A stretch of 64,000 bases of DNA, taken from positions 3,598,740 to 3,662,739 of the forward strand of contig NC_049993.1 of the NCBI RefSeq assembly GCF_000003815.2, written 5' to 3'. Both the position numbers and the translations under genes were made by a program. The stretch comes from Branchiostoma floridae (Eukaryota; Chordata; Leptocardii; Amphioxiformes; Branchiostomatidae). The notes beneath the pieces are model-generated. The model did not search any database and was not told the DNA's origin. It saw nothing but the letters and a program-made list of their open reading frames with translations. The first letter of the stretch is position 1, and each line of letters begins with the position of its first letter. Below are positions 1 through 64,000 of this stretch, piece by piece.

Positions 1-2
1 TG

Positions 3-131
3 TACAATGCCAATCACTGGGCTCAAAGTACATCCACAGTAAGGTTCTTTCCTCGGACTACTAAGATATGGAACTCTCTCGATGACAACCTGTTCCCTCC
101 TCTACAACCTTTAAAACTTCAAAACCAATAA
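3..131 (+). pseudogene. 3' end of a non-LTR retrotransposon reverse transcriptase (remnant)
   Basis: The third frame stays open from the window edge to a TAA at 129-131 and includes FFPRTTKIWNSLDDNL. The FFPRT..xWNSL pattern is the usual last conserved block of CR1/L2/jockey-type reverse transcriptases, just before the C-terminus. The rest of the element lies outside the window. It is a 5'-truncated transposon tail, not a host gene. Confidence 0.65.
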
Positions 132-3100
132 TCATCGCTATCTCCTTGCATAATGATGTTTACTATCCATCAACTTACTTCATTGCCTAGAAGTGGTTTT
201 ATGGCCTTACTTTGAACAATCCCGACCTCGACCGGAAATGGACATGAACTCGGAATACTAAATTTTATTTGGATAGTCTTTTTTTATCAAGTTTATTTTT
301 GTTTCAAGTGATACAAGTGATTGTTTATGTTACTTACATGTGTGTAACTGTTACATTATTACCTGCTTGAAAAAAAGCAGGTATTGATTCTGGTAGGGAT
401 CTTTGTGATTCCGGACCGATATCTTTAGAACCTCCGGATGGATTGCAATCACGTTTGCTATGGGGATAGATTTTGTGAGCCATTGTGCTATAGCGCTCAT
501 TAGAAGTTTGCTGCAGTTTTGTGGTTCGTTTTAAAAAATATGTTTACACCTTTTTTTTTTCCTTTTTTGAGTAGAGTGGTCCCAGTAACTGATAGCCAGC
601 TGGGCAATTAGGCACCACTGTGTGCGGGGTGAATCACTGTATACACATTAGGGATATGAAGCCGATAGCTGCACAGTCTAGTAGAAAGAGTAACTGTGAC
701 CATCCCTGTCACCTCTGTATGGAATGAACCAATATATACACATTAGGGATATGTGCCAGGTGCAGATGTAACAATAGGAAATAAAAGGGAAATGGTAAGG
801 TCACTAGAAATGTGTAGTTTTGGATTTACCATATTTACCACCATTTACCGTAGATATATAAGAACTATGATGGAGTAATTTTGCCAGACGTCAAACCATA
901 TCAACCCCACAACACACCATACGCACCGTCACAAAACAGAATATTTCATGCAGGTTTGAGCTTTCAGACTCTTGTTTGTTTATGTTCCTTGATTGATATC
1001 ACTTGTAAATTGTACTGCTGCCATTGACATCTATGATTTTCACTTGAATATTAAGTTACAAAGCATGATGAACTGCTATATACTTCACATACATGCCTTA
1101 CCTTTTGTGTTAGATCCACTTTTGGTGGGTCGCTACTTTAATAGAGGTGACTGGCTTTAGATGAAAGGGGTAATCATTGAAAATCAAGTTCAAAATTGAA
1201 TGTAACTCGACGTAAATATCACTTGCATTTTTGGCAAAGAGGAAAGTTTTACTACTAAATCGATGTCCAACGTCTCATATCAGTATGGCATGGTCATAAG
1301 AAAAAGAAGGGAAATTGCATTATTTTCAGGATAGGTCTTAAGCATTTTCGACAAATGTTATCAAAGTTGTGTAAAAACAAAACATTTTGGCTTTTTTTAT
1401 TCTGTATTTCTGATAGCCTGTACTGGCAGTGACAAGTTTTTCAGTTCTTTCAACATTACTGCTATTCTATTAAAGGAAAAAATGTTATGTAATTTAGCAT
1501 ATCTTTCGTGATAAAATATTCCTAATATTTACTAATTTAATGACGTAATCGGCCAAAATCCAACATGGCAGACCATATTGCCAGATTAAGTATAACTAGC
1601 TTATTATCCAGATAAACCAAAAAAGCCGGTCTGAATAGGGTTGGATCAAAGGATGCTGCTTGCAACTAACGCGAGTGCCTACTTTGATTGCATGAATTGT
1701 ACGAATGCTTGCAGAGTAGAGATACACAGAAAAATTAGCAAGAAAGTACAATATCTGTTCGATCGAATTGAATGTAACTTCATCAGATAAAGAAGCAAAA
1801 AGTCTGACGGTAAAAGGTATCAATCAAATCTTCGTATTGATTCTGGTTAGAATTCAAAATAGCCTGCTCGGAAGAAGAAAAAATACCGGCTGTATTCATC
1901 TATTTTCAGGATTTGTCACATGTCAACAAACTTATCTAAATTTCCGACAAGTGTTATCGTATCAAATTTTTATGTAATCACAGTTGGGCCGAAAAATGTG
2001 ACTGGCACTTTGGAGGAAACATTTTTTTTTTCAACTTCAACACTAAATCAAATGACTACCTTGTAAAATCAACTCTACAGCGAAATATTTGTCCGACGAT
2101 TTGACTCGAATAAACTTTGATTGACTTGCTATTTCAGCATGTGTCTTTATTTTATACTGACAAGTTAAGTAGCATTTGTTGTCATCTGCTAAATGTGACA
2201 CCAATCATTTCAAGTACATCAAGCAAGCCTAAGAAACAAAACACAAAACAAATTATTCTTTCATTCCCTTCCCTTGTAATAATAGTCCTTTGTAAGATAG
2301 ATAAGTCTTCAACAAGCTACACACAATCACTGATAGATATAGGTCCAGCGCTGTTCCTCGCATGATAAGGCTACTGAATGCTTGATTTCCCTTGCTTGAC
2401 ACACAATCTTTGTGTTTTGAACTATTAATCTCAAAGATTTATACAATATATGAATGAAAATATCCTATGATTCTATGAACAGTTTTAATTTCAATGTCTC
2501 GTATCTGTATGGCCTGTAATGGTCATGTTGATGTCACTAATCGATGTTTTTAATCTGTGTACCGTACAGTAGTGCTTTTGATCGACATTTTTTTAAACTC
2601 GTGTAATGCTATATGTATTTTAATAATCAGGGTCATCAGCAATATCTTACTTAACTTTTGTCGATTTTAATACTATAAAGTTTCCCACGCAATTCAGCCC
2701 GAGCTAGCAACAGCCACCATTTCGTTACCTTTTGATATACGCAATTTAGAATTCGTTCGTTGAATAGTTGCTAGTTCGTCTTTTGGTCAATCATGAAGTT
2801 CGACGTTCCAATCATGACATCTTACCATTGAAGGTGAAGAAACACAGGTAGAAACTCCGGTTTTCAGACGAGCACGAGAAGGAGCAAATTGCCATGATAT
2901 TCTATTCTCGTCCTTTTAACGAGATTCAAATGTCGCACAGTCAAAGAGTGAAACATGATAAAACACTCAAACGACGGTATTACAAAGGCATCCCCGAGGT
3001 AATGCCTTCTCTATCTTGGGAGACGCATGTAGAAGTCAGAAAAGAGCAGGATGAGGCTATAGAAATCCACTTAAGTCTTCAATAGTTTATAATAGAGATA

Positions 3101-3170
3101 CCATTCCTAGTGCGTAGCATTAGAGATGTTATTCCTAGCGCATACTCTTAAGGGATCATGACAGCTCAGT
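132..3170. other. No gene recognised
   Basis: AT-rich intergenic sequence. Short open frames here (for example at 1768, 2117 and 2894) show no known motif and no splice structure. At 1626-1640 there is a solo end, CCGGTCTGAATAGGG, of the piggyBac-like repeat family described at 62 kb. Confidence 0.6.
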
Positions 3171-4269
3171 CACAGGCAGTTTAAGGCCTGTGACAATTTT
3201 GGTCGAACATGAAATTCGAACCACTGCGTGACCTCAGGTAAACCCCGCCGGGCCGGAGCGTTTTTAGAACGGTCCAATGTCAGTACCTAATGTTACATTG
3301 CGAAAACAGGAACTTACGATGCACGGGCCACACTAACTACTTTTCTTGAGACTTATTAATGTTGCATGCTAAAGATATTGATCTAGTATTTATCAAATAT
3401 CGGCATAACTAGAAGCGGTTAACAAAAGGGCACCCCCGCGAGAGCTGCAAGTGGTACAGTCCGAACATGTGTTCCGACCCCCCGGGGTGTGGAGTGGCGG
3501 GAAAACAGCGAGGCGCTCATACTTCAAGGAAACAGCAAAATGATGCTATAAATCGGTATTTCTAGCCCAAAATGATTGTATGCCAGTTGACTGATGCCTT
3601 ATAAGGCTACTGCTTGCGAAATTTCGCATTGATACAACAGCGATTTAACAGATACAGCCATAAAACATTCATATTTTACTATCGGTTAACGTTATGTACA
3701 GTCAAACATGTCTTACTTGGGCGCAGTTCTTGTAGGGTAAGTAGTGTTTCGTCGGCCCCTGCCCACATCAGGGCACCAGTTTTATTACGAGTTTTGGGCA
3801 GATTTAGGTTCATTAAACCTTAGACCTTCAGAAATCAAGCGGGTCTTCTTGCAATATCTTTAATTTCCGTGGCTGTATTGATATTTGTACGAAAAATACC
3901 AAAAAATTGTCAAAAAATTCTGTTTTTGGCCCAAAATTGAGCCTTACCTAGGTATAGCGGCACGATCCCCAGGCATATTAGATATCACAGAGATATAATC
4001 TATTACTCCAGAAAATATGACTCAGTTAGACAATCATTTCATAGTGGGCACAGACCCATTTTAATAGCATCCCTATTTTTTACCCAAAAATGGTTTTTTA
4101 AACCCAAAATATTGAGGATGCACAATTTTCTTGTCATCATATTTTGAATATGGGTGAATTACGTTAACTGGCCAAAAATTGTTGAAAACAGATGGTTACA
4201 TCGAAAGTTATGGCCATATAACTGCTCGACTGAGAATCTACAGGTGTCACAGGCCTTAAACTGCCTGTG
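3171..4269. repeat. ~1.1 kb element with 25-bp terminal inverted repeats
   Basis: The 25 bases at 3171-3195 (starting CACAGGCAGTTTAAGG) recur as an exact reverse complement at 4245-4269. The repeat is itself partly palindromic: CACAGGC at one end pairs with GCCTGTG near the other. No transposase frame is present between the ends, so this is probably a non-autonomous DNA element. The flanking duplication is not clear. Confidence 0.55.
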
Positions 4270-4618
4270 GTGGAAAGTCTTATGATGTGTCAGTCCCTGT
4301 TTGACGCACAGCAGGTAAGTCACGCCTATCCGCCTTAAGAACCTACGTCGTTCTTTATTGTACTCTCTGTTAATCTTCTGAATCGAGACACGTCTTAATT
4401 GATATCCCGCAATAAATAAGACGTCAGACAGGTAATTGAGCTCAGGTGTGTAATTGTATTGTCGCATTATCTTACCATCTTCGTCCACGAGGTGCTCTGT
4501 AAGTCCAATTACTTACAAGAGCTGAATGAGAAATTGGTGAGGAAGAAACGAATAGAAATTCAAACGACGACAACGTGCTGTGAATATGACAAGAAGTAAC
4601 GAAAAGCAGTTGAAATGT

Positions 4619-5600
4619 TCACGATGGTCAAATTTGGCCCCAAAATTTCCAGACTTCTATATGGGGTATTAGAACACGAATTATGTTCGATCTGACGTGA
4701 TCGAACAGAACGGGCGTTCTATTGGAGGTCACCCGCGGTCACCCGCAGGTTGTTACAGTAAACACGCAGAAAACGCCCTTACTTTCCCGGGTGCCGTGCG
4801 TCAGAGGAACAACAAACATTTTCACAAATAAAAACCACAATCTGGCCAGGTTAATTTTGCTGCCGTTCAGTTTGAAACATGTGACATGTAACAAAGCTGC
4901 TGGCGTCATTATTGGTGACATTGAATGTTACAACACTTGTTTACGGCGGTATCAATTACTATATATCACTATCAGTGCGACTCGACATAGGACCAAACAT
5001 GGTATTTAAATCGCTTGCAAAACGCGTGCAAATCAACTCTTTCAGGACTTATATTGTCGACAACTAATATCTCCAGCCTTGTGTCTTAGGGATTTTCGGA
5101 ACATGGAGGCAATTTTGAATTACGAGTCTTTGAGTGTAAAAACTTGAAAAAATTACGATTTTTCGACCTTATATTGGCTATAAAAATAGTTTTAAGTAGA
5201 AGTTGAAAAATCCCTAAGACAGAAAGTTTGATCTTAATATCATTACCTATGTGAAATAAAAGATTTGGATTTTCAGTCAAATTTAGGACCAATCTAAATA
5301 TGGTATTTGTTTTTTTGGCGCACCGAACACCCTTTCTAAATCAACCAACTATGCACATTTCAGAAGACATTGAGACAAAACTGTGTAGCACATGTACACG
5401 GTAAGACTTGACGTGTACACACTGCCAGTTTTCATTTAATATCGACAAGGCATGTGCGAGAGGTTGTTTTTCAAACTATCACGATATGTTAGAAGATGTT
5501 TCAGTCACCGTCAGCCCTCCGCGGGGACCGCGCGGGAGCTCCGGTAACCCGATACTCTGGGTTCGAATGGAAACTTTTCGGCCAAATTTGACCATCGTGA
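4619..5600. repeat. ~980 bp element with 21-bp inverted ends
   Basis: Positions 4619-4639 (TCACGATGGTCAAATTTGGCC, shown here as TCACGATGG...TTTGGCC) are repeated as the reverse complement at 5580-5600. A second inverted repeat (GTCTTAGGGATTTT and its complement) lies inside at about 5084-5220. No coding capacity was recognised. It is probably a non-autonomous transposon. Confidence 0.5.
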
Positions 5601-5748
5601 GAGTTGGATTGTCAAAAATTTGTCAAAAAGTTCATTTTTGTTTTGGAAATTAAAGTAAGAGTTCAACTTAGATGAGAGCGACATCTTTCAATACAGATTA
5701 AGTTTCAAGTTAAAATTGTAGTGCGACAGGAGTAATACTGCATTGAAG

Positions 5749-8700
5749 CTAGTTGATAAAAAGGAGATAGTCGATCAGCCGGTTGGGTAGAGGAAGTGTC
5801 CTTACGTGCTGTAGTCTCTCTGGTCCGATGATGTGCCTGATGCGTCTTCTGCACTGCCATTTCAGGAGAACTAGAGAAGGAACACAGCAAGTGTTTGATC
5901 GTAGAGTGCAGCGGGGATAGAACCTTTCCCTATTTATTGTGTAATTAGATTCGTGCATTTACTATTCCACTATGTAAAGTATTAATTTTAGCCTGGAGTT
6001 AGCAAAACATTTTACGCCATCAAAAACATCTTAAGAATGGAATATCATAAATTAAAGATGGTGTACGTAAACCGGGTAAAGCATGGCAGCATATTCAAAA
6101 TAACATTTACATATGAATGTATACCTGGATATCTTTGAAATAAAGGTTAACACTTTTAAGAGATAGTTTAACATAAGAACAGCCCACAAGTATCTTAAAT
6201 CAATTTAGGCAGACTGTGTGGCTTTATCTTACTGTTGTTAATGATCGACACAACACGCTAAAACACTAAAACACATAGTATTATACTACACACACACACA
6301 CACATGTATATACACACACGTGTTCACCCAAACACACAGACATACATCACACAATCACTACATGTGCATACAAACATTCGCACACGCATACTCATACACA
6401 CCAGGGTTGTAGCCAGCCTGAAATCATTTTCAGTCCCCTTGATTTTGAATGGGAATCCTATCGAGCACCAAAGGCATGGCGTGACGTTGCGCGTCATTTC
6501 TAGGGGGTCTGGGTCCCAGAAACTTTTTAAATCAAGACCCTCTGAACCACTATTTCCTGCATTTTGAGGTGCAAATGTTGCTTGTAGACTTAGATGTTCA
6601 ATGGCATCTGTTTTGGTGAAGAAGAACACATGGGTTTCAGTTTTTTTTTTTATATCTTTACATGTCAATTTTTGTCTGTCCCAGGGGACGGAATGGGGAA
6701 TTTTTTTTCAGTCCCCTGCTGCAAAATTCCTTCAAAGGACTGAAGGGCATGTGCTGGCTACAACCCTGATACACACACAAACACCGTACATACATACGAC
6801 TAGGTATACACACCTATACATTCAAGTACAAACACATACACACACATACGAATACGAACCGACACAGATATTGAAGACTGGTACTTGCACAACCAATAAG
6901 TAATAGGAAAGTGCTCACCGACATTTTAGATATTTGTACCATCTTCCGAACCATATTTTTGTCTTACCCTGTGTGAAAACAATTACATGAATTATTCTTA
7001 AGTTAAGAAAAAGTGCTGTTAGATAAGGGTTATAAAAAGTTGATCCCATTTAATGCATTTTATCGAAAGCTTTACCGTTTTAAGAAGTTCAAATTCAGAA
7101 AAAGTACTTTGGTCTTACTTGGTACTCTCGAAAAGCTTTCAGCACGGCCTCTCTATGTTCACGTGTAACAGGCTCTCGACATCCTAAATGCTGTCCAACT
7201 GATTCTTCTGCTGTTTTACTGTCCTGGTAACAAAAAGAGTGAACGTTTCGTTATGGAGCTCATAAGGAGTGTTTACGAGGCCGGCAACAGCCTGCTACAG
7301 TTGCAAAGTCAAACCGATGAGACGTCGGGAAGTTTACAGGCGGTTTTGGCGACGCCTCTGGAACGGAGCGTCCCTTTTGCCTTTTGGATGCATATCAATT
7401 ATTAAATCCAACACATTAAAATCGTGTGACGACCTACATTAAATATGATAAAGTCTCAAGGTGAAAAAAAAATGTTAAGTACTTTGTTTTGAATAGTGCT
7501 GTCGGCACCGGCCGTCAGAAGCTCTTTGACACACTCGGGATGACCATATGTAGCAGCATTGTGTAGGGCGGTGTTTCCCTGTAAAACAAGAGTATGAAAT
7601 TTAAATTAGTTTGATACAAAATTACATAGGCTTAGATCCCCCGTGTCTTATGATAAATTGGGCAGTAAGCAGTCACCATTCCAGGCGCTTCGTTTTTGAG
7701 CTAGAGTGTCAACTTCCTTCAGGGTGGGCCAATGTCCCTTGTATGAAAGTTTGAAAATAAGTTAAACCCTTCCCGTGCCAAGATGGCGCACAGGGCGGTG
7801 CCCATCTCTGTTTCATTAGCCATGTGCCACACGCAACGCAAGCACTACATCAGGGGGCTAGTCCAATGGAATATGACCTTGTTGTGTTGAGTGGTGTTAA
7901 ACAACATTTTCATATTCTAAATCCAAAGTACCAGCATGTCCTGTTGGTTTGAATCCGCACCACCTTGTATTAGAGCGTGCACGGTTCTCGCATGGCCGCT
8001 GTAGGAAGCCGAATGTGTTGGCGTGATTCCCTGTAAAACAGGACGTGCTTTTGAAAAGCTGACATTGGGTCCTTGCGAGAATTCAGTTTTAGTTCAGTTA
8101 GGTTCAGAATTAGGTGATTATATAGGGGGTGGGTTTGCCAATTGCGCATAAACTAATGCACTAGTAATATTGAAAATTTACAAGCAATTTATGCGAAAAA
8201 AAACACAACAGTGCCGCAGTGAACGAACCCCGTAGTGACGCACCGTTGCCGTGAGTACATTGAGAGTCAAGCTTTAGCATGCATTAAGCATGGGTTGCAT
8301 TGGAAGATCTTTATGCAGCATTTGCTTTGTATCCTTGCAGATACACAGCGTGATTTTTTTTGGTTAGATATACTCACACTGCTATCTATAGCATTTGGAT
8401 CTGCTCCGGCTTTGAGCAATATTTGCACACTTTTTGTGTAACCTTTGTGAGCTGCGTAGTGAAGCGGTGTAAAACCCTGAAACAAATACGAATGGCAACA
8501 ACACTGGTGTTATGAAGATATGAGCCAAATGGGAAACTTTAATCGTGTTTTCAGAAAACCTTGTCCAGTCTAAACAAAGAAATTCGGGCGGAAAACTCTG
8601 TCCAGTCTGATAAGAGGGTCTGCATAAGGGTTCCTGACAATGCTTAAAATTACTCAGAAAGCACTCACGCTAAACTGATTCACATAACTAAAGAATCAGT

Positions 8701-10945
8701 AGCATAATGAGCAACCCAAATGTGCTATATATAACCATAAGATTTTTAAAACAATTGTTGTATACTTAGTAGCTAACAACGTATACCCCCATGCAGACCC
8801 CTTTTTCAGACTGGGCAGGATTTTCCGCAGTACAGACTGGACAGGGTTTTCAGAAAACCCACTTTAATCAGGACATTATCTTAATACTTATTATGTAAAA
8901 AGATTTTAACCTCATAAGCAGTAGTTTCGAGCCTAGGAAGTAGTTTGCTCTTGTCAGAAATTGCCCTGGCGTACAGGAAGGAAATAATTCATTATCGTTG
9001 TATTAGGCGGTGCTAATTGGATGATATGGATGAAATCGGTTTCCAAATATAAGAAAGTTGCGAACCATACTCTGAATCGCACAAAGCAGGTGCAAAATGA
9101 AAGAAAAATATATCTTAAAACATAAACTAATATCGTGAAATGTGGAGGTCAATTCCAATGACAAAGAATAAAATATAAAATAATAAAAATGAAGAATCTA
9201 TATTGCTCGGTATATCATGCTCGGTGTACATGTGCTATGTTATTGTTGAGTCTTTCTGACCACTTAACTACTTTAATTTCAGTAATAACAAATGCAACTT
9301 TATTTTTGCAAAACCGTGTTTATTTCATTCACAATCCCACATCGATGTAGATGTTCCCAGAGTATGTCATCAATGTATAATTAAATCAACATGGCCTTAG
9401 CGATGACCAGTCGCCACAGCCAATCTGATTACCCTACCCATAATATTTGCTATTCGGGAAGGGATTACTAGCCAATCACGTTGCTTCTTGACTGCAAGTG
9501 GCGTCGTGATTGGCAAATGACTGCTGGTCAGCGATTGCGCAGTGAGAAGCACAGATCGTATGTCTGCATGCCAGGGGCGTTGCTTCATACTTACCTGCCA
9601 GTCTCTTTTGTTGGGATCAGCACCGGCTGTGAGTAGAAGTTGCACTGCTCCTGCATTCCCATTCCCTGCTACCCAGTGAAGTGGAGTGGCATTCTGAAAT
9701 TTACATCAAGGCAAAAGTCTTCGTCTACTTGTGTCATCTTGCAAAAACAAAGAAAAAAAAACTGTGCCGTACGTGTACGCACAACTTCAAACACCTGCAC
9801 TTAGCATAGATACCATGATTTTTATTCTACTTACGAGTACATTGCAAAATGATTATATGATTAGAAGATGATCACTGATTAGAAATCAGACCAGATAATT
9901 TCCCTTAATAAAAGTTGACAATTGTTCACCGACGTTTTTGCCTGAAACATCCGGGTTAGTTCCTTCATCTAATAGTTGCTGTAATCTTTCTGTGAAGCCA
10001 TGCTCCGCAGCAGCACACAGTTCCTGTGACATAAAAAGATCATACCATTACATAGATGTGCTTTGGGAGTGACTGCCAGTGTATGTTCGTGTGTGTGTGT
10101 GTGTGGGGGGGGGGGGGTGTTGGGGGTGGGGGTGTAATAAAGGATCATTTATATGACCTCAGCTTTTTGATACAAAATAGACTAATAAGTTTATGATTGT
10201 ATGCCACTTTTGAGTGATTAGATATGGGTGCTTTCAAAAAGGAAGATCTTCATTGTGCTCTTGTTGTCTATCACAAGTCTGCCATGTGCCTAACTGATTA
10301 CCCCACCCCACGGGACCTCCTGGTGACCAGCATGATGTTGTTTACAAACAGGAGCGTCTACTTTAGGAGGGGATAACCTTCTGCGGTTTGTTTTTGCACA
10401 GTTCAAGAACACTAGGAAGTTGAAATAATGATGCAAATATGCTAAAAAGTTGCTGTATATATACGGTCACTATAGGCTAGTTACATTAAGTTTTTTTTTC
10501 TGGAGAATATTTCAGTTTTGAAGCCTAAATCTTACGTAGTATACTTTTGATACAGTTTGTTTGTCGGTAAATCTTGCCGAATTGTTTTATCCTCCATGAA
10601 AATTCATGATTTTGCGAAACATTTTTGACACAAAAAATAATGTCTGTCACTTGTGCGCTGCTAATTAGTAAGTAACTTGTGCGGTGGTGCCTTCAGTTAA
10701 GTTCTTATGTGATTTCCAAGACAGTTCTTCGAAAATCATAGTAACTACAGATAAAAAAATAATTACTAACATAGGATTGAATAGATGGTATGTTCACAAT
10801 AATATAACAAAGTAGTAAAATGTCCATTTTGGAGCAAAAAGTCATATTCGAGCTCACGACAAAATTGGTTTTGCCTTTAAGGAAATAGCATGTCAAAGTT
10901 ACAACACAAATGATAAAGTAAACTAACCCTTTCCTTGTCGTTCAT
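5749..10945 (-). CDS. Ankyrin repeat and SOCS box (ASB-type) protein
   Basis: Minus-strand gene. Exons: 10945-10928 (ATG, MNDKER, short and least certain), 10023-9934, 9693-9595, 8476-8378, 8030-7932, 7578-7483, 7223-7119 and the last exon 5870-5749 ending in TAG. The five exons from 10023 to 7483 each hold one ankyrin repeat of 30-33 residues and join in phase 0 (cores NATPLHWVAGNG, GFTPLHYAAHKG, GITPTHSASYSG, GNTALHNAATYG). The 7223-7119 exon holds a linker starting DSKTAEES. The last exon reads LLKWQCRRRIRHIIGPERL...TLPLPNRLIDYLLF, a good SOCS box. ASB proteins are substrate receptors of Cullin-5/Elongin BC ubiquitin ligases. The linker exon ends in phase 0, but the best acceptor for the SOCS exon needs phase 1, so one small exon or an alternative donor between 7119 and 5870 is unresolved. 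Family assignment is fairly sure; substrate unknown. Confidence 0.8.
6402..6768. mobile_element. hAT-type MITE with 8-bp target duplication
   Basis: The element starts CAGGGTTGTAGCCAGC and ends with the reverse complement GCTGGCTACAACCCTG. It is flanked by an identical 8-bp direct repeat, ATACACAC, at 6394-6401 and 6769-6776. CAGGG-type ends with 8-bp duplications are the hAT signature. At 367 bp it has no transposase. It sits inside the final intron of the ASB-type gene, in a CA-rich stretch that could also supply the repeat by chance. Confidence 0.75.
8548..8870. repeat. Inverted-repeat element (MITE-like) in an ASB intron
   Basis: The left part (TTTTCAGAAAACC, then TGTCCAGTCT and GGGTCTGCAT) is mirrored at 8785-8870 by the reverse complements of the same blocks. 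The ends include the small palindrome TTTTCAGAAAA. Arms are about 75 bp with some divergence, separated by about 150 bp. No coding capacity. Confidence 0.55.
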
Positions 10946-11250
10946 GTCCGTCCGTTAACGTGAGTCCTCCGGCCAGCTGCTACTGTTAGGAGGGTTATCA
11001 ATAAGTCTTGTGCTTCAATCAGATTTTATCATATAGCCAGGCGACGCGGGCCAATCAGAAGGCCCCGTTCCAAGTTGGTTATGACGCCGTAACGCATAGA
11101 TTCCGGCCGGTCCGGTGTGTATCGCTCCTTGTGATTGGTCAGAATTTGAATTTGCATCAACAACATAATTTGAATGTTGTCGATAAAAATCAGCAACAAA
11201 TAAATTCTGACCAATCACAAGGAGCGATATTCACATGACTCTGTCCAATC
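10946..11250 (-). promoter_or_regulatory. Putative promoter of the ASB-type gene, with clustered CCAAT boxes
   Basis: Upstream of the proposed start codon at 10945 there are four CCAAT motifs within 200 bp: 11051-11055, 11134-11138 (as ATTGG), 11211-11215 and 11245-11249. CCAAT followed by CA/CAG is the preferred NF-Y site. Two of the copies are part of an inverted repeat, so repeat origin is an alternative explanation. No TATA box was seen. Confidence 0.35.
11115..11235. repeat. Inverted repeat with ~35-bp arms
   Basis: ATCGCTCCTTGTGATTGGTC with AGAATTT at 11121-11148 is matched by the reverse complement at about 11203-11230. The spacer is about 55 bp and AT-rich. It could form a hairpin and contains CCAAT motifs in both arms. 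Confidence 0.6.
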
Positions 11251-12129
11251 AGAATGAGAGATACATGAATAGCATAGAGTAATGAGGAAAGATCAGACCC
11301 CGGAGGGCAGAATGATCATGAAGTACAGTAGAATTTTGAAAAGGTTTGCCATGTCAAGACTGCGATGTTTCAAATATTTTCTGCAGAAATTTTGGATCCA
11401 AAATGCAATATGTAATCTCCCTATGTATTAAAGAACAGATGTGAATTTTCAGAAAGTCTACAAAGGAATTCACAAGTATAGTAGCAATTGCTTAGATGAA
11501 GATCGGATTTTAAAACGCCAGTGGAAGTCATATTATAAACCAAACAGATCCCATTGCAGCAAAATGGATCAGTGTTTTGATTGTCGTCGATTCACCAGTT
11601 TTCACAGATAGTTAGGTCCAGATTTACGTCTGGGCCTAGAACTGATCCTCTGGACCTGGACCTAGACCTGAACCGTACCTAGGCATGAATTTTCTGAACA
11701 AGGACCCAATCACTCCACTTGCGTAAGGGCTTTCAAAAGGACGTCGGCCGGAAAGTAATGACCACAATGACTTGAAATTTGGTAGGTATCTATATAAGGC
11801 TTTATATATACTATATAATTGTGCCCCAAAATTTGGGTGGTACACCCCTTGTATTAAAAACATTGGTAGTTAAACTGGGAAGTTAAGTAGCTACATCCTA
11901 AGGTGTGTAAACAAATCTCAGACGTTAATTTTAGACAGCATTCACTGACTGAGTATTCAGTCCATTAGATACTCAACCACAGGTACGTAAATAAGGTTAA
12001 TGTAATTCTAAGACAGATCAATCTAATAAAGAGTACGGGAAGACAATGAGGTAATAGGGAGATGTTAAAATATATGGTAATATTGAGAGACGTGACTTAT
12101 TGGCATGTACAGCTTTTGCATTTTTTCAT

Positions 12130-12290
12130 CTCCTCGACAGAAACTGGATGCCCATTTTTGCACCTTAGTGGAGTTACGAAAATCGTGTACAGTGCTTTTC
12201 TAAGGGTAAAAGATCAGTAGCCTGGCAGGATTTGAACCCAGGTAACTCCACGCGACCTTGCGCATTAAAGATAATTGAGATGGCATAACA
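12130..12290 (-). repeat. tRNA-derived SINE
   Basis: On the minus strand there is a good RNA polymerase III B box, GGGTTCAAATCC. It is followed by TGCCAGGCTACTGATC and by the CACTGTACACGATTTTC and AACTCCACTAAGGTG blocks typical of invertebrate tRNA-SINE bodies. The A box is poorly preserved. It abuts a LINE remnant on its 5' side. Confidence 0.55.
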
Positions 12291-12303
12291 AGCCTTGAAA
12301 TAG

Positions 12304-12687
12304 TCAGGGTCTACTAGTAACAAGATTGCGAGAGTACAAGTTGGAGTTTAAACTATAAGTACCTAGGCGGAAACGAGTGAGAACAGCGCAAGTGAAACGA
12401 GGACCTATGCTGAAGTATGGAACAGAGACAGGGCGCACGGATTTGACCATTTTTTTCTTAAAGTGAGGAAGACTTAAGGAACGATCTGCTAGGATAAGGT
12501 TTTTCCAATGATACGTTGCATAGGGAATGAACGATTTCTTATAGCGGGTTGTGGTACATTTAAGTGACAGAAAGTCGTTTTTATTACGAAGGTCATAGGA
12601 AGCAGAGTCTGATACTAAGGGTGGTATCAAATCATTTAAATATTGTCGAGTATGGCCATGAACGATTTTATAGAATAAGATAAGAGT
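12304..12687 (-). pseudogene. Reverse-transcriptase C-terminal remnant of a non-LTR retrotransposon
   Basis: An open minus-strand frame reads TLILFYKIVHGHTRQYLNDL, then a PPLVSDSASYDLRNKND block, KKSFIPYATYHW and LTRFRLGTYSLNSNL. The order (VHG..., PP.., YxLRN, SFxPxxxxxW, TRxRLGxSSLNxxLF) is the C-terminal signature of CR1/L2-like polyproteins. The frame ends at the SINE boundary and there is no upstream RT core. It is a dead fragment. Confidence 0.7.
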
Positions 12688-12689
12688 CT

Positions 12690-13690
12690 GAATGTGTCAG
12701 GGTCAGCAACAACAATAACGCTTTGCAACTTGGTAACATGTTACATATCTCCAACCATTCCATACGTTAACACAGAGATGGTATTCGTGTAATAATAGTT
12801 TGAATAAAAAAGTCTTTCGGAAGAAATTTACACAGGAGAAATAGAATTTTACCGTGCGGAAACCTGCAAGTGACCGCAGGTTACCCCAAACACACGATAG
12901 CCAACTCGAAGTACGTCAGATCGAACACAATTTGGGCTCTAAAACCTCAGATAATTCCGTCATTTTTTTTGGAGGGGGGGGGGGGACACAATTTGATCAT
13001 ATAAAGAAATGGCACACCTATATGTATGGGTTTTTCAGGGTAAAGAAACGGTTTAAAAATGTAATGCAAAATTGGCGGCGTTTGTCCTTGGTGGCTATTA
13101 CGTATCAGCAAATCACGATTCACGTTTCAAACAATTCTAACTTGTACATGCTTTAACTGCAGTTTAGTCGCATCACTTACCTTTGACTTTTTTCTGCCCA
13201 ACTCGCCGAAAGAGTAACATGTACAAGTTATGCAGTGTGAGTGGGCTGCTTAATAGCAGCTAAAGATTGGAGAGAACATCGCGAATAAACTCTGGCCTGG
13301 GGCGTCTCGTGATATAAGTACCCTCAGAAAGACATACGAATGAGGACAAGAAACTTACCTGGATGATCGAGAACTTTAGCAACGCCGCGTAGTACATAAA
13401 AATTCCTACCAAACCTCTACCCGACAAGATGGCGTTCGAACGTTACCACGTTTTTCACAGAGAACAGTCAGTGCGGTGGGTTGGCTTAAGTCTCTGACAC
13501 ACATTTAGGATAGGACCTTCCCTTCATACATTGCCGTTGGCAAGGTCCGCGTGTGTTTGGGAGCAGTCTGACCAGTTTAGTTCACCCCTGTCTTTGTTGA
13601 AAATATAAATTTAGAAAGTACTGGTCAATCACCTTGCCAGGAGGAACACACAAATTTTCATATTTTCACTAGCATCTCTCTCTCTCTCTC
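12690..13690. other. No gene recognised
   Basis: Intergenic DNA with a poly-G run at 12973-12985 and a TC microsatellite at about 13675-13699. Short open frames show no motif. Confidence 0.5.
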
Positions 13691-13699
13691 TCTCTCTCT

Positions 13700-13975
13700 A
13701 TGAACAAGATAACTGACTCAAGAACGGCTGGGTGGATTTGTTTCATACACTAGTTAGTGTGTTGATGGGAAGCAGCGAAAACTGGAAATGATACAATTTT
13801 GGGCCCCCTACCGGCTTCCCTTGGTACTGCAGAGGAAGTTCATGTACATGTTTTGCTGTCATTTCTGCATAATGATAAATGATCGGAGATTTTTACTTAG
13901 AGTAGTTAGTTAGTTGAAGTCACCATGCACTGATTATGCAAATGTCATTTGCATAAAATCTATATCATGGAGGTA
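13700..13975. repeat. Partial copy of the 1,035-bp dispersed element seen at 57.2 kb
   Basis: AACAAGATAACTGACTCAAG, then AACGGCTGGGTGGATT and TTTTGGGCCCCCTACCGGC closely match the element at 57211-58245. The copy ends in TCATGGAGGTA, the same right end as that element, so it is an internally shortened member. Confidence 0.6.
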
Positions 13976-14186
13976 TGATGTCGCTGAACTCTAGGTTTGG
14001 GTGTTTCACTTTAGCTATAAAAGCTATCAGCATTTCAAAAAGGAATACAATATAGAATGTTTAGCATCACTGACTTTATTTACATACTCACTTGAGCATA
14101 TACTGACCAGAATGTTTGGTTTTCTTACATATTACACGGGAAATATACATGTATTCATTTAAGATACACGAAGCTGATGTGATAAA

Positions 14187-14562
14187 ATTTAGGCCACATT
14201 GATTTGATTATATGGATGACATCCTCTGGGAACTCAAAAACTAATGCGTGCACGTAAGAAATGTTTCGCCCATAAAGAAATTGCCTTAATAACATATAAT
14301 GAATGGTCAGAATGGTCGAATAAATAGATTACATAATACTAAACTATAAATTCTTCATTTTTGTTCTTTCACATTTTTTTACTTTAAAGTCAACTTCCAC
14401 AGGTATTCTACAATTTCTAGTTTTTTTTTTAATATTTATCTGCAATTTTGAAGCATACATTTGCTAAATATTCAGCTGTATTGTACTATTTGTGGTATGG
14501 TTGATATTTACATATGGGGATAATTGATACAATCCATATAATCAAATCAACATGGCCTAAAT
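14187..14562. repeat. Inverted-repeat element, ~375 bp
   Basis: TTTAGGCCACATTGATTTG followed by ATTATATGGAT at 14188-14217 is the reverse complement, with one or two changes, of 14533-14562. The interior is AT-rich and has no coding motif. It is a MITE candidate. Confidence 0.5.
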
Positions 14563-15304
14563 ACAAACCATATATGAGACTGAAAGTGAAACAAGTAACA
14601 CAACCAACACATGAGAAAAATACATTTAAAGTCAGGTTTAATTCTAAACAAGAACACCAATTCTACATGTACATCAATATGCTTAGTCACAAAAAAAAAA
14701 CACAATTACGTATTAAAGGGATATGTTTTTGGTCTGTGACCCATTTAACATTACAATACTGTAAAAAATTGTTAGGTACAAGTCAGAAATACCTGATATT
14801 TGACTAATGATACTGTATCTGAGTATACTGTATCTGTATTCACTGAAGTATACAACTTTTCTACATATTTGTAACTAAAAACATGTTATTTCTATTCCTA
14901 TTATGATACACAATGTATTTACAAATTTAGCTCTGAAAATTAATAAAACATTGTATTTGCATTGAAAATTTGAAATCATCATTAAAAGCAGCATTAAAAT
15001 CAGCATTTTAAAAATCTAATATTGTCTCAAAAGCATGGGTTCTCAAGCATAAGAAACCTGAAGCCTTGATAAACATTCTGTTCACTGTTCATTCATGTTT
15101 CTGTCATTGTTGAAGACCAAATGTTATTTTGTTAAATATTACAGCTACAGGTTGAGCTATACTATAGCAATAATGTACATTTTACATTTACAAAATAAAC
15201 AATCCTTGCAATTGGTATGAAGCTAGATTGCAGTAAAAATCTTTGTCATTCCTTACAATAGTACTATAATTGTTACAATTGTAGTTATTCCAACTCATAT
15301 TACA
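14563..15304. other. No gene recognised
   Basis: Strongly AT-rich sequence without splice-supported exons, RNA genes or clear repeats. Confidence 0.5.
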
Positions 15305-15480
15305 TAACTGTCTGTTTGTTTGTTTGTTTGAACCTTTATTTATTCATGAGAAACTTAAATCGGCCAGCAGGCCGCTTTTCATTGAGGTCATGAGGGAGGT
15401 CAGGGTCATATAAATTATAATACAGAGACAGATTACATTGAGTACTATTAGATTCATCAACCTATATCACTACACATACA
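15305..15480 (-). repeat. LINE 3' end with a short tandem tail
   Basis: On the minus strand the sequence ends in ATTCATGAATAAATAAAGG, then a run of CAAA units (15312-15330 on the plus strand as GTTTGTTTGTTTG). CR1/L2-like LINEs end in short tandem units instead of poly-A. No coding part remains. Confidence 0.45.
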
Positions 15481-15611
15481 TGGTACAAAACATACAGTGG
15501 TGCAGATACCTCAGTGTTCATAGTCCGTGTCCGTTCGTTTTGGTCAATTACTTTTACTTCAAGAGTCTTGTTTGAAAATCTTTCTCTTGCAGATTTCATT
15601 TACGATCAATA

Positions 15612-15798
15612 TACTGTAAATGCTTTTAAATTTGCGGGATTTCAATTCGTGGTAGCAGGAAAAAGGACTTTTTGCGGTGGTTTTATCTAAATTTGCGGTA
15701 GCACTATGCACTGCAGTCTCCACCATGGAAGAATTTTCGCAGTGAAGTGGCCACCGCAAAAAACGCTAACATTAAATCGCTGCGAAAGTTTCTGCATC
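15612..15798. repeat. MITE-like palindromic repeat, copy 1
   Basis: Begins TACTGTAAATGC and ends GCGAAAGTTTCTGCAT, with internal GCGGTGGTTTTA, TTGCGGTAGCAC and related blocks. The same arrangement is found at 17852-18066, where both ends are complete. The two copies lie on either side of the main zinc-finger exon. Confidence 0.6.
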
Positions 15799-15997
15799 TA
15801 TGTAATATACATTATGATTTCTCTTTACTTTGTGATTATAGTTATATTTTTCTCTTGCATAATTTCCAAGCAGTTAAGATTGGGCAAACTTCCTTGCTGA
15901 GTGAATTTCCTTTGTAGAAAACTCCTTGCTACTTTGCTACTAGTAAGTCAATTTCCTTGCTAAGACATACCACAAATCAATTTACTTTTACAGTGGT

Positions 15998-16003
15998 TTT
16001 ATT
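15998..16003 (-). promoter_or_regulatory. Possible polyadenylation signal of the zinc-finger gene
   Basis: AATAAA on the minus strand, about 140 bp after the stop codon at 16145. Position and sequence fit a cleavage signal; no other evidence. Confidence 0.4.
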
Positions 16004-16144
16004 TGGCTGTTTGAATTTTCATTTGAAACGATTCTGTTCTAGTAGACCAATAGTACCACACAGAGAAGGATATTCACAGTGAATTAGTATTGTGTGATCA
16101 CTGCAACAATAAAACCAAAGTGAACGTTTTATGATTTACGGTAG

Positions 16145-18164
16145 TCAAGTTTGTGCAGTTTTTTCATCAGAATGTACCCTTGCCATATGCTGTCCTAGAT
16201 TCCCCTTATAAGCTGTCCTGTACCCACACATATGACACATATGAGGCTTCTCACTCGAGTGCTTTCCTTGATGTTGAACCAAATACTTCTTCAGTGTTGC
16301 GGAATAGTCACACTGGTCACACTTGTACGGTTTAATACCCGTATGGAGTTTCACATGGTCCAATAAGTAAGCCTTGCTGTGCGTCCGGTACCCGCATGTT
16401 TCGCACAAGTGCGGTTTCTCCCCCGTGTGTTTTACTAGGTGAGCATCAAGCGAAGCTTTCCAAATTGCCGAAAAGTCGCAAAGGCTACATTTGTATTGTT
16501 TTTCGCCAGTATGTAGGACCATGTGTCGGTTTAGGTCCCCTTTTACTTTTGAGCGGTGGCCGCACAATTCACAGACGTAAGGTCTCTCACCGGTGTGCCT
16601 TTTTTTATGCGAGTCCATAGTCGAGTATGATGACGCTGTATAGTCACACTGGTCACATTTGTAGGGCCGTTCACCCGTATGTGTTCTCATGTGTTTGAAC
16701 ATTGCGTTCTTGTATACTGTCCTGTACCCACACTCCCCGCACATGAAACGTTTGTCTCCTGTGTGGTGTGCTCTTGTGTGTTGTAACAGGGAAAACTTTT
16801 TCGCGGCCCTGTACCCACATTCCCCACACATGTATGGCTTCTCCCCTGTATGCATTACTAAATGTTGAGACAGAAGAGCTTTTAGATTTGTCTTATACTC
16901 ACACTGGTTACATTTGAAGCGTTTCTCTCCAGTGGTATTGTGTTGTTTGACTAGATGATGACGATTCAAGTCAGATTTCTTTAGTGCCGCATACTCGCAC
17001 TGGTCACACTTGTGCGGCTTTCACCCGTATGAGTTCTCATGTGCTGGGCCAAGTTATGCTTTAGAGCTGTCCTGAACCCACATTCCCCACACATGAAGGG
17101 TTTCTCGTCGGTGTGTTTCAGTAAATGATGTCGACTCAAGTCGGATTTCTTGGTGGCGGAATAGACACACTGGTTGCATTTGAAGGGTTTTTCTCCCATG
17201 TGAGTCGCTCTCATGTGCTGGATTATGTGATTTCTTTGATCGGACCTGTACCCACACTCCCCACACATGAAAAGCTTATCAGTGTTCATAGGAGGAGGAT
17301 TTTCTGCATGTCCGTTGCTTGCCTGTACCTCTGCGGTTGATTGGTTATCGGGTTGGGTAGAGTGTACATCACGTGTTTCCTGCGGCTTGTCTGCTACATC
17401 CGTTGGTTGGTTCTCGCTGCTGTCAGTCTCCTTCCCAGGATGCTCAGGACAGTCCATCTTGTTCCCAGGATGTTCAGGACCAGGTTTGACTATAGGATGT
17501 TCACAACTGGAGTCTTCTATCTTGGCTTCCTATGGGGAGGAGAGGGATTGTAACAGTAAGTATACATTAAAAAACTATGCTGCAAATCTTGAGAATGTAT
17601 TTTTGCATTTTTAGAAATCAAACCACAGTATATCGGCAGTCATTTGAACACAATATATTGGCAGTCATTAGGCAACAAAAAAATAGAGCAAAGTAGAGTT
17701 TACAGTCATTTCTACCAAGTTTCTACAGTCAAACATGCACAGAGACATGTAATACGTTGAAATACATTGGTCAATACGATGTCAAACTTGTAAATTTACG
17801 TTCTAAGTTATGGGACTCCCTGTAAGATAGGATTTGAAAATGCTGGTGGGATACTGTAAATGCAGTTAAGTTTGTGGGGATTTAATTTCGCAGCAGTGTG
17901 AAAAGGACCTTTCGCGGTGGTTTTAAGTTCTCGGTAGCACCATGCTCTGTAGTCTCAAGCTTACTGCCATTAAAAAATGCTAGCAGTGGCTTTAAGTTTG
18001 CGGTAAAGCGGCTACTGTGAAAACTGCGAACATTAAACCACTGCGAAAGTTTCTGCATTTACAGTACTACCCAGAGCTCCTTTCACCCACGCATGCGTGG
18101 TAACTAGTGTGAGAAGGTTTATATGTTACATGTAACTCACCTTCTTTGTGCTCTGTGAGGTCAT
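16145..18164 (-). CDS. C2H2 zinc-finger protein with 13 fingers, broken by a 1-base frameshift
   Basis: Minus-strand gene. Coding exon 1 is 18164-18141 (MTSQSTKK, donor GTGAGT); exon 2 is 17529-16145 (acceptor CCCCATAG, begins EAKIEDSSCEHP, phase 0). Exon 2 has an acidic N-terminal tail with EHPG repeats, then 13 tandem fingers of the C-x2-C-x12-H-x3-5-H type with TGEKP-like linkers, many with a GECGYR start. This is a nuclear, sequence-specific DNA-binding architecture; the targets are unknown. At 17019-17021 a run that should code for GEKP has three Ts instead of four (plus strand), so the frame is lost inside the linker after finger 3 and stops 11 codons later. Restoring one base would give a continuous 469-codon frame; the fingers downstream are intact. 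Either a recent null allele or a sequencing error. Confidence 0.8.
17852..18066. repeat. MITE-like palindromic repeat, copy 2, in the zinc-finger gene intron
   Basis: Starts TACTGTAAATGCAG and ends TTCTGCATTTACAGTA, so the terminal inverted repeat is clear. The internal sequence is related to copy 1 at 15612-15798. About 215 bp, no coding capacity. Confidence 0.7.
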
Positions 18165-18417
18165 GCAGCAAACACTTATGGTTTGTAGAATTCACTTGAC
18201 AAATCTGGAGCAAGAGATGCAAATAATTATCGGCCACTGACGAATTCAGCTTTTGCATGGCCAACTACTTCCCTGTCACTGTCAGACAACGTAAAGCCTG
18301 ATCACTCAGATTTAACGTTCGGCATATATACATTCTTTGTAAAGCATAATTAAAGCATGGGTTTGGCATAAAGCAAAGACGGCCAGTTCTGTAGGATATA
18401 GTCAGGGTCGCTACCAG

Positions 18418-18555
18418 ACTCAGGGTCGCTGGAAAAACTGTAGAAATGGAACAATTAGAGGAGTAAGCCGGTTATACTCCCTATATTCCTTAGCCCTAGC
18501 CGGCTTACTCCTCTATTTGTTCCATTTCTAACGGGTTTTCCAGCGACCCGGAGTC
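18418..18555. repeat. Inverted repeat with ~58-bp arms
   Basis: GACTCAGGGTCGCTGGAAAA and the following TAGAAATGGAACAAT and GAGGAGTAAGCCGG blocks at 18418-18473 are mirrored at 18499-18555 by the reverse complement. The spacer is about 20 bp. It lies upstream of the zinc-finger coding start. Confidence 0.7.
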
Positions 18556-18797
18556 TTTTTATAGAGACTAAATTATGTAGGAGTTGTACGTTAGACAAAT
18601 TATTTTGAACTTCGAAGGCTGCTGTGTCGAGAATTTCGTACTCGGAGAAGCCAGAGTTAAAAATTCCAACCGTTTACAGTCCATCGATGCAACTGGGAAT
18701 ACTAAAAATACAGAACTGGCATATAACCGGCTGATTTAGCGGGCTTTACGACGCAAAAATTAAACGAGAACAAACCTTTTGTTGTCTAGTTCTGTTC

Positions 18798-18809
18798 GGC
18801 GGCCATGTT
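18798..18809 (-). promoter_or_regulatory. YY1-like motif near a possible transcription start of the zinc-finger gene
   Basis: The minus strand reads AACATGGCCGCC, a perfect match to the YY1 consensus AANATGGCSGCC, which is often placed just downstream of start sites in the sense orientation. It is 630 bp upstream of the proposed start codon. A non-coding first exon here is inference. Confidence 0.35.
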
Positions 18810-18981
18810 GTTTCAATCCCTGTGAAAATGGTCTCACTCTGCAGTTTTCATGCCAAAAGCGCCCCCTAGCAATTTGGCGGTGCAACGCAACGGTAGCATG
18901 TTTAGCAGTTTTCGGTCCATTGGAATTTCTAGAATTAACTGCAACAGACTGGCTGACTAAGAAGATTATAACAGTGTGCAC

Positions 18982-20404
18982 TAGAGGAAAGCGAATATGT
19001 TTGAGCTAAATGTAAATGCACAAAATATTCACTCACACGATTCAAGTCTCCGTAAGGACTTTGACACATTTTCTGAAGCGCCGGTTTGCGGAGGTCAACT
19101 GAACTGAAGCCAGGTCGCCAGAGAAAGACAGTTGCATAATACCCCCCTCACATTAGGCGAAAATCGATCGCACGACGAGTCTGCGAGCTCTAAATTATAC
19201 GAGGAGGTATGACCATGACGGGAAGGGGGAACTCTGCCATTTACTCCGTCGGCATCAGGGTCATGCCTCCTCTGCATTTACTGTATCTTGAAGTCATTTT
19301 CAATTTCAAGGTATGCCCCGCAGAGAGATACAATTAAGAACATATTTGAGATAACAAGGCATAGCCAAGAAAGTTGTGTTTATGTTGCGGTCCAAAATAA
19401 AGTAGATCCGACCATCTGTTTTTTTTTTTTTTTTTTTTTCTTCTAAATCTTAAGTTTTTCTAAAATATTCCATCAAAACTTTTAGTAATGAAATATTATT
19501 GACTACACCAGACAAAAATTAGTTTATCAATACACTGAAAAAAAAGTACAATGTTAACTTCGTAATCTATTTATGTTAACTAAATGTCAATGACCAACGC
19601 ATTAAAATGTTATTCCGTATTTGTACAGAACACTGAAGTCATTGACAAGTTTCCGTCAATGATACGTCCGTGTCCTAGACGCAGTAGATAACAAATAATT
19701 GTCCTTACAGCCCATAAAGGCTCTTGGGATACCTTTACCTTCTGTTTGTCCTTTGTATGAGGCACGGATCAAAAGCGGCGCCTAGCAACGTTTACCAAAA
19801 CTACAGGAGTTAGAAATAAGGAGCCACATGCTTGCATACTTGCGGCAACATTAGTGCAGTGAACTTGAGTGCAGTGACATCATTTTACGCTGTGTCGGAG
19901 AGTAACCTCCGAAGACTGAATACTGTATGTGTCATATATGATGATTGTATCTGTATTTTCTCATTGCCGCATTCGTATGTAGTTCGGAATATTTTAATTA
20001 GTGTATACGCCATCAGTTAAAATATAAAATTTACAACTTACACTATGTGGCTAGCATTTCACGGTTAGAGACACAGACAAACAACCTGGCCCGGCTACTG
20101 TTCATCACAGACAACACACAGCCAAGGGAACATGACACATGTGCTGAACACCATACGCACATAAACAAGCCAGGTTTGGTAACAAACCCAATCTATAACA
20201 AATAACCGAGTGGGCGATATCGCTAATGTCACCCCCCCCCCCCCCCTCCTCATCCCCCACCCCCCATCTATAGGTCATACAGCATAGATATTCTCCAGAA
20301 CACTGTTACAGCATTACAAAGTATCGTGATCACTTTGACACTCTCTTCTTTACACGTTTCTGTTCTTTTGACGTAGTAATCGTTGATACATATGCTAAGG
20401 TAAT
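18982..20404. other. No gene recognised
   Basis: Intergenic DNA with a poly-T run near 19421-19439 and a poly-C run at 20231-20246. Open frames are short and show no motif. Confidence 0.5.
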
Positions 20405-20708
20405 TAAGGGCACAGCCCGCCTTATGTGCAAATACGTGATATCTACGTGCCAAAACGTGGGCAATCTTTGGGGATCCGTAAGTGTTAAGTACCGCCTCTG
20501 TACGAACTCGTAGGGAATCCGATTAATTTTGGAGCTCGCAAACACGCCGTAGAACTTTACGTGCAGGCAAAACTTTGTGTGCCATCGGGCTGCGGATTCG
20601 CCCCCCGCACGTGCCAGTACGGGCGACGCGCCTGACCTGTACAGCCTGAACGTATTCAGAAATACGTGGCGGCCTGGAAAATTGCACTTACGGAGGGTTG
20701 TGTCCTTA
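20405..20708. repeat. GC-rich fold-back repeat, short copy of the family at 55.4 kb
   Basis: Starts AAGGGCACAGCCCGCC and ends in a degenerate complement, GGGTTGTGTCCTTA. Shared blocks with 55372-55899 include AAAACGTGGGCAAT, GTACGAACTCGTA and TGCCATCGGGCTGCGGATT. It is a non-autonomous element of the same family. Confidence 0.6.
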
Positions 20709-21339
20709 GCTTTAGACAAATCTACTTCGGGTATAGGTCAACACATGAATATCAAAATCATAATACATGTGAATGCATTTATTAGTCTGTATATTCGGTA
20801 GTAGGCACATGCTGCCCAGGGCTCTAACTCGCTCCCACGACATGTCGACAGCCATAAGCAATTTTTGAGGTGTAAAACTCGATTTATTAGACATATGTTC
20901 ACAAGAAGAGATTTCCATCTTTCCATATTTCGCTGGTAAGTTGATATAGATGAAGGCTGTTGCCGTGTTTTATTTGTATTCGATTTGTATAGCTATGTAC
21001 ATGTACATGTTAACATGTCTTGTTGACTGCCCTTTCATGATTTCTATACGTTTATATACGGGTTGCATTGTTATCCTTTTATTTACTCCTACATTTTTTT
21101 TTATTTGTATTTTTTATTCGTAATAATTTTTCATTTTGATTATAACGTCACCAATTGCTAGGTTTTGCAAATATCACACGTAGCGGTTATTTTTTGTCTA
21201 ATATCTGAAGGCCCACAAAATTCATTATAGATATGTCCTGCCTTTTTTTCTAAATTCAAATCCAATACCAATCAACCTGAAATTTAGTTTATTTCCGTAA
21301 TTCTAATATGTTTTTGACCCCGTTTTCACTCAAGATGAC

Positions 21340-21549
21340 GTAACGCTAGTTTACCTTTATTCGTGGGATAACCTTTATCAATTGTATTTAAAACCAGGGT
21401 ATTTAGGGATATCAAGTCGACTGACGGTGGTCTCGAACTGTATAAAAACAATTTAAAAACACCGTCCATCTACGTAATATCCCTAAATATCCTATTTTAG
21501 GTACAACGGAAAACGGTTACCGCGCGAATTAAGGTGAACTAGCGTAACC
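21340..21549. repeat. MITE with TAACGCTAGTT ends, copy 1
   Basis: Left GTAACGCTAGTTTACCTT and right AAGGTGAACTAGCGTAAC are inverted repeats. The arms continue inward through GATAACCTTTATC, AAAACC and TATTTAGGGATAT and their complements. A related copy lies at 54721-54920. It sits 200 bp upstream of the proposed F5/8 gene start. Confidence 0.65.
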
Positions 21550-21751
21550 TGCTCTAGAGGGATCACTATTTAAAATGGCGGTGATTGAGAAATGATTATT
21601 TCAATATGTATAGCATATACACTAGGACTCTGCATTTTAATTAATTCAGCACGCACTAACCGATGTGATCCCGATTTCATTTTCATATAGGAATAGAACT
21701 GTGGAAGTAACAACCTTCTTCCGAAACATTACTAAAACGGAGAACTGAATT

Positions 21752-24700
21752 ATGACGGAAAATATGCGCCATTCTGGAATTAAGCGGCAGTCTACGAAGA
21801 GCGCCCCTTCTCATAAACCTACAAGCGGAAAGGGGCAAATTCACGAGAAAACCACGGACAGTGCGACTACTCTCAACACTAAGCAAAATAAACATGTTGT
21901 CGGCTGTGCAACAAGAATACAATCATGTGCTAATTATGACGACACCTTAGAATCATCTCCCTCTCCTGAATGCGGTTCTTTGGCCCATCCGTACGGTGTG
22001 TTTTATGTGTCGGACAACCCTACGTACAATGTGCCAAATTTTAAAGTTAATGCGCCCCCACCGCCATCACGGTCTACAGCAAAGGCCTATTATGATAATG
22101 TTAACCCGATGGCTACTCCTCGACAAGAGGCATCTAAAGGTAAGAATTATTCGTAATTAACTTCATCAGGTTGGCAATTATTCATATAGTAAGGTTTTTT
22201 ATGCACAACCAGGGAGTACTTACTTCCAACGTTTCGATGTCTGTCAGACAGTCATCAGGGGGTTAGAATGACTGGGTCTGGTTCTTGCTACTACTCATAG
22301 CCGATGTAGGTGGCGCTGCAGCAGCTCAAGTCATGAACAGAGCCGAGGGGGGATACAAGATGAGCCACGTTTGGGACGGCATTCTTGCTGCTGTAGCGCC
22401 ACCTACATTGGCTATAACTAGCAGCAAAAACCAGACCCAGTCATTCTAGCCCTGATGATTGTGTCTGACAGACATCGAAACGTTGGAAGTAATTATAAGT
22501 ACTCCCTGGTTGTACCTAAAGAACTTTGCTATATGGTAAGGATTATTGTGTTTCTGTTGTTGTCACTGTGCATCTTCAAAAAGGTTTGTGTGTTTGTTTG
22601 TTTGTCTCGGTGTGTGTTCAAGTATATGCTGGATTGACCGGGTGCAAGTTGTTCACTGCTTGAGTTGTATGGGAGACTATACAATACATGCATTGGTAAT
22701 CGTTCACAATTTCATATAACATGCATTGGCATAATACCTGTCATAAGCCTTATACCGGTCGATTAAAAATAGTGGAACTTAAAGAGATCTACACATGCAA
22801 CAATAGTTATTTCTGAGGTGTGCACACTTCAGACATCTAGGTGTCCAATACATAATTTACAAAGCATCGATAACAATGTATTCGAAGACAACAAGGCCAA
22901 AAGTTTTCAGGTCATTTTCGGGGCAGGCGAGCTCGTCGTGGGACAAACATACTGTCACGTTCATCGCCAGATTTGTAGATAATAATCACATGTGCTCACG
23001 GCACAAGACGAGCATGATTCAACAGCAATCTTGAATTTCTTTTGGTGACCTACAACTCATGTAAAAGTGTGAGGAACCGTTGCATCATCGCCCGGATCTA
23101 AGGCTGAATGGGTCAAATTGAACGTACGCCGCCATTTTCCCGCCATTTTTAATGCTACGGCCAGCAGTAAAGTTTTACGTCATAGCTGTTGTGACGGACC
23201 AAAATTAAATGAAAATACTTGTCAGTATACGCCCATTTTCTCATGACTTTTTGTATGCTCATGCAGATTTTTGTTTTGTGCAACTACTAACAGGAAAGAA
23301 AGGAACAACAGAGGATGTATAAAGGTACATAGCGGCAGTTAATTGTGCCGTGTTTCGTTCGGCCGGTATAGTGCACCCCCTTCCAACCACGCGCCCGTTC
23401 TCCGTGCAATTCCGCGGTGTGTTCCAATTACGATATTATGTTTTTAGCAGGACCAGAGAGACAAAATAATTTACACAGAAGAAGTGGCAAAGGTAAGCTG
23501 TAACAGCAACATGTATCTGGAGAAAATGATGCGTTGATCATTTGCCAAATTAGCATTGCTTGAGAAATTGCAGTAAACCGACCGGTATTATGCCAATGGA
23601 TGTTATATTTAAAGGTAATCTATTTTGGGATTTCATGTTATTTTTAGACACAAATGTATGTTTGACAACTAAATACCCTCGTTAGTATACTGTGCCTAGG
23701 GCATATGCCTAATAAATTAAAGGTTTCATCATTTGTAAATTTAGGAAATAGACAGCTTGAAGAAGGTTTTCGACTTTGTTTTTCTCAAGAATGACAGTGA
23801 TGCGCTTATAGAGGGTTTTATTTATATTTTTGGTATACACGACGTTAAAATCAATTTGTGATCTTTGGCTTTTTTTTAATACTACAAACGTATATTTTGG
23901 GTTACTATATCACATCTTAAGGAACGGACCTAATGCTTTGTATTTGAGTACTCTGGACATACCCATTTGACTTCGTACACATTTTGCCACACAATTCTTT
24001 GAAATGATGTTCATGTGTTCCCTACTCAATAAGCCTAATAATGTGAAATTTGCGTCCTAAGGTGCGTTCTCAACTGACTATCTTCGCATGGCATGTCCAA
24101 TTTTTTTCAATCTTTTTATATGCAAATGTACGTTTAACTTGGTTTGTGCTCCTATCATAAGGAAAGAGTATGTCACAAAATTTGGGGATATACCCGAAGT
24201 AATGATTGTCAGACAAGGTCCCAATAATCTGAGTATTCTAGGAGGGGCTTTGTAGACTTGCGACAAATATCATGTTACAAAACGCCTGTATGGCTTACAC
24301 TGGAGACAAAACATTTGGTGATTTTTCCTGAAATTTAGTTGGCAATAACTTGACCGAGCATATCACCAAAATGAAGTATATATAACTTCGTAGCTACCTG
24401 TTTTTTTTTTTCTTTGAAAAGGGCTGGTAATAAAGTTTTAGTCTGTTTTCGATGACTTTTTTTATTGTTTGTTGAAACATTCTTTTTTCAATTCAAGTAG
24501 GCAGGCCATAGCCTGAGTACCATCCTCCGTAGTGACCGCTGGCGCACTACTTTCGCTTTCTAACCACAAGCGAAAGTAGCGAGCCAGCGGTCACTACGGA
24601 GGATGGTACTCAGGCTAGCAGGACCCAAGATCGCGGAGCTCACCTGTTATCTTAAATATGCAAGACGTCTTGATGACGTCATTTTGACCAAAAAAGCCAA

Positions 24701-27700
24701 TATGAAGAGGTTTGAGCTATGGCGAAGCTTTAATCAATATCTCCTGTCAATAATATCACAATTATAATGTGCCTCTGCTCCGCTTCTGTGTTTAAGCAAG
24801 CAATCCAAGCATTGGCGAAACCGGTCGAGCCTGATGAAGAAACGGCCAACAATCCAAACATACAAAATGGTCTTACATATCGGATTGCCTCAAGACTAAG
24901 CATCATATTCAAAGGTTTATCAATATATAATGTTTTGTAATTTTAAATGTTAATTTGGCCTGGCATGTGTAAAAAATCAATATACTGTTTTATCTATTTA
25001 TTTACGCTTGAGGTCTAATCAAGTTGACTTTATAAAAAGAACTAGTATGTAAGCTTTATTAGCCTAGTAGTATTATTCATTTTTTATTCAGTAAGTGTTC
25101 TGTAATATTGACGTAGTAGGAAGTTTGCTTGTTATTCAACAAAACTAATGATGAAATGGATAATTGCATAGGTAAGTGACGTTTCTGACATTCAGGTTCA
25201 AAACCGCGATAAAAGACAAAAGAAAACTTTAGATTCCTTATGGTACATCTTAAACATTCAGTGTGCCATAAACATAGCTTAGCTCTTGAGAAAATGTGCT
25301 TTAATGACATACTCTATTTAAATCTTACCAATAAGGTTACTAGGAATAGTTTTGTGTTTTACAGGACGAATATTGGACAAACGGTATTTCTGTGCAGTTG
25401 GCATAGCAGCTTGCTTACGTTTCTGTGTCTGTCAGACACCTTCCTCAGAGCTTTAGATGTTTTCCTCAGATGTCTAATAGACACCAAAACGTCACCATCA
25501 CGACTATTGTTGTCACTGAGATGTCAATGTCCCATCGAGTCAACGTGAATGTAAGTTTTTGAACATTATGTATCATGGACGTAAGTCCTGTTAACATAGA
25601 TGCAGGTTCAGTGGAGATGGATTTAAGTTCTGTGAACATGGATGCAAGTCATGGATGTAAGTCCCATGAACATGGATGTATATGCTTGGCACATAGATGT
25701 AAGTCCTGCGAACATGGATATAAGTCCTGTGGAGATGGATAAAAGTCCTCTGGACATGGATGTGAGTCTAGGTCCTGTGACCATGAATGCAAGTCCTGTG
25801 GAGATGGATGCAAGTCCTCCAAACATATATGTTATTCCCGCCAACATGGATGTTAGTCCCGTCAACATAGATGTGAGTCCTGTCAACATGGACTTAAGTT
25901 CTTTGGACATAGAGGTAAGTCTCGTGAACATTAATGTGAGTCCTGTGAACATGGATATAAGTCTTGTGGAGATGGATCAAAGTCCTTTCTTTCGTTTTAT
26001 TATTAAAGGCACTGTGGCGTTTCAAGGACAGGAACTCATTAGCATACAGTTTCAATGACAACTCAACCGCACAAGGACTTTTCAAGCGGATCAAACCTGT
26101 CACCAACGATGTGAGAGGATTTTGGAACACATCATTGTCAACTCCGAAAATAATTTCATCAGGTTGGTATAATATAGGACATAGGAGATTTCTTGTACAC
26201 AACCAGGTTGAACTTACTTGCTTACGTTTTGGTGTCTATTAGACATCTGAGGAAAACATCTAAAGCTCTGAGGAAGGTGTCTGACAGACACAGAAACGTA
26301 AGCAAGTAAGTTCAACCTGGTTGTGTACAAGAATTCTCCTATGTCCATCATTGTTAACGGCAGGATCTATGGAAGGTAGGCCTTTCCGTTGAAAATATGG
26401 GCTATTATACTTGCTCAAACATTTCACCAGTTTTTGGGTGCTATACTCTAATGTTTCAATTTGGATTGTGGGCTTCTGCTTATTTCGTATGATCTTTATG
26501 CCTCTGGTATTAGCAGAGCACAAAAACGTCAAACTAGTATAGTCTAATGATACAAAATCATATACAAAATGAATGTTCATAGTTGTGACCCTTACTCAGT
26601 GCCTTGGATAAGTATATTCAAAATTCAGCCATTGGCAGGGTGTTGCAGTTTATTTCTTTTTACAATTTTGATATGTCTATGGAGATCCGCGAGAGCAAGA
26701 ACAGACCACACTTACCCTTGAACCACCAGATACTTAACTGACGACTTTTACTAGCACTCAGGACCTTTTACCAGCAAGCTTTGTTAAAGGTAAACACGGT
26801 TATATCATATATATATACTATGAAGAATAAAATGTAGTTGGTGTGGTATACTGCCCGAAGTAAGCGTTCCTTGTACCAGGTCGACCATCTGTCCTTCTAG
26901 ACTTTTTGCCCTGTAAGCGTATTTACATAAGTGTGCAGCAGTAGTGTAATGATGTAGTGAAGAAAGCTAACCTTAACATTATTTTATATTCTATTACATT
27001 AAAGATCCCCCTGTACTTATTTTCTGATTTGTGATGTATTCTCGCTCAGCTAAAGAGGCAGTCACACAAACTATCCGAAATCACACCCCATTTACTTAGT
27101 TGTCAACGAAGTGATGCATACAATTACAGGGAGTATGGACAATTTATGTAACGTAACAATCTAAAACACAATACAGATTCCGGAGAGGAGCGACTATCAA
27201 CAACAAGCCTTGTACCAGCAGAAGTTGGACAGATAACGACTGGTAGGACTCCATTGGTACAAAGAAATGGGAAAGGTAGACATTTTGTTCTTTCAATCAA
27301 AATGTATTTCTATCTTGCTTACGTTTCGATGTCTCTCAGACACCTTCGTCAGGGCTTCTCATTGGAGTTCTGCTTCTCACCGCTATATGTAGCCGATGTA
27401 GGTGGCGCTTTTGCGGTGAAAAAACAATCACAAACGTGTATCCCCCTCGTGCCGGTTCATCACTGGGGTTGACTGTCTTATTCTAAGCGCAAAAGTGCCA
27501 CCTACATCGGCTACATATAGCGGTTAGAAGCAGAACTCCAGTGAGAAGCTCTGACGAAGGTGTCTGAGAGACATCGAAACGTATTACTAAGCAAAGTACC
27601 TGCTGGTTGTGTAAAAATAATTCTCCTATATCCTATATTCTACAAACCTGATGAACCTTAATTACGGATGTATTCCTATCTGTTCTTCATTGTTGAGCCG

Positions 27701-28992
27701 TAAAGAAAACATACTGATCAGTGATGTGTTAGCGGTGAACCGGCTTGTCTTCGCGATTGGTGAAACCTCGCATTTAAAATCAACCTTATACTTGGCGACA
27801 AATGCACGCCACAACCTGATCAGAAAACTGACAGGTACTTTCTTGGTATCCGACAGTATAAAGGGCTTCGGAAACAGGCCAACGATACACCCCCTACGAG
27901 AACCGGTGCAAATGTGACCAAAGCATAAGGGGGTCCCATTTTTCTTGTACTAACAAAAATTGTACTGGAAATTAAAAAAGGAATCTACATGACTGCTATT
28001 ACATACTCATTTTTTTACTTTCTTTGCTCCGTTTCATCGCTAATACAAGAGCTATCCATGAAAAGAGATTATAGATTCGAAAATAACACCTCCTTCTAAA
28101 GTTTAGGGTTCCTTTAATGCATTACTTTTGTTTCAGAGTCCCTATCTGCCTGGTCGGTGTCCTCCCAGCATTCACTTCATTCAGCAGACCGTGCTGATAT
28201 CAACTCTCGCGAGACTGCCAATAAAGCTGGCGTATGGGCAGCAGCAACCAACGACCAGGACCAATGGCTGATGAGGGACCTGGGCGAGGTGAAAGCCGTG
28301 ACAGGCATAATCACCAAAGGCAGAGACTACAGCCCTGATTGGCCGTATGGACCACATGACCAATACGTCACCTCATACGTCATTTCATACGGCGTCCAAA
28401 ATGGCGATGAGAAGTTCTATGTCAATGCGGACAACGAAACTGTCCTATGTACTCTCTTTTACTTCTATTCTAAATATACCACTGCGTATGGTTTCGCGAT
28501 GGTGCGAAAGTTTTCACGCATATGTGTGGAATACTATTTTCTTACAAACCATGGCCGCCTTTGTTATGCTTATCATCCCCAAAGGTACGTACACACCAAA
28601 AATATGAAAATTCGCAAACCTCTTCTCGAGTAAACTCTACGGGGCTCATTATCAAACTTGACCTTCGTTTTGCCGACCCCTACCTACTTACCAGATATCA
28701 TCAGGATCCATCGAAGGCTTCTCGAGTTATATTGTTCACAGACAGACAGACGTACAAGCCTTAAACATAACCTTAGCCACTTTGGCAAAGGTAAAAAGGC
28801 CCACTGCACTTTCTAACAAGTTGCCCAAAACTTTGCCGCAGGTTTTTACAGGGACCTCTGACCGCAACACGGAGGTCCGTCATGACTTCAGGGACTGTAG
28901 CGGCCCTGATATTCTCAAGGCGCGCTTCATCAAAATCCATCCCCTACCCTGGCATGGGTGGATCTCTATGCGGATGAAGATCGTAACATATG
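21752..28992 (+). CDS. Protein with an F5/8 type C (discoidin) domain, partial gene model
   Basis: The certain part is two exons, 28137-28441 and 28842-28992. They encode most of an F5/8 type C domain: SLSAWSVSSQHS..., WLMRDLGEVKAVTGIITKGR, then VFTGTSDRNTEVRHDF, ARFIKIHPLPWHGWISMRM. Such domains bind glycans or phospholipids in extracellular proteins. The usual start (Cys, LGMESG) and the final GC are missing, so exons lie on both sides. Three upstream exons fit in phase 1: 21752-22139 (ATG, 129 codons, charged, with PPPPSRS and YYDNVNP), 23451-23492 and 27177-27275, ending SKG, GKG and GKG/E. Their open frames and good donors suggest a cytoplasmic N-terminal tail, but no transmembrane exon was found. 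The donor after 28441 (GTCCTA) is weak. The domain is near certain; the 5' exons are inference and may be another gene. Confidence 0.5.
22184..22537. repeat. Fold-back element E1 with hammerhead-like cores in both arms
   Basis: A ~350-bp inverted repeat: TATAGTAAGGTTTTTTATGC... at the left and the complementary CCTGGTTGTACC...TATATGGTA at the right. Near each end is a block matching the hammerhead ribozyme core: CTGATGA, a short stem, then GAAAC, at 22452-22481 (plus) and 22231-22258 (minus). The middle carries GGTGGCGCTGCAGCAGC and its complement. It lies within an intron of the F5/8 gene model. Confidence 0.65.
24509..24617. repeat. Near-perfect 109-bp hairpin
   Basis: Arms 24509-24558 and 24568-24617 are reverse complements with about three mismatches in 50, around a 9-base loop TCTAACCAC. 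The arms begin TAGCCTGAGTACCATCC. The surrounding repeat occurs without the hairpin near 30720-30745, and GCAGG appears on both sides, as expected of an insertion. Confidence 0.8.
25371..25511 (-). repeat. Partial fold-back element of the hammerhead-like family
   Basis: TTGCTTACGTTTCTGTGTCTGTCAGACACC (cut here into TTGCTTACGTTTC and GTCTGTCAGACACC) followed by TTCCTCAGAGCTTTAGATG and TTCCTCAGATGTC matches the centre of element E2 at 26177-26346 in reverse orientation. The outer arms are missing. Confidence 0.55.
25560..25985. repeat. Minisatellite, ~21-bp unit
   Basis: About 20 imperfect units of the type AACATGGATGTAAGTCCTGT. Because 21 is a multiple of three, both strands stay open (plus frame MDVSPVN repeats, minus frame TSMFTGL repeats). 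The open frames are a by-product of the unit length, with no splice or start support. Some units have GAGATGG in place of AACATGG. Confidence 0.85.
26177..26346. repeat. Fold-back element E2, minimal form
   Basis: A 170-bp inverted repeat: GGACATAGGAGA...TTGTACACAACCAGG at the left, its complement ending CTCCTATGTCC at the right. It consists of little more than the two terminal arms of the family. The plus arm carries CTGAGGA...GAAAC at 26268-26297. Confidence 0.75.
27311..27640. repeat. Fold-back element E3 with hammerhead-like cores
   Basis: Both arms carry CTGACGA, a 7-bp stem (GGTGTCT/AGACATC) with a GAG loop, then GAAAC: plus 27551-27580, minus 27323-27352. Inner arms TATATGTAGCCGATGTAGG and GTGGCGCTTTTGCGGTG are mirrored. 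It shares TATAGGAGAATT-type ends with E2 and E4. Confidence 0.7.
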
Positions 28993-29574
28993 GTAAGAGA
29001 CACGTCAAACATTATTCTACGTAATATGTAAAATACAACACGCTGCATTCTGTATCACCGAATAAAACCACAGAGTGAGCGAAATGAAAACAAGGTAAAA
29101 CCATGTAGTGAATAGTGATTATACATAATAACCTATGGAGTTATTCCTTGTGTAATACCTATGATGGCTAAAATACTAGCCTCAACCTCATTGAGCTTGT
29201 CAGGTGTATTCATACCATTACATGTGTGAAAGAAGACACGTGTACTTTTTATTACCTCCTTTGCTTTTTATTACCTCCTTTATATGTCTCTAGATTGTAG
29301 ACATACTTGTTTGGACTTACCTGTGCTGGCCAAGTGTACTCTAACTTATGCGATATGAGACACGTTTTATCACTACATGTGCTATAGTTGTAGATTGTAG
29401 AAACTCTATTCCTATTATACTAAACAAATGTACGTTAACTCGTGTGTTAATGGGCACTTAGAACTATGTATTACTACTTGTACAATAGCTATAGATTATG
29501 AAAATAATTCGTTTTTGACAAATTTACTATTGGTTTTAAGAATAAAGCTTTAAAATAAAAAGAATGAAAAACGC
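28993..29574. other. No gene recognised; expected site of the next F5/8 gene exon
   Basis: The donor at 28993 (GTAAGA, phase 1) requires a further exon, but no acceptor followed by a recognisable discoidin ending was found here. Confidence 0.4.
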
Positions 29575-30317
29575 AGACAATAGACTGGTTTATTGGTTGA
29601 ACACTTCTGGCAGCCAAAAGGCTGAATTGTGAGATTCACAGTTACAAGTTTTTTACAAGCACTACAGGTGAATACATCAATCGCCTTATATACATTTGTA
29701 GCCAATTTATAATCATGATAAAATACAATAATAATTACACATCAATTAAAATAAAAGTTATTCACTGCTGTTCAAGAGCTTGACAATGTAAGGTAATGGA
29801 CTTCGGGCATATCGTTTTGTGCGTGCTGGTATGGTGTCAATTTTGTTTGTTTGTCTCGTTTTCCTCCCCGTGACTTCCCCTCTTGTGCATGGTAGCCAAG
29901 TGTGGTACAGGTTTGACTTGGCCAGCTTCTTTCCAAACTCTCATAGAGGCTCTGTAACTTTAGTGCTTTGCAGGACTGCTCATATGAGAGGGTACATGTA
30001 TGTCCTAGAATGATTCTAGTTGCCCGTCGTTGGATTCTTTCGATCTTCTTGTGTTGTGTGTTCGTAAGGCCAGGGTGCCAAACAGGGGCAGCGTATTCCA
30101 GGACGGGACGAATGAAGCAGGTGTATACAGTCACTAGGTCTTCCACGGGTACGTTAAACTGTCGGAGTCGGCAAAGAAGGTACAGTCTCTGACCTCCTTT
30201 CTTTGTTATGTCCTTTGTTAAGCCCATAACTTCACCTCCATTTTGTCGTTGAGGTGATTTTGCCTTTTTTTGCAGAATATGTATGGAAATAAAATTACGG
30301 AATTCTATAATTGCCAA
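29575..30317 (-). pseudogene. LINE 3' region with reverse-transcriptase C-terminus
   Basis: An open minus frame (stop at 29772) includes KKGGQRLYLLCRLRQFNV, then DLVTVYTCFIRPVLEYAAPV and WHPGLTNTQHKKIERIQRRA. This is the palm/thumb end of a CR1/L2-like reverse transcriptase (SQRLYLLRRL, RPVLEYAxPVW, IERIQRRAxRII). The 200 bp after the stop looks like its 3' UTR. The 5' part is absent, so it is a 5'-truncated copy. Confidence 0.75.
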
Positions 30318-31096
30318 GTTGCTTAGTTATGCTTTTTATTCTTTGACAAAGGATTCCATAGGAAATGTATGTATTTTAAACACAGATCCTGAAAAGGAAC
30401 AACTGATTGTTGCAAGGTCGGCAATTAATGTGTGACTTCTGCTAGTGGTTAGTAAACAAATATACTTATTTACTGTCATATATCAAATACTCTGTTTTAA
30501 CCCTCTTTAGACGTGGAGGAGGGGGTCTTTTGAAGCCTGTGCCAACTTTAATGTCTCACGCTAGAGTCAACAAATTTGATGTCTTCTCTTGAAATTTGGT
30601 TCGGACAACTTGTTTATCATCCCTTAAAATTAGCAGCTACATGATATTTCAAAGATCACTTATTCTATATTTTGATGTCTTTTGCGACTGTTTGCTGACA
30701 AAAAAATATTCTTTTTTTTTAAATTCAAGCAGGCGGACCAAAGATGGCGTACCGAAACTGACATCATGAATATGAATGATTTTATAAAACGTAATTTAGC
30801 TTGCTTTCGACAACATAAGTCAAAGCAGACTTTTTTTATTCTGTTATCTACACTGAGTCTTGCTGTTAAATATGTGTCGCAGATTGCAGTTTTCTGTGAA
30901 TACCCCCTTTTCACGGTTCTAGCCAATACGTCATAATGACGTCATATAACGCGATAATGTCTTTAAAGTTCTTACAACTCCCATTTTTCAGAAATCCTAT
31001 TTCATGATAGGCATTCAACAAATAGATTTATACTTTTTTTTCATTCCGTATATGCATTGTAGTCACTAAAAGTACACCCGACACGCACTTACACTA

Positions 31097-31597
31097 CTGA
31101 ACGACCTGCTACCTGAGTCCTACGTACACGGCCGAGAAACATGTCTATCAACATCCCAACATAATGCCGCACTAAAACCTGTCAAGTCAACCTCCTCCTG
31201 TCACACACACACACAAAAAACATTTCTTTCTGCTACCGTTGAGCTATGGAACTGCCTCCCACAGGACATTACTAGATACTCACAGAACTTCAGACGAAAA
31301 GTAAATGCCCACCTTACGGCTACACGCCAGCATGCTGTATTATAAAATGTTACTGGGTTCAGCATAGCTGACGGGACGGGACGGGAGACCTGGCGCATAT
31401 GAAAGGGTATGTCACCCCGTAAGGGGCGGTATAACCCCGTCGTGTGTAAACATGTGCGAACATGTGCGATCACGTCGACCGATGATGTATGTTCGTCTGT
31501 ATCTCTGTGGATCTGCCGCTACCAGCCCAAAGCTGCCTAGGTAGATCCGTGTAATGAGTTGTATCATTGGCAAATAAATAAATAAATAAATAAATAG
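31097..31597 (+). pseudogene. LINE 3' remnant with AAAT tandem tail
   Basis: A frame from 31097 to a TAA at 31343-31345 reads LNDLLPESYVHGRE, then SATVELWNCLPQDITRYSQ and NFRRKVNAHL, another CR1/L2-type RT C-terminus. About 220 bp of 3' UTR follows and ends in AAATAAATAAATAAATAAAT at 31571-31596. A small CA expansion interrupts the coding part. Confidence 0.65.
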
Positions 31598-32254
31598 CTG
31601 CTAATGATGAGGTTGAGGACACAGCATAGATAAAACAAGAAAATACTTTGTAAAAAGGCAGAGCATGATGGTGAGCATGAAATGGTGTAATGCTAGGTCA
31701 TTTATATATTATTTTTGTTTTTTATTTCAACCGTTATTAACATTCACATGATATTGTACAGGCGGTACAACAAATACATGATAATACATAAAAAGGCAAT
31801 TATGATCAAGATGTGTTCATGAGATTACAAAGATTGTTATCTATTTCTATAGTGTTATCTAACCTGTTTCTAAAATACGAAACTAATTACAGTACATCAT
31901 TTCTCATGCTACTCAAAAGTAGACTACCCAAATCATTTGAAAGAATTTTGTCTTGGCTTTCAACTTCCACATTAGTCACAATGAATTTCTGTGTATGCAC
32001 AATGTTAACCGTGATCTGGGGTAAACTTTGTGAACAACTACAGGCGACCATACGTAATACAAAATGTCATACCATGCAAGTACTCCATCTCCCACTATAT
32101 ATAGCTAAATATTTCTTAAGATTTACTAGTCACGTGCCGAGCATAATCTTCTAAGCAGTATGAACCTTTAATATATTGTACAGTCGATTCCACATTATCA
32201 TGAGGGTGTTTCTTGCCTTTTGTACTAACATTTTGGAACACTTTGTTTGTTTGT

Positions 32255-32260
32255 TTTATT
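32255..32260 (-). promoter_or_regulatory. Possible polyadenylation signal of the SLC17-type gene
   Basis: AATAAA on the minus strand about 95 bp after the stop codon at 32354. Confidence 0.45.
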
Positions 32261-32353
32261 ACAATATTATAATTGTATTGTAACACTCTAACTGTGATAA
32301 TTAACTGTTTAGAACTTTTTTGTAGCATTTTGTGCAAACAATTGCCCTCGTTT

Positions 32354-32753
32354 TCATTTCAGAACTAATGGTATTTTCTCATCACCGATTTTACTTCCAT
32401 TTCGTTGGATTTTATCGCCATCTTGACCTTGTAAAGACAGCACGGCCCAGGAGTATTCCTCCCCGCTCCCGAAGACTAGAAATATCAACCCGGTTGCGGC
32501 GAACACACAGGCCTTGATCAGGACAACACGGGACCACTCCTGAAGTGTCTGCAAAATTCAATAGTCACTTTAAATTACAATATGCATTGATTTCCATTAC
32601 CCCCGCTCTGGGGATGTCGAGTTCACATTAGTATGTGTTTGTGTGTATGTTTGTGTGTGTTTGTGTGTGTGTGCTTGTGTGCGTGTGCTTGTGTGTGCTT
32701 GTGTGTGTGTGTGCGTATGTGTTTGTTTGTGTGTGTGCTTGTGTGTGTGCGTA

Positions 32754-32791
<38 letters not shown>

Positions 32792-32805
32792 TGTCTGTGT
32801 GCGTG

Positions 32806-32836
<31 letters not shown>

Positions 32837-35800
32837 CTGTGTTTGTGTGTGTGTGATGGTGCGCGCGTGTGTGTGTCCGTGTGGGTGGGTGTCTGTATGT
32901 GTGTGTGCGTGTGGGGGAGGGGGAATTTCCCGGGACAAAAGTATCGATCGTACGAGAGAGCCAGATGGCAGACTTATCATAATATGCAAATAGATTTTGC
33001 AGCTCCCGGCATTCAGCCTTCAAATGTTTACATTTGTTCTGTAACATCCAATTGAAATTGTGATTAGATCTAGAATTAAACATGTTGTTTTTTATTGCCC
33101 ATGAAGATGCTTTGAACCCATTATACAAAATTTGTTTTAGACCATACATTACAAACTTTACTTTGTAGACTAGTGGCAGAACAATGTTAAGCATATGATA
33201 TAGGAGAACTCTTTTTACACAATCAGCAGATACTTACATTGCTCACGTTTCGATGTCTCTCAGACACCTTCGTCATCTCTGGAGCTTCTAACTGCAACTC
33301 TGCTTTTCACTCTCATGATAAACCGGGACGAAGGGGGATACAAGTTTAGCCACGTTTGGGATTGTTTTCTCACCGCAAAAGCGCCACCTACATCAGCTAC
33401 ATATAGCGGTGAGAAGCAGAACTCCAGTCAGAAGCTCTGACGAAGGTGTCTAAAAGACATCGAAACGTAAGCAATGTACCTGCTGGTTGTGTAAAATGAA
33501 TTCTCCTATATCCTATAAGGTAACAGCTTGATAAAATTATTTTTCGGAATGTTAAGCATTCTCAGTCCAAACACATCACAACACCTCTTTCCATATATTT
33601 TATACATACCTTATGCAAAGTAAGTGCTGTTACCAGCAATGGAAATGTCAGGCCCACGATACGACATGTAACTCGGCAGATCCCTGATATCACGCTGGCG
33701 TATCGGGGAGCGATATCAAAGGCGTTTGCATCAGCAACTGTGGACGGCAAACAAAACAGATGTACTCCGATCAAAATTGACGAATTAAGGATTGTGTTCT
33801 CTTGATTAACCTTTAATCTTAAAGAAGTGTTGATGTCCTTATTTCAATGATTTCAGTCTTCAAGTCGAAAAAATAGCTATGATGACTTGGTCATGGGGTT
33901 GGGGTAACGTATAGGCGATCAACACCCGACAGTGCAATGTAGTCGGCAAGCACCTGTGGAGTAGAGAACGCTAAAATGTGTTGTTTTTGACTGTATGGGT
34001 TTATAGGTAAATACTAGTAGGTGTTGCTGAGACATCAAATATTACTTTGTGGTGCCCCTAGAGGTTGTTAATATATTGCAGTAGAACGTCAGGTTTTATG
34101 TTCTACGTTAAGTTATGGTAAGTCCAATATGGTTACGTCTGATTCTCACTGGCCGATCCGGCAGCTGTTTATCCAGATCATATCGCCAAGCATGCCATTG
34201 TCTGACCTTACGTCCATTTTTAAATATTAAGATCCTGGTGAAGTCCCAACACAGAAATCACAAGGAGTCCGGCATGTAAATGAAAAAAAAAACACAAAAA
34301 AAACTACCCAGTAGGGCATCAGCTTAGAATATTATCACTAGGTAATAATGATTATCACCAGGTGCATTTTGCCCGCCAGTAGGTACCCTAATTATGAGTA
34401 ATGAGGGGGCACCTCCTCGAGCACGGGACCCCCGTCGGTTTTACGTCCCTCCCGGAAGACGATTTCGTGGAAAGATTCGTGAGGCTACAGCAATCCAGTC
34501 GTCCTTGGTTGGGGGTCTCCCGTCCAAGAACTATCCGAACCGCGCGTTGCATATCAATAACTCCCGAGATCGAGGGATCGGGTGTACCAACGCGCCATGC
34601 GGTCGTAGCGTCAAGCATAAACATCCTACAAAAACCTACCAGCTGCCCTGGCTGCAGAACACCCAAAGCCCACAGCGACAAAACAGGCTGCCACGATAGG
34701 GTTGGAGGTAAAGGCCGCCGTGAATAGGCACCCAGAAACGCACAGACAAGCTGTATGGAGTAGAGGAAGGTCCTATTGCTTGTTGGTTGTAGTTGATTCT
34801 ATCGGCAACATCTGAGCGTTTCCACACTAAAATATTCAGACTACAGAACTATTAATTAGCGATTGGATATTGTTAATAAGGTGTTGAAATGTTGGAAACC
34901 ATTACGGCATACGACAATGACTGCTTTCTCGCATTTTTTAAATGCTATTCATTGATAAAAGGCCCCATAAAAACATAAATTCCAACAAGAACTTATCAAT
35001 ACAAAATGTTAAACGTACCAGTGACAGCCATAGCCTTTCTTGCAATAGTCGTAGAGACATACTTGCAGAGTAAGTTCCCAATGAGAGCGACAAGCGGCTC
35101 TATAGCTCCAAATATCAGTATGGGAACTCCAGCTAGGACGCCCGTCTATGAGCATAAAAAGTTGGGATACCTAGTATATTACTGTCTCCGAAAAAAGAAG
35201 TCGTACCCAATAAGTTAGAATGTAGCATTAACTTTTCGACTGAGTAAACACATCTATCACCAACTATTAGGTCACAGGCAAAAATTTGCATCTTATTAAG
35301 CTGTATTTGACAATAGCATAGGAATATGAGTATAAAGTATTTTTTTTTAATTATCCTTTTCTTTCCGTTATCCTGTCAAATCTTAAAATTGATTTGTCTT
35401 TGTCATTATTGGTCCAATTGACCTGGGCCAATCCCTCGTTTTCTTCATTTGTTTCATATACACCTGAACAAAAAGTTTTTGAGGCTATTTCAAGATAGAC
35501 CAATGATATACCCCCCCCCCCCCCCAACCCGGGCTGTGGCATTGCAACGAAACGACCTGGAATAAGTCAGTACAATTAAATAAAAAACAGGGTAGTATAT
35601 GTATCCGGGCAGTATATGTGTCTATGCCATGGATAACTAGAGCTTAAAATCAATCACATTAATATCAAGATTTTTTTTTTAACTAGATACGCCAGCTAGA
35701 AGAAACATGAACAATTCTTACCAGTTCTATCTTAGTTCCAAAGCTTTGGTTCAAGTACAGTGGTAGAAGGTTTGGGTCCCAAACGTAAGCCGCTACTTGT

Positions 35801-38800
35801 AACAGAATGGAGGCCCAAACTGCAGCAGATGTCAAGATATGACGAAACGGAATGCTTTTCTGCAGAGAAAGATACATTTGGTAAATTATAACTTGTCAAT
35901 AGCTGGCTGATATTAAATGAACATTTCTTTGTGACGTCGTGTAGGAACATCAACATGGAGGCTATTTGCATTTCATTTCATAATTTAGATAGAAAGCTAT
36001 CATGGAAATCATATCCATCTTGAGGTCAGCATACTATGCATCCCCATTTTCTATAATTTCCGTATGCAGCCGGGAGAGCAACATAATTAACACGCCAGAA
36101 TTAAACCTACACCGTTCTACTGATACCTGAATATCATTTGTTTACTTGGACACTGAAATGCCATTATAGCGCGCAAAGATTGTATGCTGCGACGCATGTA
36201 ATTTCAATATATTTCATAGATGTTACAATACCGTTTTAGTTGCCTCGCCCTTGTCCTGTTTCGATGTATCTATCACGTCTTGCTTATTGGCTACAGCTGC
36301 CAGTTTAAATCCAACCATAACGGCTGTCCATGTTATCCCGAGACAGCCTGTGTATGAATAACCAAGAAAGACAACGCCATGTATTTAGATATCAAGATGC
36401 AAACTAAGACTATAAGAGCCTAGTCACATTCATCATATAGTCATGTGTATGTCGTACAGAATTTAACTCTTGTGTATAAGCGATAAAAACAGTATTTGTT
36501 CCTTGTCAACGAGGGACCCCACCGACAGCGACAAATGTCTTCTGACATCTAATTTGAATTCATACTTTGCAAAGTAGGTCAGATATTCTTACGACTCTTT
36601 ACGACGAAAATTTTAAAATTGAATATAAAATAAGGAAAAAATGAAATCTACTTGGTATTACCGGATATTACTATAAAAATGATACAACTTACAATCTACG
36701 GATGAAGTCATTTCATTGAACAATTCCATAGCGGTCATGTAAAGCGAGTGGACAATCTTTTCTAGAGTTATCATCCTTACCAAATATGTAAAATGTTGCC
36801 TTCCAGACCAGCCTTTTAGAGATGAAGCCTGTTGAGATGAGTCCAACGCATTGGCCGATATATACACCTGAATAGAGCAACAAAATAAAACGCTTCACAT
36901 CCGTTAACTAGTTTCTGCATCTGCAGTCTTTGGGACATCATGAAGCTTCTTTTAGGAAAATATAATCGTAGCTAGATAAAAATTGCACCTATATAGAACA
37001 TGACAACTTAGTCCGTTCAGACATGCGTTGGGTTTACTAACTTGTCTTTACCGTGCCTTTTGTATTAGTTATGCATATTAACAGGATAACAACCCACAAT
37101 TACTGTCTCCCGTACACAAATATCGTAAACAAAGCAAAAGATTGCCATGGAAAAGTATCTATAGTTTAATCCTAATGGAAAGGCACAGGGGACCGATTGC
37201 TAACATGAGAAGAAAAACATTTTTCCCATGTCAATTTCGTAGCCTAGGTACCATCTGATTACTTCCGGGGCCCGCTGCCCTAAAAACAATGAAAGTACCC
37301 AAGCTATCTTTTCCGGCTAGTCCAGAAAATTGATGCCCTTATTCTCTATAATGAGGGTAGCAGCTCATATCTAAAAACAAGACACCAAATAGCGTCTTAA
37401 AGGGCAAGGCACCAAATAGCAATGATATTGACACTCAGTAACTCAGACAAAGGTAGAGAGCATGAATGTGTAGGAAAGAGTGTACATGTACTTCTATACA
37501 GAATTCAAAGGAACTGGCGAAAAGGCGACCCGTCTGCCTGGCCTCCACTTGGGTTTTTAAAGTGAAGGAGGGATGTGCACGTCCTTCTCCACCCTCTCGT
37601 CCACTGGCGCACTAGTCCTACAGGGGCAACTGTATGCAACGTGTAAGACGGCCCCAGCAGATGCAGGTTTGTTATTTGGAGTAGGGTTACCGTACTATTA
37701 TCATCTTAGTATAACCTGTGCAACTGCTTACTCAGGAAAACTATCTGACCTGCGAAGATGAATGGTGCAACTCTAGCGTTTTGCTTCGGCAGCATGTATT
37801 CGTTAAGAGCTCCATACACGGCAGGTTCACATAGGCCCTGTAGCAAGAAGGGACATAAAACAGAATTACTCCAACAGTAACAATATTTCTTATACATACG
37901 AAACTATTGCTAATAACAATTTTAGGGGATTAAGCTGCTTGAAGTAAATTCTGTAGAGATAGTCAAACTGTATCAACTAATGCTCAAGAACATGTCGTTA
38001 ATACCAGTATGCGGCGTCAGAAATGTATAATTTTGTTTGGCTTTTGTGAAGAGCGGTACGAGGGGCGTGCAAGAAGTAATGGCCCTGACCCACTTCCAGT
38101 CGTTTGATCTAGATGAAATTTTGTATGTGTAATGAATCATATCTCTATGGGTTATGTTGCAAAAGACAGCTCTGAACTAATTGTGGTTTCTGATTTACTG
38201 GTGTTTGAACTTAGTCAGGTGCGAAATGGACCAGGTGTGAAATGGAACCAGTTGAGTGTCGCGCAGTGATCCGGTTTTTGTATTTGAAAGGACGCACACC
38301 AAAGAAGACTTTTGATGAAATATATGAAACTTATGGTGATGATGCCCCATCATATGACCTTGTAAAACGCTGGCATCCTGAATTCAAACGTGGCCGGAAG
38401 TCTGTGGAAACAGCTCCCAGACCTGGTCGTCCCTCTTGTGCCATTGATGAGGCATCTGTTGGAGGACCAACCTGGGGTGTCCTACAAAAACGGTGTCCAG
38501 AGCTGCATCAAACGATGGGAGAAATGCATAACTCTGGGTGATTCCTATGAAGAGAATGACTAATATCTGTGCCAAGTTTCATTAATCTCCTGCTATGGGA
38601 AATGGGTCAAGGCCATTACTTCTTGCACGCCCCTCGTATATGCATTTGCCAACATAGCTTGATATAGAAATAGATAGTGATGATATAATGTTGGAGACAA
38701 CCATAGTCCCCGACCCTCCTGATAAAGATGGGACTCGGTGAGGTGAATGTTGTATACGTTATTATGGGTCATCCTTACCTCTGCTAGTCCGGCCAAAACA

Positions 38801-40809
38801 CGTTGAGTAACCGCAGTCTCAAAGCGTTGGAACATGACAGGGGCGACGCTGTGGATAATGGAACTGATTCCCACTGAGGCCAAGACCACCCTAAAAATTA
38901 GCATTATCAGAACATTCATTTCATAAAAAAGACTAAAAACTGCATCGGTCTACCATTGACATTTTCATCATAAAATAGATTGCAGTAAACATAGCTTCAG
39001 AAGAGTAAACATACGGTGCATACAGCCGATTTTCAGAATGCAATACACGGATGAATTTAGCAAAAATAGACCCTACCACATGGCAGAATATCGGTAGGCC
39101 AGGTAACCACCGATGAAGCTTGAAGGCAGCAAACCAGCATAGACTGAACTCAGGATCACCCCGACCTGGAACTGACTGTACTGTATTAGAGGCTGCGAAG
39201 AAAAAAACAGGCGCAAATAGTCAGGGAGGAAATTATAGATCATCGTTTTCTAAGTTGTGTTTTTCTAGTTCAGTTTCTGTTTCATTTTTATTTAGATATT
39301 CATCTAAGTAGGACTTGCGCATTTCCTAATGACACTTTCGAAGTTTAGAGGAAGAAGCCCAGCATTACAATGACAAAACATTACAGAATAAGACTCGAGA
39401 CTACCTGCCCCAAACGTACACGGATGCATGAACGTGTGTTTGGAGAGGTAAGAAATTCTTATTTGTCCATCTCAGCTGCTTTTAAGTGTCAGATTAATTA
39501 ATATAAGTATGTTTGGTCACTGAAGAAATTAGCAGGTTAAGTTGGCAAGCATGCGCACGGTTTGACATGCTCGGCCCTGGCTTTTTAGTGGTGCGGTCAT
39601 ACGCGTACGCTTGCAGCTAAAAAGTACCTTTTGTACTGGTTGGGTGTGGTTCAGTGCGGATTGCAATGGTCATAAACAGGGATTTTATATATATGACTAT
39701 GATGTAGGCTAAATAAATGTGATCAACAGACTTGAGTAAATGGCCGTGTTACATTCTCCGCTGTTTCGTTACGAACGCTCACATCTAAAACATATGTCAT
39801 AACGTAGGAGTCTTGGAAAGAAAGTAATCAAAATAGAACTTATATAAGTTTGGAAACTCATTTTTTGAATCAGCTATTAGAGCTGAAGCGACAATTCCAT
39901 GACGATACACAAGGGGGCGTTATCTAGTATCCTGAAAGCAAGTTTGGCTAGTACCTACGCCTGTTCCAATAATGAACGATTGACCTGTCATCTCATGAAA
40001 TGACCTACTCTAGAGCCATTTGCTTACAAAACCTACAACATACAGCCCTCTGTTTACATGACCTATATTGTAGAATCGAAAGAAAATCCCAACGCTTTCC
40101 AGAAGATGAAAATAGCCATAAAATTGTTTCGTAAAGTTTTTATTTTTATTTGCAAGTTCATGCCCAAGGGATAATTGCAAGTACATGGTGTAAACATAGG
40201 GGATATACAAGTGACAAGAAACAGTTATAAACAATATTCTACTCTAATACTAGTGTTGGCTATTTCTAAACAGGTTGGGGTTGATTTCTTTTTTTGCAAG
40301 CAGAGCGAGACGAACAGCCCCACCTTTTCTATAATTTGTGGAATCGGTGATTTGAAGAGAAAAGATAGATGTTGGTCTGTCAATGTAGGGAAATTGGGAT
40401 ATGTCTTCGTGGCTTCTCTAAACTGAATGATTCGTCCGGTTTGGTTGAATGAACACTTGGAAATAAACTGTCTTTCGTCTTCCGAGCAAGAATGATGACG
40501 TTTATTTGAAATGATTATTATCCATTTGATAATTCGCAAAGATACAAAGTAGCTGTTAAAAGACTTCTTCAGTCTTGGTTACGACTTACGAGACAATATA
40601 CAAAAACGGGTTATTATGAATACACTATCAAACCTGACCTTAGGCAGTTTGGAGCTTGTGATGTTATCTGTAGGCATCTGCAGCTCCACCAGGACCACCG
40701 ATACGCTGGTCCTCCCAGCGTACAGGATCAGGATCCCTGAGAAGAGGAGAACACACAACAGCTTGTTGGGCGCAGTTATGGCCTCCGTCGAGTCACTGGA
40801 ATTCGACAT
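32354..40809 (-). CDS. SLC17-type major facilitator anion transporter, complete
   Basis: Minus strand, 11 exons: 40809-40639, 39192-39077, 38890-38779, 37837-37750, 36867-36781, 36347-36232, 35859-35722, 35145-35019, 34750-34640, 33737-33610 and 32548-32354. All junctions are GT-AG and in frame, giving 462 codons plus TGA, a normal length for a 12-helix SLC17 carrier. Family marks: YAGRTSVSVVL in helix 1, PLIQYSQFQVGVILSSVYAG, RVLAGLAEGLCEPAVYGAL (cf. RxxxGLxEGVxxPAxH), GQCVGLISTGFISKR...FYIFGG and ANAFDIAPRYASVISG near residues 359-372. SLC17 members move organic or inorganic anions (phosphate, sialic acid, glutamate, nucleotides) across plasma or vesicle membranes. The WxPxxERS segment after helix 4 is replaced by LPKQNARV, so the substrate cannot be named. 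Introns hold the mariner remnant and fold-back E4. Confidence 0.9.
32630..32915. repeat. TG/CA microsatellite
   Basis: Long interrupted TG repeat. It opens frames on both strands (C/V-rich or H/T-rich) that are not genes. It lies just upstream of the last SLC17 exon, in the intron. Confidence 0.9.
33196..33514. repeat. Fold-back element E4
   Basis: Ends GATATAGGAGAACT and AATTCTCCTATATC are inverted repeats. The plus arm has CTGACGA...GAAAC at 33437-33466; the minus arm has the same block with its first C changed. Internal TACATATAGCGGTGAGAAGC matches E3. It is in an SLC17 intron. Confidence 0.7.
38059..38636 (+). mobile_element. Mariner deletion derivative with TA target duplication
   Basis: The ends are inverted repeats of about 39 bp starting CGAGGGGCGTGCAAGAAGTA, flanked by TA at 38057-38058 and 38637-38638. 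Inside, a frame from 38242 has the mariner N-terminal helix-turn-helix: AVIRFLYLKGRTPKKTFDEI, SYDLVKRW...FKRGRKSVE and PRPGRPS. A second frame holds the C-terminal end, SCIKRWEKCITLGDSY, then stops. The catalytic DDD core between them is deleted, so it cannot encode transposase. It is 578 bp in an SLC17 intron. Confidence 0.85.
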
Positions 40810-40853
40810 ACTTCACCCCTACGTCGTCGGGAAAAAAAGATGGCATCAGTACA

Positions 40854-40854
<1 letters not shown>

Positions 40855-40911
<57 letters not shown>

Positions 40912-40918
40912 ACACACA
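40855..40918. repeat. CA microsatellite
   Basis: About 30 CA units with one interruption, directly upstream of the SLC17 start codon. Confidence 0.9.
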
Positions 40919-40929
40919 ATCACAAAATA

Positions 40930-41667
40930 CAATGGAAATAAATTCATTCATTTAGATGTTTTTGGTTAAAAAATACCAGTTATTTTACAAATTCTAAGGA
41001 ATAATAAGCTAGTTTAGTTTTTCGCGATCTGGCCAACCGCAATCTTGGATTTGGGGCTGATTACGTCATCAAATTAGCATGATTGGTGCAATTTTTTTAC
41101 TTTTTTTAAAGTTTTATTTGTTGAATATTTTACTTTCTATCACTATACGGTCGTACTTTTGTAACTTAAATGTTTCGCTTCTTGTCACTCCCCCAAAATG
41201 TTGTCACCCCCAAAAGTTATGACTTTTGTACGTGTCACCCTATGTTTCAGTGCTATTTCCTTGCATTCACAAAAATAAAAAGCCGTCTCAGATGGCCCGC
41301 TGTACAACGGCTGCAGTAAATTGTCAAATATATGCGTTATGCACTCAAGTCGTGTCTTTTGCTGATTATTTAGTCCGTCCTAATATTCTATATAACCAGC
41401 ATTTAAATGGACCAGCTCATGAAAATACATGCTGCAAACTAGATGAAGCCCCACAAAGATGGCCTTTGTAATGTGTTGCCGTTACCTAACAGCCAGTAAT
41501 CGACGGACAATAGGTGTGAAATATTCTTCCCTGCCCCTCGCGTCCACCAGGTTAGCGTTAATTAGTAACTGTATCTGAAAGAACTGACTTCATGGGTGTT
41601 GCCCTCGCTAGAAATCTAGTTCATGGGATTTAGAGCTGCCCCCCCCCCCCCTCCGGTCTGAATAGGG
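40930..41667. repeat. 5'-truncated piggyBac-like MITE
   Basis: Blocks ATTCATTCATTTAGATG, AAAAAATACCAGT and GATTACGTCATCAAATTAGC match the interior of the complete element at 62028-62958. The right end CCGGTCTGAATAGGG is followed by TTAA at 41668-41671. The left end is missing; the CA microsatellite lies where the copy begins. Confidence 0.55.
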
Positions 41668-41671
41668 TTAA

Positions 41672-42231
41672 TACCTGCACGGCGGTCGGTTGCTAGGGTA
41701 TTCTTTCCCGTTGCTATGCGCGATCAACAGAATATAGGGTTACCGGAGGCCTACTTTTGGCTACCCGTAAAATATTTGAAAATAAACAAAATGTTTTGAC
41801 AAGGAAAGTGTTTTTAAAATAAGATTAGATAAGTAATTTTACATACTTTGAATCTTGTCGATTGAATTTAGATATTTGTTTTGAGTCGATATTGCTAAAA
41901 AAGATGATCATTTTCTGTTTTCAGGAAGGCCTTTCATTTGACGAAAGTCTTAATAAGATGGGCCGCATGTGTCATCGAAAATTCTTTTTTTTTATAGTTG
42001 TCGTCATCAGTCAAAAAAACGCCAAAAAATTGCATTTTACGCACTTAATTACCAATTATTCAAAATCGAAGGCATTTTTAAAAATCCCAAAAACAAAAAT
42101 CTCGGAAAAACAATTGCGGTCATTTTGAGCCGTCAATGAGTTAATTTGGACTCTTCTTTGTTGCGATCTTAAACGATGTTTGCACGCATGTCATGCCACA
42201 CGGAGTGCCGGAGGGTGTAATTGATGCCGGT
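41672..42231. other. No gene recognised
   Basis: AT-rich sequence with short open frames lacking motifs. Confidence 0.45.
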
Positions 42232-42362
42232 GTGACAGCGATCTCGCCCCCCCGTGATCTCGCCCCCCCCCCGGGGGCGAAATCACTAGCGATCTCGCCC
42301 TCCCCGGCTAGTGATCTCGCCCCCCTACCTCGCCCCCCTTTAGCGATTTCGCCCCCCCCCAA
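42232..42362. repeat. C-rich GATCTCGCCCCC repeat cluster
   Basis: Five or six degenerate copies of GATCTCGCCCCCC in direct and inverted orientation, including CCCCCGGGGGCGAAATC. A related G/C-rich cluster with GGGGCGAAAACCC is at 43255-43352, so these may be the two ends of one ~1.1 kb element. Confidence 0.5.
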
Positions 42363-43254
42363 AAAAACGGGTTTACATGACATTTTAAAAGTTGATTGGT
42401 ATAAATCACAAAATGTAGTTTCAGAATGATATAAGTACACGAGTTTGATACATAACTCCATTCATAGTATCAATATTAACGTAATTACATGGTAATAAGA
42501 TAGTTGAACTTGTTTCAGACAAGGAGGGTTTGGTCCCTTGTATTCCCATTATTGCATATACCTGAGTCTTGACATAAGATGTATTTAATTGTATTCACCT
42601 GTCATCAAGCAACCTATATATCTCCAATATGAAGTCTCTACCATGAAGTGACCACAAAAGAACTATGTAATGTCTTTATTAATTATGCAAATATTAGGTA
42701 TTAATTAGAATAACGCACATTTTGGTATATGCACCTGGCCAAGGGATATCTTCACCTCCAACATGACTGTTTTTTCTAGTATTTAGGAACTGATGCATTT
42801 ATCCGTGTTTCTTAAGACAGGTACTTTACCAGTGTTTGTGTAGCATTTAGCAACAGCTATATCAACTTGCGCGTAGATAGTGTTTATAATGAGAAACTAT
42901 TATTTACGTACGTGTGTTTTTGTTAGTGCTTTGGAAATGTTTCCAGCACAAGAAAGAAAACACTCTTACAAATTGAAAACTTATAGCTGACGTATTCCGT
43001 ACCATAGACGGTGTTGATTTATACGTTCGCAGTAGCACCGTTTTTATGCCACCTCAGCTGCAAAAATTGTCTTTTTCATTTCAATGTCATGTTTGCACCG
43101 AGCAATATAGTATCGACTTTCGAGGTAACGTTATGACATCTTTTGGTACGGTAATAAGGTGCCATATAGGTACCAGGTAACACACCATATACGTTGCTCC
43201 CCAGGTGCAGTATAGTACCAGGTAGCGCACCTGTAATGTGTAGTAGCCAGCTGC

Positions 43255-43352
43255 TCTGGGGGGGGGGGGGGGGGCCAAAACCCCAAAGGGGGGGGGCGAA
43301 AACCCTAGGGATCTCCCCCCCCGGGGGGCCCAAAACCCCGGGGGGGGGCGAA
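43255..43352. repeat. G-rich GGGGCGAAAACCC repeat cluster
   Basis: Poly-G runs alternating with CCAAAACCCC and GGCGAAAACCC, arranged partly as palindromes (CCCCCCGGGGGG). See the cluster at 42232. Confidence 0.5.
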
Positions 43353-44084
43353 AACCCTTTCACACCTGTGTAAACAACACTTATAATATTCAAGGTCACC
43401 AACACAAACGTCAGTAGCTTCGCTAGATATTACAAGTCCCAAACAAAGTGATAGCATGGATGTGCTGTCCAGAAAATTGTTTATATTTATGAAAAACTAT
43501 CTTTTTTGGCTAATTCATTGTAGTTGGGGAAAAAAGGCCAGACAGCAGAGTTTACAGGCAACGACCGCAGATGACCCCAAACAGAACACGGGTTCGGTTC
43601 GAATTACTTCAGATGGAACATCGTGGAACAAGGTTCCAATTCTTCTAGACATGGGAGGTTTGTGCCCGTATTTGAACACCGTGCTGTTCTAACAATGCAT
43701 TTTCAATTTGATAAGCCGTTCATGGGTTACAGGAGCAAGAAAGAACTGGGCTCACCCACCGCCGATTGATAGAATTAACCCGGCCTGAATAGGGTTTAAA
43801 AAGCCCTACGGCTCACCTCAGCTGAGGTGACGACCTTACATCTACATGTCAGGCCAGTGTGATCTGTGGATCTGTGGTAAAAGGTCAAATAGATAAAGAC
43901 TTCTGGAGAAGACTAGTGTCACCATGCATGATAAAATGTCCTTGAGCAGACTACACTGTTTTATACCTGAGGGCACGAAGCATTGACTAGTGCCCGGTGT
44001 TGTCATAATTTTTCAGTCGCCGTTCATACTAAATGGCTGACGAAAAATTAATATATAAAACCACGGGTGAACTTACATTCAAAT

Positions 44085-45210
44085 GTGTTAAATAAGTTGT
44101 GAAATGACATTATATGTATGGATTTTTCACCACATATGTCTATGCCATGTTACGTGATCGCCAAGTGTCAATTAAGAGTCTAAAGGGCAAATCTAAGTGT
44201 GCCTTTTAGGGGGGGGGGGGGGGCAGACAAGCCTTATTGAATTTGCCGGTCCTGCTATTTTAGACAGTTCACAGAGAAGTAATCATATCATGGTAAGTTT
44301 TTTTTAAAGTTAAAGGATTTGATTCTTTATATGATAACACCTTTTTAATTCAGTGCATTGCAGACATATACTGCAGTTATCCTCTTTGGAATGTTTTGAC
44401 AAAAACGCCTCTGCAGTTCCGAAATTAAAAGTCAGGGGGCTGAAGCCTGCCCCACTTTATCATGGCACTGCAAGCTATCTACTAGCGAAACGTCAAGGCC
44501 ATATCACATTCAGGACAGGAGATGCATAGAAAAACGGCTTTGATAGAATTTTCTAATTAATTGTGCAAATATACTGCTTTTTGCCTAATAAGTTTGTCAT
44601 TTTGTACAACACCAACTAAGGTATCTACACAACAAAAATCATGAAATTCCGTTGTTCCCTTTTTGAGTTACCTGACAAACGCAGGTTAAAATATAACCTC
44701 CATGACATTTCAGGCTCATTAAGGTAATGATAGTCTTTCCGACCAACTTCAGGCAGTGAGGGTGGCCGTGTCAAGGTCACAACATAAATGGCACAGCAAT
44801 ACCCAAACTCGGGACCTCTAGGCTACGATTCCAACACTCAACCAGTAAAATGTGGACAGTTTAGATTTTACCAAGGTAGAAAATAGTCTACATTGTGTTG
44901 AACTAGTTGTGAAATGATCTTACGATACATTAGATGGTCCGCATATAGAATGATCGCCAACTGCCGATTTAAAGTCTAGAGGACCAATCCAAGTGTTTGG
45001 GAAGGGGGTGTCAGACTAGCTGTATAAATTTTGCCGGGACTGCTATTGATGACAGATTACAAAACGAGTTAGCTTATGGGGGTATGTTTTCATGGTTTAA
45101 GGTTTTAAATAAGGAGATAAAGACATTTTCTCCTTTTTTCCCCACGCTTTAATTATTGAGTGCATTACAGACATATACTTGAATGGTTTCGTCCTCAAAT
45201 CACACCCTGA
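44085..45210. repeat. Old tandem duplication (~810 bp offset)
   Basis: Blocks in 44085-44400 recur in order in 44895-45210: AAGTTGTGAAATGA / TAGTTGTGAAATGA, GATCGCCAAGTGTCAATT / GATCGCCAACTGCCGATTT, TTGCCGGTCCTGCTATT / TTGCCGGGACTGCTATT and GTGCATTGCAGACATATACT / GTGCATTACAGACATATACT. The copies are clearly diverged. No coding function was seen. Confidence 0.6.
44721..44850 (-). repeat. tRNA-derived SINE
   Basis: On the minus strand an A-box-like TGGTTGAGTGTTGG is followed 30 bases later by a B-box-like GGTCCCGAGTTTG, then TGTTGTGACCTTGACACGGC, which resembles SINE bodies. It lies between the two copies of the duplication. Confidence 0.5.
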
Positions 45211-46451
45211 AATGGTCACAAATTACCACGTTCATCTGCAGGCGGGTAAGTAAACAAACTGTGTTGTTTTTAAAATTCCTATTAAGTCTGTTTTTTTTTT
45301 ACATTTGCTTGATATGAAGTAAAATGTGGACATAGTGCATTACATTAAACGAAAATAAAACACATATCAAAACAAGAGGCTGTTAGAATACCAGATGAAA
45401 ATAGGTTGACTTTAATACCTGAAAATATTTACAGTATGTTCCACCACATCCTTGATGAGGTTGAACAAAACGAATTCGCACAGTTGGTTCAAGCAATAGA
45501 CGTCTAGAATTTGAAAAAAAAAAATCGTATTCCTTTTAACGAGTAAAGACTGATAAAAGTAGCTTTAAACTCACCTTCTATGTGTACCCGGTGGCAAACA
45601 CGATATCATTGGAATGATAGGTGTCTATTGTTACGTTTAAAGGCACATCTGGCCGATAGTGTCAACTCCCAACTACTTCATTAGACTAAGACTTGACCCT
45701 ATTCTCCCTGCATTGACCCATTTTAATATTATAATTAGTTAGCCCCACATCTCACCATACCGGTTCTGTAGCTATTTATCTGCCGTATGGGCAACCAAAC
45801 TAAGCCTATGTTATGATTATCTCCAAAGAATGCTCATGGAGGTTACGCTTTCGCTAACTTTTTCGGTGTGTCAACAAGATAATTCAAGAACGGCTGGCTG
45901 AATTGATTTTATACCTCGTATGCTAGCAGTGTGTGACAAAAGCTGGAAGCAATCTGATTTTGTGTCCCCTAGTGGCTTCCTTTCGAGCTGTAGAGGACAA
46001 CCATGTTTTGATATATTGCTTTCCGTAAAAAAAATACGGTCATGATTTTTTAGTATTAGATAGCTCTTGTGCCCAGGAAGAGGTGACATAAGTTTGGGCC
46101 TCATATAGCTGCTAGGTTTGGAATTGCAGTGGGTTTTTTTGTAGAAAAAACATTCTGGAAAGAATAACTTAACAGGGAACCTCGGACGTTCTTGATGTTT
46201 GGTATATAGGTAGGTTACACAAAAATGTACATAACATGCCAGAGGAGTTAGCTGTCCGATGAGTATGGTTTCATGGTGACTTTGCTGACATGTTACCTGT
46301 CTATATATGCCCAATTTCTATTATTTTTCGAGCGACCATACGGAAGTAATACGGGCTTGAATATATATGCACGTGTGAACCCATCTCAAGGCATGTCAGA
46401 AGCGCATGTATTGCATCTTACCAAAAGAGACAGTGGACTATGCAAGTGTTC

Positions 46452-46506
<55 letters not shown>

Positions 46507-46601
46507 TTGTGTGTGTTTATGTGTGTGTGCGTGTGTTTGTTCGTGTCTGTGTGTGTGTTTATGTGTGTGTGTGTGTGTGTGTATGTGTGTGTGTGTGTAT
46601 G

Positions 46602-46632
<31 letters not shown>

Positions 46633-47043
46633 TTGCTTGTGTGTGTCCTGGAGGTTTTTATTTGCAGAATGGCCGCTTTGAGATTGTTATATCTAAACTC
46701 TAAAGAGATGCGTTTCTTGGACAATTGACCCTATTCAGATCGGGCTTTTTATGGGCAATCTGGGGCGGGATAAGGGGGCTTTTGTGACCCGCGTCTGTAA
46801 CTCATATTGCTCCTAAACAGCTTATCATGGTAAACACCGTTTTTTTAGAATGATGTTAACATAGAATATAAGGATTGTAAGTCTTGAATATACTCCTACA
46901 GTTAGTCATGTATCAAAAGGTTGTTCGTGATATCAAGGCTGTGTAATATTCATGCAATTGAAGAACGGCATGATAAATCAAAAGCCTGAATAGAATAATA
47001 TGTAATACAGCAAGGGATTCCATGTAAAAACACAGACAGAACC
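45211..47043. other. No gene recognised; repeats only
   Basis: Contains a partial copy of the 57.2 kb dispersed element at about 45868-46210 (AACAAGATAATTCAAGAACG, CCCCTAGTGGCTTCC), a TG microsatellite at 46453-46645 and a piggyBac-like left end at 46729 (CCCTATTCAGATCGGGC). Confidence 0.55.
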
Positions 47044-50000
47044 ATGGCGGGTACCCAGATAGGAGCAGCTCTGCAATACCCAAGTTGGACCAGCCACCAT
47101 CGCTGTCGGGGACGCATCTCCCTCAGCCGGGATCTATGGGAAAAGTTAAAGGTACGAAATCAGCAAGAGAAAAACGAATTTTAAATTGGGTTCTACTGCA
47201 CCTTCGATCTCAACTATAGAATGTTCTAGTTTGCTAAGACAGACTGACAGTAAGCATCTTTACTACAAAAGTTTCAATAAACTGATTTTGATGTAAGCCG
47301 TTCAGATGTTTATGTTAAACCATCAAGATAGTACGTCAGGTTAAACACCCGAGTGGGTCGGTACCCCAGGTATAAATTATAGAGCGTCATTTCAACATTT
47401 TTCATCTGAAAAATTTCTTCATTGGTTTTTCTTTGTAGATATTGTTTTTTGGTGTTGTTTAAATTTAAAAAAAATGCTGGTTCCGTCACAGCTTTGTTTA
47501 AAACGCTGTGCGTGGCCATGCTGTTTGCCAAATACGTGTAATTGGCGATGGCGAATCCAAACCCACCATACTTTTGAGTTTCTGAAATCGTCATATTTGA
47601 GAAAACGTAATGTTAGTATGGCCTTGTCAAGTAAAATGATACGCTACGTCTGATGCAAGAGGGTAACAAGCTGATATTGGTATAAAACACATTATTACAC
47701 GCTATATTCATTGCAATAGTGTCACTTTTATTTGTATAATCAAGGCTGCGACAAGATACATTTTTCAATTTCTCGTCATGTTCACCATCTCCGGAAAATA
47801 TAGATATGAATATTTTTCATTGTAATTGGAGCCACCCCCCCCGGTCTGGATAGGGTTAACATTAATATTTGTTTTATTTCTCAGGACAAAAAGACGTCAT
47901 TGACCAAATTCACCATCAACGATGTGGTACGGAGTGGACTTCTAGTTCCCAGTAGTGACATTGGAGTCTATGCAGGAGACGAGGAGTGCTATTATCTGTT
48001 CCGTGACGTTTTCGACCCAATTACAAAGTAAACCGATTTAAAACTTTTTACATAGTTAGTGCAATATGTATGTAGACACGTAGTACAACTTTAACACGTT
48101 GTTGAGGTTCGACAGCATACTATGAAGTATCTAATTCGTGTCAGCACATCTTCTATGTCTCCTACATCTTTCCTATAAACCTAGAGAGTGCCACGGGATC
48201 AACGAGATACCTGTCCACATCTCCAACCTGGACCCTCGCAGTTTGACGTCTGTGATTAAGAACAAAGCGCCGATCCGGTCGACTAGATGTAGGGTGGTCA
48301 GGAACCTGGCTGGATACGGTATAATCAAAGTTTACAAATAAGTCCCTAAAGGTGGGCTCTCACTGCGCTTGGGGCACCGGTGCGGCACTGCGGGGGCGTT
48401 CACTGCAAAGTGACTATTTTGTTATTTTCTACATTTAGTATGATTTAGATATTGCGCAATACGTAAAAGTATGACTTAGAAGACAACAAAATCCGCAAAA
48501 CGTAAGAAAATTCGTTCTTTATCTATGAACTCCGCAGTGCCGCACCGGTGCCGCAAGCGCGGTGAGAGTCCACCTCAAGTCGCTGCAGTCCTACTTTAAG
48601 CCCAAACACATTCCCACACTTTTAAGTAGACGTTTTCTGAAACGTCGGTTCGGAATGTTGTTCTGGACAGAATTCCCACTGGAGTTTCACAAGCTTTCAC
48701 AATTTATCGTTCTGATGCCAATATGATGACTGGCTCTGTTTCTTTAATGCCAAACTATGTATATGTATTGTAACAAATGCCTGTTGTATCATGTTGTACA
48801 TGAAATACATTGACAAGACAAAAATTCATTACCAGGATTCCCTGCCGGAATTTCCCGGGAAAACCGTCTAGAAGTAGAGGGAATATTAGAGACTGCACTT
48901 GAGGACCTTGAAGGAGACCTCAACGGACAATACCACCCATACGATACATTAACAGGCTCGGAAAAACAAAATATGATAATGAGTGGATATCTCTTCCGGG
49001 TACTTGACACATATATGTCAGTTCTATTAACCCATCTATCGACTTGAAATTAATACTCTAGAACAATTTCAAAGTGCTTCGAGCTTTTGCTTAAATTAGA
49101 ATACTCGGGTGTTTGCTGGACTCTTGACTCTATCGCTTTTAGAGTCGTGGAAATGAAAACTTTCTTCATTGTTGTCAAGTTAACTAGCAGTGTCATTAAG
49201 AACCGAAAATATCTGTAACGTAATCTTTGACACTTTGTTGGGGGCAATTTGCTGCTCCTGTTTCTGGGCTTCGGTAAAAAATTTAATTCCCATGATTTAA
49301 TTTGCTTTTGCAGGAGAGTGATGAGTATCAGGCTGGTGCAGGGATAGGCCGGGACTGGCCGGAGGGTCGTGGCATCTTTTACAACAATGCCAAAACGTTT
49401 TTGGCGTGGGTAAACGAGGAGGACCATCTTAGAATCATTTCTATGCAGAAAGGTATACTATCTTCTATTCTATAATTGCACAGTCATTATTTGTGATTGC
49501 TCGGAGCCTCTAAAATAGCAATAAACCTTGTAGCATATAACATTGTTTCTTGTCGAAAATTGACTTTATACCAGCCGTCATCTTGATAAGATATACATCC
49601 CGTGATGCATTGCATCCGAAATGCTGTCACCTGTAATAAGGCCTATGAAAATGCTGTGCTTCTGATTACGTAATGAAATGTAAGGTCGTTAGGTATTTTT
49701 CTTTCTATTTTGTATTTAGTAAGTAGTCTGGTATATACAATCCAAATCTTTAAAAGTAAAACACGTAAGAAAACTTTTCTGTTCAATATCATATTTCACT
49801 TATGAAGACAGTCATTACACGATTCCAAATAGATACATATGGCAAACAGAATTGTCTGAAACACACGCAGTAGATAGTTTTCTTATGCAAAATATGTTGG
49901 AAAAACATACAGTAAAATATCTATAAACGTTTCAGTAACACTCATATGCCAGATTTTAAATTCCAATGCACCTTGTCAGCGGTCGACAAAAACGTCTAGG

Positions 50001-52192
50001 TTTGGTCAGACGGAAACGGCATTTCAAGTAAACCTAACTGTTTTTTTTTTCATTCTAATGTAATACAATTATTCTATCAAATCTATTACAGGAGCAAATG
50101 TCGAGCAAGTGTTCGATCGTCTGTGCCGTGGCATCAACGCCATCAACAAGGCCCTACTGAAGCAAGCGCAGACTGAGTTTGCGTTTCACAAGCAGTATGG
50201 CTACCTGTCGAGCTGTCCTACAAACCTAGGCACGGGCATGCGCGCTAGCGTCCACATGCACATCCCCAACACGCTAACGGAGTCCCAATTCAAGAACAGG
50301 TGTTGTAAGCTTGGGTTGGACGTTAGAGGCCGACATGGAGGTAATAGGAGCTGTGAAAATGTTTTGGTGACCTGGGGTTTCTAATGACATGGGGAATGCT
50401 GTGCAGGGCAGGGGCTTCCAGGCTGCCAGGATGGTTCAGGTGGCATAGGCGGATAGGCCTAGGTCAGGATAAATATATTTCTTTGTCTCATTTGTTTGAT
50501 TCATTTTGGTGTTGTTACTTAGCAGGGTGGTTGATTGGTAATTAACTTATTTGTGTTTTTGATTAGTTGCTTCTTTGTTTGCTTGGCCGCATATACATTG
50601 TGTTGGCGGCTGTTTGATTGTGACGGAATTTTAGAATGTGTATCCGAAGGATAACTATGCAGAGGCTCTGTATGGATTGTTGGTGATATGTGGTTTATGG
50701 GTACTCTCCAAGCAGAGGTCGAGTCGCGGAGATATACTAGTAGTCGAAAAAAAATACACGCGCGCTCCTCCTACCTCTGCCTCAAAACGGAACGGTACAA
50801 GGCTATTAAATCTAATCACTTTGACACATTCAGGGCGTTTTGTAACTAGGTGCTAAGTTTTCGACGGGAGTTAGGAGTTTCTGTCAGCGCGCCGTGGGTG
50901 TTTCCTGTCTGCCAGTCGGAGCAAACAACACCCCATAAAATCGGTTGTGGCTCAGTCATGATACGTCAAAACAAGCTATTATTTGTGTCCCTATGATCTA
51001 AAAAAGTTGTGCAACCGCTTGTAAGTACGTCCAGATGTCAAAAATAAGTTAAAAACGAAATTTGTTCAGTCAAAGTTGACCTTCTAAAACTCAGACTTCA
51101 CGCGCTGACGGCCGTTTTGCTATAACCGCATGCAGCCGTAAATGTAATTCACTCGCGTTTTTCCCAGTTTACCACATGCTCAGATTAGCGTATTCATCTC
51201 TTGAATCGACAATTTACTAATTCATATATTAACATGTCATTTATATTTGTAATTGATGCAAAATATTTTCAGGGTGTAGGAAGTTACGTTATGACACTTT
51301 CAATGTACCGGGAAGGAATGACGTCGGCCATTGTTGTCAGTGAATAGACATCGCAGCGGGTGCTGGCCCGACCCGCTGAACATGTGCCGGGCGCGTGTTA
51401 CTCCGGGGCAGTAAAAGTATTTGGCTAACGATTTTTTTATGCTTGGGGGGGGGGGGGGGGTACTAACACAGATTTTGAAAGGATATCCCCGCCCCTATGC
51501 GTTTTGAGGCAGAGGTAGGAGGAGCGCGCGTGTATTCTTTTCGACTACTAGTATATCTCCGCGACTCGACCTCTGCTTGGAGAGTAGTTTATGGGTAGGT
51601 CGTGAGAAGATCTCAAAATGCTTGGATTAGACCTTCCCTAGCGACGTGTTACAGTACTACAGATTGCCACTTTATGTTCTGGATTGGCTAATGTGGGTTT
51701 GGTTGGTTGTTTGTTTGTTTGTTTGGTTTGTTTGTTTGTTTGGTAGGTTGGTTGGTTGGTTGGTTGGTTGGTTGGTTGGTTGGTTGGTTGGTTGGTTGGT
51801 TGGTTGGTTGGTTGGTTGGTTGGTTGGTTGGTTGGTTGGTTGGTTGGTTGGTCGGTCGGTCGGTCGGTTGGTTGGTCGTTAAGTGGATTGGCTGATTGGT
51901 TGGTGGGTCGTTCAGTCGCTTGGTTGCTTGGTTAATTGCTTGGTTGCTTTGTTTGATAAATAGTGGGTGACTAAGTGAGTGGTTGGATGTTTGGATTGAT
52001 TCCTTATACATTGGCTTTTTTTGGTTGATTGGCTGTAAATAAGTCAATTAAGAAGTTTCATCTTGTTTCTGTATGACCTCAGAAAAATGTGATAGTGACG
52101 GAGGTGTGTATGACGTATCCAACCTTCAGCGGCTGGGTAGTACCGAAGTGGAGCAGGTACAAACACTGGTTGATGGCATCAACTCCATTTGA
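47044..52192 (+). CDS. Phosphagen kinase (arginine/creatine kinase family), complete
   Basis: Seven exons: 47044-47151, 47885-48027, 48185-48318, 48836-48999, 49314-49452, 50092-50340 and 52083-52192 (TGA). All are GT-AG and in frame, giving 348 residues. The enzyme family moves phosphate between ATP and a guanidino compound to buffer cellular energy. Visible marks: [14 protein letters not shown] in the substrate loop, STRCR (116-120) for nucleotide binding, [35 protein letters not shown] (216-230), SCPTNLGT with the reactive Cys at 271, then RGRHGGEKC and [16 protein letters not shown]. Length, the Tyr in the substrate loop and a Glu near 313 (Val in creatine kinases) are arginine-kinase-like, while GDEE is creatine-kinase-like. 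The CGRS segment after STRxR is changed to VVRN and the preceding region is rebuilt, so substrate and activity are uncertain. Introns carry two MITEs. Confidence 0.88.
48350..48575. repeat. MITE-like inverted repeat in a phosphagen kinase intron
   Basis: AGGTGGGCTCTCACTGCGCT plus GGGGCACCGGTGCGGCACTG at 48350-48392 is mirrored at 48530-48575. Arms are about 45 bp and GC-rich around an AT-rich centre. Confidence 0.75.
50702..51586. mobile_element. Mutator-like MITE with 85-bp ends and 9-bp target duplication
   Basis: Arms 50702-50788 and 51500-51586 are near-exact reverse complements, beginning TACTCTCCAAGCAGAGGTCG. A 9-bp direct repeat GTTTATGGG flanks it at 50693-50701 and 51587-51595. Long inverted ends with 9-bp duplications are typical of Mutator-like elements. 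It is 885 bp and lacks a transposase frame. It sits in the last phosphagen kinase intron. Confidence 0.8.
51745..51890. repeat. GGTT microsatellite
   Basis: More than 25 GGTT units with a GGTC sub-block near the end. The long GWLV-type open frames here are artefacts of the repeat. Confidence 0.95.
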
Positions 52193-52246
52193 AATATTAG
52201 CATAGAAGTTTATCTATGTTGATGTATATGTCATCACTAATGATGA

Positions 52247-52252
52247 ATTAAA
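52247..52252 (+). promoter_or_regulatory. Possible polyadenylation signal of the phosphagen kinase gene
   Basis: ATTAAA 55 bp after the stop codon. Confidence 0.45.
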
Positions 52253-53292
52253 ATAACTTGACTAAAAAGTAGAAGAATCTGTACTTAACAAAAATTGCGG
52301 TGGTGGGGGAGACAAAGGTTATCTGACACTTACGACCCGTTGTAGCAGTCACGTGGCTCTAATGTCTCCTCAAGGGAGTAACAGTAGACGGATTCATTTT
52401 ATGAAAAAGTTAGCCAAAATTGAGTAAGTCGTAGTTTGTCGGTTTGTCACGTAAACTATATAGTCTTCTTTCATAATCTACTTTATACGATGTGTCTACG
52501 TATACATACAGCGAGGGTTTTAAAATTTAGTGTTAATGTTAAGACATTATATTTTAACAACAATAGTCTCCTTTTTTCGCAATGGAGAGAAATTTCATGG
52601 TAACAATAGCTTTGTGCCGATACTAAGAATTGAATAACTACCAACATTTATTAATTTGAATCTATAAAAAAATTGCTATTGTAACGACATGAAGAGTTCG
52701 CATAAAGAGAACACCAGATATTTGGCATTCTGTGACACGATCCGTTGTTTTTATTATTGACGAAACATGCCTGTTTAAGTTGTTAAAACGGGATATTATT
52801 GTTTCACCGGCTACAGCCTACGAATGTTTTTTTTCTGTGTTCTCTTAGCACTCCATCTTTTTTAAAGTAGCAAACGAATTGATTTTTGTTCTCTCATTTC
52901 TACATACTCCTCACGTCTCATATCAAGGTGATTTCTCAAACTATTTGGGTGCAGGAGATTATCAACTTCTTTCATTTAATCTTTGCATCTATATCTATAT
53001 AGTCGGTGTAACAACCCTTCGGTGTAACACACCAGCTTCGCGGCGCTGCAGCAGCTGGTTATATTACACTTAACGACCCGTCACACCTAACTTGTGTACA
53101 TGTATCTGATGGCGTTCCCTGTATCTGTATCTATATAGCCGATATAAAATAATGTACGGACATTTGATCCTTACTTTTCCATTTTTGGTTTGCTTTGTAC
53201 GTGGCAGCGTTGAATAAGAAGTAGTGTGAACTCGGCCATCTTTGATTGGCAAGTTATATGATATTATCGTTTTATCTGTCTTCTGAACCTGC
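52253..53292. other. Intergenic, no gene recognised
   Basis: Convergent 3' ends: the phosphagen kinase gene stops at 52192 (plus) and the NXPE gene at 53293 (minus). Nothing else supported here. Confidence 0.55.
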
Positions 53293-56200
53293 CTAGTTTG
53301 GGCAAATATTAGAAAACAGTATGTTCAATTGATTGTCCACCATCGTTTGATCTGGATGAATGAAGTCTTTTCCCGGCTGACACACGCTCATGTCCCACGT
53401 GTCCAACACGAACACATCCGAATCCGCCACGAACATCTCCCGTATCACCTCCGTGATCTGGTAAGCCAGCCAGTCGCTTCCTAGGAGGTAGTACTGCAAT
53501 TCTCCTCCTGTGTGTTCTCGCGTTGTTCCTGTTCTCACCAGAACTCGCGTTCCGGGACTCCTGCGCACGAGACGATGTATGGCGCCCCGTATGGCGTACA
53601 GACGAGACTGTATCATATCCAACGGCTCTGCCGTATAATGAGCCCACAGACTAAGGACTATGACCGTGTTTGGACCTCCGTGAGTAGCGTCCAGCTCATC
53701 GGCAATGTAACGGGAGTCATTGAAGATATTCCAAGCGCCTACTTGAACAGGGTAGTGGTGGAACCGGTAGCGAACAGAAATGTTCCACTGAATGTTGTCG
53801 CCTCCTTTACTAGCTGCAAAATAAGGTACAGAATAATAGATAAAGAGACTATTTTTACACAAGCATTATCTTATTCTCAACGACGTTTCGGTGACCGTCT
53901 GTCACCTTCTTCAGGGCAATTCTGACTGGTTCACATTGTACTGCAGGACAGGTGTCGCTGCTCACAGTTCAGATGCGGTCACAAACGTAAAATATTTACA
54001 TATGTACGGAGAACTTTATGCAAAATATTTACAATGCGGTCCCAAAGGAACCAGTCAGAATTGTCCTGAAGAAGGTGACAGACGGTCACCGAAACTTCGG
54101 TGAGAATAAATTAATGGTTTTGTAAAAATAGGCTCCTTATTCAGTGACATACCAACCTAATAAAGCTATTCAAGGAAAAAAAAAGATGCAACGGTCACTT
54201 GCCCTCATCAGTTCATTATTGATTCTTGTGACTGGCTGTGATGAAACGATGTCTATATGGCAATGCTGCCCTCATCAGTTCATTATTGATTCTTGTGACT
54301 GGCTGTGATGAAACGATGTCTATATGGCAATGCTTCCCTTCTACAAATACACCCATTGCTACCCAACTTCATATCTTAGTGTTTTCGACAATTTCATGTT
54401 GGCCATCAATGGTGAGGAATCGTACTTTTCTGGTCGGCTGACTCCCCTAGCGCACTATTGACTCTATTTGTCCAATTTATACAATTAGACCACTGATCCG
54501 CGGAGCCTGGTAGAGGATAGAAACCGGGGACAAAATTCGTTTTCGAAATTAGGCGAAAATCAATGCAAGCGCTAATGTAATCGATAAAATTATGTTATGT
54601 GCCCCAATTCTGTTGTTCGATAACAATCGTTCATATTTGTTGGAACCGCCTATGTATTTTGTACCTTATATAGTTACAACGCCTAGCCCTTTTCGATAAA
54701 CTGGTGGCCCTAGTTATTATATAACGCTAGTTCACCTTTGTCCGCGGGTTGACCTTTATCCGTTGTCTTTAAAACAGAATATTTAGGAGTATTACGTCTG
54801 GGGACTGTGGTTTCAAATTTTCAATGTTTTCAAACTGTTCACCTTCCGTCGACTTTATATCTCTAAATACTTTTTTTTGCAAATAACGGATATAGGTTAC
54901 CCTCGGATAAAGGTGTAATATGTCATTATAGAGCCAAATCAATCGAACAAATCAACACCGCACTTGACACAATACATTCTGGATGATGAGCAATTTCATC
55001 ATCATCATGGGCAAGATAACAGGAGGAATGATAATGTAAAAAAATGCATTTGTTGCAGCAACAACAGAGTCGGGAAGGCTTAAGAAAACGTATTTAACAG
55101 TTGCACTTAAGAATTAAGAAAATTATTTGACAAACCTGTTAGATCCATCGTTTCATTATCGTAGTGCAGCGGTACTAGCTTCTGTAAGCGCTGGCTCCAT
55201 TGCCTAATGGTGGAGTCACCTAAATTTGAAGAAACATGATATAAATATATATATATGCTTATTCAGCTTGAGCTTATAGTAAGGCAATCTTTAACTAGCT
55301 ATACTCGTAACGTAACCTGTAAATTACTTGAATGAATGGTTCAATCAATTGGAGAAGCGGATTTGGTTAAGCTAAGGGCACAACCAGCCGCACGTGCAAA
55401 TGCGTGCTGTCTGCGTGCAAAAACGTGGGCAATTTTTTTGTATCCGTAAGTGGTGGGTACCGCCTCCGTACGAACTCGTACGGAGTCCAACGGTTTGGGG
55501 AGTACGCAGACACGACGTACAATGTAGAACTTCATGTGCATGAGAAACTTTCTCTGCCATCGGCCGGGCTGCGGATTTGGCCCGCGCGTGCCCAGTACAG
55601 CGAGTAAGGACACCGTACGTACGCAGCCCATGTAAGTAGGGCCTATATACGGTAATGTGACAATCGCACAGAGATTTACGTTGTAAGCACTTACAACTCA
55701 CTTGAATCCATAGCCTGATGGCAGGGAAAGTTCGATATGAACGTAGAGTTCTACGGTGTGTCTGCGTGCTCCCAAATCCGTTGGATTCCGTACGAGTTCG
55801 TACTGAGGTGGTACTTACCACTTACGGATCCCAAAAGATTGCCCACGTTTTTGCACGTAGACACCACGCAGTTGCATGTACGGCGGGCTGCGCCCTTAGT
55901 TTTAGGAACTGGTGGTACGCCCAATGATATTCATTTAGTATTTTTACTACGTCTTTTGAAGCAAAACAACTGAGCACTTTACGCACCATGCATGTACACA
56001 GTCTTGTTAGCCAGGCACCGCCGGATATCGCCCCTGCTAAACACTCGGACATTGCAGACAGATGACCACCAGATCTTGCCTGACCAATGTCCCTGACCTG
56101 ATGACGTGTTCCACGTGCACTCTGGAAGGTGTTGAGGTTTGGGCAGTTCTGCCTTAAGGACGCGTACGGGCTCCTTTGGGTCTACTTCAAGTTCCTCTTC

Positions 56201-59200
56201 AAGATATGGTCTGTGTGGCGAAGGGTGTGGAAAACGAGCACATGTATAGCAATAAACGGTCAAGCTTTTGCAAAGCCCCAGTTATATAAAAGGCTATGTC
56301 TCATGACCATAACATTTATGCACATAATAGAGATACGTGCCAAAACCTAAGCATTTCAATACAAAGAGAAATGCAGTAATACAAAGTTAACCAAAATATG
56401 TCAAAACGTATACATATTCGTTATACATATATGCCAAGGTACTGAGTTAATTCAAAGTATGGCATCCTTATATATGCAAATCTATTATGCACAAAATTAT
56501 ATGCTCAGATTTGATTTGATTTGATTTATTCGGCTGTATAATCATAAGAAATACAGCAAGGGCTACCCAACTAGCCAGAGGCTATTATCTCTGTTGCTAG
56601 CCCTGGTAACAATGCAATATACATTTTTAAAAAGTACACAATATGCAACAGTATTAACGATACAGGTAACTTTGACTACAAAGATACTATGTCAAAACCT
56701 AAGTATATTAATTTTACATTGCTAGCATCATTGCATATAAATCATTAAGAGACTGTCTGAAACATAATAAGCAGGGTATCTATAGACTGCTGTTGGTGCA
56801 TTTACATTACATATTTTTCTTATAAAACAATGGCGTCTCACTTTTGGAAAAGTTTCTTTTCCTGTTGAGACACAAGGCCCAGTACATTTTCCCAGGTCTT
56901 GCCGGAGTCCCATCGGCATTTTGAGACGGTGGCACACGGGAGTTCCTCGGGTTTTTCACAGATCCAAGTTCCGTTGACTTCTGGTTTCGACCAATCACAC
57001 AGCTGGTCAGTTGATTGGCTAGAATTGGGAGAACTGTAGCATTGCCGTGTAACGTTGTCCTTTGTCTTAACGTCGACAAAAGTGCAGTAGAAGGTTCTCT
57101 TGTTTGGAACCTCCCGCACTCTCTGTAGCACCTTCACTGCCTCGCTTGGATGGACAAGTTGGATCTTTATCTGAACAAATGCAATCAGCAAAATGAGAGT
57201 TCATTGTTTTTACCTCCATGAAATGTCATAGAGGCTATATTTTACCCCGCGTTTGTCTGTCTGTGTGTCTGTCTGTGTGTAAACAAGATAACTCAAGAAC
57301 GGCTGGGTGGATTGGTTTGATACTTGGTGTGTTGGTAGGGTGTGATGAAAGCTGGAAATGATCAGATTTTGGGCCCCCTAGCGGCTCCCCTTGGTACTGC
57401 AGCGCAACTTCCGGTTTTGCTATCTTGGTGTTCTGAACATGCTATGGTCACAATTTTTGAGTATTAGATAGCTCTTGTGCTCAGGAAGAAGTGACATAAG
57501 TTTGGGCCCCCTAGCGTCTAGTTTTGGGATAGCAGGGGCATTTTTGTCAAAAACTTCTGACGAGGATAACTCAAGAAGGGAACAACGGATTTTCATGATT
57601 TTTGGTATGTAGGTACCTTGGACAATGTTGTACAAGATGATATACTAATTATGCAAATAGGAGCAAATTTGCATAATTAATGACAACATTCAATCATAGC
57701 AGTTTTTTCTATGTATCTCTTGTCTTGGACGTGATATGGGTGGTAGATAGCTTTCAATGTCATGACAAGGTGGGGCAAATTTCAGCCCCCTAACATTTAA
57801 TTTAGGAATTGCAGGGGCGTTTTTGTCAAGACATTCCAAAGAGGATAACTGCAGAAAGGATTGACGGATTGGCATCATATTAGGCATGCGGGTACCTTAG
57901 GCAAAGATGTTCATAATGATATACATGTTATGCAAATGAGGACTAAAATTGCATAATTAATGAGGAAATTGTATAATTCCATTGTTTTCAATAACTGGAC
58001 TTCAATAAATGTAACACATGTTAATTATGATAGGTGGAATATAAGCAGATACTAAATATGGTAATGAGGAACTTATTTGCATAATTTATGTAAAAATTGC
58101 AAAACCGCTTTATGATTAATAATGGGAATTTTATAATTGTGACATGTGTACGTTTGTCAATGATGAACAACACCATGCATAAATTATGTTAATGTCTTAG
58201 TCCTTTGCATGAAATTTACAAAAGCTCTAAATTTTCATGGAGGTATGAACTCTAGTTTATTAAACGAACTCTAGTTTATTAAACGTTTTAGACTCCTGAG
58301 TAGCCCGATTCCGTTTTGACAAACTGATTTTCACATACACATAGGTACACATGCAGGGAAATAAAAATATGTTACAAAGGATTTAAATGGGTGTACACAA
58401 CGGAACATGTAAGTACAAATAAAACACGAAAGGAGGTGAACAAATCAAAATAATAATCCATAAATCAAGACCATTTACTTTCCAGGTCAAAGTATAGAAA
58501 CAGATCATTTTGGTAGGAGGGTAGAGGTAAGAGGTCACTACTAAGAGTGGCTAGAAGTAAGTGGACGCCGCTACATATTTGGCAAAACAGAAAAAAAACA
58601 TACTGCTACGACTACAGTCAAACCTTCCCAAGACGACCACCTGGAGGACCGGGTAAAAGCGGTCGATTTGGACAGGTGGCTTGTTAGAAGAGTATCAACA
58701 TCGCAGCACGTCCGATGCATTATTGCTGTGATTAATGGCAACATAGCAAGCACACGCGCGTGCATCCGCCGCCAACTTTATTTTAAACATAACATCATAA
58801 TTGCAGTACAATTCAGAAGCAAACTAGCCGAATTCGGCACAAAATCGCTCTAGTATAGTTTGTGACCTAAGGATAACAATAAGTGGACTTCAAAGACGAT
58901 GCCGACTCCCGACAGGCTCCTTAGGTCGCAAACTGTACTCCATGGCCAACCAAGTCCTCTGGTGTGTTTTCTGTCTATTTGGCCAATTTCTACTATTTTC
59001 CAGTGACGTAGGGAGCCTTTAAGAGGCTAGATGTACAATATCTTTATTTCTTCACCATATAAAATTGTACTCACCGAAACGTTTCCTGCCCAGTACAACG
59101 GGAACTGCACGGTATAGGTACCATTACCGTGATCAGTGACGTGACCGGCGCTACTCCTGATCCGTGGCATGCCGTCACTTCTGAGTCGAGCACGGAAAAA

Positions 59201-60177
59201 GTCTCCTCCGTACGTTTTCGGTCTTCCTTCTGTGTCTCTTGCCGCTACCCTCACGGTAAGAACGTCTCCTTGGCGATACAGTCGGTCTCTGTTTACAACG
59301 ACCACATTTGTTCTTTGGGGGGACGTAACTTTTATAATAAGTGGTTTCGGGATGTCGACATTCGGCAAAGGCACAAACGAGTTCAAAGTCTGCAAGACAG
59401 AAATACATGCAGCGAATTAAACGGTGAGCATGCCATTCTATAATATAATTGTAAATTTGTCACATAAAGTTTGTGATTGCTTTGTTTATATAATTGACAT
59501 CTCAGCTATAAAAAAAAACTAACAAAATCTAACGGCACGGACATCCGGGAAACTGAAAAATTGACCCTTGACCTCAAAACCGCACCACAATCCATGCCAG
59601 TGAGGAAGCCATGTGATAGGACAAAAAAGGCCCGACTTTATACCCCCTACCAACCACAACAACTCAGCTTTTGGGTCTAATCAGAAAGTAGAAACCCTCC
59701 CCTTACCCACCTCAAAAGTACCAGGATTTCTACCCATTTGACCAGGAAAAAAAATCTTGACGTTTTAGACCCTGAACTATATTCGCCACCATCAATTTCC
59801 ATGGAGGATTGACTGGCGGGTCCCATGTAGTGACTAAAAAGGGCCAGAAAGCCCCCCCCCCCCATATGTTGCTTAATCGATAGATCTGATATTTATAGTT
59901 ACATTATGGTTCATGATATCAAGTCAATTTACTTTCATATATGTAGTTGTGCCTCAGCCTGCATTCTATTGTTAAGTAAGAAAACGTACTAAATAGTTAG
60001 TTCTTCGATGTATTTGCCATAATGTTCTCTGTTCATGCGTACACCCCCCCCCCCCCACACACACACACCATATCAATATCGTCTGCCCATGACAACAGTA
60101 AAAGAATCACCTACATTGAGGAATATCACGACAGCGGTCAGCACTGTAAGTACAGCGTATTTCCGAACACTGGCCAT
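53293..60177 (-). CDS. NXPE family protein, complete
   Basis: Minus strand, six exons: 60177-60115, 59389-59075, 57170-56842, 56210-55987, 55219-55136 and 53813-53293 (stop). Junctions are GT-AG and in frame, giving 511 residues, close to other NXPE proteins. Order: short cytoplasmic start and hydrophobic signal anchor (VLTVLTAVVIFL, residues 10-21), an immunoglobulin/filamin-like domain (GDVLTVRVAARDTEGRPKTY, GNGTYTVQFPLYWAGNVS, VHPSEAV), a Cys-rich part (CTWNTSSGQGHWSGKIWW), then the esterase-like domain with GDSTIRQW (311-318) and KDFIHPD (487-493). GDS plus DxxH is the catalytic pattern of SGNH/PC-esterase folds, and recent work links a mammalian NXPE protein to sialic-acid O-acetylation. 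Luminal (Golgi) or secreted location is inferred from the anchor. Substrate unknown. Confidence 0.9.
53845..54138. repeat. Fold-back element E5 with two intact hammerhead-like cores
   Basis: Both arms contain CTGAAGA, a 6-bp stem GGTGAC/GTCACC, then GAAAC: plus 54066-54095, minus 53885-53914. Outer ends ACTATTTTTACAC and TGTAAAAATAGGCT are inverted. The inner arms share GAACCAGTCAGAATTG. It lies in the last NXPE intron. Confidence 0.75.
54201..54334. repeat. Exact tandem duplication of 67 bp
   Basis: Two head-to-tail copies (54201-54267 and 54268-54334) starting GCCCTCATCAGTTCATTATT, identical by eye. Likely recent slippage, or an assembly artefact. Confidence 0.9.
54721..54920. repeat. MITE with TAACGCTAGTT ends, copy 2
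   Basis: ATAACGCTAGTTCACCTTTG at the left matches copy 1 at 21340; the right arm (ATAACGGATATAGGTTACC, GGATAAAGGTGTAA) is degraded. It is in the last NXPE intron. Confidence 0.6.
55372..55899. repeat. GC-rich fold-back element, long copy (~530 bp)
   Basis: CTAAGGGCACAACCAGCCGC at the left and GGCGGGCTGCGCCCTTAG at the right are inverted. Arms of about 150 bp include AAAAACGTGGGCAAT, ATCCGTAAGTGGT and GTACGAACTCGTA and their complements. Long open frames here arise from the palindrome. It is in an NXPE intron. Confidence 0.7.
56506..56640 (-). repeat. LINE 3' end with CAAAT tail
   Basis: On the minus strand it ends GCCGAATAAATCAAATCAAA, a short tandem tail typical of CR1/L2 ends. GTTGCTAGCCCTGG and related blocks are on the plus strand. 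No coding part. It is in an NXPE intron. Confidence 0.4.
57211..58245. repeat. 1,035-bp dispersed element with 13-bp inverted ends
   Basis: Starts TACCTCCATGAAA and ends with its exact complement TTTCATGGAGGTA. The interior has AACAAGATAACTCAAGAACG, TTTTGGGCCCCCTAGCGGC and repeated GATAACTCAAGAAGG and ATTATGCAAAT blocks. Partial relatives lie at 13700-13975 and about 45868-46210. No open frame of note. It is in an NXPE intron. Confidence 0.7.
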
Positions 60178-62023
60178 CTCGTACGCTGTGAACAAATGCA
60201 TATCTATATATACCTCGCAAATATACACATGTATAAATAATGTAACCTTTCCAAGGTGAGCAAAGAAAAGATTATTTGATGCAAATTACATATTAACTAC
60301 TCATACGTGTGAAAGATACATAATTGTAAAAATATTTGCGCTTTGTGTGGCAACAGAAAAATTTCCTACCCTTGATAAAAAGCACATTTTATTCGGATGT
60401 TTGCCCTAAGGGTATTCTATCTTACCACTTCGATGTGGGGGGAGGGGTTTCACTAAAGTCGGCAAATATTTTTCTGAAAGAGTCTTGCATACCAGGCAAC
60501 ACTATTCGACAGGGGTATAGATGTAGGCATGAATTAATGATCATAATTCACCATTATATAGGCTGGGATTTTATTTCTTGTTATCCAGGCTTGCATTTCA
60601 AAACGAACACAATGTTGCCACGATACCACTGACCGAGTTGACAAAAATAATCATTTTTTTTTACATTTATTCACACGTCACATGTTATGTTATCCACCTA
60701 CACCCTTTCTTTATTCCTATATAACATACGACTTAAAATACACAACTAAAAGTAGTCATTATAAAATATTTACACTTATAGTCTAGCATTAATATAAATA
60801 TTTACACTAGCATTTCCTTACAGTTGTACACACCAGTCTATCTTTATATAAATATCTAGGCACATGCAATGCTGTATACTATAACACATTTACATATTAT
60901 TGCAGGGGCCATTCCCCCTGTTTTTGGCTAGGGTTTGCTCTCTAAGACGTTTAAAGGGGTGTTTTATCCCCCAATGGAATGTTTGTGTTAGGGTTTCTTC
61001 CCAAGGACCTTTGTGCATGTGTGTGGTTTACACATATCACAAATTGACATAAATGTTTCAAACGTTTCTATTTACAACAAAATCAGAACATTTAAAAATA
61101 CAAGGCTGATTGTTGTAAACTGACAAATTTGGCTTCTTTGATTCCTCTCGCAAAAAGGTTTGGCTCATTGACAAGAATACTAATTATTCCAATGGGGATG
61201 TGTATATTGGTTTGAAGTGGTTTAGTTTTGTTTCAATATGTACCTTTTTTTGTTTTTCTTTTAATTAAGAAACAGGCAAGTGAGTTTATAGTGCTGTGAT
61301 GTTAACCTTTGAGAGAGAGAGGGAGAGAGAGAGAAAGAGAAAGAGAGAGCGAAAGAAAACAAGAGAGGGTTAGTTCAATCAAGGAAAGATAAGATTGAAC
61401 ATTGGAAATTCGAACTTAGACGAAATCTTTTAAGTTTTTTCTTCATCAGGACATTTTTTTCTGTGTATATAGAGAAACATATAAAAAGTGAGTGAGTGAT
61501 AGAGAAACATACGAAGCTATCGTTTTTACACATTTATATACATTCAAATATTACAACAAGTTAATATCCTGAATAATCATAATTTTCTTAACTTTACTGG
61601 TTATACACATGCCACAAGATCGATACTATGCTATTAGTTTACATTGATCGTGCCCCATAACAACATTTAAAGGAATACTTGACTTTGACTATAACGACAC
61701 ACGTGCGGCTACAGATATATAAAAAAAAAAACATATTTTACATTATTGTGATTTTGGAAAACAAACATATTCAAGATCTCATGCCATTGCCATTGTATCT
61801 TACAATATTGTATATAAAATTTGTAAAAAAAAATCTAAACGGAAAATATTGATGCCTCAATGATGTCTTGAAACGGCTAAGGTAATTTTAAGACATTTAT
61901 TTATTTTTTGTCTTATTAAAACAACACACATTTAAGTTCTCAAATTATTACCATTGGGTCTGACAATGTTACTATTACAATTTAGTTAACTCTACTTACG
62001 TGCAAAATGTCTCAAGCCAGTCT
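60178..62023. other. No gene recognised
   Basis: AT-rich DNA upstream of the NXPE start, with poly-C/CA at 60043-60068 and a GA-rich stretch at 61308-61366. A promoter for the NXPE gene is expected near 60180-60400 but no motif stands out. Confidence 0.5.
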
Positions 62024-62027
62024 TTAA

Positions 62028-62958
62028 CCCTATTCAGACCGGGCTTTTTTGGTCATCCCTGGACCGGGGGGGGGGGGCTTTTGAGGCCCTCCACTTCTAA
62101 GTCCTATAGCTCTTGAATGACGGACCGCAAGGCCACCAAATTTTCAGGATATGATGTCCACATAATATCTATCAAGTATGTGACGTTTTACGTTACGTTG
62201 ACGAAAGATGACGTAATTATGACGTCATAAATTTGATTATATTGGCCAAACCCATGAAAAAAGGGTATTCTCAGAGAACTTCAAGTTATGCAACAAAAAT
62301 GTAACAACAAGTGCAGATAACAGAATAATAATGTTTGTTACTCCTTGTGTTGCCAACAGCAACATCAATAAAATGACGTCATGCACATCTAAGATACGAG
62401 TTGGGCTCCGCCATATTATATCCACCACCTTGAATTTTTGAAAATACCTTTTTTGCAACAAATAATCACAAAAGGCAATAGTAATAGACTAAATTCATTC
62501 ATTTAGATGGTTTTTGATGAAAAAATACCAGGTAGTTACAAATTTTAAGGGATAATTAGCTTGTTATTCTTGATCTGGCCTTTCGGTCCGCCATCTTGGA
62601 TTTTGGGCTGATGACGTCATCAAATTAGCATAATTTATGCATATATAATTATGGAAGATATGCTAAATAATATAAGATTTTATTGATGTAACAAAATCGC
62701 AGTAATATAGCAAAAAATGTGAAAAATACATTGTTAGAACCAAAAATAGTGATTTTTGGCAAAACTGCCTGTCAACAAACGGTTGCCATGGCAACAGAAA
62801 AAATTGGAAAATTAGGCAAACTACGCAAAATCGTTGCCAACAATATTTTAGGAAAACTCATCAAATTTGGTGGCTCTAGCGTAAGCCGTTCTGGCGTTAT
62901 AGGACATCGAAGTTGTCGCTGGCCTCAAAAGCCCCCCCCCCCCCGGGTCTGAATAGGA
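62028..62958. mobile_element. piggyBac-like MITE, complete, in TTAA
   Basis: Left end CCCTATTCAGACCGGGC at 62028, right end GGGTCTGAATAGGA at 62958, with TTAA at 62024-62027 and 62959-62962. Next to each end a poly-G/C tract and CTTTTGAGGCC / GGCCTCAAAAG continue the inverted repeat. TTAA targets with CCC(T/A)-type ends are the piggyBac signature. It is 931 bp without transposase and is the reference copy for related ends at 1640, 41667, 43776, 46729 and 47855. Confidence 0.75.
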
Positions 62959-62962
62959 TTAA

Positions 62963-63754
62963 AAGTTGTGGTAATTTGTAAGACAATGGTTTAATCTTTG
63001 TGATTTTGTTTCATTGAAAAAACACATATTCAAGATCTGATGTCATTGCCATTGAGTCTAACAATATTACTGTCAAAATTTGTATAAACACTACTTAAGT
63101 TAAAAAATGTCTCAAGTCAGTCTTAAAACAGCTATAGTAATTCAAACGAATGAGGAAATAACAAAAGTTCACTTCATTATGTTTCAATCAATCAGTCGAA
63201 CCCTTTTGATATTTTCGTATGGATGCTAACACATTAATAACGTAAAAACAACATTTTTGTCCGTACTGAAAACCGTACAGTTGGAAAAAAATTTGGATAA
63301 GGCAAAAATTGCAACTATCTTATCATTTTGTCTTATCAATGAATGTTACTGTTGTTTACCTGAGGACGCCTTTGGCTATTTGCACTAATGAAAGGAAAAC
63401 AAAACTAAACGTATGTTTGTGCTAGAATTAAAAGCAACATGTATTTTAATGACTTCTTCATTTTTGCAGACAGTCGTTCCTATCAACTTTTTAATTATCA
63501 ACATAGCATTACTAATTATGTGTAATGTAATGTAATGTGATGTGATGTGAAAAAAATAAGTAAACACCAACGTTTGGGACCGCATCTGTCAGCAGCGACA
63601 CCTATGCTGCATCAATGATGTCAGAATGATGGTGACAATCAACAACCTTTTGGCTGATTAAAACATTGTGTTGTACTTGAAGTCGTGTAATTTATCGATC
63701 GTCTTTATTTGTGTCCGAAAAACAAACTAAAGAAAAGTATATGCACTCAACAAA
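62963..63754. other. No gene recognised
   Basis: AT-rich sequence; short open frames show no motif. Confidence 0.5.
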
Positions 63755-63936
63755 GGTGTGTGTGTGTGTGTGTATGTGAGAGAGAGTTTGTGATTGTGTG
63801 TTTAAGTGTGTATGTATGTGGGTGAGTGTGTGGTTGCATGTGCGTGTGTATGTACGGGTGTGTTTATGTGTGCAATAGAGTGTGTGTGTGTGTGAGTGTT
63901 TGTGTGTCTGTGAGTGCGTGTGTGTATGTGTTAGCG

Positions 63937-63982
<46 letters not shown>

Positions 63983-64000
63983 ATGTATGTGTATGTGTGA
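63755..64000. repeat. TG microsatellite, runs off the window
   Basis: Interrupted TG/TGTA repeat with a nearly pure run from about 63938 to 63980. Confidence 0.9.

Follow-up and report, generated by a model that had tools for sequence, protein, structure and literature searches.

Minimal hammerhead ribozymes of Penelope-like elements (PLEs) were reportedly described by Lunse et al. in 2017, as cited in reviews (PMC6155905, PMC7761336). Pseudo-LTRs placed head to head, with a tail on one side only, are published for PLEs (PMC3846280; PMC8969392), and the 2013 bdelloid paper (PMC3846280) leaves the origin of the inverted pseudo-LTR open. The PLE protein of PAc cleaves and extends both strands, and in vitro its start site showed no difference between them (PMC11167929).

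In this work, we focus on a stretch of 64,000 nucleotides from Branchiostoma floridae (the window), in which the original prediction had seen fold-back elements, taken as a short non-coding family, with a hammerhead-like core in their arms. We consider it very probable that these elements, E1 to E5, are 5'-truncated insertions of endonuclease-containing PLEs, with pseudo-LTRs head to head and putative minimal type I hammerheads; a two-primer origin is our proposal for the arrangement. As the find of a putative ribozyme it is in itself ordinary, as hammerheads in PLE pseudo-LTRs and head-to-head pseudo-LTRs are both published, and the paired inverted arms, which had been regarded as the unusual part, are already described for PLEs (PMC3846280, PMC8969392). 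Other genomic copies, however, suggest how the head-to-head arrangement arises. The genome holds about 2800 core matches (about 250 expected from a reversed control) and several paired insertions that retain their target duplications, so that the origin of the inverted pseudo-LTR can be tested by census. The Rfam hammerhead models missed every copy tried (those of the window and one other), and such copies are therefore easily mistaken for unknown fold-back elements.

Identity and coding content of the elements

The features of the window are collected in Table 1. The inverted arms exist, with pairwise identities of 86-93%: they span 66 nt in E1 (89%), 72 nt in E2 (92%), 103 nt in E3 (93%) and 106 nt in E5 (86%), and the ungapped arm pair of E4 covers 41 nt only (93%). 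Target-site duplications (TSDs) of 12-14 bp are found at four of the five elements (E1-E4), and a comparison of the flanks found none at E5. A tblastn search with the protein P0001 revealed that E1, E3 and E4 encode the last 31-38 residues of the PLE ORF; the same search found no ORF sequence in E2 or E5. The idea of a short non-coding family has thus to be given up, as the arms are PLE pseudo-LTRs and three of the elements retain coding sequence from the ORF end. This homology and the longer copies described below show, at the level of sequence, the PLE identity of elements of the E1-E4 kind, while E5, judged only from its core, its layout and its tail-like end, is a putative member. The tblastn matches of P0001 residues 1-40 arise where the inverted arm at locus L034 is read in antisense, and they were set aside as evidence.

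Table 1. Features of the five elements and their surroundings (positions in the window; TSD, target-site duplication; the out-of-family model is described in the text)
Feature	Position	Strand	Basis or remark
E1, Penelope-like insertion with two pseudo-LTRs head to head, left end tailed	22152..22534	-	arm and end analysis
E1 TSD	22139-22151 / 22535-22547		12/13 nt identical
E1 left-arm hammerhead core, then GUU	22231..22258	-	pattern match
E1 right-arm hammerhead core, then GUU	22452..22481	+	pattern match
E1 centre, PLE ORF C-terminus (..MNRAEGGYKMSHVWDGIL..)	22330..22443	+	63% to P0001 residues 378-415, E 1.9e-9
E2, short PLE insertion, left end tailed, left core degenerate	26143..26345	-	
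E2 TSD	26130-26142 / 26346-26358		12/13 nt identical
E2 hammerhead core, then GUA	26268..26297	+	out-of-family model, E 2.8e-4
Inverted 88-nt copy of E2 centre, holding the ninth core	25410..25497	-	98% identity
Ninth core, inside the inverted E2-centre copy, then GUA	25419-25448	-	out-of-family model, E 0.002
E3, PLE insertion, right end tailed, left arm truncated near R2680	27316..27667	+	
E3 TSD	27302-27315 / 27668-27681		13/14 nt identical
E3 left-arm hammerhead core, then GUA	27323..27352	-	out-of-family model, E 0.001
E3 right-arm hammerhead core, then GUA	27551..27580	+	out-of-family model, E 0.09
E3, PLE ORF C-terminus	27361..27453	-	77% to P0001 residues 385-415, E 2.7e-12
E4, PLE insertion, right end tailed	33195..33547	+	diverged tail, by eye
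E4 TSD	33183-33194 / 33548-33559		12/12 nt identical
E4 left-arm core	33245-33276	-	one core mismatch
E4 right-arm hammerhead core, then GUA	33437..33466	+	out-of-family model, E 7.8e-5
E4 centre, PLE ORF C-terminus (..INRDEGGYKFSHVWDCFL..)	33315..33428	+	92% to P0001 residues 378-415, E 4e-18
E5, two arms head to head, from another PLE-type subfamily, right end tail-like	53836..54170	+	tail by eye, limits approximate
E5 left-arm hammerhead core, then GUC	53885..53914	-	out-of-family model, E 9.7e-7
E5 right-arm hammerhead core, then UUC (triplet lost)	54066..54095	+	out-of-family model, E 2.7e-6

The hint at Penelope-like elements in the original prediction is supported by longer genomic copies, where ORFs with reverse transcriptase (RT) and GIY-YIG lie between arms of the same kind. 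In L034, an RVT_1 match is followed by a GIY-YIG match in one such ORF, both under the Pfam gathering score. The same order, likewise below the gathering score, is found in L040 and in L058, the latter belonging to a second family (with P0001 it has 145 of 369 aligned positions in common). P0001 gave no match among solved structures. At one locus, L047, a 141-nt direct repeat (98%) flanks the ORF on both sides and represents the pseudo-LTRs; there the ORF opens within the hammerhead and continues through the tail, and its N-terminal piece matched no Pfam or NCBIfam family. The pseudo-LTR comprises, in this order, the end of the PLE ORF, a putative minimal type I hammerhead and the sequence where the ORF opens. 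As a separate observation, L046 and L047 hold direct copies 2.4-2.6 kb apart.

The hammerhead-type core

A minimal type I hammerhead would consist of stem I, CUGANGA, stem II, GAAAC and GUH, without helix III. The window contains nine exact CTGANGA–stem–GAAAC blocks: the pattern CTGANGAN{8,30}GAAAC matches nine times, against a chance expectation of 0.69 +/- 0.73 (maximum 3) in 100 dinucleotide shuffles. The earlier count of seven arms was belied by its own list of eight, all of which stand where they had been placed, and the ninth block, absent from that list, lies in the inverted copy of the E2 centre. A GUH (GUA, GUU or GUC), which had not been placed with confidence, directly follows GAAAC in every block but one, eight of nine, and only the right arm of E5 has TTC instead; it adjoins GAAAC because this class of PLE hammerhead is devoid of helix III. 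Distal downstream GUA sites were dropped as cleavage sites once this triplet was recognised, and a classical type III fold across both arms, with the left arm giving the GUH, was rejected by reasoning rather than computation, as stem I does not form. The extra A ahead of stem II that had been noticed is seen in the nine-copy alignment described below and in most sampled cores, and is a T in the E1-like subfamily.

It was found that the genome contains 2840 core matches, versus 246 for the reversed pattern. Among the first 100 core matches listed, all on contig C1, there are 65 distinct sequences, in which stem II is paired in 332 of 390 cells (best of 2000 shuffles 255), the C of pair 1 being fixed by the search pattern. 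Among 90 cores from loci found without fixing the triplet, 77 have GTH after GAAAC; the figure is 89 of 101 once loci with the G fixed by the search pattern are included. Stem I is short and imperfect: 99 of the 141 cells of its first three pairs are paired, the best shuffle reaching 93, and pair 3 forms in 26 of 47. Covariation across genomic copies, which had been proposed as a check, is clear for stem II and less so for stem I. The compensatory change claimed within the window amounts, by inspection, to one full swap (T-A to A-T) and a G.T to G-C; the covariation among other genomic copies is the stronger evidence.

We also examined copies outside the subfamilies of the window. From 25 candidate rows, 12 such copies were aligned and nine kept, L086, L087 and L090 being dropped for an aligner gap inside stem II; the nine represent about four subfamilies, judged by their stems. 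In this alignment 90.1% of cells are paired (77.8% in helix 1), and the covariation score is 0.80, versus 0.37 when shuffled and at most 0.22 when slid. Two of the five covariation measures are not above shuffles; pairs changed on both sides number 7 versus 5.5 shuffled (99 of 500 shuffles reach 7), and further pair types 15 versus 14.8 (300 of 500 reach 15). A model built from the nine copies finds five of the nine exact window blocks at E <=0.001 and the E1 cores only at E above 2, and it scores a non-hammerhead at 63377-63421 (E 0.068) ahead of the E3 right core; that match has no core and was rejected. In a viral-contig scan, the core was found at 10 loci, about the chance level by a rough mental estimate, and the model scores on these loci are no control, since the loci were chosen by the core.

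The covariance search that had been proposed with the Rfam hammerhead models was negative: no match was obtained up to E 10 in the stretch 21500-55000 of the window. The PLE hammerhead of L058, run as a check, was likewise without a match up to E 10, and the negative was therefore set aside as a refutation. The unconstrained minimum fold was, in our reading of the folds, the hammerhead in none of 11 single cores. Altogether, the comparison of copies supports a hammerhead-type core with covarying stems in the window arms: the core letters, the covarying stem II and the GUH have been borne out, whereas the Rfam match has not. A GUH in register and covarying stems are thus at hand, where their lack would have counted against the predicted core.

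Arm pairs and their ends across the genome

The outer ends lie near R2729 or at R2757, two alternatives about 28 nt apart. Among 43 sampled arm pairs, a script called 33 one-tailed, none tailed at both ends and three untailed at both. By eye, 39 of the 43 have exactly one tail, the reader knowing the pattern, and four (L064, L044, L076 and E3) were left unclassified; as to the script's three untailed pairs, L022 and E4 have diverged tails by eye and L064 a masked flank. A TSD score of at least 9 is reached by 25 of the 43 pairs, versus 6 of 1806 re-paired flanks, and the script makes 24 of these 25 one-tailed, the remaining one, E3, being unassigned. L038 and L059 appear to be duplicates of a single insertion, as do L075 and L077, and more than one insertion may underlie the pair of L058 and that of L076. 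The flanks following the tailed end hint at a likeness to RNA sequence immediately past the start site, of which we make no claim; this comparison uses 25 rows, including one internal L047 junction, and the first G is probably element sequence.

The arms meet at non-corresponding positions of the element: their starts differ by 503 to 1065 nt in L034, L040, L037, L041 and L028, where the arms touch or lie within 5 nt of each other. Neither arm extends beyond about 310 nt into the element in 38 of the 43 pairs, and long arms extend into the ORF in five. Microhomology of at least 3 nt is present at 9 of 34 scorable junctions, versus 4.1% expected, and 14 of the 34 have none; at the nine junctions left out, BLAST placed the arms over 14 nt from each other or masked letters intervene. 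Single-arm copies carry an inverted piece over the null maximum in 2 of 23 cases, with 2 more over the null 95% point, and 6 of 18 of them show a flush TSD but no inverted arm (a raw count, without control).

A proposed two-strand priming and its alternatives

We propose that the PLE enzyme would make staggered cuts, about 12-13 nt apart, in the two target strands, and that a PLE RNA would be reverse-transcribed from each free 3' end. One cDNA would begin at the tail site, its partner about 28 nt upstream, and both would then meet and join head to head, often at short self-complementary matches. Should both stop early, a bare fold-back would be left, which would therefore be a side product of insertion rather than an element family of its own. 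The ribozyme would serve the PLE transcript, if anything; when a fold-back is read through, each core in the RNA would stand opposite its own complement and probably be silenced.

Hairpin self-priming, with an antisense PLE RNA or DNA as template, was put forward for bdelloid Penelope from palindromes at inverted junctions (PMC3846280); the single tailed end per pair and the non-corresponding joins favour instead two cDNAs, one per target strand. Junction microhomology is present here too, but self-priming predicts that the inverted arm copies fold-adjacent sequence, which the differences of 503 to 1065 nt between arm starts do not fit, and it leaves unexplained why, in every classifiable pair, one end is tailed and the other is not; we regard it as unlikely. 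Even less probable is a separate non-autonomous family, PLE-derived and MITE-like or retrozyme-like, copied as fold-back units. Several copies are indeed alike in size and layout, the centres of E1, E3 and E4 are homologous, and metazoan retrozymes bear type I hammerheads too (PMC7229834). Yet this common centre is ORF coding sequence, arm start points differ among most insertions, with arms running into the ORF in 5 of the 43 pairs, short arrays of head-to-tail monomers were not seen at the mapped loci, and the hammerheads lack helix III. The fold-back as a mobile unit was dropped, given the ORF sequence of the centre and the differing junctions. As for ordinary DNA-transposon MITEs, whose inverted repeats would hold the palindromic block by chance, inverted arms and TSDs do exist, but the length of the TSDs (12-14 bp), the asymmetric tail, the 5' truncation, the PLE coding sequence and the RT/GIY-YIG ORFs between same-kind arms make this reading scarcely credible.

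The alternative to which we leave the most room, though still a minor one, bears on the ribozyme: the stem-GAAAC block might be conserved as a hairpin for binding, or for the start region, in the PLE transcript, without ribozyme activity. The L047 ORF opens within the block, PAc insertion in vitro is independent of hammerhead cleavage (PMC11167929) and the unconstrained fold of single cores is not the hammerhead. However, subfamilies with differing stems have retained the GUH, the core letters and the beginning of stem I, none of which a plain hairpin needs, and the PAc hammerhead cleaves with its protein present (PMC11167929).

Coming back to two-strand priming, one-tailed pairs with non-corresponding joins, read in this way from the sequences, are possibly new. 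Whether PLE insertion in this genome commonly consists of two coordinated priming events, at the tail site and about 28 nt upstream, could go either way. A universal two-primer joining is weakened by the few single-arm copies with an inverted piece and by the flush TSDs without an inverted arm. If it holds, the inverted pseudo-LTR would directly record an asymmetric reaction on two strands, and ribozyme pairs facing their own complements a routine by-product of PLE insertion.

Comparison with known systems

Metazoan retrozymes likewise have a type I hammerhead in short repeats (PMC7229834), but here helix III is lacking, the copies are inverted instead of short tandem, and PLE coding sequence is present; short tandem monomers with directly repeated hammerheads, which define retrozymes, were not found, the arms being inverted. 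With the Rfam hammerhead families, the copies share the conserved core letters; they differ in the absence of helix III, and no model matches. The extra base before stem II (A, or T in E1-like copies) may set the present copies apart from published PLE hammerheads.

Among PLEs, the distance from the hammerhead cut site to the tailed end, 80 nt here as counted on R, is similar to that of PAc, which is cut at +26 and starts at +111 to +118, giving 85-92 nt (PMC11167929). Other measures differ. The start site of PAc in vitro showed no difference between strands, whereas each classified pair here has a tailed end and an untailed one. TSDs are 12-14 bp in the window versus 8-10 bp in PMC3846280, and the tail is about 28 nt versus 31 bp in A. 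vaga and 30-40 bp in D. virilis. The arm reach of at most about 310 nt into the element in 38 of the 43 pairs is also unlike that of PLEs of the Pen2a/PAc type. With reported PLE hammerheads, the copies have in common CUGANGA, stem II, GAAAC, the absence of helix III and the location in the pseudo-LTR (PMC6155905, PMC7761336). With Pen2a (Adineta vaga, PMC3846280) and PAc (Anolis, PMC11167929), Penelope/Poseidon PLEs, they share RT then GIY-YIG in one ORF, pseudo-LTRs with an adjacent inverted pseudo-LTR and a TSD, a short tail carried by only one of the two inverted copies, and a hammerhead near the border of pseudo-LTR and ORF.

Hammerhead cores in the fold-back arms

The arms of the five fold-back elements (E1 to E5) do carry blocks made of CTGANGA, a hairpin and GAAAC, as stated by the original prediction: nine exact matches are found, against 0.69 expected and at most three in 100 shuffles. 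All eight blocks that had been listed are present, the list lacked a ninth exact one, and the left arm of E4 holds one further block with a mismatch. In E1, E2, E3 and E5 the two arms form an inverted repeat of 66-106 nt with 86-93% identity, and in E4 an ungapped one of 41 nt with 93%. The remaining features are collected in the table.

Features of the window and of sampled loci of the same genome (L-numbers)
Feature	Location	Strand	Remarks
E1	22152-22534
E2	26143-26345
E3	27316-27667
E4	33195-33547
E5	53836-54170
Ninth exact block	25419-25448	-
E2 centre and its inverted 88-nt duplicate	26219-26306; 25410-25497		98%, 721 nt apart; duplicate lacks tail and outer arms
21-bp tandem repeats	25574-25986		3.6 and 15.8 copies, between E2 and the inverted copy of its centre; open on both strands as a seven-residue repeat
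Palindrome	24509-24617		50-nt arms at 96%; weak mir-9456 Rfam matches, 46.7 bits on one strand and 43.4 on the other (under gathering 80); possibly a MITE hairpin
67-bp tandem repeat	54200-54339		two copies, about 30 bp past E5
Domain matches: NXPE4_C; F5/8 type C; neurexophilin; C2H2 zinc-finger; Mos1-type transposase HTH	53296-53865; 28118-28630; 59030-59416; 16148-17020; 38215-38538	-; +; -; -; +
Second Penelope-like family	L058, 5155-5217 and 5454-6500		RT and GIY-YIG matches; 39% identity to Penelope-like protein P0001
Another Penelope-type insertion	L065, about 306-350	-	single core within long two-arm hairpin; tail-like end
Single-arm insertions with flush target site duplication of at least 11 nt	L017, L019, L051, L053, L054, L062		both tailed and untailed cases; inverted arm not found

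The genome of the window comprises 513 Mb in 431 contigs and has 2840 matches to CTGANGAN{10,26}CGAAACG, against 246 for the reversed control. The 100 listed of these matches all come from contig C1; among them, stem II exists in many versions (for example GGATAG/CTATCC, GGAAAG/CTTTCC, GAGTGA/TCACTC, GGTGAC/GTCACC and GGTGTC/GACATC) and is paired in 539 of 600 cells. The 65 distinct sequences among the matches listed are paired in 332 of 390 cells, far above shuffles (mean 232, maximum 255 in 2000), so that the covariation proposed for this stem is borne out in genomic copies. Stem I, which is shorter, forms its first three pairs in 99 of 141 cells over 47 distinct sets, against a mean of 76 and at most 93 in shuffles, and its first pair is seen as U-A, C-G, A-U and G-C. 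In nine gap-free copies, which represent about four subfamilies, none of them present in the window, 90.1% of the cells are paired, with a covariation score of 0.80 (0.37 when shuffled and at most 0.22 with partners slid); the number of pairs in which both sides change, and that of further pair types, are not above shuffles in these nine. All these covariation numbers are strong but are not probabilities, since the shuffled controls leave relatedness in.

A covariance model of these nine copies recovers both arms of E5, the right arms of E4 and E2 and the left arm of E3 at E 0.001 or better, the copy at 25408 at E 0.002 and the right arm of E3 at E 0.09; E1 is reached only at E >2, and a core-less stretch, 63377-63421, scores E 0.068. 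The Rfam search that had been suggested as a check gave no match in the window at gathering scores; even with the limit at E 10, the stretch 21500-55000 showed no hammerhead. This negative result says little, because the hammerhead of the second Penelope-like family, recognised by inspection (GUC, a stem I no shorter than 7 bp and a 7-bp stem II), likewise has no Rfam hammerhead match.

Of the nine exact blocks, eight have the GUH cleavage triplet, which the original prediction could not place, directly after GAAAC, as GTT, GTA or GTC; the right arm of E5 has TTC there. In the window and the loci found without fixing the triplet, GTH follows GAAAC in 77 of 90 cores whose stem II has 4 bp or more, and in 89 of 101 once loci whose search pattern fixed the G are added. 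The hammerheads of Penelope-like elements (PLEs) are described, in the reviews PMC6155905 and PMC7761336, as minimal versions without helix III, possibly active as dimers, and we read the direct adjacency of GAAAC and GUH as a consequence of this missing helix.

Relation to a Penelope-like coding sequence

At locus L034, a 415-residue ORF lies between arms like those in the window. It contains AMGSPVSP and YVDD, which we take to be RT motifs, and has RVT_1 and GIY-YIG matches, both under the Pfam gathering score. L037, L040 and L041 are further partial PLE copies. At L047, the ORF is flanked by two direct pseudo-LTRs (PLE terminal repeats), 98% identical over 141 nt; it is broken in the RT region, its pieces were read apart, and the N-terminal one is without a match in Pfam and NCBIfam. 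A comparison of P0001 with solved structures gave no relative at E 0.01. The sequence adjoining the arms of E1, E3 and E4 encodes the last 31-38 residues of the PLE ORF (63-92% identity, E 1.9e-9 to 4e-18), and E2 and E5 gave no match to this C-terminus in the same comparison. Past the ribozyme in the downstream direction, the arm contains the stretch where the PLE ORF opens: in L047, a frame read from stop to stop starts inside the hammerhead and continues through the tail.

Ends, junctions and the origin of the inverted arms

Arms from the window and from 68 loci (L011-L078) were mapped to the L047 unit (coordinate R, with its tailed end at 2757), giving 43 outward-facing pairs; an intact core was the basis for finding the loci, which are the first listed on contigs C1-C6 rather than randomly drawn, and two of them seem to duplicate others. 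There are two sites for outer ends, about 28 nt apart: tailed ends follow TTTTCG, and untailed ones follow ATCC near R2729. By script, 33 of the 43 pairs are one-tailed, none is tailed at both ends, three are untailed at both and seven are unresolved; by eye, in a reading that was not blind, 39 are one-tailed and four unclassifiable. Of the 43 pairs, 25 reach a target site duplication (TSD) score of at least 9, compared with 6 of 1806 re-paired flanks; 24 of these 25 pairs are one-tailed, E3 being the one unresolved. In the window, E1 to E4 have a TSD and E5 has none. Flanks of tailed ends often resemble the RNA beyond the start site (AAGTA-like), hinting, in noisy data, at primer-template pairing.

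Within the element, the start positions of the two arms are 0 to 1065 nt apart. The distance is at least 503 nt in L034, L040, L037, L041 and L028, yet the arms of these loci touch or are separated by at most 5 nt. Hairpin self-priming on an antisense template was proposed by Arkhipova et al. (2013, PMC3846280), who left the matter open; it predicts that the inverted arm mirrors its neighbour, which is not so in these five loci. Of the 43 junctions, 34 allowed scoring; nine of these 34 have microhomology of at least 3 nt, against 4.1% in simulated blunt joins, and 14 have none. According to PMC11167929, the Anolis PLE enzyme cuts and extends both strands and has two start sites with the tail between them, without a start-site difference between strands. 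From the one-tailed pairs, the junctions off register and this both-strand extension, we infer that the inverted arms derive from two cDNAs, each of which would be made on one target strand and from a different start site. Counter-evidence to such joining comes from single-arm copies: in six of 18, a flush TSD of at least 11 nt occurs without an inverted arm (a count that has no control), and among 23 with upstream sequence an inverted piece is above the null maximum in two and above its 95% point in two more. Thus, single priming also seems to take place.

Comparison with known elements

In whole-element folds (-114 to -238 kcal/mol), the arms pair through the cores, so that a read-through transcript would probably bury both ribozymes. 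The hammerhead was the unaided fold of none of 11 single cores with 14 nt of extra flank (fold output read by eye). In the Anolis element PAc, the hammerhead depended on protein, and insertion in vitro did not need the hammerhead (PMC11167929).

The PLE literature searched, which covered few subscription papers and lacked key primary ones, showed neither a numerical statement of the one-tail rule nor a proposal of joining by two-strand priming. Hammerheads in PLEs, like their inverted pseudo-LTRs and their tails, have been published before (PMC7761336, PMC3846280, PMC8969392 and PMC6155905). A figure legend in PMC11167929 places a lancelet PLE in Repbase, so the subfamilies of the window may be catalogued already.
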